Source of the DNA: Pomacea canaliculata
Lineage: Eukaryota > Mollusca > Gastropoda > Architaenioglossa > Ampullariidae
Direction of reading: 5' to 3'
NCBI RefSeq assembly: GCF_003073045.1
Contig: NC_037596.1
Span: 10,785,950-10,849,949, forward strand
Length of the DNA stretch: 64,000 bases
The stretch's first letter is position 1, and every line of letters starts with the position of its first letter. The position numbers were made by a program, and so were the translations under genes. The notes under the pieces were generated by a model. The model made no database searches. It was not told the DNA's origin and worked only from the letters and a program-made list of their open reading frames with translations. Positions 1-64,000 of this stretch are shown in pieces.

Positions 1-3000
1 AGTCCGATACACTCAGGTTAGTAACAAATACCCCGAATCCAGACACAGACTGGCGCCTGTGATAAAACTGCTGAAATAAAAAACTGCCGACATTTCCTGA
101 TATCGACAAAACACAAAACACCCATAAGAATATCCGGTACACGTCAGATCGTAAGAGGTCGTCGCAAGACGAAATTTCATCTTGTGGGGCAAAGCAGGAT
201 TCGAGGCCAAACAGTTCTGGGAGATTCTTCTGGCAACAGAACTTATAATTATCCACATACACCGCACTGAGATACCTAGCGGCCGTCAACACTTCTTTAG
301 GAAATACCGATAAAGAGTTTTTTCTCGCATCGAGTTGTGCGAGTCTGGAGAGGTAATCAAACTTACTTTCTGTAATAGTTTCTATATTATTAAAAGATAT
401 ATTCAAAAAAACAATATTTGGAAATTCCAGAAATGCTTTACTGTCAAATGTGTTTAACAAGCACGTAGATAAATCAACAGCCTGAAGGTTAATATGATAG
501 GGACTGAAGCCGTCGTTTGTTAACGTGGTGAGGGGGTTACCTGCCAAGCGCAAAACTTTCAGATTTTGCAATAAACGAAACAAACTTAAATCGACGGTGA
601 TTATTTTGTTGTAGCTAAGATCCAAAACCTGAAGGTTTGGAAGTTCAATGCTGGAAACATTTGTCAAACTACAAGAGGAAAGACATAACCAGATAAGATA
701 AAAATTAAATTGTACGTCATTAACTGTCATACCTGAACCTGTGGCATCTAAGAAGCGCATTTGCAGATAATCTTTGGCTGCGAACGATTTGGTACAAACA
801 AACGCTAAGCCCTGACAGACGCACGCATCAGGACAGCGCAGTCCACAGTAAGTCTCGTCGTCGTGTTGCGGACACTGTGGCCAGCCGTCGCACACGTTGT
901 CGGGATGAACACAAACACGTGATCCACGACAGCGATAGAAGCCCGGACACGTGTATCGCTGACAGTCCTCCTCGTCCTCGTGGGAGGGACAGTCGTACAC
1001 ACCGTTACAGCGCACGTACACGGGCAGACAGTAAGCCGACTCGCCTGCACACCGGAAGTGCGTTTGTGGACATGGCTCAGAAGATGGTATAGGTGCTTGG
1101 TAAAACTCACCTTCACCGTCGAAATAAACAACAGCTGGTGCAAACAATCGTTGCTTTGGTGGATACTCGTAGAAAAAAATAGACGAACAGTCTTCGTCGG
1201 ATCCATCCCAGCAGTCCTTGTACAAGTCACAGTAATATTTATTTGCAATACACTGACCATTACGACACGAGAACTCGTGGCACTTCTGTTTGTGTTTGCA
1301 AAAGTTTTCGTCAGATTCATCCAAGCAGTCAGACCTAAAGTCACACACTAGAGTGTAGGGGAGTATGGTGACTTGATCGTCACAGCGGAACATCTCTGTT
1401 TCTTCTCCAGTAATAGTTTTACACAGGAGGGCAGTTGCTGTTGCCCGGCAGTAGCTGTTTGGATCACACGATAAGAAGGAATGCGTCACGTGACCTCCCG
1501 CACATTGTACGACAGAGACATATTTGCGGTTATGCCAAAGCATCATTGGATTATCAAATGTGGGATATACCACCTGCTTTTGCTTTATGGGTATTTGAAG
1601 CTTTACGCGATATTCACAAATGAAACTTTTTATTATAGGGTTACGCATTCCAGAAGAACAGAACGTAAAGGCATAGTGAACTGGTAAAAACCACAAACAT
1701 CACGTGATTGCCCCAAAAAGAAATCCTGCGTGGTGTTGGTTTCGTAAGACACTGTGCCGTCTGCCCACATCAGCGCGTACTTGTAGTATTTTGGCCAGTC
1801 TGTTCTAGATGTCCGCAGACCGATCATAGCCATGCTTAGTCTTTTTCCATATTGGAAAAGCTTTACAAATGCCTTCCATTCCTCTCGTGATTTCATCGTC
1901 GCAAGATGGCCTCCTCTCTTCTTACACTTCTCTTCTGACGAGCGGGCTGAGACTACCTCTAAGGTGTGTACGTTCTCATAACATTTGTCACCCACGGCAA
2001 CAGAGCCATTGCAGGCGAGACTGCTGAAGACGCAATGGGGTCCCTCATCCTCCCCGCCGTCGCACTCGGCTTCCAGATTGCACTCCAGGTGTTGTTTAAA
2101 GGTGTTGTAATTAGGTACTGAACAATCCCACAAACCGCTGGTCAGCCTTCGTGGTGCTTCCGGTGAAGGATGAAAAGAAAAATATATTTTGAAGCCGGTG
2201 ATCGTAATCGATCGTCTTTTTTGTAGATGCAGCAATATGTTCGATTGGATGAATGTTGGCCTTTGTCTTGTCCGTTTACTATTCCTAAGTTCGCTAAGGA
2301 TCCGTCGTCATTGATCTTGTACATCTTGAGCTCAGGGGTCCTACATAAGATAAACTATTTACACTAGTGTAGACAGCCGCGAAGCTGATCATCATCACGT
2401 GACCTTGTGGAGCAATGATTAGACGTGTTGCGTTTGTACCACACGGAAATTCAAGCCCCTTTTCAAACCCATATGACGTCACGTAGCCGGAGCTTGGCGA
2501 AGTATACGTTATAGGAAGCGAGTGTAAAACTCTTTCGGTGAGTGGAACTGCTTGGAACTGCACTATGAACTCAATCGAGCGAGACGCATCTTCCAAACTA
2601 TCACTAAAGAGGAAAAGCTGCTGATTGGAGCCACTGAGGGCTAACGTGGGATTTATCTTCGTATCTTTACAACTAAATACTTTCTGTTTACAACCTTCCG
2701 AGTCATTGATAACAGTAACTGTGACGTCAAGGAAGCAGGGATACAAACGAAAATGTACAGAGCTTGACGCTTGGTAGCCATCAGGGCCCCGCACTGTCCA
2801 GCTACACTCAGTAATTGTTCTTGAGAGATTTCTTCCTCCCGACTTCACGTGGATCTCTCCTGTCTCACCAGTAAAAATAATGACCTTTGCGCCAGCACAC
2901 TCCATGATGCTGATGTCGAATGAAAAAATCATTCCAGTATTAACATACTCACTGCTGGTCGTAGTGTGATCTTCACTGTTTAACTGCCGTGTGTTAATCG

Positions 3001-3273
3001 AGACCTCAGTATGCTCATCAGTTTGATGGGTATAGCGAAAGTCATTGGACGTAAAATGAAAAAGTTCGATGTATTTTCTTAGAGCTTGATCATTTTGAAA
3101 ATAGGTATTTATTGACTGTCGGAGTTCTGTACTCGTTTGCAGTGGAGAAGAATGTGTACGAGGCAGAGAGAAACTGAATGTGCACATTGTGAGAAACAAT
3201 GTTCGTAGTAAGTGGTCGAAGGGATTTATGCACTTGTGGATAATATCGCAACTAATGTTAACTTCGATTTCAT
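1..3273 (-). pseudogene. Receptor copy A1: GRL101-like CUB/CTLD/LDLa/LRR GPCR, 3'-truncated by window edge, frameshifted
   Basis: This is a paralogue of A2 and A3, read from the ATG at 3273 down to the window edge, which falls in TM2; TM3-7 and the tail lie outside. Visible in order are a signal region, two CUB-like segments (the second contains TYTSPSSGYVTS), an LDLa-like WDCSVPNYNTFKQHLEC module, a CTLD with MIGL and WADG, four LDLa modules with acidic (D/E)xSDE-type ends, LRRs and the start of 7TM. Compared with its paralogues it has four 1-base deletions, near 3237 (just after the start), 2336, 2261 and 1637, mostly in G or C runs. The frame is open from 1632 to position 1; I read every codon. 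Because of the first deletion, the conserved ATG yields only about 15 codons. An upstream ATG at 3313 is in frame with the body but gives a different N terminus. It could be a pseudogene or a consensus-error artefact. It pairs head to head with B1. Confidence 0.85.
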
Positions 3274-4429
3274 TTCTGCAGCACAAAATCTCAGATGTCC
3301 TGGTCGTCTTCATCAACTGTTGTATGTTATTCTGGTTTTTAGCAATGTCATTATTCGCCAGAATACGAGGAAATCAAAGCAGGTATAAACTGGGGCGTTT
3401 TCTTCACAAACGTGAGCATCTATATAAATATATGTATAGTCAAAAGTATTATGTTAAGAAGCTGATCAATCCCTCCATACCTCGATGTAGACTTCTACAT
3501 TTTTTCTAGTCAAAATCGTATCATATTCCTGATGTCTTAAAATTAAGTGAAATCAATTAAAAAACAAGGCCTACCACGGACTGAAATGCTGCGTTAGTTT
3601 ATCTGTTGTCGGAGTAGTGTAACAGATGGTGAATCGATGGATAGTCGCAGTTAAAGTTTTGATCTCCTGTTGTTTACATTGAAGGGGAGACCTTGCCTTT
3701 GAAGAAACAGACAGCAAATATTTAAAAGATCAGAGGGAGAACAGTAGAAGGGAAAACAGATCTGATAAAAACAAAATAAGGGGCAACACCAATCACATCA
3801 GCAAGATCTACGTGAAATGGACAACAATATTATGGCCTCATAAGGCTTTAATACCTTGTTATTAGCTTGTCACAAAATGGAACTACTCATTAAAAATCAT
3901 CATTTACAATGACTACAGAAGCAATGAACGTACTGTACAGGATTTGAGACAGCGAGACCAAACTTCGTCAGAAACAAAAATTATTCTGGCATTAGAGAAT
4001 ATCTTCTTGGAAAAAACTACGTTGAATCCTGAATTAAGACCAGTGACTATGTAGTTGACAACATCTCACGCAAGACCCTTTCTAGAAATAGTAACATGGT
4101 GAAAGCCTCCCTGGTTTGGTCATGGGATCCGCTGTAACACATAGGGTTAAAGAACTTTTGATAAAGGCCGACATAGCAGACTAAGAAGTGACTTTGAAGA
4201 AATCTCTGTTTTACGTAAGTCCAGAAGCTCAGAATAAGTTGCTGCCTCCCAAAGTACATGTCTCGAAGCCACTTAAAAACAAACTCTGCAGCGCACCACT
4301 TACCTCTTTCCCTAAAACAATGTAACGAGCAAGATTACGTTACCGCGAAGTGAGGTTGAGATGGGTTGACGGTCGAAAACAACCTCAATGGGGAAAGGAT
4401 AAAGACAACGACTACTAACTCCACTACTC

Positions 4430-4540
4430 ATAACGACAGAACTGTGGACGCAGTAGCAAGCCTCGTCAGACGTGTGACTTTATAGTCGCCTTAAGGAGAC
4501 GGTTTCTAAAAAAGTCAGCCACGCCCTAAGTGATGATGTG
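4430..4540. promoter_or_regulatory. Conserved spacer block (CTTAAGG / CCACGCCC), unit 1
   Basis: This block keeps its order and wording in all three type I spacers: a CGTCAGACGTGTG-like segment, then CGCCTTAAGGAGACGGTT, then GTCAGCCACGCCC. The matching blocks are near 19900-20010 and 36280-36390. The final element resembles a GC/KLF-type box. A role as a shared enhancer or core element is inference from conservation only; recent duplication could also explain the similarity. Confidence 0.35.
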
Positions 4541-5067
4541 GAATTATGCTGGTAATCTGAACCTTTTAAAATTTCTTCACTCAAAGATGTTCATTACAAT
4601 ATCTCATCGTAAGCAGTGTAATAGTGGAATGAAATATTGCATAAAAAGATATTTTGAAATAAGTAATCTCCATTGTTTGAGACAATTTATCAAAAAGGAA
4701 ATAGAAAAATTGACTGGAAATTTTAAGCTCCCGTTTCTTAAAAGGAACTTAGACATAGCAAAATGTATTTATGTCAGGATTCAAAAAAGCGTTATTATTT
4801 TCTCGTAAAAAATATCTATAAACGTGTATATAAATTACACTTTTAAAATAAAAAATGATAGAAAATGCGAACATTAAAATACATTAAAAAAACAATTTTA
4901 GTTAAAAATTTTGCAAAAAAAATTACAAAATATAATGCACTTAAATTTATTTTAGTAGAAAAAAATCTGGTGAAAGACTTTAAAAATCTGATTATTTACA
5001 AAAGAGACATTTTTGTTGGCATCGTACAAAACAAGTACACGACAGCTACGCACAAAATATTACGCCT

Positions 5068-5075
5068 TATATAAA
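5068..5075 (+). promoter_or_regulatory. TATA box of B1
   Basis: TATATAAA lies 79-86 bases upstream of the B1 ATG within CGCCTTATATAAACTCTT. The same string sits at nearly the same distance upstream of B2 (20556-20563) and B3 (36952-36959). Transcription would start at roughly 5098-5105, leaving a 5' leader of about 50 nt that contains the conserved AACAGGCAAACTC segment. Confidence 0.6.
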
Positions 5076-5153
5076 CTCTTCTTTACCTGATAAGACTGTG
5101 AAACAGGCAAACTCTCCACGACCGTGAACACATTTCACAAACAAGTCTGTAAA

Positions 5154-8100
5154 ATGACATCACTTCTGCTGTTATTTTGGGTGTGGAGCTTTTCTCTCGT
5201 GACATATCTGCACTCTTTTGATGATAGGTCCATACAAAGATTGTACAATGTCACGGAAAATGCCTCCTGGAGTTTAACCGAAAACACTTCAAGCTTTGAT
5301 TCTACAACTGTAGATTCCTCTTTCAACTTTGTTCATGACAGCAGCACATCACGTGACACGGACACATCTTTAATTGTGAATGATAAGGTTACTTTCCGAA
5401 ATTATGACGACTACACTGAAAACATAAGCGACGAGGAGACGATTTATTATGTGACAGTGAATGAGTGCTTAGAGAACAAAATCCTGAGTTTTTCATCAAG
5501 ATCGGGCATCGTCCGCGGTGTTCACATGACAGAGACACTAAACATAACTAATGATGAAAGTTGTATACTGAGTGTTTCTGTTCCCAAAGGCCCGTATATA
5601 GAGGCTACTTTTGAAAGCTACATCAGCTTGTTGAGCGAGAAATTGATGCTCAGATGTGCTGAAGATATCGACTTCCTAGAAAAAAGAGAGTCCTTACTGT
5701 ACGTCCCCGCATATGAGCCCGTCTTCTTATCGGGGGAAGAACAGCTTTACTTTCAAATTGCAATTACTGTGATTCCAGTATTTGAAATTAGATTTACATC
5801 GAATGAAGAAGATTCGAGAACATCACTTCCGATCGTGTACACGTCACCGTTGTCCGGTTACGTAACGATAAGACTGTTCAGAGACAAAAGGAGACAAGCA
5901 CTTCTACCGAATGCGTCTCGCGTCATAGACGTTCATCCAGGTCAAGAGGTCATGATCAGTTTTTCTTTTGTCGACTTTGAAGGCTATATACTTAATGATT
6001 GTCATTTACAAATATTCACAATCAATAATGATGGAAATCTTTCAATGCACATGGATATCACCAGGAGCTTAGTTATGCCTGCGTTGGTGTTCAATCAGTC
6101 GCTTCAGATAAGGTTCATCTTTGAGTCTCCATCGTCTACACGTCGAGGGTTTAAAATGTTATTCTCGTTACACAATCTGTCAGAAATTCCTAGTAAATTG
6201 GAGAGCGGGCTGTGGGATTGTTCCGTACCTGTCTACAACTCCTTTAAGCAGCACCTGGAGTGTAACCTGGTGCCGGAGTGTCATGGAGGGGAGGACGAAG
6301 GAGCGCACTGTCCTTACAGCAGTCCCGCCTGTAACGGCTCTATTGCCGTAGGTAACAAGTGTTATGTCGTCTTGAGCTGGGAAGAGGAAGTTCTGTGGCC
6401 GATGGCGAGTAAATTGTGCACAGATAATGGAGGTAACCTGGCAACTGTAAAAACAAAGGATGATTTGTATTCCCTTAGGAAGATAGACAAATTTGCAAAG
6501 GTATTAGCAGATTTTCACATAGGACTCACTACCTACCAGCCACCTTTGCCTTCATTGTACAAAAAAACTTTGATTTGGGCGGACATGACTATAGCCTACA
6601 GTTTTTCGTGGTTTTTTCAAAGACGCATTTCTATTAATACAATGAGCAAACTTTGTTTTCATAACTCTTACAGAAATGAATACGTACTTGAAGGCCAGTG
6701 CTATGGATACGAGATTTTTCTCACACTGTGTGAGTTTGCTTTAGACGGATATCAAACGAAAAACAACGTTCTGGTATCTTCCTTTGATGCTGATTTCGTT
6801 ACTGGAAATGACAGCCTCTATGTCGTTTGTCCAGAAGGCCACTTCACATACAACTTCTTGTCATGTGATAAAGCCAGCCGTTGTGGTGCAGCAAATCTTC
6901 CTTTACGCTGTAAAACTCAACCAAAGAGTTCGGGGTCGTCTATTGTCACTGAGATGTTTCTCTGCTCCGACCAAACACGCACCTTGCACTACACTCTGGT
7001 TTGTGACTTCAAGCAGGACTGCAACGATGGATCTGATGAAATGTTTTGCACACGAAGTCAGACGTGTGACGGGTACCAGTGTCAGAACGGTCAGTGTATT
7101 CCACTCGACAAACTCTGTGACGTAGAAAACGACTGTTGGGATGCTTCCGACGAGGACTGCGATCAGTTCCAAGAGTGGTACGTGTCTCTTACTAATCACA
7201 TTGATCCCCCTGCTGTGATCAATTTTGAAAAGGACGGTAACTTAACGTATAAGGCACTTAGTGTCTTCGAATCTTGCCCCGAAACTCACTTCCGGTGTCC
7301 TCCTGACGGCTACTGTTTGCCTGTGTACGTGCGGTGTAACGGCGTGTACGACTGTCCAAACCGGGAAGATGAGGCGAACTGCCAGGTGTACACGTGTCCA
7401 GGTTTCTACAGGTGTCGCGCCTCCACCGTGTGCGTGCACATTGACCACATGTGTGACGGCCGACCACAGTGTCCACAACACGACGACGAACTGTTCTGTG
7501 ACCTCAGATGCCCACAAGGCTGTGTGTGTCAAGGTCTTGCATTTCTTTGCTCAGAAACATTCGACATGCAGAACGTTCCTGCCCTGCGTTATTTAGATGC
7601 TAGAGGGAGCGGTTTGTCAACAAAAGATTTGTCTCCAACAATTTACCTCGCGTGGCTTAGTCTCGCAGCTTGTAATCTGCAAGTTCTTTATAATATATCG
7701 CTTCCTACTCTTCAAACACTTGACTTGAGTGACAACCTAATCAGCTGGTTAGACATGTCGTATTTCATGCGGTTTGAAAATCTCCGCGTTCTTCGTCTAG
7801 CCGGGAATCCATTGCAGTTCTTGTTCACAAGTTACACAGAACCACAACATTCCCCTTTGACGTATCTCGACCTTTCGCGAACGTTGCTGAAAGTGTTTAC
7901 GGGAGAGATGTTGAGTAGTTTTTCCGCCATACAGGTACTGAATCTGTCCATTAGCTGTCTTACAGAACTGCGCTACGACAGTTTTTATTACATTCAAGAT
8001 GTGACCCACCTGGATCTGTCCAAAACACAAATCAGAAGAGTGCACAACGACACGTTCAAGCATCTGAAGTCTTTAAAAGTCCTACAAGCGAGCTCCTACA

Positions 8101-9101
8101 AGCTTTGCTGCCACGAACTGCTGCCAGACCTCGCCCACGAAGTGATGTGTTTCTCACCGGATGACATTTTTTCGTCCTGCCAAAATCTGTTGCGTTCAAA
8201 GACTGTTTTTGCTTTCTTCTGGGCTTTATGTGTTGTTTCTTTAACTGGGAATGTATATTGTATTGTGCATTCTGAAATCAAGAAGAAGGAAAAGCACAGA
8301 TCCGTCTTTAATGTCTTGATGATTAATCTGCACGTGTCCGACTTTCTCACCGGCACGTACATGTTAGTGATAGGGGTGGCTGACGTGGTGTACCGAGACC
8401 GCTATTTGTGGTATGAAGAAGCATGGACGGGAGGATGGTTGTGTCAGATGTCCGGCCTCGTGTTCTGGGTGTGCGTGGATGTGTCTATCATAACCTTGAC
8501 GGCCATCATAGCAGAACGTCTTATCGTCGTACGGTCTCCTCTCGATTTTTCTCTGCACGGCAAATCCTTGGTTACAATCTGTTGCATCATCTGGTTGCTT
8601 GCTTTAGTCTTTGCTGTTTTGCCCATTCTTTGTACGTGGCAGTGGCAGTTCTATGGGCAGAACTCAGTTTGTCTTCCTTTACCTGTCTTCGAGAAAGATT
8701 ACAAAGGCTGGGACTACGTCTTCGTACTGATGCTTTTTCGCCTCGTCCTGACTTTAGTTGCTGGAGTTTGTCATGCATTCAGCGTGTGTACCTTGCACCC
8801 TAGTGAGATCTCTGCAGTCATGGCATTGAAAAGTGAAGAGATGGCGCTGGCTCGACGAGTTACTGTTCTTATCGTGACAAAAATTCTTAGCTCTTTGGTT
8901 ACCAGCGTGTTTGGTGTAATGTCAGAGACAGCTGCTGTCATTGCAGGTGTACTCATCCTGTTCGTTCATACTATTAATGCGTCTTTGAACCCTTGGCTTT
9001 ACATCGTTAATGTTTTTCTGAAAGAAAGAAGAGATTCTGCGAAAGGTCGTATTGTGAAAGTTCTACGATCTCGACTAAGGGTGTCTCAGAAATGTGTCTG
9101 A
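5154..9101 (+). CDS. Receptor B1: intact GRL101-like CUB/CTLD/LDLa/LRR seven-TM receptor
   Basis: This is an intronless frame of 1,315 codons and the only undamaged full-length copy here. I start at ATG 5154 (A at -3, followed by MTSLLLLFWVWSFSL, a signal peptide); upstream in-frame codons start only with GTG, and B2 and B3 share this ATG. Approximate residues: Ser/Thr-rich N-glycosylated stretch 25-100; CUB-like 105-172 and 225-303; LDLa-like 352-385; CTLD 392-529 (HIGL, WADM, no EPN/QPD); LDLa 601-633, 638-669, 707-743 and 747-783; LRR N-cap from 785 and about seven LRRs to 980; C-cap 982-1010; 7TM 1016-1290 with ERL in place of DRY, NPWLY in TM7 and no CWxP in TM6. The order LDLa-LRR-7TM matches Lymnaea GRL101 and relaxin-receptor-like (type C LGR) receptors. 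Expected at the cell surface; the ligand is unknown. An AATAAA occurs at 9807-9812. Confidence 0.93.
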   Translation: MTSLLLLFWVWSFSLVTYLHSFDDRSIQRLYNVTENASWSLTENTSSFDSTTVDSSFNFVHDSSTSRDTDTSLIVNDKVTFRNYDDYTENISDEETIYYVTVNECLENKILSFSSRSGIVRGVHMTETLNITNDESCILSVSVPKGPYIEATFESYISLLSEKLMLRCAEDIDFLEKRESLLYVPAYEPVFLSGEEQLYFQIAITVIPVFEIRFTSNEEDSRTSLPIVYTSPLSGYVTIRLFRDKRRQALLPNASRVIDVHPGQEVMISFSFVDFEGYILNDCHLQIFTINNDGNLSMHMDITRSLVMPALVFNQSLQIRFIFESPSSTRRGFKMLFSLHNLSEIPSKLESGLWDCSVPVYNSFKQHLECNLVPECHGGEDEGAHCPYSSPACNGSIAVGNKCYVVLSWEEEVLWPMASKLCTDNGGNLATVKTKDDLYSLRKIDKFAKVLADFHIGLTTYQPPLPSLYKKTLIWADMTIAYSFSWFFQRRISINTMSKLCFHNSYRNEYVLEGQCYGYEIFLTLCEFALDGYQTKNNVLVSSFDADFVTGNDSLYVVCPEGHFTYNFLSCDKASRCGAANLPLRCKTQPKSSGSSIVTEMFLCSDQTRTLHYTLVCDFKQDCNDGSDEMFCTRSQTCDGYQCQNGQCIPLDKLCDVENDCWDASDEDCDQFQEWYVSLTNHIDPPAVINFEKDGNLTYKALSVFESCPETHFRCPPDGYCLPVYVRCNGVYDCPNREDEANCQVYTCPGFYRCRASTVCVHIDHMCDGRPQCPQHDDELFCDLRCPQGCVCQGLAFLCSETFDMQNVPALRYLDARGSGLSTKDLSPTIYLAWLSLAACNLQVLYNISLPTLQTLDLSDNLISWLDMSYFMRFENLRVLRLAGNPLQFLFTSYTEPQHSPLTYLDLSRTLLKVFTGEMLSSFSAIQVLNLSISCLTELRYDSFYYIQDVTHLDLSKTQIRRVHNDTFKHLKSLKVLQASSYKLCCHELLPDLAHEVMCFSPDDIFSSCQNLLRSKTVFAFFWALCVVSLTGNVYCIVHSEIKKKEKHRSVFNVLMINLHVSDFLTGTYMLVIGVADVVYRDRYLWYEEAWTGGWLCQMSGLVFWVCVDVSIITLTAIIAERLIVVRSPLDFSLHGKSLVTICCIIWLLALVFAVLPILCTWQWQFYGQNSVCLPLPVFEKDYKGWDYVFVLMLFRLVLTLVAGVCHAFSVCTLHPSEISAVMALKSEEMALARRVTVLIVTKILSSLVTSVFGVMSETAAVIAGVLILFVHTINASLNPWLYIVNVFLKERRDSAKGRIVKVLRSRLRVSQKCV

Positions 9102-10805
9102 AAAGTACGATCTGCATTCAAAAATATAGAGCTTTAAAAACGGTTTCTTCTTTCAAATTGTTTGAAGTAAGCATTTTGTCTAAACACAGAAAACTGCACT
9201 AGTTTCCTTTTTACACCATGTCACATCTCTCTACCATCCATTGATTAAACCTTTTTCCATAAAAGGCCAATAACGGCGATCTGTCAAGGACTTTCTAAAT
9301 AATGTTCTTCTTCCTCTTTTTATGTTGTTTGAGGTCGTGAAGCTTCCTAATTTATAACATGATGCGCTACCATGACTAAATTTTCTATTCTCTAGGCTTC
9401 TAAAAATGCAATTTAAAGAACTCAGCTGATAAAAGAGTGCTATCTACTTAAAGCCGCAGATTTTTGCTAAAGTGGTCTAATACTTCGTAGTATGTAACAG
9501 CAGCATCGACTATACGCAGGGCTCTAGTATACTACTAGAACATCCTACCTGCACTTGCTGCGTGGTTCAGAAAAGGTGATCGAGTGATAGCCAAATAGAA
9601 CGCGCGTGCAGTTTATCTTCTGTTTTGTTACACACCCCCATGCAGCTTTCCCCTCGAGAAACGACTGGATGCCATTCGATGAAGTGTTTCAGTTCGGTCT
9701 TGTCTTGCTTGTCGTCTTGTTTGTATTGACGTGTAAGCTTAGGAAGATAGGACGCTGTCGTTGATTTACGACACCTGCCTATTGCTTGTTTTTATTTACG
9801 TTATACAATAAAGCTTACATTTTATTGTATCTTGTGTGGTCTTTTCTTCCGTATTTGTGTGTGTGGTTATAATCAGTTTATCGACAGTTACAAAGCAGCT
9901 GTTTCTGAATCGACAACTCTTGTTTGGCACCTTGGAGAATGATTCCTTAATTCGCGCATGCCTTTATAACATTCGTAGTTCATTTTTGCGAATTTTAAAA
10001 ACTTTTGTTCTTACAGTAACCCATTAAAACTGCATAGTTATATCCCTTTGCCCCATGCCTCTGGCGTGTGTCTGCTCTCCCCTTCGTTCTCGTCGGTGTC
10101 TGTTGATGTTTGTCGTAATTGCGAGGGCTGAATGATATTTCCCTTTGTTGCTTTTCCTGCCATTGTTTTAGACTATTTTATATGTCCACGTCTGATTGTT
10201 TCCCTCTTCAACGAGTAACTGCATCAAATGTTATGGATTTTTCCGGTTTACAATAAATTGTCAACTCCCCGTAAGTTGTTAACATTTTCTGATCTATTGA
10301 TGATTTTTCTCACTAAACTTAATACACCAGACCATGACAACTTACATTTCTATCACTCTCATGGTAACACACGCACACACACCCAAACAATGCTAACGAG
10401 AGATCCATTCCCCATTACACGCACATCCCATCATGAAAAAAGACGACGTGGTGATTAAATATGATTACTGAGAAGAGTACATGTATACCTAAAAATAATT
10501 AGTGTTTGTTTGTTTATATATATATATGAGAGAGAGACAGTGAAAGTATATGTGTGCCTTTACGTTCTTCTGACGGTAATTCAAAGCAGGCACATCGTCA
10601 AACAACAAGCATCATTATCTTTCACGATTTAATTTTTAAATTTCGATGTACTATATTTGAAGTCTTGTTGTGTACAAGAAATAAAATAATGCATTATACT
10701 GACATTTGAAACCATTTGTGAGAGAAACACTGTCATTTTATCTTTCATTTATAAACGTTATGGCAAACAAAATAGACCAATGACATATACATGTATATAT
10801 ATAAT
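9102..10805. repeat. 3' flank of B1, part of the duplicated unit
   Basis: This is noncoding, AT-rich DNA between B1 and a MITE. It aligns with the flank of B2 (24584-26330), for example the segment around 9520-9660 (CTCTAGTATACTAC...GAACGCGCGTGCAGTTTATC) with 25025-25120. The downstream B3 flank retains only a short piece (about 42320-42400). It contains an AATAAA at 9807-9812 and an AC-rich microsatellite near 10367-10390. I see no convincing gene; the short open frames at 9836-10027 and 10228-10458 have no domain and do not persist in the paralogous flank. Confidence 0.6.
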
Positions 10806-10980
10806 CAGGGCTTCTGCTTACCCAAAAAATTGCGTACAGTACGCATTAAAAGTTCGGAGGACCCCTTCAACTTTCGTCAATGGGGTCCCCTCCAAAGTTG
10901 GGCGAAGAACAGGGACCCCTTAAAAATCTGAAGAAGGGGTCCCTGGGACCCCAAAGAATTTAGCCTTAGCAGAAGCCCTG
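10806..10980. mobile_element. MITE-like element with 15-bp inverted ends, inserted only in unit 1
   Basis: The element begins CAGGGCTTCTGCTTA and ends with the near reverse complement TTAGCAGAAGCCCTG. It has no coding capacity; its interior holds further inverted GGACCCCTT / AAGGGGTCCC segments. The paralogous position in unit 2 (about 26318-26345) runs straight through without it. TATAAT occurs directly at the left junction and one base beyond the right one, compatible with an imprecise target duplication. The CAGGG...CCCTG ends suggest a nonautonomous hAT-type element; the family is inferred. Confidence 0.7.
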
Positions 10981-13362
10981 CTATAATGATCAGTACAGTA
11001 ACAGATACTTCTTGCAATAAAGTCCGAGTCATCAGCAATATTATTATAGTTTATCTCTGATGTTCTACTATGTAATACAAAACTTCGGCATATATCTCAA
11101 TGACAGTATCTGAGCTGTTAGAGCTTTCTAGGTGCGACGTTCGAATTGAAGGTACGATATCTGTACCACTTGACCAAATTGATCATGACCAATCCCACTC
11201 CCTACTCTCCAAAGAAAAAAACTGACAAAACACGCGTCTCTCATATATAAATGTTAAAGTCGCCAACAGAGCTTACTCAATATCACTTATTATTTCCTGA
11301 GAAAAACTGCGCTACAGAAATATTCGAAACTGGCTTGAAAAACCGTTAAAACTGTAGAAAGTTTATTGTGCTTACAGTTTTGCATTGCATTACTCCTGTA
11401 ATGTATTCCCATTATAATTTCTTCTTGAAGTATCACAAACTGTTGCCATTTAAAACATTCAATGTCTTGCAGAAAATTGCAAAATTTGATTAACTTGTCT
11501 ACCACCTGGACAATGGTTTTCTTCTCTTGATATAACCACTAAGCATGCATATTAAATAGAGAACAAAGAATATAGAAATTGTCCATGCATTCTCAAATCC
11601 CTACTTTTACCGATAAGCATGGAGGAAAGAAGGAAGCAGTAATACGGCCCTACATTGCCTTTCGTACGAAAGAATACTGATGTGAGTGGTGTTCACCGGT
11701 CAGATGTGTGTTCATTGAGCTCCCTATTTCTCTTATTATGTGTGTACTTATAAAGTGTACATATAAAGTACTTTATGTAATATACTTATCCCGCTGTAAA
11801 AGATATACATACTGCGAGGAAAGGAACAGAATCATTTTTATCTTAATGTGTATTATTCATAATGTGTCTTATTTTATAAACTCGATTCATGCAATGCTTC
11901 TCTGAACTGCCATGTTGACCGGTACACTCGATCCAGCAAGTGTGACAACTGTGATACCTTTCTGAGACAAGTAGTGACTGCACTGGCTATTGTCCTCTCT
12001 ATTGCTATCGTCGAGGCGCTTGACTGTTAGTTTAGTCAGTACGCTACAGAGGGGGAGCAGACAGACCCTGCAAGCGGCGCAACCCGTACAGAGAAGATTG
12101 CAGATATCAACACTTACACCGTTTAACAGTCACCACATTACATAGAAGCAGACTCACTTTTGACTTGACTGTCGTAAAGTTTTATCGAGACTTCCCCAAG
12201 CCGTAAGCTTTGCTACAGTATCACCAAGTGTAGCCGGTACATGTAGTTGTAGTCAGCTGAGCAAACACCGGTCTAACCCAAGTAAAAAAAAATGTTACGT
12301 TGTAAACAACCATCTTGCGTTACTCCTCAGCACTTCACATGTGGCAGTAAACATTGAGTTTACTGAGAAAGAAGTTTCGCCAAATTTTGCGAGATTATAG
12401 GAGACAGAAGGTGGTAAGGTGTTGCGAGCGAGGCATAAAAGAGGGAGACAATAAAATTACAAAGCACGAAAAAAGGAAGGTTTGAAGGAAAAACAAAAGA
12501 TGAGAGTTATATCTAGTTATATCTTTTCGCAGACAGATGTGTAGCGAAAACAATAATGACTGAATTCTCTTAGGAAGAACTAACCAAGCAATTTCTTGTG
12601 CAAAATCATCTAGCATCTAAGATTGCAAAGTTCTCCGCTGTTAGTCACGACGAGACTAAACAAAGAATGTGACTAAACCGGAAGCATTTAAGCCTAATGC
12701 ATCGTTTTAAGAATTAACTGGAAAAAAATCTTGTGCCAGCAGTCCAGTAATACGAGTTAGTGTTTATACGGATCTGTAAATTTTGTATTGCGCTGTGTTT
12801 TATTGTTACCAGGATCTAAAGAATGTAAGCTTGGACGTTTGGAAGCTAAATGCTAGATACAAATCGCGTAGAATTCAAAAATAAAACGAAATGATACGTT
12901 GTAAATAACCATCCCTTTGAAGAATAATTAAAATATCACACTAGGTTACTTGTTTGTTGTAAAATGTTTTCATCCCGAAATATAAAGCCATGCCAAAAAG
13001 CAAGCCTCAACATATCTAGTCGATGTGTCTTACCAATATCTACTAGCAGTCAGGTTTAAATACATACAGTAATACTTCCTTTATCCACTCTGAATAATGT
13101 AGGCGGCGTCTACTTGAGACAAATAAAAGATAAACCAAGTGAACAAATGTTTGACTGTGTATGTACGAACACGGGTCGACGAAACACCGGTATCAGTACA
13201 ACAACGGAAGAACAAGTTCGTAAAGAAGTGTTAATGAAATTTCTAAAGCAAATTCTGTGGTGCTAAATATTATTTTTTGGACACTCACTTTGATTATGAG
13301 AAGGTTGAGCCTGCTTGCTGTTGCATAGAGAAGCGAACCTGTGTCGATGTTCGTACCCACTG
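10981..13362. repeat. Duplicated intergenic DNA between B1 and A2, no gene seen
   Basis: Several blocks align with the B2-A3 spacer: around 11290-11600 with 26695-27000, 11911-12120 with 27241-27257 plus 29019-29230, 12390-12620 with 30050-30260, and 13070-13150 with 30665-30745. At 11911-11937 the sequence is continuous (ATGTTGACCGGTACACTCGATCCAG), and this is the empty site for the composite insertion in unit 2. I see no coding region, tRNA or other RNA gene. Confidence 0.55.
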
Positions 13363-13800
13363 CTATTCGAGCTCAGCCTCTGCGTCCACACGATTTCGTA
13401 TTTCGACTTCAGTGCTGCCAATGCTGAAATCTTGCTCACACATATACGAAGTTGAAAATGGCAGCAGAACTTTCATTGCTTTCTCAGAAAGGAGAGGATA
13501 TTCACCGTTGATGCTAATCCAGAATACTGGTGGTTGAAGACCATTTTCCACTCGAAAGGTCGATGAGCTTCTTCTTCTTGTGGACAACCCGCTTGTGTAG
13601 ATCAGCCAGAAATGATTACGAATATAATCGTATTTAGTCACATCAATTTCAGCGAAATAATGCTGAAACCTTTTTGCAGTCCGTTTAGATGGGCAATTCT
13701 TCACCTGATCAAGATTCAAAGTTACTCTTCTGCTTCCACAACGAAATGTTTCGGACGAAAGCATTCATCTTGTCAGTTGTTACATATGAGCACGGAATGA
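13363..13800 (-). pseudogene. hAT-family transposase C-terminal fragment (ZBED5/FAM200-like)
   Basis: A 133-codon minus-strand frame ends in YPLLSEKAMKVLLPFSTSYMC and EQDFS, then a basic NRVDAE segment. This is the pattern of the C-terminal dimerisation region of hAT transposases and their ZBED5/FAM200 relatives. Just upstream, in another frame (about 13735-13800), TDKMNAFVRNISLWKQK supplies the expected preceding motif, so at least one frameshift lies near 13735. There is no N-terminal BED finger or catalytic core nearby, so this is a dead fragment. Its counterpart is missing from the B2-A3 spacer, so it arrived after that duplication or was lost there. Confidence 0.65.
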
Positions 13801-14477
13801 AAGGTGTGAATGATGGACGTTTCCTGAATGCGTGCCTTTTAGATGTTTTAAAAAAAAAAAGAGAGTTGACTGAGAGATGGAGATGGAGGCAGCGATGAGA
13901 GATGGAGAATTGGAGGCGTATGCACTGCATTGCCCAGACAGGTACTTGAATAGGGAGAAGCGCCTCTCCGGTTACACAATGTAAAGAAACTTTTTTAAAA
14001 ACTTGATTTATTTGGGGTTATTCTAGCCACATTGCTCTGGGCTTAACTGATCCCTGTCACATGTTCTTTTCTAAGTAATACTGTTCAGTGCAAGGAATCA
14101 TTCGCCCTTAGATTACAAACCATTGGTAGTTACATCAAGACTTAAGGGAGGGTTGATTTTATCTGCAGACTGCTCTTAAGAGATTTTCTCTTTTATTACT
14201 TCATATCGCGCAAAAACTTACCTCCTTATTTTAATTATCTAAGAAGACAGTTATTCTGCTTGTCACTCTCTGCAGATCATAATCTTTGTATACCTTTTAA
14301 ATATATTTTCCCTAAAAAGAAGATTCGATAAATTTGTCTAGTTGTCCCTTTACATCTGACGAATAGTGCCAAGAGCTGATGGCAGGCAGAGCAAGACGGA
14401 CTGGAAAGGAACCGACTCACCTTGCATACCATCATCTCTTAGCTTCATACTGGATGCGGACACCCACCCATACACAA
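13801..14477. other. Spacer between hAT fragment and A2 3' end
   Basis: Noncoding. The last 150 bases (from about 14335, beginning with TGACGAATAGTGCCAAGAGC) match the 3' flank of A3 at 31295-31415. TTTATT strings at about 14008 and 14192-14197 would read as AATAAA on the minus strand and could serve A2; this is weak evidence. I see nothing else. Confidence 0.4.
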
Positions 14478-17400
14478 CTAAGAGGCAGAGCTAACGCAGC
14501 TGTCAGACGTGGAAACGTCGGCTGATTTGTGCACGTTATTCCAAGGCTGCTGTGCTTCCAATCTTCTTATCATGCTCGCCTCCTCTGCTTGTTTCCACTT
14601 CTCTAGCACAAGGTTAAACGTGTAAAGGAAAGGATTCAGCGACGCATTTAAAGGCAGAACAAAGATAACCATGAACACACTAAATTCGCCGGGGACGGCA
14701 ATTCCTGATGCCGCCATAATGCTGACCATTCCTATTGGGAACCAGCACAGGAAGTCAGATACCACGACAGTGGCCAGGCGGCGTGCTATGATAATATCTT
14801 TCGATTTCTTGGTCGTACTTTCTTTCATGGAATTCAATCGTACTGACCGGTAGATGCAGACCTGACCCACTGCTATGACCAAAAACAGTATCATATTAAA
14901 AACGATCATAACTCCGAAAGAGTAATCGCGACCTCCAAAATGTTTTCTTGTTATTGGCAGTGGTATGCAAATACCATTTTGACTATAAAACTCCCACTCA
15001 GAGAGGAATGGTAAAAAGGGAACAGCGGCCAGTGTGAACCCTACAGCCCAAGCAAGTCCACAAGCCCACGAGGCTGACCAGCTCTCAAAGCGGAATTTGC
15101 TAAATGGAAAGCGGAGAACGATAAAACGGTCGATGGTGATGAGACAGATGATCAAAGTCGACACCTCGCTGGACATGAGAGACACAAAGCCGGCCACTTT
15201 GCACGTCGTGCTGACTTTCCACTGGACATCGTTCCACAAGTAGGTGGAGCGATAAGTTTCATCCGCACACCCGACTATGGCCAGGTACACGCCCATCACG
15301 AAGTCAGATACACTCAGGTTAGTAACAAATACCCCGAATCCAGACACAGACTGGCGCCTGTGATAAAACTGCCGAAATAAAAAACTGCCGACATTTCCTG
15401 ATATCGACAAAACACAAAACACCCATAAGAATATCCGGTACACGTCAGATCGTAAGAGGTCGTCGCAAGACGAAATTTCATCTTGTGGGGCAAAGCAGGA
15501 TTCGAGGCCAAACAATTCTGGGAGATTCTTCCGGCAACAGAACTTGTAATTATCTACATACACCGCACTGAGATACCTAGCGGCCGTCAACACTTCTTTA
15601 GGAAATACCGATAAAGAGTTTTTTCTCGCATCAAATTGTGCAAGTCTTGGGAGGTAGTCAAACCTATTTTCTGTAATAGTTTCTATATTATTAAAAGATA
15701 TATTTAAAAAATTAATGTTTGGAAATTCCAGAAATGCTTTACTGTCAAATGTGTTTAACAAGCACGAAGACAAATCCACAGCTGAAGGTTAATATGATAG
15801 GGACTGAAGCCGTCGTTTGTTAACATGATGAGTGGGTTACCTGCCAAACGCAACACTTTCAGATTTTGCAGCAAACGAAACGAACTTATATCGACGGTGA
15901 TTATTTTGTTGTAGCTAAGATCCAAAACCTGAAGGTTTGGAAGTTCGATGCTAGAAACATTTGTCAAACTACAAAAAGAAAGACATAACCAGATAAGATA
16001 GGTATTAAATTGTAAGTCATTAACTGTCATACCTGAACCTGTGGCATCTAAGAAACGCATTTGCAGATAATCTTTGGCTGCGAACGATTTGGTACAAACA
16101 AACGCTAAGCCCTGACAGACGCAGGCATCAGGACAGCGCACTCCACAGAAAGTCTCGTCGTCGTGTTGCGGACACTGTGGCCAGCCGTCGCACACGTTGT
16201 CGGGATGAACACAAACACGTGATCCACGACAGCGATAGAAGCCCGGACACGTGTATCGCTGACAGTCCTCCTCGTCCTCGTGGGTGGGACAGTCGTACAC
16301 ACCGTTACAGCGCACGTACACGGGCAGACAGTAAGCCGAATCGCCTGCACACCGGAAGTGCGTTTGTGGACATGGCTCAGAAGATGGTATAGGTGCTTGG
16401 TAAAACTCACCTTCACCGTCGAAATAAACAACAGCTGGTGCAAACAATCGTTGCTTTGGTGGATACTCGTAGAAAAAATAGACGAACAATCTTCGTCGGA
16501 TCCATCCAGCAGTCCTTGTACAAGTCACAGTATATTTATTTGCAATACACTGACCATTACGACACGAGAACTCGTGGCACTTCTGTTTGTGTTTGCAAAA
16601 GTTTTCGTCAGATTCATCCAAGCAGTCAGACCTAAAGTCACACACTAGAGTGTAGGGGAGTATGGTGACTTGATCGTCACAGCGGAACATCTCTGTTTCT
16701 TCTCCACTAATAGTTTTACACAGGAGGGCAGTTGCTGTTGCTCGGCAGTAGCTGTTTGGATCACACGATAAGAAGGAATGCGTCACGTGACCTCCCGCAC
16801 ATTGTACGACAGAGACATATTTGCGGTTATGCCAAAGCATCATGGGATTATCAAATGTGGGATATACCACCTGCTTTGGCTTTATGGGTATTTGAAGCTT
16901 TACGCGATATTCGCAAATGAAACTTTTTATTATAAGGGATACGCATTCCAGAAGAACAGAACGTAAAGGCATAGTGAACTGGTAAAAACCACAAACAGCA
17001 CGTGATTGCCCCAAAAAGAAATCCTGCGTGGTGTTGGTTTCGTAAGACACTGTACCGTCTGCCCACATGAGCGCGTACTTGTAGTATTTTGGCCAGTCTG
17101 TTCTAGATGTCCGCAGGCCGATCATAGCCATGCTTAGTCTTTTTCCATATTGGAAAAGCTTTACAAATGCCTTCCATTCCTCTCGTGATTTCATCGTCGC
17201 AAGATGGCCTCCTCTCTTCTTACACTTCTCTTCTGACGAGCGGGCTGAGACTACCTCGAAGGTTTGTAAGTTCTCATAACATTTGTCACCCACGGCAACA
17301 GAGCCATTGCAGGCGAGACTGCTGAACCCGCAATGGGGTCCCTCATCCTCCCCACCGTCGCACTCGGCTTCCAGATTGCACTCCAGGTGTTGTTTAAAGG

Positions 17401-18581
17401 TGTTGTAATTAGGTACTGAACAATCCCACAAACCGCTGGTCATCCTTCGTGGTGCTTCCGGTGAAGGATGAAAAGAAAAATATATTTTGAAGCCGGTGAT
17501 CGTAAACGATTGTCTTTTTTCTAGATGCAGCAATATGTTCGACTGGATGAATGTTGGGCCTTTATCTTGTCCGTTTACTATTCCTAAGTTCGCTAAGGAT
17601 CCGTCGTCATTGACCTTGTACATCTTGAGCTCAGGGGGGCCTACATAAGACAAACTATTTACATTAGTGTAGACAGCCACGAAGCTGATCATCATCACGT
17701 GACCTTGTGGAGCAATGATTAGACGTGTTGCGTTTGTACCACACGGAAATTCAAGCCCCTTTTCAAACCCATATGACGTCACGTAGCCGGAGCTTGGTGA
17801 AGTATACGTTATAGGAAGCGAGTGTAAAACTCTTTCGGCGAGTGGAACTGCAAGGAACTGCACTGTGAGCTCAATCGAACGAGATGTATCTTGCAAACTA
17901 TCACTAAAGAGGAAAAGCTGCTGATTGGAGCCGCTGAGGGCTAACGTGGGATTTATCTTCGTATCTTTACAACTAAATACTTTTTTTTTACAACCTTCCA
18001 AGTCATTGATAACAGTAACTGTGACGTCCATGAAGCAGGGATACAAACGAAAATGTACAGAGCTTGACGCTTGATAGCCTTCAGGGCCCCGCACTGTCCA
18101 GCTACATTCAGTAATTGTTCTTGAGAGATTTCTTCCTCCCGATTTCACGATGGATCTCTCCTGTCTCACCAGTAAAAATAATGACCTTGGCGTCAGCACA
18201 CTCCATGATGTTGATGTCGAATGAAAAAATTGTTCCAGTATTATCATGCTCACTGCTGGTCGTAGTGCGATCTTCACTGTCTAACTGCCGTGTGTTAATC
18301 GAGACCTCAGTATCTGCATCCAGTGAAGTTTGATAGGTATAGTAAAGGTCATTGAAGGTAAAGTGAAGAAGTTCATTGTTGTTTCTTAGAACTTGGTCAT
18401 TTTGAAAGTAGGTATTTATTGACTGTCGGAGTTCTGTACTCGTTTGCAGTACAGAAGAATGTGTAAGACACAGAGAGAGGCTGAATGTGCACATTGTAAG
18501 AAACAATGTTCGTAGTAAGTGGTCGAAGGGATTTATGCACTTGTGGGATAATAACGCAACTAACGTTAACTTCGATTTCAT
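14478..18581 (-). pseudogene. Receptor copy A2: GRL101-like CUB/CTLD/LDLa/LRR GPCR with five indels
   Basis: Start is ATG 18581 (MKSKLTLVALLS, G at -3), shared with A3; full length would be about 1,365 codons. Architecture is as in the other A genes. The 7TM part (14478-15779, open for 433 codons) carries DRF after TM3, CWFP in TM6, NPFLY in TM7 and ends in SCVSSAS. Relative to A1 and A3 there is a 1-base insertion near 18148 (end of the first CUB-like region), three 1-base deletions between about 16475 and 16540 that restore frame but scramble the second LDLa module (its CDLYKDCWDGSDEDC stretch is lost), and a deletion near 15782 in the LRRs. All are single-base changes, several in homopolymers. 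It pairs head to head with B2. It could be a pseudogene or a functional gene with assembly errors. Confidence 0.85.
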
Positions 18582-20633
18582 TTCTGCAGCACAAAATCTC
18601 AGATGTCCTGGTCGTCTTCATGAAGTGCAGAGTGGCAGCGTCTTTTTGTCCTGCTTTGTGTTTTTCTGCGTTTTAGTAATGTCATTATTCACCAGCATAG
18701 AAAGAAACAAAAAAAATTTGATTGAAATTTGCGCGTTTTCTTTGTACACAACAAAGCTAGCACATATATATAAAGTCAAAAGTGTTATTTGCGGAGTTGA
18801 TCAATTCCTCCATACCTCGATGAAGATATTTTTATGTCTTCTTCCAGTTGAAGATGTCCTAAAATTGAATGAAATAAAATAAGAATCAGGTCTACCGAGG
18901 CAGGGATGTTTCACATGCAAATATGCAAAGAAAAATTACAAGCTTCTGGACTGGCGTACATCTTTGATCACAAATGCTAGATATTAGTCACAGGTGATGA
19001 GTCGATGGATAGCCGCAATTTTCTTTTGAAGCTTTTATTTCCTATTATTTATATTTACGGAGAGACCTAGCGTCTTAAGAAAAAGACAACAATTATTTAA
19101 ATGATCCCGGTGCAACACGTAGAATCATAATAGGGAAGTGTGAATGAAATGTAAAACCTCAGAGACTCTCAGAGGATTCTGTAGAAGGCAAAACAGAACA
19201 GAAAGTAATGAGAAACACCAATCAAATCGGCAAACGTTACGTTAAAAGGACAACAAAAGGATGGCTTGAAGAGGCTTGAATAGCTTTCTTCCAGCTTGCC
19301 ACAATATGGCAACTGCTCATTAAAAAAATTATTATTTACAATAACTACAGAAGCAGTGCATATGCTGTACAAGGTTTGGGACAATGAGACCAAACTTCGT
19401 CAGAAACAATGAATATTCTGGCATTAGAGAACATCATCCTGGAAAAACTACATTGAATCCTGAATTACGACCAGCGACTATGTAGATATAGTTGACACCA
19501 TCTCACTCAAGACCCTTTTCGAGAAATCATAACACGGCGAAAGTCTCCTTGGTTTGGTTATTGGATCCGTTGTAACACATAGTATTAAAGAGCTGTTGAT
19601 AAAGGCCGACATAGCAGACTAAGAAGTGACTATATTGGTGGACAAATCTCTCTCTTATGTAAGTCCAGAAGCTCAGGATAAGTTGCTGCTTCACAAAGTA
19701 CATGCCTCGAAGCCACTAAGCAAAACATAAACTCTGCAGCGCACGACTTACCTCTTTCCCTAAAACATGAAAACAATGTAACGAGCAAGACTCCGTTATC
19801 GCGAAGTGAGATTGAGAGGGGTTGACGGTTAAAAACAATCTACAGTGGGGATTGGATAAAGACAGCCATGACTAACAGGTCTCTCTCCACTACTCATAAT
19901 GACAGAACTATGGATGCAGTAGCAAGCCTCGTCAGACGTGTGGATATATAGTCACCTTAAGGAGACGGTTCCTTGATTAAAATGTCAGCCACGCCCTTGG
20001 TGACAATCTGGAATTAATCTGGTAATCTGAACCTTTTAAAAATTCTTCAGTCAAAGATGTTCTCTCGAATATTTTATTAAAAGCCATGCTGGTAAAAAAA
20101 AAAATTTAAAAATGGAGATAAGCAGTGTAATAGTTGGAATGAAATATTACATAGAAAGAAAATCTCGAAATCTCCATTGCTTAAGACTATTTATCAAGAA
20201 GGAAATACAAAAATTGACCAGCAGTTTTATGCTGACGATTCCTAAAGAGACCGACTTGCACACACCTAAATGTATTTATGTCAGGATTCATAGAATTGTT
20301 TTTTAAATAGCTATGAAGATTTTTTTAAATACGTAAATATGTTTACATTTTAAATTTGAAATTAAAAATAATACTAAAATGCTAGAAATAAAAATTTATT
20401 AAAAAAGTTCTTTTAAGTTGAAAATTTTACAAATAATCTATTTCAATTATTTTTATAAGAAATAAACCTCGAAGACTTCAGATAGATGATTATATACAAA
20501 AAAAGACATTTTTCTGATCAGCGTAAGCAACAGCAAAGCGCAATATATTACGCCTTATATAAACTCTTGATAAGAGTGTGAAACAGGCAAACTCTCCACG
20601 ACCGTAAACAGATTTCACGAACAAGTCTCTAAA
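18582..20633. promoter_or_regulatory. Divergent A2/B2 intergenic promoter region
   Basis: This 2.05-kb spacer is homologous to the A1/B1 and A3/B3 spacers. On the A side, TATATATAAAG at about 18762-18772 reads as a TATA-like string on the minus strand, some 185 bases from the A2 ATG. On the B side there is a TATATAAA at 20556-20563. The CTTAAGG / CCACGCCC block is at about 19900-20010. No supported gene lies inside; the short open frames at 19169-19393 and 20112-20306 look like chance. Confidence 0.6.
20556..20563 (+). promoter_or_regulatory. TATA box of B2
   Basis: TATATAAA, 71-78 bases before ATG 20634, in the same CGCCTTATATAAACTCTT context as B1. Its conservation across three copies and its fixed distance to the ATG support a real core promoter. 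Confidence 0.6.
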
Positions 20634-23600
20634 ATGACACCACTTCTGCTGTTATTTTGGGTGTGGAGCTTTTCTCTCGTGACATATATGCACTCTTTTG
20701 GTGATAGGTCCATGCAAAGATTGTACAATATCACGGAAAATGACTCCTGGAGTTTAACCGAAAACACTTCAAGCTTTGATTCTACAAATTTAGATTCCAC
20801 TTTCAACTGTGTTCATGACAGCAGCACATCACGTGACACGAACAAATCCTTATTTGCGAATGATAAGGTTACTTTCCAAGATTATGAGGACTACACTGAG
20901 AACATAAGCGATGAGGAGACGATTTTTAATGTAACAGTGAATGATTGCTTAGAGAAAAAAATCCTGAGTTTTCATCAAGATCTGGCATCATCCGCGGTGT
21001 ATACATGACAGAAGCGCTAAACACAACTAATGATGAAAGTTGTATACTGAGTGTTTCCGTTTCCAAAAGGCCCGTATATAGAGGCTACTTTTGAAAGCTA
21101 CATCAGCTTGTTGAGCGAGACATTGATGCTCAGATGTGCTGAAGATATCGACTCCCTAGAAGATTCCTTACTGTACGTCCCCGCATATGAACCCGTCTTC
21201 TTATCGGGGGAAGAACAACTTTATTTCCTAATTGCAATAACAGCGATTCCAGTATTTGAAATAAGATTTACATCGAACGAAGAAGATTCGCGAACATCAC
21301 TTCCGATCGTGTACACGTCACCGTTGTCTGGTTACGTAACGATAAGACTGTTCAGAGACAAAAGGAGACAAGCACTTCTACCGAATGCGTCTCGCGTCAT
21401 AGACGTTCATCCAGGTCAAGAGGTCATGATCAGTTTCTCTTTTGTCGACTTTGAAGGCTATCTACTTGATGATTGTCATTTACAAATATTCACAATCAAT
21501 AATGATGGAAATCTTTCAATGCACATGGATATCACCAGGAGATTAGTTATGCCTGCGTTGGTGTTCAATCAGTCGCTTCAGATAAGGTTCATCTTTGAGT
21601 CTCTATCGTATATACGTCGAGGGTTTAAAATGTTATTCTCGTTACACAATCTGTCAGAAGTTCCTAGTAAATTAGAGAGCGGGCTGTGGGATTGTTCCGT
21701 ACCTTTCTACAACTCCTTTAAGCAGCATCTGGAGTGTAACCTGGTGCCGGAGTGCCATGGAGGGGAGGACGAAGGAGCGCACTGTCCTTACAGCAGTCCC
21801 GCCTGTAACGGCTCTATTGCCGTAGGTAACAAGTGTTATGTCGTCTTGAGCTGGGAAGAAGTTCTGTGGCCGATGGCGAGTAAATTGTGCACAGATAAGG
21901 GAGGTAACCTGGCAACTTTAAAAACAAATAATGATTTGTATTCTCTTAGGAAGATAGACAAATTTGCAAAATATTAGCAGATTTTCACATAGGACTCACT
22001 ACCTACCAGCTACCTTTGCCTTCATTGTACAAAAAAACTTTGATTTGGGCTGACATGACTATAGCCTACAGTTTTTCGGGGGTTTTTCAAAGACCCGTTT
22101 CTATTAATAAAATCAGCATACTTTGTTTCTATAACCCTTATGGCAGCGAATTATTACTTCAAGGCGAGTGTTATGGATACGAGGTTTTTCTCACACTCTG
22201 TGAGTTTGCTTTAGACAAATACCTAACGGAAATCAACGTTCTGGTATCTTCCTTTGAGGCTGATTTCGTTACTGGAAATGACAGCCTCTATGTCGTTTGT
22301 CCAGAGGCCACTTCACATACAACTTCTTGTCATGTGATAAAGCTAGTAGATGTGGTGCAGTGAATTTTCCTTTATACTGTAAAACTCAACCAAAGAGTTC
22401 GGGTCGTCTATTGTCACTGAGATGTTTCTTTGCTCTGACCAAACACGCACCTTGCACTACACTCTGGTTTGTGACTTCAAGCAGGACTGCAACGATGGAT
22501 CTGATGAAATGTTTTGCACACGAAGTCAGACGTGTGTCGGGTACCAGTGTCAGAACGGTCAGTGTATTCCACTCGACAAACTCTGTGACGTAGAAAACGA
22601 CTGTTGGGATGCTTCCGACGAGGACTGCGATCAGTTCCAAGAGTGGTACGTGTCTCTTACCAATCACAAAGATCCCCCTGCTGTGATCAAATTTTGATAA
22701 AGACGGTAACTTAACGTATAAGACACTCAGTTTCTTCGAATCTTGCCCCGAAACTCACTTCCGGTGTCCTCCTGACGGCTACTGTTTGCCTGTGTACGTG
22801 CGCTGTAACGGCGTGTACGACTGTCCCAACCGAGAAGATGAGGCGAACTGCCAGGTGTACACGTGTTCAGGTTTCTACAGGTGTCGCGCCTCCACCGTGT
22901 GCGTGCACGTTGACCACATGTGTGACGGCAGACCACAGTGTCCACAACACGACGACGAACTGTTCTGTGACCTCAGATGCCCACAAGGCTGTGTGTGTCA
23001 GGGTCTTGCATTTGTTTGCTCAGAAACATTCGACATGCAGAACGTTCCTGCCCTTCGTTATTTAGATGCTAGAGGGAGTGGTTTGTCAACAAAAGATCTG
23101 TCTCCAACAATTTACCTCGCGTGGCTTAGTCTCGCAGCTTGTAATCTGCAAGTTCTTTATAATATATCGCTTCCTACTCTTCAAACACTTGACTTGAGTG
23201 ACAACCTGATCAGCTGGTTAGACATGTCGTATTTCATGCAGTTTGAAAATCTCCGCGTTCTTCGTCTAGCCGGAAATCCATTGCAGTTCTTGTTCACAAG
23301 TTACACAGAACCACAACATTCCCCTTTGACGTATCTAGACCTTTCGCGAACGTCGCTGAAAGTGTTTACAGGTGAGATGCTGAGTAGTTTTTCCGCCATA
23401 CAGGTACTGAATCTGTCCATTAGCTGTCTTACAGAACTTCGTTATGACAGTTTTTATTACATTCAAGAAGTGACCCACCTGGATCTGTCCAAAACACAAA
23501 TCAGAAGAGTGCACAACGACACGTTCAAGCATCTGAAGTCTTTAAAAGTCCTACAAGCGAGCTCCTACAAGCTTTGCTGCCATGAACTGCTGCCAGACCT

Positions 23601-24583
23601 CGCTCACGAAGTGATGTGTTTCTCACCGGATGACATTTTTTCGTCCTGCCAAAATCTGTTGAGTTCAAAGACTGCTTTTGCTTTGGTCTGGGCTTTATGT
23701 GTTCTTTCTTTAACTGGGAATGTTTATTGTATCGTGCATTCTGAAATCAAGAAGAAGGAAAAGCACAGATCCGTCTTTAATGTCTTGATGATTAATCTGC
23801 ACGTGTCCGACTTTCTCACCGGCACGTACATGTTAGTGATAGGGGTGGCTGACTTGGTGTTCCGAGACCGCTATTTGTGGTACGAAGAAGCATGGACGGG
23901 TGGATGGTTGTGTCAGATGTCCGGCCTCGTGTTCTGGATGTGCGTGGATGTGTCTATCATAACCTTGACCGCCATCATAGCAGAACGTCTTATCGTCGTA
24001 CGATCTCCTCTCGATTTTTCTCTGCACGGCAAATCCTTGGTTACAATCTGTTGCATCCATCTGGTTGCTTGCTTTAGTCTTTGCTGTTTTGCCCATTCTT
24101 TGTACGTGGCAGTGGCAGTTCTATGGGCAGAACTCAGTTTGTCTTCCTTTACCTGTCTTCGAGAAAGATTACAAAGGCTGGGACTACGTCTTCGTACTGA
24201 TGCTTTTTCGCCTCGTCCTGACTTTAGTTGCTGGAGTTTGTCATGCATTCAGCGTTTGTACCTTGCATCCTAGTGAGATCTCTGCAGTCGTGGCATTGAA
24301 AAGTGAAGAAAGTGTGGTGGCTCGACGAGTCACTGTTCATATCGTGACAAAAATTCTTAGCTGCTCAGTTATCACCATTTTAGGTGTAATGTCACAGACA
24401 GGTACTGTCATTTCTAGGGATGTCGCAGGTGTACTCACGCTATTCGTTTATACTAGTAATTCATCGTTGAACCCTTGGATATACATCGTTAATATTTTTC
24501 TTGAGGAAAGGAGAGATTCTGCGAAAGGTCGTGTTGTGAAAGCTCTACGATCTCGACTAAAGGTGTCTCAAAAATGTGTCTGA
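20634..24583 (+). pseudogene. Receptor copy B2: GRL101-like seven-TM receptor with seven frameshifts
   Basis: Start is ATG 20634 (MTPLLLLFWVWSFSL signal peptide); it ends in VSQKCV as B1 and B3 nearly do. All B-type modules are recognisable: signal, CUB-like pair, LDLa, CTLD, four LDLa, LRR and 7TM. Against B1 and B3 it has single-base deletions near 20970, 21970, 22306 and 22402 and insertions near 21062, 22690 and 24056. Each shifts frame, and the first produces a stop at 21006-21008. No nonsense substitution was seen. TM6-TM7 differs strongly from B1 and B3 (KILSCSVITILGVMS, SNSSLNPWIY) whereas the LRR block is almost identical. CWxP is absent from TM6. The seven lesions suggest decay, but their type also fits uncorrected long-read indels. 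Confidence 0.83.
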
Positions 24584-25363
24584 AAATTACGATCTTCATT
24601 CAAAATTTAGAGCTTTAAAACGATATCTTTTTTCAAATAGTTTGAAGTAAGCATTTCGTCTAAACGCAGAAAACTGCACTTGTTTCCTTTTATACCATAT
24701 TACATTTGCCTCCCATATCACACACTCCCTTTGATTACTATAAACCGTAAAAGGCCAATAACGGAGATTTGTCAGGGACTTTCTAAAAAATATTCTTCTT
24801 CCTCTTTTAATGTTGGCTCTTCTCGTTAAGTTCCTAATTTATAACGGTCATCCAAGTTATGCTGCGATACCAAGACTAAATTTTCTATTTTCTTCGCTTC
24901 TGAAAATGCTAGTCAAAAAACTAACTCAGCTGATAAAAGAGTGCTACCTACTTAAATCCACAGATTTTTGCTAAAGTTGTCTAATACTATGTAGTATGTA
25001 ACAGTAGCATCGACTATACGCAGGGCTCTAGTATACTACCAGAACATCTTACCTGCACTTGATGCGTGGTTCAGAAAAGTCGATGGAGTGATGGCCAAAT
25101 AGAACGCGCGTGCAGTTTATCTTCTCGTCTGTTACCCACCCTTCCAACCCCTTTCCCGGGGAAACGACTAGATGCCATTCGATGAAGTGTCGCAGTTCGG
25201 TCTTGTGCTCACCGTCTTTTTTGTATTGACGTTTAAAAGAAGGTAGTACACTGTCATCGATTCTCGATTTCTGATCATTGTTTATGTTGATTTATTTTTA
25301 TCCAAGAATGTTTAGATTTTATTTTATTTTGTGTGCTAGTATTTTTTTATGTATTGAATGATT

Positions 25364-25389
25364 GTGTTTGTGTGTGTGTGCGCGCGCGA
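25364..25389. repeat. TG/CG dinucleotide microsatellite
   Basis: An alternating TG tract passes directly into CGCGCGCG. It is a simple repeat with potential for Z-DNA. It is absent from the paralogous B1 flank. Confidence 0.8.
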
Positions 25390-25604
25390 GAGGGAAAGGA
25401 AAATAGACGGAGATCGAAAGGGAAAAGGCTCTAGAAAGAGTGAAGCTACCCTATTGATCAACTGAAACCAATAAATACCAATTTAATAATTACTTAGACC
25501 ATTTTGAGCTCCTCATGACTCTATAAAATTTAGATTCATGTTGAGGTCAGAGGAAATAATCAGTTTATCGACAGTAACATGGCAGCCGTTTCTGAATCGA
25601 CAAC

Positions 25605-25606
<2 letters not shown>

Positions 25607-25637
<31 letters not shown>
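25607..25637. repeat. Poly-T tract of 31 bases, unit 2 only
   Basis: An uninterrupted T run lies between CGACAACTA and GCATCTTCG. The matching place in unit 1 (about 9910-9925) has only CTTGTTTGGCACC. It could be the relic of a retroposed poly-A tail on the opposite strand or simple slippage. Confidence 0.85.
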
Positions 25638-25639
<2 letters not shown>

Positions 25640-26041
25640 ATCTTCGAAAATGATTCCTTAATTTCTGCATGCAGGTAGAATATTCTTAGAATATTTTTGC
25701 AAGTTTTAAAATCTTCTGTTTCACAGGAATCCATAAAAGCTAAATATGAGCTATGTCCCTTCGCCCTATACGGCTGGCGTGTTCCTGCTCTCCCCTTATT
25801 ACTTCTCAGTGTCTGTTGATGTTTGTCGTGATTGTGTGGGCTGAATGATATTAACTCTTAGTTTTGTTTGCTTTCCTGTCATTTTTGTACAAAATTTTAC
25901 ATGTCTACATCTGATTGTTTCCCTCTTCGACGATTAACGGCGTTAAACACCATATCCATTCCATGTGCTTTCTTATGGTTTACTATAGATTAATTGTCAA
26001 CTTCCCCCAAGTTGTTTAGATTTGCTGCCCTCCTGATAAGC

Positions 26042-26088
26042 TGTGTGTGTGTGTGTTGTTACAGACGGACGGACGGACGGACGGACAG
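26042..26088. repeat. Microsatellite pair (TG)n and (GACG)n
   Basis: About seven TG units at 26042-26056 are followed at 26064-26088 by tandem GACG tetranucleotides. No gene or regulatory meaning is apparent. Confidence 0.85.
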
Positions 26089-27314
26089 ATAGAGTGATAG
26101 TATACATGTATATATGTGTCTTTACATTCTTCCGTCGCTAATTGAAAGCATGCACATCGCCAAACAACAAGCATTATTATCATTTCACGATTTATTTTTA
26201 AATTTCGATGTACTATATTTTAAATCTTACTGTGTACAGCAAATAAAATACATTAGTGATAAAAACACTGTCATTTTATCCTCATTTATAAAAGCTGTGG
26301 CGATCCAAATAGGCCAGTGATATATATATAAAACGAACAGTACAGTAACACATCTTTCCTGCAATAAAGTCCGAGTCATCAGCAATATTATTATAGTTTA
26401 TCTCTGATGTACTAGATTCATGTAATATAAAATTTTGGCATAAATCTCGGCCATAGCATCTGTGGTGTTAGAACTTTTTAGGTACGAGTTTTAAAGTGAA
26501 GGTACGATATTTGTACCTCATAACCATATAAATACCGTCACTTGACCAAATCGATCATGATCAAGCTCCCGCCCCATGTTCCCAAGAATAATACTTATCG
26601 TTGTAACGTAACTAAAACTGCGATTTCAAAACACGCGTCTCTCGTTTATAAATGTTTGAAGTCGGCAGCAGAACTTACGCATTGTCACTAATAATTTCCT
26701 GAGACAAACTGCGCTACAGAAATATTCGGAACTGGCTTGAAAAACCGTTAGCTATTTTATTGTGCTCACAGTTTTGCATTGCATTACTCATGCAACGTAT
26801 TCTTACTATCATTTTTTCTCACAAACTGTTGTCAGTTAAAACATTACATGTCTTGAAGAAAATTGAAAATTTGATTATCTTGACCACTACCTGGACAATG
26901 GTTTTAGTCCCCTTTATACGATCACTAAGCGTGCACATTAAACAAGGAACAAGTCAGATTATACAATTGTCCATGCAGTCTCAAGACCTACTTTTACCGA
27001 TAGGCATGGATGAAACAGAAGGAAAAAGTAAGACATCTCTTCACTGGCAGTTACATCTTAAAAAAAAAACACTGCTGTGAGTGGTATTTACTGATCTGTT
27101 GTGTTCATTGAGATTTCTAAGTTTCTTATTAAAGCTATTTGTTTATCACAAATTATATTGTCCACACTTAAAGGAAAAAACCGAATTGTTTTTTTGTGGA
27201 TTATTTTATGAAATCGGTTTATCCAATGCTATCATGCGCCACCATGTCGACCGGTACAAACGTCAAATAAAATAGATTAAAAAAATTGTAGCACATTTTA
27301 CACATGTAATTTAA

Positions 27315-27384
27315 TATAAAAGCGTGAAGGGCACTCTCTGAAGCTATTAAAAATCTAATCGTCAGTGCCCCTCATACTTTTATA
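27315..27384. repeat. Inverted repeat with TATAAAAG at its left arm
   Basis: Arms 27315-27335 and 27364-27384 match at about 18 of 21 positions. The left arm begins TATAAAAG, which could act as a TATA box for the possible mini-gene downstream. Alternatively it is part of an element terminus. Confidence 0.5.
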
Positions 27385-27531
27385 TTTTTAGCTTAATATA
27401 CTTGATACGTCAGTGACATCACGTGTAAAGCACGGCACTCACAAAAACTTTCGAGCCCGTGTATTTTCTAAGCTGACAAGAACTCCGACAGTTGACACGC
27501 ACGGGAACTTTAACAGCAAGGTTCTGTCTGC

Positions 27532-27712
27532 ATGCCAGGGTTATTTCACGTTTCTATAGGGATTCTTCTTTCGTTTTATGTTTTGTTTAATGGTACAATA
27601 ATCCAAGGTAAGTAAATATTTCATGTTTGAATGTTGTTACATGGTTTTTTTTCGATTTACTTTGTGTCTTCATTCTCTTCCTATAGGCTTAAACGTTCTC
27701 ATAAGAAATTAA
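27532..27712 (+). other. Possible two-exon mini-gene with signal-peptide exon (speculative)
   Basis: An ATG at 27532 opens 25 codons of a signal-like peptide (MPGLFHVSIGILLSF...), ending at a textbook donor AAG/GTAAGTAA (GT at 27608). A polypyrimidine tract and TATAG/G acceptor follow at 27686, giving a 79-base phase-1 intron. The joined frame then stops after eight more codons at 27710-27712; an AATAAA follows at about 27752 and a TATAAAAG lies 217 bases upstream. The product would be only 33 residues. It could be a captured first exon or chance. Function unknown. Confidence 0.25.
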
Positions 27713-28004
27713 ATCACAAATTTTTTTACTCTTGTCGGACTGCTGGAAATGAATAAATATTTCATTGTCACCGGAAATGAGTAACTGGTGAAAATTTAAG
27801 ACGTCTAAGACGATGGATAATGCGTAAATAATCGACTGCAAAATTCGACTGAACATGCTCAAAAGTCAAGCGCCCTCTGTTTTATCCTCCTACTTCGACA
27901 CAGAAAGATCCTTACATATACATACCGGACAAGGATCTTTAAGGGAAACTTACAGGAAGTGAACCAGATAGACAAGCAGGACAGATCAGATATACACGAG
28001 GGTG

Positions 28005-29002
28005 TCTTAAAGACCAACCTGAACGGTTTGTGGTTTTTTTCAGGTATCAATAGATATTGACGATATGAAAGTAACCTGTAAATTTCAGCCTCCAAAACCC
28101 ATCCGTTAATTAATTATCCGCTACGATTCACACCTGCGATCAACGAGCGCCATAACAGTGTACTACGTCAGGTTGGTACACCATTCACAACATTGGCAGC
28201 AGTCAACAGCTCAGATTATTCGGACGCCGACAGTCTCCATTTATCCTGGTTCTGAAAAACTACTTTAGCACGGGAAATTCAGATTTTTAACTTCCGAATA
28301 GTCTAAACCAGGGATGCACAACCTACGGCCCGCGGGCCATATCCGGCCCGCGACGCGGTGCCATCTGGCCCGCGAAACTTCTGCCCACAGTGCAGGAAAT
28401 CGGCATGTTAGTAATAAAAGAAGACCTTAAAAAAACGAAAAAAAAAAGAAAAAGGAAGAAGTATTTATCCCCACGTAGGGGCGTTTCCCAATCTTTTTTT
28501 CGATGGACGAACATTTCGATTCAGTGCTCTGACTTGGTGTCTCTACGATTCAGCCGGACATTCAGAAGTTGGTTTCGGGAAAACAACTTCAAATATCCCA
28601 CTAATTACTACATAATTAATGGTAAGTACAACTTGTTTCTAATAAAAAATGGTATCTGTTCTATTTTTTTTTCCTTTTCGTATTTTTGCGGCGAAGGGCC
28701 CGCGACACGGTTGTCCGAAATGGATATGGCCCGCGACACGGCTGTCCGAAATGGATATGGCCCGCAGGCCGAAAAAGGCTGGGCATCACTGGTCTAAACT
28801 GTCGCTCTGTTTCTTGTTGTGAATGGTGTACCAACGTGACGTAGTACATTGTTATCAGCGCTCGTTGATCTCAGGTGCGAGTCGTGTATTTTTGATAGAG
28901 GAAAATTAATTAACGGAAGAGTTCTGGAAGCAGGTTAGGTTTATATCGCCTATATCTACCGACATCTGCAAAAAACGAAAACCACGCAGGTTGGTCTTTA
29001 AC
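28005..29002. mobile_element. Foldback-type element with ~185-bp inverted arms
   Basis: The left arm (28005-28193) and right arm (28814-29002) are imperfect reverse complements: CTTAAAGACCAACCT pairs with AGGTTGGTCTTTAAC, and CACCATTCACAACA with TGTTGTGAATGGTG. The arms also share a TTAATTAA core and the CGCTCGTTGAT segment. The 620-base loop holds a nested hAT element. No transposase is encoded. The family is not recognised. Confidence 0.7.
28309..28791. mobile_element. Nonautonomous hAT element with perfect 8-bp target duplication
   Basis: The element starts CAGGGATGCACAACC, followed by a GGCCCGCGGGCC palindrome, and ends GGCCTGCGGGCC (as reverse complement) before GGGCATCACTG. It is flanked by GTCTAAAC on both sides (28301-28308 and 28792-28799). 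The 8-bp duplication and CAG...CTG ends are hallmarks of hAT insertion. Inside the right end, a 31-base unit (about 28697-28759, GGCCCGCGACACGG...) is repeated twice. The interior (28440-28680) is A-rich and noncoding. Confidence 0.85.
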
Positions 29003-29419
29003 ATGAGTTAAAGATACGCTCGATCCAGAAAGTGCGACAACTGTGATACCTTTCTGAAGCAAGTAGTGACTGCACTGGTTACAGTCCTCTCTATTGCTAT
29101 CACCGAAGCGCTTGACCGTTAGTTTAGTCAGTAAACCACAGACGGTGTGCAGCCACACACTGCAAGAGATGGCACAACCCGTACAGAGGAGAAGACCGCA
29201 GCGCAAATGTCAATCATTACAGAAATTAACACTCACCCCATTATACAGATGCAGACTTTTTTTGAATTGATTGTCCAAAGTAATCTTAATCTGTTTGCTC
29301 GAGAATTCCCAAAGATCACATATCCGTAACCGTTTGTTACAGTATATTTTCAGTGTAGCCGGTAGTTGTAGTCATCTGAGCAAACACCAGGCCTCACCAA
29401 CGTAAATGGGAGAAAGAAT

Positions 29420-30055
29420 GGGGGCTGTTGTTGGGAGTGAGTAAGTCTGTTTGTCAGTCGTTCATTGACCGGCATCTGTCGTTGGAAGGATCACATGGAT
29501 AGACTCACAGCTGACAGGGCCCCCTCTCTTGCCTATTTTGAGCAACAGTAAGCAGGTCCTGTACAGGACGACCAGTCCAGTCTTTGACTTTCATAAGCAA
29601 GTTCTTCCTCTAGCCACGCAGCATCGACTGCCCTCCAAGGTGCCTTGAATGATAGTCTTCGACAAGGTGTCGTGCTGCGTCACATGGCCAAAGAAGACCA
29701 GCTAGCGTCACTTGAGTGTTGCCAGTAGAGGTTCCTGGTGTCCTACTAGCATGGCAATTCTTTCTTCGTACAGTCTTTAGTTCTATGTTCTCTGCATAAG
29801 AGAAGCCTCCTCAGGACCTCAGTTTCTCGAATGCCTGTATTCTCCTTTTCGTCTTGGCGAGCAGAGTCCACATGTCACATGCGTAAAGCAGGATTGGTAC
29901 TACCAAGGATTAGTATAGCTTGTAATTGGTAGTGAATTCCTATCTGACTCCTTAGTCAGATCCTATCTATTCTAGCCATTGCCACTGTTGTTGTCTCGAT
30001 TCTGATGAGGATATATGGCGTGGAACTTACATCCTTGGAGAGGGTGGCTTCTAAG
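29420..30055 (-). mobile_element. Degenerate non-LTR retrotransposon (LINE) 3' fragment
   Basis: In minus-strand translation, broken by stops and shifts, this shows reverse-transcriptase 3'-end signatures: TVAMARIDRI, then WTLLAKTKRRIQAFEKLR, RRLLCREH, LVGHQEPLLATLK, FFGHVTQHDTLSKT, IIQGTLEG and DWTGRPVQDLLT. These words typify the C-terminal region of jockey/I-clade LINE polyproteins abundant in marine invertebrates. There is no full RT domain, no endonuclease and no clear poly-A end. It is absent from the paralogous B1-A2 spacer, so it was inserted after the duplication. Confidence 0.75.
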
Positions 30056-31415
30056 TGCCTCTCAAAAGAGGTATAAGACGGGTAGAGACACAAAAAAATT
30101 GCAAACAATGGAAGAAAGGAAGGTTTAAATGAAATAAAGTACACCGGAAAAAACTTTAGAGTTATAGCTAGTTCTTTCAGACAGATGTGTAGCGAAAACG
30201 AGAATGACTTAAGTGTCTTAGGAAGCACTCGCCTAAAAAATTCTCGTACAGTGGCATCTACCATCTAGGATTAGTAAACCTAGTGCATTACACTCAATGA
30301 TGCTTTTACTCAGAGGCTACCGCTAAACACTGTCGAACATGCTGTAGTGGAACAGTAAAGGAGATGTCGCATACTTTTATATGGATCTTGGAATTTTGTA
30401 TTGAGCTGTGTTTTAATGTTAACAGGGTCTAAAGAATGTAAGTTTCCAAGTTAGAAAGATAACTGCCAGACAAACGATCCATTCGAATTAAAAACTGAAA
30501 CATGTTAAGTTGTATATACTCATCTCTTTAAAAAAATCAAAATATTGTATTAGGTTTTTTGTTTGTTGACAAATGTCTTCCACTAACAAAGAAAAAGCCA
30601 TACCAAAAGCAAGCCCAAAATATCATGCCTTACTAGCTTTGAGTAGCATGGTAAATACATTCTAGAGACAGTAATACTTCATTTATCCACTGTGAGTAAT
30701 GTAAGCGGCATCCTCTTGAGACAAAAAAAGATACACCAAGTGAATGAAAGTTATTTTTGACTGTGAATAGGGCACGGCAAGTGAACATGGGTACACAACC
30801 CTCTCTTGTTCGCTGTCTGCCTTTCCTGTTATATTCCATACTTTTGTTTTTTTTATGGGTGGACGAGTTTACACTGCTTTTGCAGGGATATAGACTAAGT
30901 TGCTAGCTCGGCGTAAAACATCAATCCTCTCCTCCCATGGGTGGAGGAGGAGACTCTTCTAGCAACCATAAACAGCCTTTCAGTCCTTCCCGAGCCCTGT
31001 CACAAGTAATACTTTTTTGTGATGGAATCATTTGCCCTTCAATTACAAAAGGAATCCAAAAATCGATTGTAAGAAACTACAGCACCACTTCAGGGATGGT
31101 TGATTTTATCAGCAGAGTGCTCTCAGACGAATAACTTATTTGTTTCTTCAAAAGACGCAAAAAAACCTAATATACGCAATTGTTCTTAGTTCAGAAGAGA
31201 ATGATGCTGTCCCTCTTCGCAAATGATGGTCCTTTTCAGTATATTAAATATTTTTCTGGAAAATGTTTCTGCGAATTCGACTATCTCCATAACCTGACGA
31301 ATAGTGCCAAGAGCTGATGGCAGGCAGAGCAAGACGGACTGGAAAGGAACCGACTCACCTTGCATACCATCATCTCCTAGCTTTGTACTGGGAGAGGACA
31401 CGCACACATACACAA
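30056..31415. repeat. Spacer upstream of A3 3' end, duplicated from unit 1
   Basis: Noncoding; aligns in blocks with 12390-13150 and 14335-14477. No gene, RNA or mobile element was recognised beyond that similarity. Confidence 0.5.
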
Positions 31416-34400
31416 CTAAGAGGCAGAGCTAACGCAGCTGTCAAACGTGGAAACGTCGGCTGATTTGTGCACATTCCAAGGCTGCTGTGCTTCCAGTCTT
31501 CTTAACATGCTCGCCTCCTCTGCTTGTTTCCACTTCTCTAGCACAAGGTTAAACGTGTAAAGGAAAGGATTCAGCGACGCATTTAAAGGCAGAACAAAGA
31601 TAACCATGACAACACTAAATTCGCCAGGGACGGGTATTCCTGATGCCGCCATAATGCTGACCATTCCTATTGGGAACCAGCACAGGAAGTCAGATACCAC
31701 GACAGTGGCCAGGCGACGTGCTATGATAATATCTTTCGATTTCTTAGTCGTACTTTCTTTCATGGAATTCAATCGTACTGACCAGTAGATGCAGATCTGA
31801 CCCACTGTTATGACTATAAACAGTATCATATTAAAAACGATCATAACTCCAAAGGAGTAACTGCGACCTCCAAAACTTTTTCTTGTTATCGGCAGTGGTA
31901 TGCAAATACTATTTTGACTATAAAACTGCCACTCAGAGAGGAATGGTGAAAAGGGAACAGCGGCCAGTGTGAACCCTACAGTCCAAGCCAGTCCACACGC
32001 CCATGAGGCTGACCAGCGCTCAAAGCGGAATTTGCTAAACGGAAAGCGGAGAACGATAAAACGGTCGATGGTGATGAGACAGATAATCAAAGCCGACACC
32101 TCGCTGGACATGAGAGACACAAAGCCGGCCACTTTGCACGTCGTGCTGACTTTCCACTGGACATCGTTCCACAAGTAGGTGGAGCGGTAAGTTTCATCCG
32201 CACACCCGACTATGGCCAGGTACACGCCCATCAGGAAGTCAGATACACTCAGGTTAGTAACAAATACCCCGAATCCAGACACAGATTGGCGCCTGTGATA
32301 AAACTGCCGAAATAAAAAACTGCCGACATTTCCTGATATCGACAAAACACAAAACACCCATAAGAATATCCGGTACACGTCAGATCGTAAAAGGTCGTCG
32401 CAAGACGAAATTTCATCTTGTGGGGCAAAGCAGGATTCGAGGCCAAATTGTTCTGGGAGATTCTTCCGGCAACAGAACTTATAATTATCCACATACACCG
32501 CACTGAGATACCTAGCGGCCGTCAACACTTCTTTAGGAAATACCGATAAAGAGTTTTTTCTCGCATCCAATTGTGCAAGTCTGGGAGGTAGTCAAACCTA
32601 CTTTCTGTAATAGTTTCTATAGTATTAAAAGATATATTTAAAAAAATAATGTTCGGAAATTCCAGAAATACTTTACTGTCAAATGTGTTTAACAAGCACG
32701 AAGACAAATCAACAGCCTGAAGGTTAATATGATCGGGACTGAAGCCGTCGTTTGTTAACATGATGAGTGGGTTACCTGCCAAACGCAACACTTTCAGATT
32801 TTGCAATAAACGAAACGAGCTTAAATCGACGGTTATTATTTTGTTGTAGCTAAGATCCAAAACCTGAAGGTTTGGAAGTTCGATGCTAGAAACATTTGTC
32901 AAACTACAAGAAGAAAGACATAACCAGATAAGATAGGTATTAAATTGTACGTCATTAACTGTCATACCTGAACCTGTGGCATCTAAGAAGCGCATTTGCG
33001 GGTAATCTTTGGCTGCGAACGATTTGGTACAAACAAACGCTAAGCCCTGACAGACGCACGCATCAGGACAGCGCAGTCCACAGAAAGTCTCATCGTCGTG
33101 TTGCGGACACTGTGGCCAGCCGTCGCACACGTTGTCGGGATGGACACAAACACGTGATCCACGACAGCGATAGAAGCCCGGACACGTGTATCGCTGACAG
33201 TCCTCCTCGTCCTCGTGGGAGGGACAGTCGTACACACCATTACAGCGCACGTACACGGGCAGACAGTAAGCCGACTCGCCTGCACACCGGAAGTGCGTTT
33301 GTGGACATGGCTCAGAAGATGGTATAGGTGCTTGGTAAAACTCACCTTCACCGTCGAAATAAACAACAGCTGGTGCAAACAATCGTTGCTTTGGTGGATA
33401 CTCGTAGAAAAAAATTGACGAACAATCTTCGTCGGATCCATCCCAGCAGTCCTTGTACAAGTCACAGTAATATTTATTTGCAATACACTGACCATTACGA
33501 CACGAGAACTCGTGGCACTTCTGTTTGTGTTTGCAAAAGTTTTCGTCAGATTCATCCAAGCAGTCAGACCTAAAGTCACACACTAGAGTGTAGGGGAGTA
33601 TGGTGACTTGATCGTCACAGCGGAACATCTCTGTTTCTTCTCCAGTAATAGTTTTACACAGGAGGGCAGTTGCTGTTGCAAGGCAGTAGCTGTTTGGATC
33701 ACACGATAAGAAGGAATGCGTCACGTGACCTCCCGCACATTGTACGACAGAGACATATTTGCGGTTATGCCAAAGCATCATGGGATTATCAAATGTGGGA
33801 TATACCACCTCCTTTTGCTTTATGGGTATTTGAAGCTTTACGCGATATTCACAAATGAAACTTTTTATTATAGGGGTTACGCATTCCAGAAGAACAGAAC
33901 GTAACGGCATAGTGAACTGGTAAAAACCACAAACAGCACGTGATTGCCCCAAAAAGAAATCCTGCGTGGTGTTGGTTTCGTAAGACACTGTGCCGTCTGC
34001 CCACATGAGCGCGTACTTGTAGTATTTTGGCCAGTCTGTTCTAGATGTCCGCAGGCCGATCATAGCCATGCTTAGTCTTTTTCCATATTGGAAAAGCTTT
34101 ACAAATGCCTTCCATTCCTCTCGTGATTTCATCGTCGCAAGATGGCCTCCTTTCATCTTACACTTCTCTTCTGACGAGCGGGCTGAGACATCCTCGAAGG
34201 TTTGTGAGTTCTCATAACATTTGTCACCCACGGCAACAGAGCCATTGCAGGCGAGACTGCTGAACCCGCAATGGGGTCCCTCATCCTCCCCGCCGTCGCA
34301 CTCGGCTTCCAGATTGCACTCCAGGTGTTGTTTAAAGGTGTTGTAATTAGGTACTGAACAATCCCACAAACCGCTGGTCAGCCTTCGTGGTGCTTCTGGT

Positions 34401-35511
34401 GAAGGATGAAAAGAAAAATATATTTTGAAGCCGGTGATCGTATACCATCTTGTTTTTTGTAGATGCAGCAATATGTTCGATTGAATGAATGTTGGGCCTT
34501 TGTCTTGTCCGTTTACTATTCCTAAGTTCGCTAAGGATCCGTCGTCATTGACCTTGTACATCTTCAGATCAGCGGGTCCTACATAAGATAAACTATTTAC
34601 ACTAGTGTAAACAGCCGGGAAGCTGATCATCATCACGTGACCTTCTGGAGCAATGATTAGACGTGTTGCGTTTGTACCACACGGAAATTCAAGCCCCTTT
34701 TCAAACCCATATGACGTCACGTAGCCGGAGCTTGGCGAAGTATACGTTATAGGAAGCGAGTGTAAAACTCTTTCGGTGAGTGGAACTGCTTGGAACTGCA
34801 CTATGAACTCAATCGAGCGAGACGCATCTTGCAAACTATCACTAAAGAGGAAAAGCTGCTGATTGGAGCCGCTGAGGGCTAACGTGGGATTTACCTTCGT
34901 ATCTTTACAACTAAATACTTTCTGTTTACAACCTTCCGAGTCATTGATAACAGTAACTGTGACGTCCATGTAGCAGGGATACAAACGAAAATGTACAGAG
35001 CTTGACGCTTGGTAGCCATCAGGGCCCCGCACTGTCCAGCTACACTCAGTAATTGTTCTTGAGAGATTTCTTCCTCCCGATTTCACGTGGATCTCTCCTG
35101 TCTCACCGGTAAACATAATGACTTTGCGTCAGCACACTCCATGATGCTGATGTCGAATGAAAAAATTGTTCCAGTATTAACATACTCACTGCTGGTCGTA
35201 GTGCGATCTTCACTGTCTAACTGCCGTGTGTTAATCGAGACCTCAGTATCTGTATCCACTGAAGTTTGATGGGTATAGTAAAGTTCATTGAAGGTAAAGT
35301 GTAGAAGTTCATTGTTGTTTCTTAGAAAATTTTGAAAATAGGTATTTATTGACTGTCTGAATTCTGTACTCGTTTGCAGTACAGAAGAATGTGTAAGAGG
35401 CAGAGAGAGACTGAATGTGCACATTGTGAGAAACAATGTTCGTAGTAAGTGGTCGAAGGGATTTATGCACTTGTGGGATAATAACGCAACTAATGTTAAC
35501 TGCGATTTCAT
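31416..35511 (-). CDS. Receptor A3: GRL101-like CUB/CTLD/LDLa/LRR GPCR with two 1-base frameshifts
   Basis: This is the best-preserved full-length A gene. It starts at ATG 35511 (MKSQLTLVALLS). Approximate residues: CUB-like from 120 and from 250, LDLa-like 380-412, CTLD 420-555 (MIGL, WADG, no EPN/QPD), LDLa at 628-660, 665-695, 735-770 and 775-810, LRR and C-cap 815-1040, then 7TM and a tail ending SCVSSAS. LDLa modules keep CWDGSDEDC-type calcium sites. 7TM motifs are DRF, CWFP and NPFLY, all compatible with a signalling receptor. Deletions near 35120 (GACCTTTGCG to GACTTTGCG) and near 32584 split it into frames 35083-35511, 32522-35116 and 31416-32570. Both are single-base and could be consensus errors. 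It also lacks two codons relative to A2 near residue 62. Divergently paired with B3. Confidence 0.87.
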
Positions 35512-37035
35512 TTCTGCAGCACAAAATCTCAGATGTCCTGGTCGTCTTCATCAAGTGCAGAGTGTCAGCGTCTTATTTGTCCTGCTTTGTGTTTTTCTGC
35601 GTTTTAGTAATGTCATTATTCGCCAGGATATGAGGACACCAAAATAGCTACAAACTGATGAGTCTTCTTTGCCCTACAACAAACGTGTTAAAAAGTTTAA
35701 AGTGTTCGGTTGCGGAGTTGATAAACCCCTCCATAACTCGTTGCAGACATCTATAATTCTTTTTAGTGAAGAAAGCGTCATCTTCCAGTCGATGATGTCT
35801 TAAAATTGAATGAAATATAAGAAAAGAAAATACCATAGAATGAAAAGCAAATATGCAAAGAAAAAGTACAAGATTCTTGGCTGACATAATTTTTTTTTTA
35901 CTAATGCGAGAGACTAATCACAGGTGGCAAGTCGATGGATAGCAGCAGTTTTCATTAAAAATGTTAAATATGTCCTTTTGTGTACATTGACCTCACCTTT
36001 TTACAAACAGATAAAAATATTGAAAAGATCGCGCTGGGGCACGTAGCATTATAATAAAAGTTTAATTGGAAATCCAGCCAATTGCTGATTCCCAAAGTAC
36101 ACGTGTCGAAACAACATATCAGGACTTACCTCTTTCCCTAAAACACTAAAACAGTAAAATAAACAAGATTCCGTTACAGCGAAGTGAGGTTGAGATTGGT
36201 GGAAGTTTTAAAACAACCTACAATGGGAACAGGATAAAGACAGCGGTGACTAACAGGTCTCTCTCCCCTATTCATAGTGACAGAACTTGGACGCAGTGGC
36301 AAGCTTCGTCAGAGGTGTGACTATGTAGTCGCCTTAAGGAAGCGGTTACTTGATTAAAAAGTCAGCCACGCCCTAAGTGACGGCTTCTGGTAAGTCTAAA
36401 CCTTTTAAAAATTCTCCAGTCATAAATTCGTCACTCCTATATTTTATCATAAGGAATACGGGAAAAAAATTTATAAATGGAAATAAGCAGTGCAATAGCT
36501 GGAATGAAATATTGGATCAAAAAGATATCTTGAAATAAGTAATCTCCATTGTTTAATGTCAGAAAGAGAATATAAAAATGACTAGCAGTTTTATGCTCAC
36601 GTGTCATAAAGGACCCTAACTCACAAACAGCTAATTGGATATATGTCAGCATTCATAAAATTGTTTCTGTTCAATTTATGATAATTTTAAAATATTTTTA
36701 TATATAAATATTCAATCTTTAAACTAGAGAAAATTCAAACAACAAAGAGTTGTTTTAAAAAAATGAAGTTAAAAGTTTTATTTTTACAAAAACTCACAAG
36801 AAATAATGCATTGAAATGCTTTAAATAGAAATAAACTCCGATGACTGTGTATTTAAACGACTCAAAAAAGCTGATTATTTACAAAAGAGACATTATTGTT
36901 AGCATCTTTAGAAAGCAAGTAAACGACAGCTATGCGCAGTATATTACGCTTTATATAAACTCTTCGTTACCTGATAAGACTGTGAAATAGGCAAACTCCA
37001 CGACTGTGATCACATTTCACAAGCAAGTCTGTAAA
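35512..37035. promoter_or_regulatory. Divergent A3/B3 intergenic promoter region
   Basis: At 1.52 kb this is the shortest of the four spacers; it lacks part of the middle of the other two type I spacers. The CTTAAGG / CCACGCCC block is at about 36280-36390 and a TATATAAA at 36952-36959. No gene is supported inside. Confidence 0.6.
36952..36959 (+). promoter_or_regulatory. TATA box of B3
   Basis: TATATAAA in GCTTTATATAAACTCTT, 77-84 bases before ATG 37036, homologous to the B1 and B2 elements. Confidence 0.6.
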
Positions 37036-40000
37036 ATGCACCCACATCTCTTGTACTTTTGGGTGTGGAGCTTTTGCCCCATGACGTATCTGAGCTGTTT
37101 TGGTGATAGCTATATGCATAAATTGTACAATATCACGGAAAATGCCTCCTGGAGTCCAGCCAAAAACACTTCAAGCTTTGAATCAACAAGTGTATACTCC
37201 GTTTACAACTTTGTTCATGACAGCAGCACATCACGTGACACGGACAAATCTTTAATTGTGAATGATAACGTTACTTTCCAAGATTATGAGGACTACGCTG
37301 AGAACATAAGCGACGAGGATACGATTTATTATGTGACAGTGAATGAGTGCTTAGAGAACAATATCCTGAGGTTTTCATCAAGATCTGGCATCATCCGCGG
37401 TGTATACATGACAGAGACACTCAACATAACTAATGATGAAAGTTGTATACTGAGTGTTTCTGTTCCCAAAGGCCCGTATATAGAGGCTACTTTTGAAAGC
37501 TACATCAGCTTGTTGAGCGAAAAATTGATGCTCAGATGTGCTGAAGATATCGACTCCTAGAAGAAAGAGAGTCCTTACTGTACGTCCCCGCATATGAACC
37601 CGTCTTCTTATCGGGGAAAGAACAGCTTTATTTCCTAATTGCAATAACAGCGATTCCAGTATTTGAAATTAGATTTACATCGAACGAAGAAGATTCGCGA
37701 ACATCACTTCCGATCGTGTACACGTCACCGTTGTCCGGTTACGTAACGATAAGACTGTTCAGAGACAAAAGGAGACAAGCTCTTCTACCGAATGCGTCTC
37801 GCGTCATAGACGTTCATCCAGGTCAAGAGGTTATGATCAGTTTCTCTTTTGTCGACTTTGAAGGCTATATACTTAATGATTGTCATTTACAAATATTCAC
37901 AATCAATAATGATGGAAATCTTTCACTGCACATGGATATCACCAGGAGCTTAGTTTTGCCTGCGTTGGTGTTCAATCAGTCGCTTCAGATAAGGTTCATC
38001 TTTGAGTCCCTATATTATATACGTCGAGGGTTTAAAATGCTATTCTCGTTACACAATCTGTCACAAGTTCCTAGTAAATTAGAGGGTGGGCTGTGGGATT
38101 GTTCCGTACCTTTCTACAACTCCTTTAAGCAGCATCTGGAGTGTAACCTGGTGCCGGAGTGCCTTGGAGGGGAGGACGAAGGAGCGCACTGTCCTTACAG
38201 CAGTCCCGCCTGTAACGGCTCTATTGCCGTAGGTAACAAGTGTTATGTCGTCTTGAGCTGGGAAGACGAAGTTCTGTGGCCGATGGCGAGTAAATTGTGT
38301 ACAGATAAGGGAGGTAACCTGGCAACTTTAAAAACAAATGATGATTTGCATTCTCTTAGGAAGATAGACAAATTTGCAAAGTTATTAGCAGATTTTCACA
38401 TAGGACTCACTACCTACCAGCTACCTTTGCCTTCATTGTACCAAAAAACTTTGATCTGGGCGGACATGACTATAGCCTACAGCTTTTCTCAGTTATTTCA
38501 AAGACGCGTTTCTATTAATACAATGAGCAAACTTTGTTTCTATAACCCTTATGGCAGCGAATTCTTAGTTGAAAGCCAGTGTTATGGATACGAGGTTTTT
38601 CTCACACTCTGTGAGTTTGCTTTAGACAAATACCAAACGGGAAATGTCATTCTGGTATCCTTTGATGCTGATTTCGTTATTGGAAATGACAGCCTCTATA
38701 TCGTTTGTCCAGAAGGCCACTTCACATACAACTTCTTGTCATGTGATAAAGCCAGCCGATGTGGTGCAGTGAATTTTCCTTTATACTGTAAAACTCAACC
38801 AAAGAGTTCGGTGTCGTCTATTGTCACTGAGATGTTTCTTTGCTCTGACCAAACACGCACCTTGCACTACACTCTGGTTTGTGACTTCAAGCAGGACTGC
38901 AACGATGGATCTGATGAAATGTTTTGTACACGCAGTCAGACGTGTGACGGGTACCAGTGTCAGAACGGTCAGTGCATTCCACTCGAAAAACTCTGTGACG
39001 TAGAAAACGATTGTTGGGATGCTTCCGACGAAGACTGCGATCAGTTCCAAGAGTGGTACGTGTCTCTTACTAATCACATTGATCCCCCTGCTGTCATTAA
39101 TTTTGACAAGGACGGTAACTTAACGTTTAAGGCACTCAGTGTCTTCGAATCTTGCCCCGAAACTCACTTCCGGTGTCCACCTGACGGCTACTGTTTGCCT
39201 GTGTACGTGCGCTGTAACGGCGTGTACGACTGTCCCAACCGAGAAGACGAGGCGAACTGCCAGGTGTACACGTGTCCAGGTTTCTACAGGTGTCGCGCCT
39301 CCACCGTGTGTGTGCACATTGACCACATGTGTGACGGCCGACCACAGTGTCCACAACACGACGACGAACTGTTCTGTGACCTCAGATGCCCACAAGGCTG
39401 TGTGTGTCAAGGTCTTGCATTTGTTTGCTCAGAAACATTCGACATGCAGAACGTTCCTGCCCTTCGTTATTTAGATGCTAGAGGGAGCGGTTTGTCAACA
39501 AAAGATCTGTCTCCAACCATTTACCTCGCGTGGCTTAGTCTCGCAGCTTGTAATCTGCAAGTTCTTTATAATATATCGCTTCCTACTCTTCAAACACTTG
39601 ACTTGAGTGACAACCTGATCAGCTGGTTAGACATGTCGTATTTCATGCAGTTTGAAAATCTCCGCGTTCTTCGTCTAGCCGGGAATCCATTGCAGTTCTT
39701 GTTCACAAGTTACACAGAACCACAACATTCCCCTTTGACGTATCTCGACCTTTCGCGAACGTCGCTGAAAGTGTTTACAGGAGAGATGTTGAGTAGTTTT
39801 TCCGCCATACAGGTACTGAATCTGTCCATTAGCTGTCTTACAGAACTTCGTTATGACAGTTTTTATTACATTCAAGATGTGACCCACCTGGATCTGTCCA
39901 AAACACAAATCAGAAGAGTGCACAACGACACTTTCAAGCATCTGAAGTCTTTAAAAGTCCTACAAGCGAGCTCCTACAAGCTTTGCTGCCACGAACTGCT

Positions 40001-40991
40001 GCCAGACCTCGCTCACGAAGTGATGTGTTTCTCACCGGATGACATTTTTTCGTCCTGCCAAAATTTGTTGCGTTCAAAGACTGCTTTTGCTTTGGTCTGG
40101 GCTTTATGTGTTGTTTCTTTAACTGGGAATGTTTATTGTATCGTGCATTCTGAAATCAAGAAGAAGCAAAAGCACAGATCCGTCTTTAATGTCTTGATGA
40201 TTAATCTGCACGTGTCCGACTTTCTCACCGGCACGTACATGTTAGTGATAGGGGTGGCTGACTTGGTGTTCCGAGACCGCTATTTGTGGTACGAAGAAGC
40301 ATGGACGGGTGGATGGTTGTGTCAGATGTCCGGCCTCGTGTTCTGGATGTGCGTGGATGTGTCTATCATAACCTTGACCGCCATCATAGCAGAACGTCTT
40401 ATCGTCGTACGGTCTCCTCTCGATTTTTCTCTGCACGGCAAATCCTTGGTTACAGTCTGTTGCACCATCTGGTTGCTTGCTTTAGTCTTTGCTGTTTTGC
40501 CCATTCTTTGTACGTGGCAGTGGCAGTTCTATGGGCAGAACTCGGTTTGTCTTCCTTTACCTGTCTTCGAGAAAGATTACAAAGGCTGGGACTACGTCTT
40601 TGTACTGATGCTTTTTCGCCTCGTCCTGAGTTTAGTTGCTGGAGTTTGTCATTCATTCAGCGTGTGTACCTTGCATCCTAGTGAGATCTCTGCAGTCGTA
40701 GCATTAAAAAGTGAAGAGAGGGCGCTGGCTCGACGAGTTACTGTTCTTATCGGAGTAAAAATTCTTAGCACTGTAGTTCGCAGCATGTTGGGAGTAATGT
40801 CAAAGACAGGGGCTGTCATTGCTAGGGATGTCGCAGGTGTACTCACACTATCCGTTTACCTTATTGATGCTTCTTTGGACCCGTGGCTTTACTTCGTTAA
40901 TAGTATCCGTGAGGAAAGGAGAGATTCTGCTAAAGGTCGTGTTGTGAAAGCTCTACGATCTCGGCTAAGGATCCCTCAAAAATGTGTCTGA
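37036..40991 (+). CDS. Receptor B3: GRL101-like seven-TM receptor with one 1-base frameshift
   Basis: Start is ATG 37036 (MHPHLLYFWVWSF signal), homologous to B1 5154. One missing base near 37554 (CTCCCTAG in B2, CTCCTAG here) creates an immediate TAG at 37558-37560. From there the other frame is open without interruption to the stop at 40989-40991, so the gene is otherwise complete and the lesion may be a consensus error. Modules are as in B1. TM7 carries D in place of the first residue of NPxxY (SLDPWLY), TM6 lacks CWxP, and ERL replaces DRY. The LRR block differs from B1 at about three residues only, while TM6-tail and the CTLD tail differ at roughly a quarter and a fifth of positions. Confidence 0.87.
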
Positions 40992-41169
40992 AAATTGCGA
41001 TCTGCGTACGAAAGTTAGCACTTTAAAGGCGGTGTCTTCTTTCAAATTGTTTGAGGTAAGCACTTCGTCTAAACGCAAAAAAATCTGCGCTTGTTTCTTT
41101 TTTACACCATATCAGAACTACCATATTACACACTCCCAATAATGGCCTGCTTTTCAAGATGAATTATGT

Positions 41170-41597
41170 TTCAATTATAAAATGACACTAGCGGGACACC
41201 ATTCCTCTGCCTGTGATTCGACCACCAGGCTAGTTTCTCAATACTTGTATTACAGAAAACCCCATTACTCGAGGAGGCATTTGCAGTGACCAGCTAACCA
41301 GCGGAGACGTAGAGGGCGCAGAAGAGATGGTAGAGGGTCTGCGGGCGGGTAGAGAGGGGCGGTGCTGGTTGCTGGAGGAGAGGCTGGTGGAGCAGGCACG
41401 GAGGGAGAGGGGCGCAAAATATCCTGCTTTTTTCTAAAGTGATGAAAAATGAAAAATACTCTTTTCATAAAATGGCATTTGTATGACACCTTTCCTTTGC
41501 TTGTAGGTTTACTACACTCGCGAATTTCTCAGTTCCCGTGTTACAAAAAAACATATCATCTGATGGCGGATTTGCAGTGACCAGCTGAGCAGAGGGG
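41170..41597. repeat. Two-copy direct repeat, spacing about 289 bases
   Basis: Segments 41170-41310 and 41456-41597 are diverged direct copies. Both contain ATAAAATG(A/G)CA..., TTTCTCA near the middle and the shared GGCATTTGCAGTGACCAGCT / GGATTTGCAGTGACCAGCT. Each is followed by a G-rich purine stretch. Likely a local tandem duplication. Confidence 0.65.
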
Positions 41598-41774
41598 AAG
41601 AAGGGGCGGAGGAGGGATGGGCGAGGGGGCGGCGTTTGGGGATGGGAAATGGGCTGGTCGGGGAGGATCCCCTCACCTTTCTCTCTTCTAGTCAGTCCGA
41701 AGTTCTACACTTATTCATAGGAAATACTGCAGCTGAGTTCAGGGACAGCAACACTGACCTTAGGGCGAGAAGGC

Positions 41775-41960
41775 AGGGGGGGGGATTGGTGTTTTACATC
41801 GTGCCAGCAACTGAGGCTATATTACGGCAAGCAGCCAGCCCTGTAAACAGATGCCACGTGCAGAGAAAGAACAGCGTCCCCGAGACGAGAAATGAACTCT
41901 GGGCATCACTGTTTTGGTGACAGGCGCTAACCATTGCGGCACCGGACCGCTCGGAAAAAA
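41775..41960 (-). mobile_element. tRNA-derived SINE, minus strand
   Basis: Reading the minus strand, CCGCAATGGTTAGCGCC (41939-41923) resembles a pol III A box and AGTTCATTTCTCGTC (41898-41884) a degenerate B box. A conserved body segment follows (CCGTAATATAGCC, then GCTGGCACGATGTAAAACACC), typical of abundant molluscan SINE 3' domains, ending next to a poly-C run. It is not a functional tRNA because no cloverleaf is closed. Family assignment is from memory of such repeats and is tentative. Confidence 0.6.
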
Positions 41961-43350
41961 ATCCCGAGTGGAGAAACTTGTGTGGAAGGAAGGAATGTTA
42001 CACGTCATGCACATTCAGCTAGATTATAATGTTCATTCGTCACAAAAATCGTTACTTACGGATCGATTGGCATTGTCTCTGGATTTGTCGAATGAATCTT
42101 TTGACTCCATGTGTGTATGCGAATGCAAATCCACGACAATCATGAATAGTAATATAACAGCTTATGTTTATTGTTTAAATTTTGAGTTCATAAAATGGAG
42201 GTATGCCTAAATGTATATATATTTTTGTAGATAAAAGGTTCTCTTTTGGGAGGCGATGTGGAATGGGGCGGGGCGCAGTATTTGTCTCTCGCCTACAGCA
42301 CAGCCTGGCGCCGGGCCTGCATGCAGTTTATCTTCTCCTTTGTCACTCACCCTCCACTCCCTTTCCCGCGTGAAATGACTGGATGGCCCATTCGATGAAG
42401 GAAAGAAATGAAAGTAGAGAGATATTGGTGTATTTATTGATTTATTCTAGGGCTTTGCCCTACAGAAGGAAGGGGGGGGGGACAACAAATATGACAAAGT
42501 TACATGATTTGAAATAGACGATTTTGTCATCGTATTCTACAAATGAAAAACTAAGCATCAATATATTATAACACTTTGTGAAAAAACTAGTTACACTAAA
42601 CTTCTGTTCTCACAGGAATCCATAAAACTACGTATAAGAGTTATTTCCCTTCACCTTGTTCGGCTGGCAAGTACCTGGCCTCCCCTATAGTTTTCTTGTC
42701 GGTGTCGGTTGATGTAAGTCGTGATTGTGTGGACTAAGTGATATTTACCATTATGTTTGTGTTAATTATCAACTTCACCGAAGTTGTTCACGTTTATTGC
42801 TCTACTGTCCCCTCCATTCTTTCCAAGAATAACGCCTACTCGAGTACAGAGGCGCAGACAAACTGGAGAAGAAAAATCGGGAGTTACAAACGTTGGCGTT
42901 ACCGCTTTCAGTAAATAAGTAGTAAATACCACCAAATTTCTAAGTATTATAAGCAAAGATAGTTCCAGTTGTGTTCAACACTTAAGCGACGTTTATTTTT
43001 TCCGTGAGACTGATTTCTTTTCGTGCATAACTCCTTAACACAACATAAGTTTTAATGTTGATAGGTAAAACGTTCACTTTACAGCTCTTGCACGTTCAAT
43101 TGTGACTGATGACAAACAAAGCTCGAGCAATCAGTCTCTGAACCGGCGTCTAACAAGGTCTGGAGCGCCTTTGTTTGTGCGTCAAACCACAAGCGGGTGA
43201 TTATTATTGCTAAAACCCGTCCCCACCCACATCCAACACTAAGACGATTCCCCACCCATACCCAATAGCTGTGGAAACCTACCCTGACTTTTCAAAATGA
43301 GGAGCGTAATTGCTGTTTTTCGCTAAAACCTTTGTTGAATCTATAGGTTT

Positions 43351-43900
43351 GCACCTATAAAGTCAATCTACATAACTGGAAGTGTGCCCGCCTCTTTGCA
43401 TCTTCTTCTTAAGAACACTAGAACTTTTAATAATGACTCTGATCGACCCTTTAAACACAGACCATCCAGCTGCTTCTCTTTCCAACAGTAGCTTTACCAC
43501 ACTGCATGGTGGTAGCTCTCCATTTGTTTCTATGATCCTTTGGTAGAATAACCTCTTATCTTCCAAAGTACACTTGCAAAGTGTCATCAAGCCTGCCTTC
43601 TCTTTCTACCCCTGCATGACCTACACAGCATATCCACATAAACTTACGTATACCGAGGGAAATATTACGCCAGTCAGGGTACGCATCAACTTTTTCCGCC
43701 CCTTTATGGATACCAACTGAGTTAAGGTGACGAAGACAAATCACAATATCCCCTGCCCTCTATCCATGGGTGTTCTTCATAACACCCGTGTCTCTGTGTG
43801 CACTTAAATAAAAGCATATATGGTTTGTTCTGAATGCCTGTCAGTCACGTTTTGACGAATTCTAGCAAGTTTTTTGTGGGTTTTTTTTAAGTCGCCATTT
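43351..43900. other. Junction between type I and type II sub-arrays
   Basis: Left of here the spacer resembles B1/B2 flanks; right of here (from about 43960) it resembles the B4-A5 spacer. Two overlapping minus-strand frames, 43556-43744 and 43363-43590, give a peptide with GHAGVEREGRLDD, faintly like the HAGV motif of retroelement RNase H, followed by an unfamiliar LPPCSVVKLLL segment. If real, these are retroelement remnants. The evidence is weak. Confidence 0.3.
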
Positions 43901-46900
43901 TGACTTTCTTATCTTTTGTAGGGCATACATAATCTCTATATCGATCGTAAAATCAGACTTCACTACTATTGGATACATGCATGGAGTTTACTGAACTATT
44001 AAAAAAATTTCACCAGGTCTGGAACGAAGGTACTGTTTTTGTACTTGCTGCTTAATTACTGAATCGATGAACAACAATTTAACTCTGGTGGTTGGTCTTA
44101 AATTGAACGGACGAAGAACTTTAATTGTTCAACCTTGTGTTTACCCAATCAATAAAATAGTACTGCAGAAATTCCTTAAAGGGAAAAGCAAGCTAAATGG
44201 TAATTAAATTTATGATTTTAAATGACAGATACTGAGGTTGCGAATCAAATTTCGATCAAAATTTTCGGTTGCAAAATGATCATCTGTTTACAATCGTGTC
44301 GAAAATACAGCTTTACCCCACTCATGAATGTTTCAGTGTTTGAGTACGTTTTGCGAAAGAAAGCAGTCATACTTGTCCTGGTTGCATCCTACTTTTAAAA
44401 CAACCAAGGTGTGTGCAGATTACTTGCTTCGTTTGTTTGCGAGGGTCTGTACAAATTCTACTGTCTCTACCACCCATATCAATGCAAGCCATGCCAGAAG
44501 AGGTCTTTTTAGTTCTGCGATGACATTCTTCTATTTTGCACACACATATATAGTTAGCATGAAGTTTGCCATATGAAAGCACATAGTAGCTACATTGAAA
44601 CTCTCTTTGTAACATTATTCTTTGTCTCTGTTCAACATTTCATAACTGTACTTTTTTCAATAGCGTTTTGACAACTCCCATTTAAGCCCAATTTTCCATT
44701 TGACTTGCTTTTCCCTTTAACTAAAAATATTTTTGTCTACAATTCCATGTTTCCTCAATGTAATATTATAATTACCGAAGAATTGGAAAGGGTGTTTAAA
44801 AGGTGAAGCAAATTTTGATAAACTAATGGACAAACTGACGATTTCGCCGATAGCTGAGATTTACAATCAAACACTAATTAGCACGATGTAATGTGTAAAA
44901 AATTCTACAGCTTGGTTTGTACTGTTATTTTAAGCGCTAAAATAGTAGAGCTAAAAGATACAATTATAGTACTGGCAAACGTAATTTTCTGTCGACCTTT
45001 CAGTCCCTTTATCGATGTAATAATTACTAAGTGTTACGCGAGACTGACTTCAGCAGAGGAAACATCGATTTGTTAATGGACCAGTTGTCACGTTCGCACA
45101 CAAAAAAAGGTTTTTGAAGAAATACACGAATATCTTTTGATATTTTCTTTCAATTGTGTCTAAAAGTGTTTTAAAAATACGATAACGGATCTCCATTTTA
45201 AGTAGTACTTTTTAACCGTGTATGTTTGTGTCATAATATTTTGACATTCATTCTTGTCATGATATTGTTAGTAAGATAAACATAATCGCAGTTCAGACCT
45301 ATGGCCTACTGACCGACAGTAACTTGTGAATGCTCAACACACCAAGTGACTTTGATTCAAGGGAAGCAAGCGTTATTCAGTATTGTCTTTTCTGAATTAT
45401 TCCCTTAGCAAAAGTAAGACTCATATCACATGGATGAAGAGGAGCATTGTAAAATAATTTTGCGACGTTTAAAGATAGAATCTTCTGTATTTCATTCGCC
45501 ATTGTTAGCTCAGGATGACCAGCGATCCCGTACATTTACTGTGATTAGACGACAGTAATACAGATACAAATTAATCACAACCCCAACACACGCAGACAGT
45601 GGGTGTAGTGTTCTTAGAGAGCTAGTACGGTCCGATGAACTATTGGGAAGTGATGTAAATGATCGCCAAGTCAATGACGACAGAACATCTGGAAAGTTTA
45701 CGGGAGTGAAGAGCTCAAGGGCCCATTCAAGGCTTGCTGGGGAGAGGGGGTTGGTAGTGCAGGGGCAAGGGGGAGAGGGGAATGGTGTCGTGGATTTGTA
45801 TCTCAGCTACGACATACTTCTCTCTCTGCATGTGAAACCTATTACTAGAGTTGACCCCGTGGTTTTATCCAGACATTTCAATTTCATCCATCATGCGTAT
45901 GTGTGTGCGTGTTCATGAAGGTTCATTTGATGCATACCTTAAAAGCGTGTTTTAGTGGGGCTGTATGTAAAGCATGCATGCACTATTAAATAAATTTTTG
46001 TAAATTAATTAACCTGTGTGCAGCCATGCACTCCTGAAGCGAGACATAGCAGGTGTATAAAAAAATCGCAAACAGTGTAATCGATTAAATATTTATTTGA
46101 AGTACATAGGTATTGCATTAAGCAAATCAATACTTCCACCTTACTTAAAACACTGTCTAAAATTCTATATAAAGTATAAAAGAAATCGCTTTTATTCGTA
46201 CTTTAAAACGTAAACAATCATTTCACTAAAGTTACAGATCAAACATTATCTCGTGTTTTTTAAACTGTGCCGAGATATACTCTTTAAAAAGATTATACTC
46301 GTACGCGACCAATTTTTCCACGAAACGTTGGTATTTTCGTTGTAAAACCTGTATTTATACTCTTTTACTAGTACTAGTGGTACGCCAACATCCCAACGTG
46401 GTTACCGATTGTTAAACCTGGATCTCAACTGATTGTTTTCTTTTCTCAAATAAAACTCCACACTTAGACCAGAACCCGAGCTCTAATCCTATGTCCTAGC
46501 CACAGACCAGACTCCAACTCTAACCCTTATATGCGCGCGCGCACACACAAACGCACACACACACATGCGCGGAGTCTCCGTAGAGAGAAGAAGTAAAAGT
46601 CAAAACGTGCATACAGAGGAAAAGATAATAAAATATCCGACAGAAATCGAACTCGATTCCTTTGCACTTAAACAGTTCGTTTCAACCACTACGTGACACC
46701 AGTTACAAGCTCGATCAATCACCAGTTATTCTATTTGAAATACGGCAGTTGTGATTGCTAACCATAGAATAACCAACTAAACGATGGTTTGCGTTCACAT
46801 GTCATCGCTTTGTTGGGAAAGATCAGGTCCCTACCCGTATCTACAAAATATTTTCTGGCGTTGTTATTTGTCGATGAAGTGTAGGACTGACCTTTGAAAA

Positions 46901-48975
46901 TTAGTTTACTCAAGTGTTAACTGAACCTTCAAACACTTGTTCGTTGAGGTTTATTTGTCAGAAGCCGAGAGTCTAACCAATACAATATTGTACCTTGGGC
47001 TAAAACACCTAAAATTTAAATGCAATAATTTTGAGTTTATGCACATTTTAATTGAATTTGATTTATTGATTTAGTTAAACCGGGCATCGTTAGACTACTT
47101 ACTAGGAGAAGGTAAGAAATAAAAGAAATAAAAAGGGGAAAAATAAAAAAAATATCCTGAGGTCTTCGATGAAAGTTAGATGAAAGGAGAAATAGTAACT
47201 AAGTAATACGTAGCAGGCACCCCACCCCACTCAGCAGTAAGAGAGATCCCCAGAACGTGGAGCTGTAGCCAGCAAGTTGACGTCGATTTATTTATTTATT
47301 CTTTTACTTTTGCTATTACCGCTATGTTCCATTGTTTTCTTTATTTTTAGTTATTACTGTCTACAAATCATCCTGAAAGAACGTTTGTCGCTGCATTGTC
47401 TACGCACTCCGCATAAAACTATTTCGGCTTACTTTTCAAGTATCAATGATTCATCTGAAATAATACAATCACATGCCTTCTCTGTGGACATTGTTGAAAG
47501 TAAATAAAAAAAAATTACATTTATTACATTGCAGTTTAAAATTCTGCTACGGCGAATCGTATTTTCATATAGATCTCACATACAGCAGGATTCCATTTGC
47601 TTCCTAATGCATTCCACGATCATAAATACTATATTCGTTAGTACTTACTCGTCAACATGAGAGTATGATGTGTCAGCACGGTCCGTCGATCATAAAAACA
47701 TCAATAAACAAAGCATCACTATAACGGCTATGTACTCAAAGGACAGCCTTGTGGATTTTACAGACCACACCACACTACATTAATCAGGTGAAAATACTTA
47801 AATCATAATATTCATGGTCTGCTAAATGCTTTTGAGGGGTCTGGGTTGGTTTTTATTTAGGGTAAAGAGACCCCTACATATGCTGTATCGTTAGTACTTA
47901 CTCTTAGTGTAGGGGAACAGTGACACATTTTTATTACCATGCTCTCATGTTGACGATGATGCAAAAAGGTTGCAAGAACTGCCTTCAGCCAGCCGTATGC
48001 AACGTTGATGCGCCCTGAGGTACACGTTGATTCACATAAGAAATTCACCAAGGCTTAACAGCAGATTGGGTACAATGATTGTTGAGTCATTTCAAAATGC
48101 TTTCAGTCTTTCTTCACAGATAAAAATCAATTTTCACTATTTTTTATGCACATGATGCGGTACGATTGCAGCCGTTTAGCTTTAGCTGTCCGTAGCAGAA
48201 CGCTAAAGGACTGTACATTTTTTTTGTCAGAATTTTACACAAATTTGGCCACGACCGGAATCTTTGCCTGACAGATATCCGAGGTTCACCAAGTCATATT
48301 ATGTTAGATATAAAATATATTATAATAATACTTATCCTTTATATACGCTTTCAAAATATAAAAGCAAAAATAAATAGAATGTCTTATAATATCCACTGAG
48401 TAGGGAAAGGGAGATGTTTACAGAGAACATAGAGCAAACATACTCCCTTCAATACACAATATCAAAGTTTGGAATATATTGTCTATTTTGGAACGCACTC
48501 ACGCACACACAGAACAAGAGAATCTAATCAATGGCTTGAGTAATAAAAATCTAGGTTTTTTTTCAATCAAATGTCACAACTTTTTCTTGAACTGATCACA
48601 GAAGCGTTCAAAATAAAATAGTTTTTACAATGCGTGGAAATGTACCATTAAAACAGCGTGCATTAAGTTCACGTTTTTCCTTTTAAAATGTTTACAATTA
48701 AGGCAATAAACACACGTATGCCTCACTAGTTGTAAAATCTGTCCACATTAAATTCTTTTTTGGGAAAGCCAGTTACATGTATTATAAAAGGTCCATTTTT
48801 CTTTGTTTCGATGTGTTTTTCTTTACTTTCGCGCCAACCCGACAGAAAGCGTCTTAACGTGGCTATGAAGTATGGATACATATACTGGCAATGTCAAAAA
48901 CAGAAAAGGATCATGCTAGCCCGCAGTCAACATATTTAACTGGGCAAGTAAACATCCAGCTTACGTTCTAAACTT
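43901..48975. repeat. Type II spacer between B3 and A4, duplicated at 59950-63186
   Basis: Aligns in blocks with the B4-A5 spacer: 43990-44160 with 60065-60190, 45600-46150 with 60380-61290, 47660-47760 with 61860-61950, and 47880-48060 with 62090-62240. A CG/AC microsatellite lies at 46531-46572. I found no gene with a recognisable domain; open frames here are short and not shared between the two copies. Confidence 0.5.
46531..46572. repeat. CG/AC dinucleotide microsatellite
   Basis: GCGCGCGCGC followed by ACACACAAACGCACACACACACA. A similar CA/CG tract occurs in the related B4-A5 spacer at 62889-62956. Confidence 0.8.
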
Positions 48976-51900
48976 TTAATCAACATTATTTATTAAGATA
49001 TCTTGCCCTGGAACGTCAAAGGACCTTAATTTTTGCCTGTGTGACGACAGATGTGTTTTCAAACTTTCCATTACTCGTGCTTCTTCTGCTTCTCTCCACT
49101 TCTCTAGCACGAGGTTGGACGTGTACAGAAAGGGATTGAGGGACGCATTCAGAGGCAGCACGAAGATGACCATGAATACGCTGACCTCACCCGGAACTGG
49201 GATTCCCAAACTTGCCATGATGCTGACCATACCAATTGGAAACCAGCACAGGAAGTCAGACACTACGACAGTGGCCAGGCGACGAGCTATGATAATATCT
49301 TTCGATTTTTTTGTGGTGTTTGCTTTCATTGAATTTGCTCGGACTGACCAGTAGATGCAGATCTGACCCACTGCTATGACGATAAACAGGGCCATGTTGA
49401 AGATGATCATAACTCCAAAAGCATAATTGCGACCTCCAAAAATCTTTCTTGTTGTTGGCAGCGGAATACAAATACCATTTTGACTATAAAACTCCCACTC
49501 GGAGAGGAATGGTAAAAGGGAACAGCGGCCAGTGTGAACCCTACAGCCCAAGCAAGTCCACAAGCCAATGAGGCTGACCAGCTCTCAAAGTGGAATTTAC
49601 TAAACGGAAAGCGGAGAACGACAAAACGGTCGATGGTTATGAGACAGATAATCAAGGCCGACACCTCGCTGGACATGAGAGACACAAAGCCGGCCACTTT
49701 GCACGTCGTGCTGACTTTCCACTGGACATCGTTCCACAAGTAAGTGGAGCGGTAAGTTTCATCCGCACCCCCAACAATTGCCAGATAAACTCCCATCAGG
49801 AAGTCCGATACACTTAGGTTAGTAACAAATACCCCAAATCCAGAGGAAAGATGACGCCTGTGAAAAAACTGCCGGAATAAAAAACTGCCAACATTTCCTG
49901 ATATCGACAAAGCACAAAACAACCATAAAAATGTTCGGTATATGTCAGAACGCAAAAGGTCGTCGCAGGACGAAATCTCATCTTCTGGAGCAAAGCAGAA
50001 TCCCATATCAAATAAGTCTTGGAAGGTTCTGCTTGCAGCAAAGTTTATAATTATCCGCAAAGACCGTGTGAAGGTTTTGTGCGTTACTCAACACTTCTCT
50101 AGGAAATATCTTCAACGAGTTTTTTCTTACATCGACTTGTGCAAGTCTTGGGAGGTAGGTAAACTTATTGTCTGTAATAATTTCAATGTCATTTAAAGAC
50201 ATATTTAGCGAATTAATGTTTGGAAACTCAAGAAATATTTTACTGTCAAATGTAGTCAGCAAGCATCGCGACACATCCAGGCTCTGCAGATTAGCATGAT
50301 TTGGAGTGAAACCACTGTTTATTAACGAGACGATAGGGTTTCCAGCTAGGCGCAAACGTTTCAGATTTGTTAATAAATGAAAAGTACTTAAATCAACAGC
50401 TAATATTTTATTGTCACTAAGATCCAGAACCTGAAGATTTGGAAGCTCACTGTAATCAACATTCGTTAAACTACACGAGGCTAGCGATAACCAAACAAGA
50501 TAAGAATTAGAAATCACATCATAAAGAGTCATGGTTGAGCCTGTTGCATCTAAGTAACGCATTTCATGGTAATCTTTTGCTATGAAAGATCTTTCGCAAA
50601 CAAAGGCTAGGCCTTGGCAAAAACAGACATCAGGACAGCGCAGTCCACAGAACGTCTCGTCGTCGTGCTGCGGACACTGTGGCCAGCCGTCGCACACGTT
50701 GTCGGGATGGACACAAACACTGGATCCACGACAGCGATAGAAGCCCGGACACGTGTATCGCTGACAGTCCTCCTCGTCCTCGTGGGACGGACAGTCGTAC
50801 ACACCGTTACAGCGCACGTACACGGGCAGACAGTAAGCAGACTCACCTGCACATCGGAAGTGTGTTTGTGGACATGACTCAGAAGACGATAAAGGTATTT
50901 GATAAAACTCACCTTGTCCGTCAAAATAAACCACAGCTGGAGCAAACAATCTTTTCTTTGGTGGATATTCGTAAAGGAAATCAGACAAACAATCTTCGTC
51001 GGAACCATCCCAACAATCTTTATACAAGTCACAGGAATATGTATTTGGAATGCACTGTCCGTTACGACAAGTGAACTCTTGGCACTTACTATCGTGTTGA
51101 CAAAAATTTTCGTCAGACCCGTCCAAGCAGTCAGGCCTGAAGTCACACACCAGAGTGTAGGGCAGTATAGCGAGATGGTCGTCGCAGACAAACATTTCAG
51201 TCTCCACGGAAATTCCTACACTATTTCTAGTCATGCAGGAAGCAGATAGCTTTGTTCTCCCACAAAATGATTTCACATCACACAGAGAAAATGTGTGCGT
51301 AACGTGACCTCCAGGACACAGCACGACAGACACATTTTCAACTCTTTTCCAAAGAGTCATGGGATCTAAGATATCGGGGAATATAATTTGATCTTGCATG
51401 GTCACTTGCTGATGAACGACATACTCGCAAATGGTGCTATCAACTAATGAGTTTGCACATTCCACGAGAATAACACGCATAGGACGAACATATTCGTATG
51501 AGCCACAGACACGCCTAGAAAGTTCTTAGGAAATACTCCTGCGTGGTGTTGGTTTCGTAAGACACTGTGCCGTCTTCCCACGTTAGCGCGTACTTGTAGT
51601 ATTTTGGCCAGTCTGCTCTAGATGGCCGAAGGCCGATCATTGCGGTGCTTAGTCTTTTTCCATATTGGAAGAATTTTAGAAACGCAGCCCATTCCTCTAG
51701 AGATTTTATAGTCGCTATATAACCTCCCCGTTTTCTACATTCTTCGAACGTACCCCGGGTATATTGTACATACTCGTAACATTTGTTACCCACGGAAACA
51801 GAGCCGTTACAGGCGGCACTACTATAAGTACAGTGAGGTCCTTCGTCGTCTCCTCCTTGGCACTCCGGCTCCAGGTTGCACTCCAGGTGTTGTCTAAATG

Positions 51901-53048
51901 TGTTGTAATAGGATACAGAACAATCCCACAAGCCGCTAGTCAACATTCTTGGGGCCTCAGTTGTAGGTGAAAAGAAAAAAGCATCTTAAATCCGCCATCG
52001 TCGCGTGGAAGCTTTGCTTGTAGATGCAGCAGTAGACTTGTTTCAAGAAAGGTAGGACCTTTAAATATCATATACTATTTCTAAACGTTTTAAAGACCCG
52101 GTCTTGCTGACATTGTATAAGGTCAGCACAGAAGCAGTTTTTATTCCAAGATACACTAGCGGAAAACTTATCATCATCACGTGACCCTCTGGAGCAACGA
52201 TGTGGCGCGTAGCGTTTGTACCACACGGAAACTGTATCCCATCTTCAAACCTATATGACGTCACATAGCCAGACTTTGGGGAAGTAAACGTCATTGGAAG
52301 TGTAAGTAAAACGTTGTCATTTACTGGGACAGCTTGCACCTGAACTATAAACTCAACCATGCGATGTGCCTCCGTCAGATCGTCGGTAAAACTGAAGATT
52401 TGCTGATTAGAACCACTGATAGCTAAAGCAGTGGTTGTTGTTGGAAGCTTACACCAGAATAATAACTGCTCACAGCCTTTGACATTATTGAAGACAGTTA
52501 CCCTGACATCTGTAAAGCACGTATTCATGCGAAAGTTCACTGAACTGGACGCCAGATAACCATCAGGTACCCTAATAGTCCACTGACACTGAGTTTTGTT
52601 CTAGTGCGATTATCTCCTCCAGACCTGCCTCGGATCTGACCTCTGACACTAGGAAAATGAAAGACCTCGTTGTCTGAGCATTTGTTGATGTCCATATAGA
52701 AAATGGGTGTTTCGTTATAATGGGAATTGCTTTCCTGGATTGAGGTCTGTATGTCACTAATAATGCTCGATTTTACTGTGACATTCACATCTCCTGATTG
52801 TATGGTTTGCTTAGTGCCTCCAAGAGTGATACTTAAGTTTTTTAAGTAAGTATCTGGCATTCAAGAGTAGTCATTTGAAAAATTTTGTTTTGAAAGTGAG
52901 TGGTCTGTGGCTGGCTGAGCCATTCGGATGCTTTCGTTGTCGAACCTTCAACAGCAAGCGAGGACAGATGAATTGCCCAGATTGTTAAAACCAAACGACG
53001 AATGTGAGTACACAATGCCAAACTCTGATGTGCTGAGGCCATGATCAT
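48976..53048 (-). pseudogene. Receptor copy A4: diverged type II GRL101-like receptor with seven indels
   Basis: I start at ATG 53048 (or 53042), giving MIMASAHQSLALC and a hydrophobic RRLVLTIWAIHL signal segment; the earlier in-frame codon is GTG. Module order is as in A1-A3 but divergence is much greater: the N-terminal 110 codons are unalike, while the LDLa, LRR and 7TM parts are recognisable. DRF, CWFP and NPFLY are retained, and the tail ends INNVD instead of SSAS. Indels by comparison: deletions near 52865, 52602, 51972 and 49517; insertions near 52066, 51527 and 50023. The longest open piece is 50008-51480 (490 codons, LDLa plus LRR). Removing each single base restores family residues exactly, so the damage is young or artefactual. 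Divergently paired with B4. Confidence 0.83.
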
Positions 53049-54687
53049 TTTAGAGAAGAAGATTCCTAAGCATGGATTCGAGTGTACAAATACTTTTTTT
53101 ATCACATGACTTCAAAGAATTTCATGTTCTTTACATTTTAATCTGGACCCTCTTGTACGTTCAATCGATTATGCGCCAAAAACTCTTCGTTTACTAAATC
53201 TGCCTTTCCAAGGATGAAATACCCCATCCGAATCAACCTTCCTCTTTTTGTCTATATTTTAAGCTAAAAGAGGCATCTCTTTGTCAGCCATGCACTTGAA
53301 TTCTTACTTATTTATCGAAACTCAAGTGATCGGTGCTGGAATTTCTAATAGTTGATTTTCACGGCATTCCAGCGGAAAGATTATTTATTTTGTCTTTTAG
53401 ACTTTCGGGAGTAAAAACTATTATAGTCTTAATTGAAATAATGAGAGTTTTAGTGGAATCTGTAAAACTACATGCACTCTGTTATACCTCCAAGGATGAC
53501 GGTTAACTATAATTTACGTGTAGTCTAGTTAATTCACTAGTACAAAACACATCGTGTGCAGCAGATGATTGTTGATCATCCCTCCTACATCGCTCGTGAT
53601 CTGCTTCTTACACCTGCGTGAAGTGAGCACAGCGAAGTTAATAAGAGGAAACACAAACACACACACACGAAAAGAACACTCCTATACTCTAGTCACTGAT
53701 TAGCCTCTAGATCATCGAGGTTGTCCTAGTGATTGAGAAAAACTCGGCAAAATAACCTGTGTTTAGTGTTAAGCACACCACGCAGTTTCTACGCTAATCA
53801 GTGTCTTTGTGTGTCCCTAAAGCCCTTGATAGTCGCAAGAAATCAAGAACTCAAGAAATGTCACCGCCACAAAGTACCCAAGTCGCCGTAACGCTGTTAA
53901 GAAACACGAACAGAAAAATCGGCAGGAAAGAGAAAAGGCGATAACAGCCCTATTGATTACTCGTGATGTGCATTTCACAGTGGATGTCTTAGAAAAACAT
54001 ACGATTCTGAGAATGTTAAATTTATATATTCGTCTTCAAGCTTAAAACTCATATCTCAAAAGCGAACCGCGCCCTGTGCGACTATATTGACTTATTGTCG
54101 CGGTGTTTAATCGTCTAACAAAAATGTTTTTATACGTTCATGACAGATAATAACTCTCACAGCTCACATCGTGGATTTAATATTTACAAACAGTAAATAA
54201 TTAAAATATAGAGAATTTTAATATAGTCTATATATAATATTTAAGTATCTTTACATACTTAATAATAAATAAATGCGTTAAGGAACTGTCCTTAAAGTTT
54301 TCAAGTTTACTGTTTAAAGTAGTGAGTTCTCTCTTACTTCATCTCTATAATTTGTATACTATTTATCAATTTGGGCATTTCTTATTTTCCAGAAGCGTTA
54401 TTGCCGTTATTTCTTAGATATGAAAAATTGTTAGGTATTTGATTTTATGTCTAGTGAACTTTCTCCCCAGCTTTATGTAGACGTATATCCATTAACATAA
54501 ATCCTTTGCGTGCTTGTGATTTTGTTGCACGTGTATTTCGTAATTTTTCTTATTGCTGTTCTAGTCTTCATCCTAAAGTAAAGCCAACTTCATTAACTAA
54601 AAGTTGGATGGAAAAAAAAAATGTCGGAAACATTTATGGTATCGTGTTTCATTAAAAAAGAGTAAAAGTGACATGTTAAAGACATTA

Positions 54688-54714
54688 TAAAATAAAATAA
54701 AATAAAATAAAATA
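54688..54714. repeat. (AAAAT)n pentanucleotide repeat
   Basis: About five AAAAT units in an AT-rich part of the A4/B4 spacer. Confidence 0.85.
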
Positions 54715-55078
54715 ATATGATTTATTTTAATCAAAAGTATTTTTCCGTTTCCAAGTTTTATTTCCTTCAACGTTTCAGTGTCAAACAACCAAAAAGAAAT
54801 CCAAGAAAATAAATTCTTTTGCCTCCTTAACAGACGGAACCATTTAAATATGGCTTACACCCTCTTAAGAAAAATTCAAAGAACATGAAGTGTATTTTGC
54901 TTTAAATTAGAATTTGAACATTTCAACAATGCCGAAAGCTACTGTAGTACTCCTGTTTTAACTGCTGTCTTACTAAACTAGACAAGCATAAGACAGATGC
55001 TTTGAACATACAATTCTTATTTTAAAATGCCTTACCTTTTTTGCGCTTTTGTAAAACAGCACGTGATCTGAGGCACAA

Positions 55079-55085
55079 TATATAG
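55079..55085 (+). promoter_or_regulatory. Possible TATA element of B4
   Basis: TATATAG, about 160 bases before ATG 55243. The distance is twice that of B1-B3 and the wording is weaker, so this is less secure. Confidence 0.3.
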
Positions 55086-55242
55086 AACAATTTGGGAACC
55101 TCGTCTGACAAATTTAACTTCACTTGACTTGCTGAATATCACCGTTCTAGTTTTATTTGAAAAAAATCTTTTACTTACCGGACGTTTGCGAAATCCAGTG
55201 ATCTTAGGCATCATTTTACTGTTGATAGATTTCCATCTGCCC

Positions 55243-58200
55243 ATGACAATGACTACATTAAAAACAAAATTCCCTTGGAATGGCTCTCAATTAGTACTGT
55301 CGATACTGATTCTTTGTCTAGAGTTGAGTTTTTTTACTAACGAGCACGCAAGTTGTTCGACAGTGAGCTCTGTGACCGCACAGGACAAGGTGAACCAAAA
55401 CGCATCTTTCACTTCCATCACTCAACGTATGCAGCTCGTTTCAACCAATCAATTTCTGGACTGATCGTCTTCCCCTTGTATCTACTAAAAGTCAGATTGT
55501 GCTTGACTCGACCCAAGGCACCATCGTTTCAAACCACACTTTCACATCGCAGTACAATGCTGAGACAAGTGACAATGTAAAATATACAAGGTGACAGCTG
55601 ATATGTGTTTGAAAAACTATTTGTTAAATTTTTCATCACCATCTGGCATCATACGTGGTCTGTATTTCGCAGAAAAACTCAACATCACTAGTACCAAAAG
55701 TTGTATACTTCAAGTTTCTGTTCCTCAAGGTCAGTACGTTCAAGCTACCTTTGACAGCTACAGCAGCGAAATCTTTACGTTCCACATCTCAGAAGATAGT
55801 ACTTTCAAACAAACAACAACTGTCAACTCACTGGATGTATACATGCCCCTATATTTATCTCGGTGGAATCAGCTTTACTTCCGAGTCCCGATAGCCATAG
55901 TAGGAATCCCAAGTTTCGAAATCAGATTTAAATCCAACAAAGAAGATTTGCGACTGTCACTTCCAATCGCTTACACGTCGCCTTCTTCTGGTTATGTCAC
56001 AACGTGGGGATTTGAGGAAAACAGAAGACAGGCACCCTTTGCTAACGCTTCCCGCGTCATAGACGTTCATCCAGGTCACGTGGTCATGATTAGTTTTTCA
56101 TTTGTGAACTTGTTTCAAAAATACAGCGACTTTTGTCCCTTTCTCAATATACAACTGTACGCAATCGAAGGTGATGGCAGTCTCTCGATGCAGATGAAAA
56201 TATGCATGAATACAGTCACACCAGCTGTCATATTTCAGCAATCGGTTAAGGTTCAATACTACTTTAAAATGACATACTCACAACAAGGATTCAAGATGTT
56301 ATTTTCTTTCCACAATACATCGGAAATCCCGAGTAAAATGAGCAGCGGGCTGTGGGATTGTTCCGTGCCTTTCTACAACACGTTTAAGCAGCACCTGGAG
56401 TGTAACCTGGTGCCGGAGTGCCATGGAGGAGAGGACGAAGGAGTTCACTGTCCTTACAGCAGTCCTGCCTGTAACGGCTCTGTTGCCGTAGGTAACAAGT
56501 GCTATGTTGTCTTAAGCTGGGAAAATTACGTTCTATGGCCGATAGCGGCCAGTAAACTTTGCATAGACAGGGGAGGTCACCTGGCTACTTTCAAAACAAA
56601 GAAGGATTTATATGACATCCGGAAGATTGACAAGTTCGCAAAGATGGCTGCAGATTTTCACATAGGACTCACTATACCAGTCATCTTTGCCTTCATTGTA
56701 CAAAAAAACCTTGACCTGGGCAGACATAACTGTGGCTTATGATTTCTCTTGGACCTTTAAAGCGGTTGTTTCTCTTAATTTACTAAATAAACGTTGCTGG
56801 TTTAATCGCTATGGCAGCGGTTACTTCTTGGATGGCTACTGTAACGCGTATGACATGTCTTTAACACTCTGTGAGTTTGTTTTAAAACAATACAAAACAG
56901 AAATAGGCGTTTCACTATTTTCTGTAAATGTTGATCTTATTATTAGAAATGACAGTCTCTATGTCATTTGTCCAGAAGGCCACTTTACATACGACTTCTT
57001 GTCATGTGATAAAGCCAGCCGTTGTGGTGTGACGAATCTTCCATCGCTCTGTAAAACCAACCGAAGAGTTCAGTATCGTCTATTACCACTGAGATGTTTC
57101 TCTGCTCCGACCAAACACAAACTTTGCACTACACTCTGGTTTGTGACTTCAAGCAGGACTGCAACGATGGATCTGATGAAACATTTTGCACACGAAGTCA
57201 GACGTGTGACGGATTCCAGTGTCAGAACGGTCAGTGTATTCCACACGATAAACTCTGTGACGTAGAAAACGACTGTTGGGATGTTTCCGATGAGGACTGC
57301 GATCAGTTCCGAGAATGGTACGTGTCTCTTACCAATCACATTGATCCTCCTGCTGTTGTTAATTTTGACAAGGACGGTAACTTAACTTATAAGGCACTCA
57401 GCGCCTTCGAATCTTGCCCCGAAACCCACTTCCGGTGTCCACCTGACGGCTACTGTTTGCCTGTGTACGTGCGGTGTAACGGCGTGTACGACTGTCCCAA
57501 CCGAGAAGACGAGGCGAACTGCCAGGTGTACACGTGTCCAGGTTTCTACAGGTGTCGCGCCTCCACCGTGTGTGTGCACGTTGACCACATGTGTGACGGC
57601 AGACCACAGTGTCCACAACACGACGACGAACTGTTCTGTGATCTGAGATGTCCTCTAGACTGTCTGTGTCAGGGTCTTGCATTTGTGTGTTCAACCGCAT
57701 TTAATATGAAAAACTTTCCTGCCATTCGTTATTTAGATGCCAGAGGTTCTGGAATGACAGCATCAGACATTTCACCTAGCATTAACATCATCTGGCTCTG
57801 CCTAGCATCATGTAAGTTGAGTGTACTTTCTAACTTGTCCTTCCTAGTCTTCAAACTCTTGACTTAAGTGACAACCTTATCAGCTGGCTTGACCTGGTGT
57901 TTTTTATGAACTTTAAAAATCTCCGCGTTCTTCGTCTTGCTGGAAATCCTTTGAAGTCCTTGATTGCGAGTGACACGACAGGATATTCCCCACTGACTCA
58001 TCTTGACATGTCACGAACGTTGTTGAAAACCTTTGCTGGTGAATTGTTTTCAAACTTCCCTAGAATCAAAGTAATGAATCTGTCATTCAGTTTACTCACC
58101 TATTTAGGTAATGAAAGTTTCTACAACACTCGAGATTTGACTCATTTGGACTTGCGCGGAACACGAATAAGAGGGATACACAACGACACTTTCAAGAATC

Positions 58201-59281
58201 TGAATTCTTTGAAAACTCTTTACGCTAGCTCCTATAAACTTTGCTGCCAGGAACTACTGCCAGACCTTGATGATGAAGTACTGTGCTCTGCGCCAGGTGA
58301 CATTTTTTCATCCTGTGAGAATCTCTTGCGTTCAATGAACACATTTGTTTTAGTCTGGATTCTCTATGCTGTATCGTTTGTTGGGAATCCTTACTGCATT
58401 ATGTACTGCGTGGTGCGACAGAAAGAAAAAGTAGTAAGTCTTTTTGATGCTTTGATGATTAATCTTCAAGCATCTGACTGTCTTGCCGGTATTTACATGC
58501 TGGTGATCGGGACGGCTGACGTGGTGTACCGGGAACGCTATTTATGGTACGAAGAGACATGGACAGGTGGATGGCTGTGTCAGATGGCCGGCTTCGTGTC
58601 TTGGATGTGTGCAGACGTCTCCACCTTAACCCTTGCTGTAGTTATAACAGAACGTCTTTTGTTTTACGGTTTTCAATTCCCTGTTTAACTGTTAATGTAA
58701 AATCTTTAGTGACTGTTTGCTGCAGTATCTGGTTTTTGGCCTTTTGTTTAGCTGTTTTGCCCATTTTTTTAACAGAAACCCAGTTTCAATTCTATGGGCA
58801 AAACTCAGTTTGTCTTCCTTTACCTGTTTCTGAGAAAAATTTTAAAGGCTGGGACTACGTCTTATTTCTGCTTTGTTTACGCCTCGTTTTGAGTCTGGCG
58901 GCTGGATTGTGTCATGCTTACAGCGTGTGCACAGCGTATTCCAGCCAAGAGACAAATATTAAATTCAAAGAAAGAGCGCTAGCTCGCCGGATAAGTCTGC
59001 TTCTTGTGATAAAAATAGGCTTTTGTCTGGTCATCGGCGTTGCAGGCGTTATGTCAGTTATGGGATTTTCAATACATGTGGACGTAGTCGGTGGTCTCAC
59101 ATTGTTTGTTTATTCTTTGAACGCGTCGATTAATCCATGGCTTTACAGCCTCAACGTTTTACTGGAGAAAAGACAAACCTCATCACGGGACCGCTTACTG
59201 AAGATCTTTGAATCTCGAAGCTTAAGTTCTCAAAAATCTAGTTTGTCCTCCATATCAAGTTCTTTGCAAAGCTCCCAATGA
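55243..59281 (+). pseudogene. Receptor copy B4: diverged type II GRL101-like receptor with six frameshifts
   Basis: Start is ATG 55243 (or 55249), leading into a hydrophobic SQLVLSILILCLELSFF signal; earlier in-frame starts are TTG. Modules follow B1: CUB-like pair, LDLa (WDCSVPFYNTFKQHLEC), CTLD, four LDLa, LRR and 7TM. Frame changes lie in 55350-55463 (insertion, exact place unclear), near 55589 (deletion), 56675 (2-base deletion), 57056, 57838 and 58664 (deletions). Motifs: ERLL for DRY, NPWLY in TM7, and no CWxP in TM6 (KIGFCLVIGVAGVMS). The tail is Ser-rich and ends SLQSSQ. The absence of CWxP, shared with B1-B3, shows that this loss predates the type I/II split. Confidence 0.82.
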
Positions 59282-62200
59282 ATACTGAAATGCGTAAACA
59301 ATAGTTATACTCTCATCACTATTCTTAGACTGAATGATGAGTACAGCGTTTTCGTTGTTTATTTCTCGGTTTCATTGATTTTAAGTGATGTGATGGTGGT
59401 GGAGGATTAAATAATCAATTTGTAATAGTCTTACAACAACCCCTTTACCTTTATGTATTAAGTAGATATTCTCCTCAGAGGCTCGGAGGTTCAGATGGGA
59501 AACGCATTTGCTGTAAAGACACAGCGCAACACTAACTTGACACAACTATCTTTAATAACTGAGATGAAAAGGACTCATGATGACAAGCAAAGACAGTTCC
59601 TGCTGCTGTTAGACATTTAAAAGCCATTTTGGTTTCCCGCGATATTGATTTAAACTTGCGGTCTTGGTTAAAAGCTAAACCCTTAACACAGACTAGTTTT
59701 TAAGATCATGTATAAAATGTTAATTTTGCAGTTCCTGAACTTCCCATTATCAATATATCCGAAGCTACATCGCAAAGTATGAAGAATTGATCAACGACAA
59801 AACAATAAGCCCTGACCCTGCCTCTACTCCCCCGTAATATTGGAGGAGTCCATTGTTTCTTTGTGCGCTGAAATATCAATTAAAGCATTCCCGGTTCATT
59901 TCGAATGGTTGTAAGAAGTAACTTTACGGAACATTTTCATAGTTATTTTTAATTTCAATATGTCATGTCGTACTTTTTTTAATTTGCTTCCTTTTTTTTT
60001 AAAGATATGTATAATGTCAATATCAGTCGTATAATTAGACTACTCTTACAGAATTTTGCATCCATGAAGTTTACTGAGCTATGACAAGAATTTTACTGCT
60101 CTAGTTGATCTTGAACTCAACGAAGACCTTTGTTCTGTACTGTTTTCTTACCAATTTTAATTGCTGAATCAATAAACAACAATTTAACTCATGTGGTTGT
60201 CTTAACGTCATTTAATGTAGAGCTTTGTTCGTCACTGTGTTTATTGAAATTGCAAATTTGGCGTACACCTTGAACGTGGAGAAGTCTGCAAGTGTAATGT
60301 TTGATCATGGAACGGTCCGTGTCTTCAGTGAGTGAGTGCTAACTGCATCGCTACGTGTACAACGGTAGTCACAAACAATAGGTCGTGGGGCTATTCAAGA
60401 GCTGGTCTGGTCCTATGAACTATAGGGCAACATTAGCAACAACGAATCGTCCAGGCTATGTGGTAAACAACCAGCAGCACATCACGACGGAAGCGGGGTT
60501 CTCAAAGGCCAGCTACAGAAGAAAAGTCTGAGCTACTACAGTGAAAAATCGACGACATGATTAACGTCTTAAAACGGCAACCCCACCCCCCTTTCCTCCC
60601 CAGCCCAGAGATGGATCATCATGAGTTTTCATGGTATAAGACCACAGCCGCTTTATGGAAATGTTAATTCGAAGAGATGAAACTAGAAAGCAGTAAAAAG
60701 GAGGCAGATTACGTTTACGTCAGAAATTTGACTCAAATAAGAACAGAGACCCTGGGCAGCTCAGACTACAGCCAAACAATTATGTATTTAGTCAATAGAT
60801 TATCGCTTGGAAGGCTGTTGAATATTAATTTCTTCACACTGTAACATCTCGGAGTTTATATTGCATTATGGGTGAAGAAACAAAAGGGTGGATCAGAACG
60901 ATCTGTTTTGCTGTATTTATAATTGCCCGTCTTTGTATTTTTGGTGTATTCTGTTATGAAAGAGTCAGTGTGGATGGCGAGAAGAGTGGACTGTCCAGTA
61001 AAGTGACAGTGAATCTACTGCACGCATGCACATGTACTCAACACTTGAGCTGGACCGCCGTGTGTGAATGAAGCTAATGTTCGCTTACACGTGATCAATG
61101 AATCGATTCAGCAGTTTGTGGTAATACCTTTTAGTTGCAACAAATGTGCAGGCGTGTGCGCACTGGAAAACTGTAAATTAAACACCTGTGTACATCCGTG
61201 AACTTTGGGCAATAATAATAGATATATGATAAGAATCACAAACAGTACAGTCTGTCAAATTTTTATTTGAAGTACATATGCATTAATGCATTAGAGCGAA
61301 AAAATTATGCAAAAACACTTGCATCTCAGTTATGAAATATAACTCTGTCTACAACTCTGCTTCAAAAGAAGTCGTTTTCCTTTTTACTTTTTAAACCTGC
61401 TAGTACAGTGAACATCCATTTTATAAGCAGAAAGATGAGATCTCTTGTTGCTTCAACCGTCGCAAAATCTGTTATACTTCTTAACTGCAGCACACCCGTA
61501 CCTACAAAATCCAGTAAATACATGTCTAACGTTAAACTAGCTGTTAATTATAGTTCAGCTATGAGATTGCCCTTTAAAAGTCGGTTTACGAAAGTTTTAA
61601 CTGGACATCTTAACTGCCGTTCATGAGGTTTGTGAATTAGAAGGATCTCATCATTAAAATAGTGTACCTCGTACTTTAAATCGAGGTGAGGTGCAAGCTA
61701 GCTTTTGTAAGACAATTTCAAGTACATAAGTCTGTGTTAAAATAAATTTTCGTTGAGTTCTATTTCTGGACTTTGAGGTTTGGGACAAAAGAAAAAAAAA
61801 AAGAAAATGGCAAGAAATAAGGACCACGTGAGCAGAACACCATCCCCTAATCCGTAAACACGAGGGCATGGTCAACACGGTCCTTCGAATATAAAAACAT
61901 CAATAAACAAGGTATCCTGATAACGACTATTTGCTCAAGAGACAGTAATGATGATTTTGTAGACAACAAAGTTATAATCTAGTGAAAACATTTTAATCAC
62001 ACGATTTCTGGCCTCCGTGAGAGTTCGAGGATCCGCGTTGTTCTTTAGTTAACTTTTGGGAGTAGAGGTAGGCGTAAAAGTAGGATGTGTTTAGAGTTGA
62101 CTCTTGGGGAAAGCTACATCATGCAGGAGCTTGCTATCATGTTGATGATACAAAGAGTTGGAATTACTACCTTCAGCTAGTCGCACGTGTAGTTAGTGCG

Positions 62201-63186
62201 CCCTGAGGTACAGCTTATTTCGCGTAAGAGATTCATTAAAACTTACAGCAGGGTATGGGGAGCTAACAATTTATATTAATATGTCTCTAGTCGTTCCTGT
62301 CGGCTTAAAATCAATAGTCAACATTTATGTACACAACTTGTTATAGCAAAAGTACAGCATTTTAGTCATCTGACGGCAAGAAAAACGCTCCATGACTTAA
62401 GCTTTCGCAGATTTTTAAGTAAGTTTGGCCACGACGGAAAATTTTAACTGACAGATATCAGAGATCGCTAATGCACACCTATTTATTTTATGTCATAATG
62501 ATAGTTATCTTTAATTTTACGGACTCTTTTCTAATATAAACGAAATGAAACCGAATCTTCTGAAATGATCAGAGAAGAAATCAAAAAGCACACAATGCCA
62601 CAGATGCAATGTCCGTTATGGTTAGAGAACATCCACACCCACCCATCAACACAGAAAGAAGAGAGAAGAGAGAGATAGAACGCATTCAATAGAAGTAATG
62701 CAATAAAAGTCGAATTTAAATACATCACAACCCTTCTGCTTCTCGATCATTTCCAACAATTTTCTTCAGTTTCTTTAGAAATAATCGCTGGAGAATTTTA
62801 AAAAATTAGCTCGGATGAAGTGATCACAATTTTACAGTAAGCTAGCCTCGACTTTATAAACAGAGTAATATTTTTACACTTTCAGAACAACACACGCACA
62901 CGCACGCGCGCGCACATACAAGCACGCACAAGCACGCACGCTCACACGTGCGCGTTTTACTCATTGTGAAATATTGTACACATAATGATTTGACAAAAAA
63001 GTAATTTTTTCATCTTTTTTTTTTTTTGTTCCGTTTTTATCCTTTGTTGTTTTAATTTGGTCATGTAAACACGCCGAGCAGTCCCTTGAAGTGACAGCTG
63101 GTAAAAAGAGTGGGACGGTCAAGAATAAAAATGACTAACACATCTTCCATCGCATCCGGTAAACATCCTACGTAGGTTCTGCTCTT
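59282..63186. repeat. Type II spacer between B4 and A5
   Basis: Convergent spacer, homologous in blocks to 43901-48975. It contains a CA/CG microsatellite at 62889-62956 and poly-T near 63016-63030. A 67-codon frame at 60868-61071 with a hydrophobic centre has no recognisable domain, and I could not match it in the paralogous spacer. No gene is supported. Confidence 0.5.
62889..62956. repeat. CA/CG-rich microsatellite
   Basis: Impure ACACACGCAC / GCACGCAC alternation over about 68 bases, similar in type and relative place to 46531-46572. Confidence 0.8.
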
Positions 63187-64000
63187 CTAATCGACATTAC
63201 TTATCGAGGTATCTTGTCCTGACATCTCACAGACGTTTATCTCCTGCCTCTGTGATGAAAGCTGTGTTTTCAAACTTTTTAACAGACGTGCTTCTTCTGC
63301 TTCTCTCCACTTCTCTAGCACGAGGTTGGACGTGTACAGAAAGGGATTGAGGGACGCATTCAAAGGCAGCACGAAGATGACCATGAATACGCTGACCTCA
63401 CCCGGAACTGGGATTCCCAAACTTGCCATGATGCTGACCATTCCAACTGGAAACCAGCACAGGAAGTCAGACACTACGACAGTGGCCAGGCGACGAGCTA
63501 TGATGATATCTTTCGATTTCTTAGTGGTGTTTGCTTTCATTGAATTTACTCGTACTGACCAGTAGATGCAGATCTGACCCACTGCTATGACGATAAAGAG
63601 GGCCATATTGAAGATGATCATAACTCCAAAAGCATAGCTACGGCCTACAAAAAAATTTCTTGTTATCGGAAGCGGAATACAGATGCTATTTTGACTATAA
63701 AACTCCCACTCGGAGAGAAATGGTAATAGAGGAACGGCCGCCAGTATGAACCCAACAATCCAAGCAAGTCCACAAGACCATGAGGCCGACCAGCTCTCAA
63801 AGTGGAACTTGCTAAACGGAAAGCGGAGAACGATAAAACGGTCGATGGTTATGAGACAGATAATCAAGGCCGACACCTCGCTGGACATGAGAGACACAAA
63901 GCCGGCCACTTTGCACGTCGTGCTGACTTTCCACTGGACATCGTTCCACAAGTAGGTGGAGCGGTAAGTTTCATCCGCACCCCCAACAATTGCCAGATAA
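63187..64000 (-). CDS. Receptor A5: C-terminal 7TM part of a type II GRL101-like receptor, 5' part outside window
   Basis: A frame enters from the right edge in the TM2-TM3 region (LAIVGGADETYRSTYLWND) and is open to the stop at 63187, about 270 codons. It contains the TM3 end with DRF, the second extracellular loop with SQNSICIPLP, CWFP in TM6 and NPFLY in TM7; the tail ends ISNVD. It is closest to A4, sharing SMKANTTKKSKD and ASLGIPVPGEVS, so it belongs to the type II set. No frameshift is visible in this part. By pattern, a B-type partner should lie beyond the window about 4-5 kb further right. Confidence 0.9.
   Translation of the reverse strand, partial: YLAIVGGADETYRSTYLWNDVQWKVSTTCKVAGFVSLMSSEVSALIICLITIDRFIVLRFPFSKFHFESWSASWSCGLAWIVGFILAAVPLLPFLSEWEFYSQNSICIPLPITRNFFVGRSYAFGVMIIFNMALFIVIAVGQICIYWSVRVNSMKANTTKKSKDIIIARRLATVVVSDFLCWFPVGMVSIMASLGIPVPGEVSVFMVIFVLPLNASLNPFLYTSNLVLEKWREAEEARLLKSLKTQLSSQRQEINVCEMSGQDTSISNVD

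Follow-up and report, generated by a model that had tools for sequence, protein, structure and literature searches.

In the genome of the gastropod Pomacea canaliculata, two related classes of receptor genes, here called A and B, occur as head-to-head pairs which in recent lineages have been inherited together; the TM6 switch motif found in A is lost from B, the two 7TM domains are under unequal constraint, and the spacer between the partners often carries a short element in a single orientation. From these features of the sequence it is proposed that each A/B pair may encode one two-part receptor, with A transducing and B co-sensing, a reading to which we give about an even chance.

The array and its reading frames

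The window considered here is a stretch of 64,000 nucleotides (NC_037596.1, positions 10,785,950 to 10,849,949); together with its flanks it holds five complete head-to-head pairs, with A on the minus and B on the plus strand (Table 1). The pair as a whole is the duplication unit of the array, and 300-base blocks recur four times in the window with up to 98% identity, far beyond chance. An earlier note on this DNA had described nine distinct A and B genes in strict alternation, duplicated as pairs; all nine are present, B5 beyond the right edge makes ten, and both the duplication unit and the distinction between the classes are borne out, the pairing recurring elsewhere in the same genome. The B starts given there were also right, a B1-like frame beginning at each of the first three and an ATG standing at the fourth, the alignment-based coordinates making the N-termini approximate. 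A tblastn search (1e-5; 50 kb on each side of the window) returned no further A/B copies in the ~49 kb beyond A1 or the ~40 kb beyond B5; none of nine tail-to-tail ORFs matched Pfam above a cut-off, and the window contains no Rfam match.

Table 1. Positions of the paired receptor genes and of the spacer element, numbered from the first letter of the window
Feature	Position	Strand	Remarks
A1 receptor gene, GRL101-like	3214 to -763	-	alignment-based model; cut by left window edge; 3 frame breaks, no stop
CACGCCC element, A1/B1 spacer	4520..4526	+	
B1 receptor gene	5154-9101	+	intact single ORF, 1315 aa from first ATG
A2 receptor gene	18521-14478	-	alignment-based model; 5 frame breaks, no stop
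CACGCCC element, A2/B2 spacer	19990..19996	+	
B2 receptor gene	20634-24583	+	alignment-based model; 7 frame breaks, no stop
A3 receptor gene	35451-31416	-	alignment-based model; 2 frame breaks, no stop
CACGCCC element, A3/B3 spacer	36367..36373	+	
B3 receptor gene	37036-40991	+	alignment-based model; 1 frame break, no stop
A4 receptor gene	53048-48976	-	alignment-based model; 7 frame breaks, no stop
CGCGCCC, one-mismatch form, A4/B4 mid-spacer	54068..54074	+	spacer position 1020
B4 receptor gene	55243-59281	+	alignment-based model; 6 frame breaks, no stop
A5 receptor gene	67307-63187	-	cut by right window edge (3' part 63187..64000 inside); 1 frame break, no stop
CACGCCC element, A5/B5 spacer	68457		right of window
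B5 receptor gene, partner of A5	69520-73653		right of window; tenth gene

Only B1 and B5 have a model that is open throughout; in the other eight genes of the array 32 small frame breaks are counted but not one premature stop, so that most of the array reads as interrupted frames, and over the 38 genes found genome-wide there are 153 breaks, with just six genes fully open. Such numbers are what a decaying array would give, in which the majority of copies are pseudogenes and few pairs are functional; we nevertheless hold this to be very unlikely, given that the 38 genes contain only two in-frame stops, whereas 4.7% of single-base changes would create one, and that several of the breaks fall in single-base runs. 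The dN/dS of 0.23-0.39 within the array points the same way, although young pseudogenes would bear the same mark from ancestral selection. According to the accessible part of its description (PMC6129957), moreover, the assembly was built from PacBio reads corrected with short reads, from a genome with 1-2% heterozygosity, and near-identical copies may have been poorly corrected in such an assembly; the small indels in most array frames are probably consensus errors.

Shared modules and unequal 7TM domains

The order of modules in B1 is a signal-like start (judged by eye), two CUB-like regions, one LDLa, a lectin-like module, four further LDLa, LRR and a 7TM domain devoid of the TM6 CWxP; A follows the same plan, with a CUB/lectin-like front, LDLa, LRR and 7TM, and since the two classes align across the same modules, no domain obviously reserved for sensing is seen in either ectodomain, which counts against the two-part reading. 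The set of modules named in the earlier note holds firmly for LDLa, LRR and 7TM, which are strongly supported by Pfam in B1 and also in the A member of the C6 pair (LDLa 3.4e-18 in five stretches, LRR_8 5.5e-13, 7tm_1 1e-24); B1 and the B member of this pair each combine LDLa, LRR and a rhodopsin-type 7TM in one protein, and four to five LDLa are marked by Pfam in the A/B proteins. For the remaining two modules the folds are assigned from sequence profiles: the lectin-like one is weak by Pfam (Lectin_C at best 0.00076, in fragments and under its curated cut-off) but clear by profile, a profile built from the window sequences matching a CD93 lectin-domain chain at 7.8e-7, while CUB is weak in A/B (CUB_2 only, best 0.00018, in two of 13 fragments) and strong in the relative C28 (1.3e-15, two stretches), to which the second CUB-like region of A/B is 32-33% identical. 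Whole B1 gave no CUB or lectin match to Pfam at E up to 1; fragments and profiles did match.

The closest solved GPCR is the relaxin receptor RXFP1, matched by the 7TM part of A2 at 5.5e-52; the same part is ~50% identical to many GRL101-like genes of this genome, and by its sequence A is an ordinary GRL101-like receptor. In a maximum-likelihood tree of the 7TM domain, C28 and the five GRL101-like genes sampled group with A at support 95, and B falls outside all of these as a separate clade with support 100, on a long branch and with a distant outgroup; B may thus be an old, separate receptor type.

CWxP is the TM6 motif of signalling class A GPCRs. TM6 of A reads SDFLCWFP in all 19 genes; CWxP is found in none of the 19 B, all of which have a lysine where A has the aspartate; in two of the 19 a frame break lies next to the motif. 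The proline is kept in C28, in RXFP1 and in the five sampled GRL101-like genes, the tryptophan not always; indeed, this tryptophan also varies in outgroup genes which presumably signal. Elsewhere in the 7TM domain of B the TM3 arginine is kept in 17 of 19 genes (lost in two) and NPxxY in 16 of the 18 read, and B may therefore still signal.

The 7TM domain of A has a dN/dS of 0.16 and that of B one of 0.38, the B value being the higher in seven of seven comparisons, whereas the ectodomains do not differ (0.37 for A, 0.35 for B). Comparison of the array with the 13 other pairs then read gives a 7TM identity of 79% for A and 40% for B, and an LRR identity of 50% and 60%, respectively. Constraint hence differs between A and B where it should between signalling and non-signalling partners, which would support a joint function. 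A different joint function has also been considered, in which B is a decoy or a brake, binding the ligand or A without being able to switch and so damping or gating A; loss of B would then raise signalling, not abolish it. Loss of the TM6 switch from every B, of the TM3 arginine from two, and the retained constraint on the ectodomain would agree with this, and some plant NLR pairs are described, in the accessible part of PMC9528088, as having one partner that holds the other repressed; a soluble or single-pass decoy would however be simpler, and the B 7TM domain is still under purifying selection, so that we rate a decoy or brake as rather improbable.

Pairing across the genome and the spacer element

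Each of the 19 B-type genes found genome-wide has an A as its head-to-head neighbour; the pairs are spread over two chromosomes and occur in both orientations. Among the A-type genes found, the only one to lack a B is an LRR-7TM fragment of 459 residues (C6:20308416); the B 7TM search missed three of the 19 known B (B2, B4 and one at C7 10.98 Mb), and a lone broken B could therefore have escaped it. The distance matrices of A and B are correlated over the 19 pairs (Mantel r 0.956, reached in 0 of 20000 permutations), and the two trees have 11 of 16 splits in common. When each recent clade is represented by a single pair and the window array is left out (nine lineages), r falls to 0.464, a value as high being obtained in 602 of 20000 permutations; deep co-branching is thus weak, and partners may have been swapped in older lineages. 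Gene conversion between A and B was considered, the two classes showing fewer fourfold-site differences near the LDLa regions; it was rejected, since A-B identities within a pair and across pairs agree to ~2 points for each domain and no homogenisation within pairs is seen.

It may be asked whether the pairing reflects linkage and nothing else: a single ancient back-to-back event followed by duplication of the unit would carry both genes along, with A and B binding ligands of their own and signalling or failing independently. The recent copies are clearly unit duplications, the weak deep co-branching would be expected, and so would the position of B outside A and the other GRL101-like genes in the 7TM tree. 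Free birth and death should, on the other hand, have left lone B genes, and yet every B found has its A, even though divergence among B copies reaches about half of the residues; the spacers, with their length range and oriented element, also speak against linkage as the whole explanation, which we regard as unlikely, if less so than a decoy or brake. A unit-duplicated pair, it should be said, stays paired for a while even when its members have no joint function.

Divergent starts under about 1 kb apart define a bidirectional promoter; the modelled A and B starts are 1597-3017 bp apart in the 19 pairs, an overestimate where frames extend upstream. The single divergent promoter that the earlier note had each pair share is a possibility only. 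CACGCCC occurs mid-spacer in 12 of 17 fully read spacers, always in one orientation, the exact 7-mer being absent from the other five; it is the 7-mer of largest excess (8 of 12 lineage-representative spacers, 0.15 expected), and is also present in a spacer fetched after the element had been defined. In 60 shuffled sets another 7-mer with at least four G+C likewise reached up to 8 of 12, and the 7-mer count alone is therefore not decisive; the 9- and 10-base forms of the element exceed every shuffle. CACGCCC is present on the same strand in the A coding sequence too; an origin of the spacer element from there was rejected, the contexts being different. A second enriched spacer word, TAGAAATAGT, was dropped, its positions being scattered and, in two spacers, at the very end. 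For the pattern SCACGCCCWAAR, 440 Mb hold 115 sites, a control having 109, and eight of the 100 listed sites lie in these spacers; as the pattern was built from them, its presence there is partly by construction, and its use is in showing rarity.

A candidate two-part receptor

In the proposed two-part receptor, transduction would fall to A, a GRL101-like GPCR whose class A switch motifs are intact and whose 7TM domain is strongly conserved. B would act as co-receptor, with a large ectodomain similar in kind to that of A and a 7TM domain which, having lost the TM6 switch, would serve chiefly for anchoring and dimerisation. The modules most likely to contact the ligand are the CUB and lectin-like ones, which evolve fast. 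The genes would be kept head-to-head because both products must be made together, the conserved mid-spacer element probably serving both, and duplication of the pair would yield new two-part receptors. We infer, then, that A and B are co-expressed and form a heteromer which binds ligand and signals through A only, and that its role is immune; the architecture and the Biomphalaria receptors discussed below suggest recognition of parasites or microbes as the likeliest use.

To our knowledge, obligate two-part GPCRs are rare. GABA-B consists of two related 7TM proteins, GB1 and GB2, one of which couples to the G protein; these belong to class C and, unlike A/B, are not a multicopy co-duplicated gene pair. 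GRL101 of Lymnaea (Tensen 1994) reportedly joins LDLa repeats, LRR and a rhodopsin-type 7TM, a combination which it and related LGRs have in common with A/B; it differs in carrying twelve LDLa (according to the accessible part of PMC8286064) against the four to five of A/B, which add the CUB and lectin-like front, and in B lack the TM6 switch. Closer still is the SudRes2 cluster of Biomphalaria sudanica, whose GRL101-like receptors are tied to schistosome resistance: ten of its twelve GRL101-like genes are described in the accessible text of PMC12297450 as having C-type lectin, LDLa, LRR and 7TM all in one protein, as in A/B. The lectin-like front end, which the earlier note had thought undescribed, is thus already known from such receptors; in a literature search conducted largely at listing level, with subscription journals thinly covered, no report of head-to-head GRL101 pairs was found. 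The accessible main text of PMC12297450 does not contain the words CUB, head-to-head, orientation or strand, and it gives no two-class split or degenerate partner of the kind seen in Pomacea. Plant paired NLRs such as RRS1/RPS4, presented in the accessible part of PMC9528088 as coevolving pairs of genes which stand head-to-head and whose partners are specialised, resemble A/B in linkage and co-inheritance; they are unrelated intracellular proteins, one partner of which carries an extra integrated domain, whereas A and B share the same modules. By analogy, and more tentatively than the two-part receptor itself, the at least 19 co-inherited head-to-head GPCR pairs might be an animal counterpart of these paired immune receptors, each pair making a recognition receptor from a transducing and a switch-dead half, under the control of a single oriented element in the spacer, and being multiplied as a whole.

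If the proposal is true, rhodopsin-type two-part GPCRs encoded by co-duplicated divergent gene pairs would apparently be new, and the pairs, as a natural series, could be used to study which of the halves binds, which one signals and what maintains partner specificity. An annotation splitting A and B into separate receptors, or discarding the broken frames, would miss the pair system. Should the link also hold between the pairs and the lectin-bearing GRL101 receptors of a locus for schistosome resistance in a snail, the pairs would be candidates for a multicopy system of recognition in gastropods which act as carriers of human parasites.

The array and its repeating unit

The genes of the array, in which an A gene and a B gene (receptor genes with a CUB/lectin-like front, LDLa, LRR and 7TM modules, A being GRL101-like and B having an altered 7TM) stand head-to-head, follow the order A1B1 A2B2 A3B3 A4B4 A5B5 in the window and the 50 kb fetched on each side, and the strict alternation claimed in the earlier note, with A on the minus and B on the plus strand, is borne out by ORFs and tblastn. 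The fetched flanks, about 49 kb past A1 and 40 kb past B5, gave no further array copy by tblastn; since the tail of an A gene opens the array and that of a B gene closes it, without any orphan gene, the repeating unit is the head-to-head and not a tail-to-tail pair, as the same note had proposed for the duplication unit. Copies 1-3 are close (dS 0.08-0.13), copies 4-5 form a second clade, and dS between the two clades is about 0.9-1.0, for A and B alike. Within the second clade, dS for A4/A5 (0.13) is far below that for B4/B5 (0.43), a gap that may be due either to A having undergone conversion later or to histories that were unequal within one pair clade.

Gene models were obtained by comparing each copy with a relative by means of a frame-tolerant aligner. 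The open array genes are B1 (1315 aa) and B5 (1377 aa), the remaining eight containing 32 frame breaks and no premature stops; over the 38 modelled genes, 153 frame breaks and two stops were counted, and six genes, among them both members of the pair on contig C6, are open across the whole model. Pairwise dN/dS within the array is 0.23-0.39, and we infer that the frame breaks are mostly consensus errors in near-identical copies.

Pairing and co-inheritance across the genome

The genome (440,159,624 bases, 24 contigs) was queried with B1, the main A3 frame and the A2 7TM, later with a B 7TM and then with the N-terminal parts of the C6 pair. The first three queries yielded at least 18 B-type genes, every one head-to-head with an A-type gene: the array holds five of them, the rest of contig C7, which carries the window (C7:10785950-10849949), another 12, and C6 one. 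For an A gene first seen without B, the B 7TM search then supplied a match, and the sequence fetched there shows the two to stand head-to-head, as pair nineteen; among the matches listed, 19 of 19 B and 19 of 20 A-type genes are paired, the sole exception being a fragment (see the table) around which the minus strand, as far as it was read, gave no credible B alignment. Pairs occur in both orientations, with modelled A and B starts 1597-3017 bp apart. The B class is clear-cut, since B-type 7TMs are at least 42% identical to the B 7TM query and all other matches at most 38%; this search overlooked B2, B4 and the B gene at C7 10.98 Mb, three of the 19 known, so that all counts, being of the matches listed, are minimum figures, and a lone broken B may have gone unseen. 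Among their listed matches, the N-terminal queries gave no extra A or B locus. Among the 96 A2 7TM matches listed, inspection of coordinates by eye revealed no divergent genes at spacings as short as those of the A/B pairs, the closest divergent GRL101-like neighbours being ~18 kb apart, on C2.

The distance matrices of A and B are correlated over the 19 pairs (r 0.956; 0 of 20000 permutations as high), over 11 pairs representing one per recent clade (r 0.891; 6 of 20000) but weakly over nine non-array lineages (r 0.464; 602 of 20000). The ML trees of A and B have 11 of 16 splits in common; a split supported at 95 or more in one tree yet missing from its counterpart occurs just once, as {2,3} in the B tree (97). 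Recent co-inheritance of A and B is firm; their co-branching in the old radiation is weak.

Coordinates of pairs, relatives and other features (C2, C6, C7, C11 and C14 are contigs of the snail genome)
Feature	Location	Strand	Observations
Twelve A/B pairs	C7:9.72-11.12 Mb		outside the array
Nineteenth A/B pair	C7:8352108 (A); C7:8359921 (B)		B matched at 58% identity
Unpaired A-type gene	C6:20308416-20309791		459-residue LRR-7TM fragment, close to the C6 A gene
C28, relative gene	C6:27995400-27999900		open frame of at least 1387 aa; CUB 1.3e-15, two stretches
Two more CUB/lectin-type genes	C6:19366300-19373100	head-to-head	open frames ~1.3 kb apart; spacer holds CACGCCC; N-termini about 28-35% identical to A/B
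Cluster of relatives	C6:27939816-28065580	minus for all but one among matches	CUB-lectin-LDLa-LRR-7TM plan; none found to be B-type; the one member read has CFFP in TM6
Big GRL101-like LRR-7TM expansion	C11:10.60-10.99 Mb; C14:3.96-6.96 Mb; C2:3.29-3.64 Mb; others		many open frames of ~700 aa
ORF between B1 and A2	window 13366-13764	minus	weak hAT transposase dimerisation match (Pfam 0.0059, under cut-off)
Short tandem repeat	window 28697-28765		period 31, 2.2 copies; within an ORF without Pfam match

The spacer between A and B

The DNA between the divergent starts (the spacer) carries the 7-base element CACGCCC, which we take to resemble a KLF/Sp-type box, in 11 of the 16 spacers first read whole and in a seventeenth fetched later, always on the strand reading from A to B and at 0.34-0.70 of the spacer; in two partly read spacers it was not found in the stretch read. 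Its surroundings differ in one of the 12 spacers holding it (C7 10.91 Mb), and a one-mismatch form lies near the middle in two of the five without it (A4/B4 and C7 10.98 Mb). Among the 7-mers of 12 lineage-representative spacers it shows the largest excess (8 vs 0.15 expected); shuffling the set 60 times gave, for the commonest 7-mer containing four or more G+C, a mean of 5.3 and a maximum of 8 spacers, so that the count of the bare 7-mer can be matched by shuffling. Longer forms exceed every shuffle (GGCACGCCC, 5 vs a maximum of 3; GGGCACGCCC, 4 vs 2). The pattern SCACGCCCWAAR, derived from the A/B spacers themselves, occurs at 115 sites across 440 Mb, a control giving about as many (109), and of the 100 sites listed 8 fall in A/B spacers, all in matching orientation. 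Our guess is that this is a shared enhancer-like element; a short bidirectional promoter between A and B may also be present.

The two receptor types and their known relatives

Pfam matches of B1 comprise LDLa (1.1e-21, four stretches), LRR_8 (7.1e-16) and 7tm_1 (4.7e-18); of 13 fragments of the window N-termini, five match Lectin_C (best 0.00076) and two CUB_2 (best 0.00018), and a profile built from such fragments retrieves CD93 lectin-domain chains (7.8e-7). C28 is alignable to A/B across all modules, and for A and B alike the relaxin receptor RXFP1 is the closest solved GPCR, at 5.5e-52 for the 7TM part of A2 and 1e-32 for whole B1.

In the 7TM alignment, which includes RXFP1 and 18 pairs, the nineteenth being added later, TM6 reads SDFLCWFP in all 19 A, while the CWxP motif is missing from TM6 of all 19 B, and B has a lysine at the position of an aspartate in A and RXFP1. 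The proline is kept in C28 and five sampled GRL101-like genes, while four of the six have another residue for the tryptophan (CKFP in two, CRFP, CFFP); B is therefore marked by proline loss and lysine gain, not by tryptophan loss. The TM3 arginine is gone in two of 19 B (C7 9.72 and 10.27 Mb), and NPxxY is present in 16 of the 18 read. In the 7TM ML tree A and B each form a clade (both 100) and A joins C28 and other GRL101-like genes (95), the place of B being uncertain owing to long branches.

The dN/dS of the 7TM is 0.16 in A and 0.38 in B, higher in B in all seven independent comparisons of recent copies; in seven such comparisons that of the ectodomain is 0.37 and 0.35, the second CUB-like (0.55/0.40) and the lectin-like module (0.48/0.45) being among the highest. 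Identity between the array and 13 other pairs is 79% for A and 40% for B in the 7TM, and 50% and 60%, respectively, in the LRR. Such constraint, falling short of proof, is consistent with what would be expected of a transducing half (A) and a ligand-side half (B).

The idea that the lectin-like front end was undescribed is not supported, a lectin-bearing GRL101 type being known from the Biomphalaria sudanica cluster SudRes2, a schistosome-resistance locus (PMC12297450), in a paper whose main text is without the words CUB, strand and head-to-head. An IGF-like ligand has been proposed for GRL101, an LDLa-LRR-7TM receptor (PMC8286064), so that a peptide-hormone role stands as an alternative to an immune one. 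The plant paired NLR (PMC9528088) offers the nearest functional analogy for the A/B pairs, and no report of A/B pairing was recognised in the literature searched. Joint function of A and B is the best-supported explanation, not a demonstrated one, and the A/B pairs are real, ordered and found genome-wide, a two-gene receptor system built on a receptor type already known.
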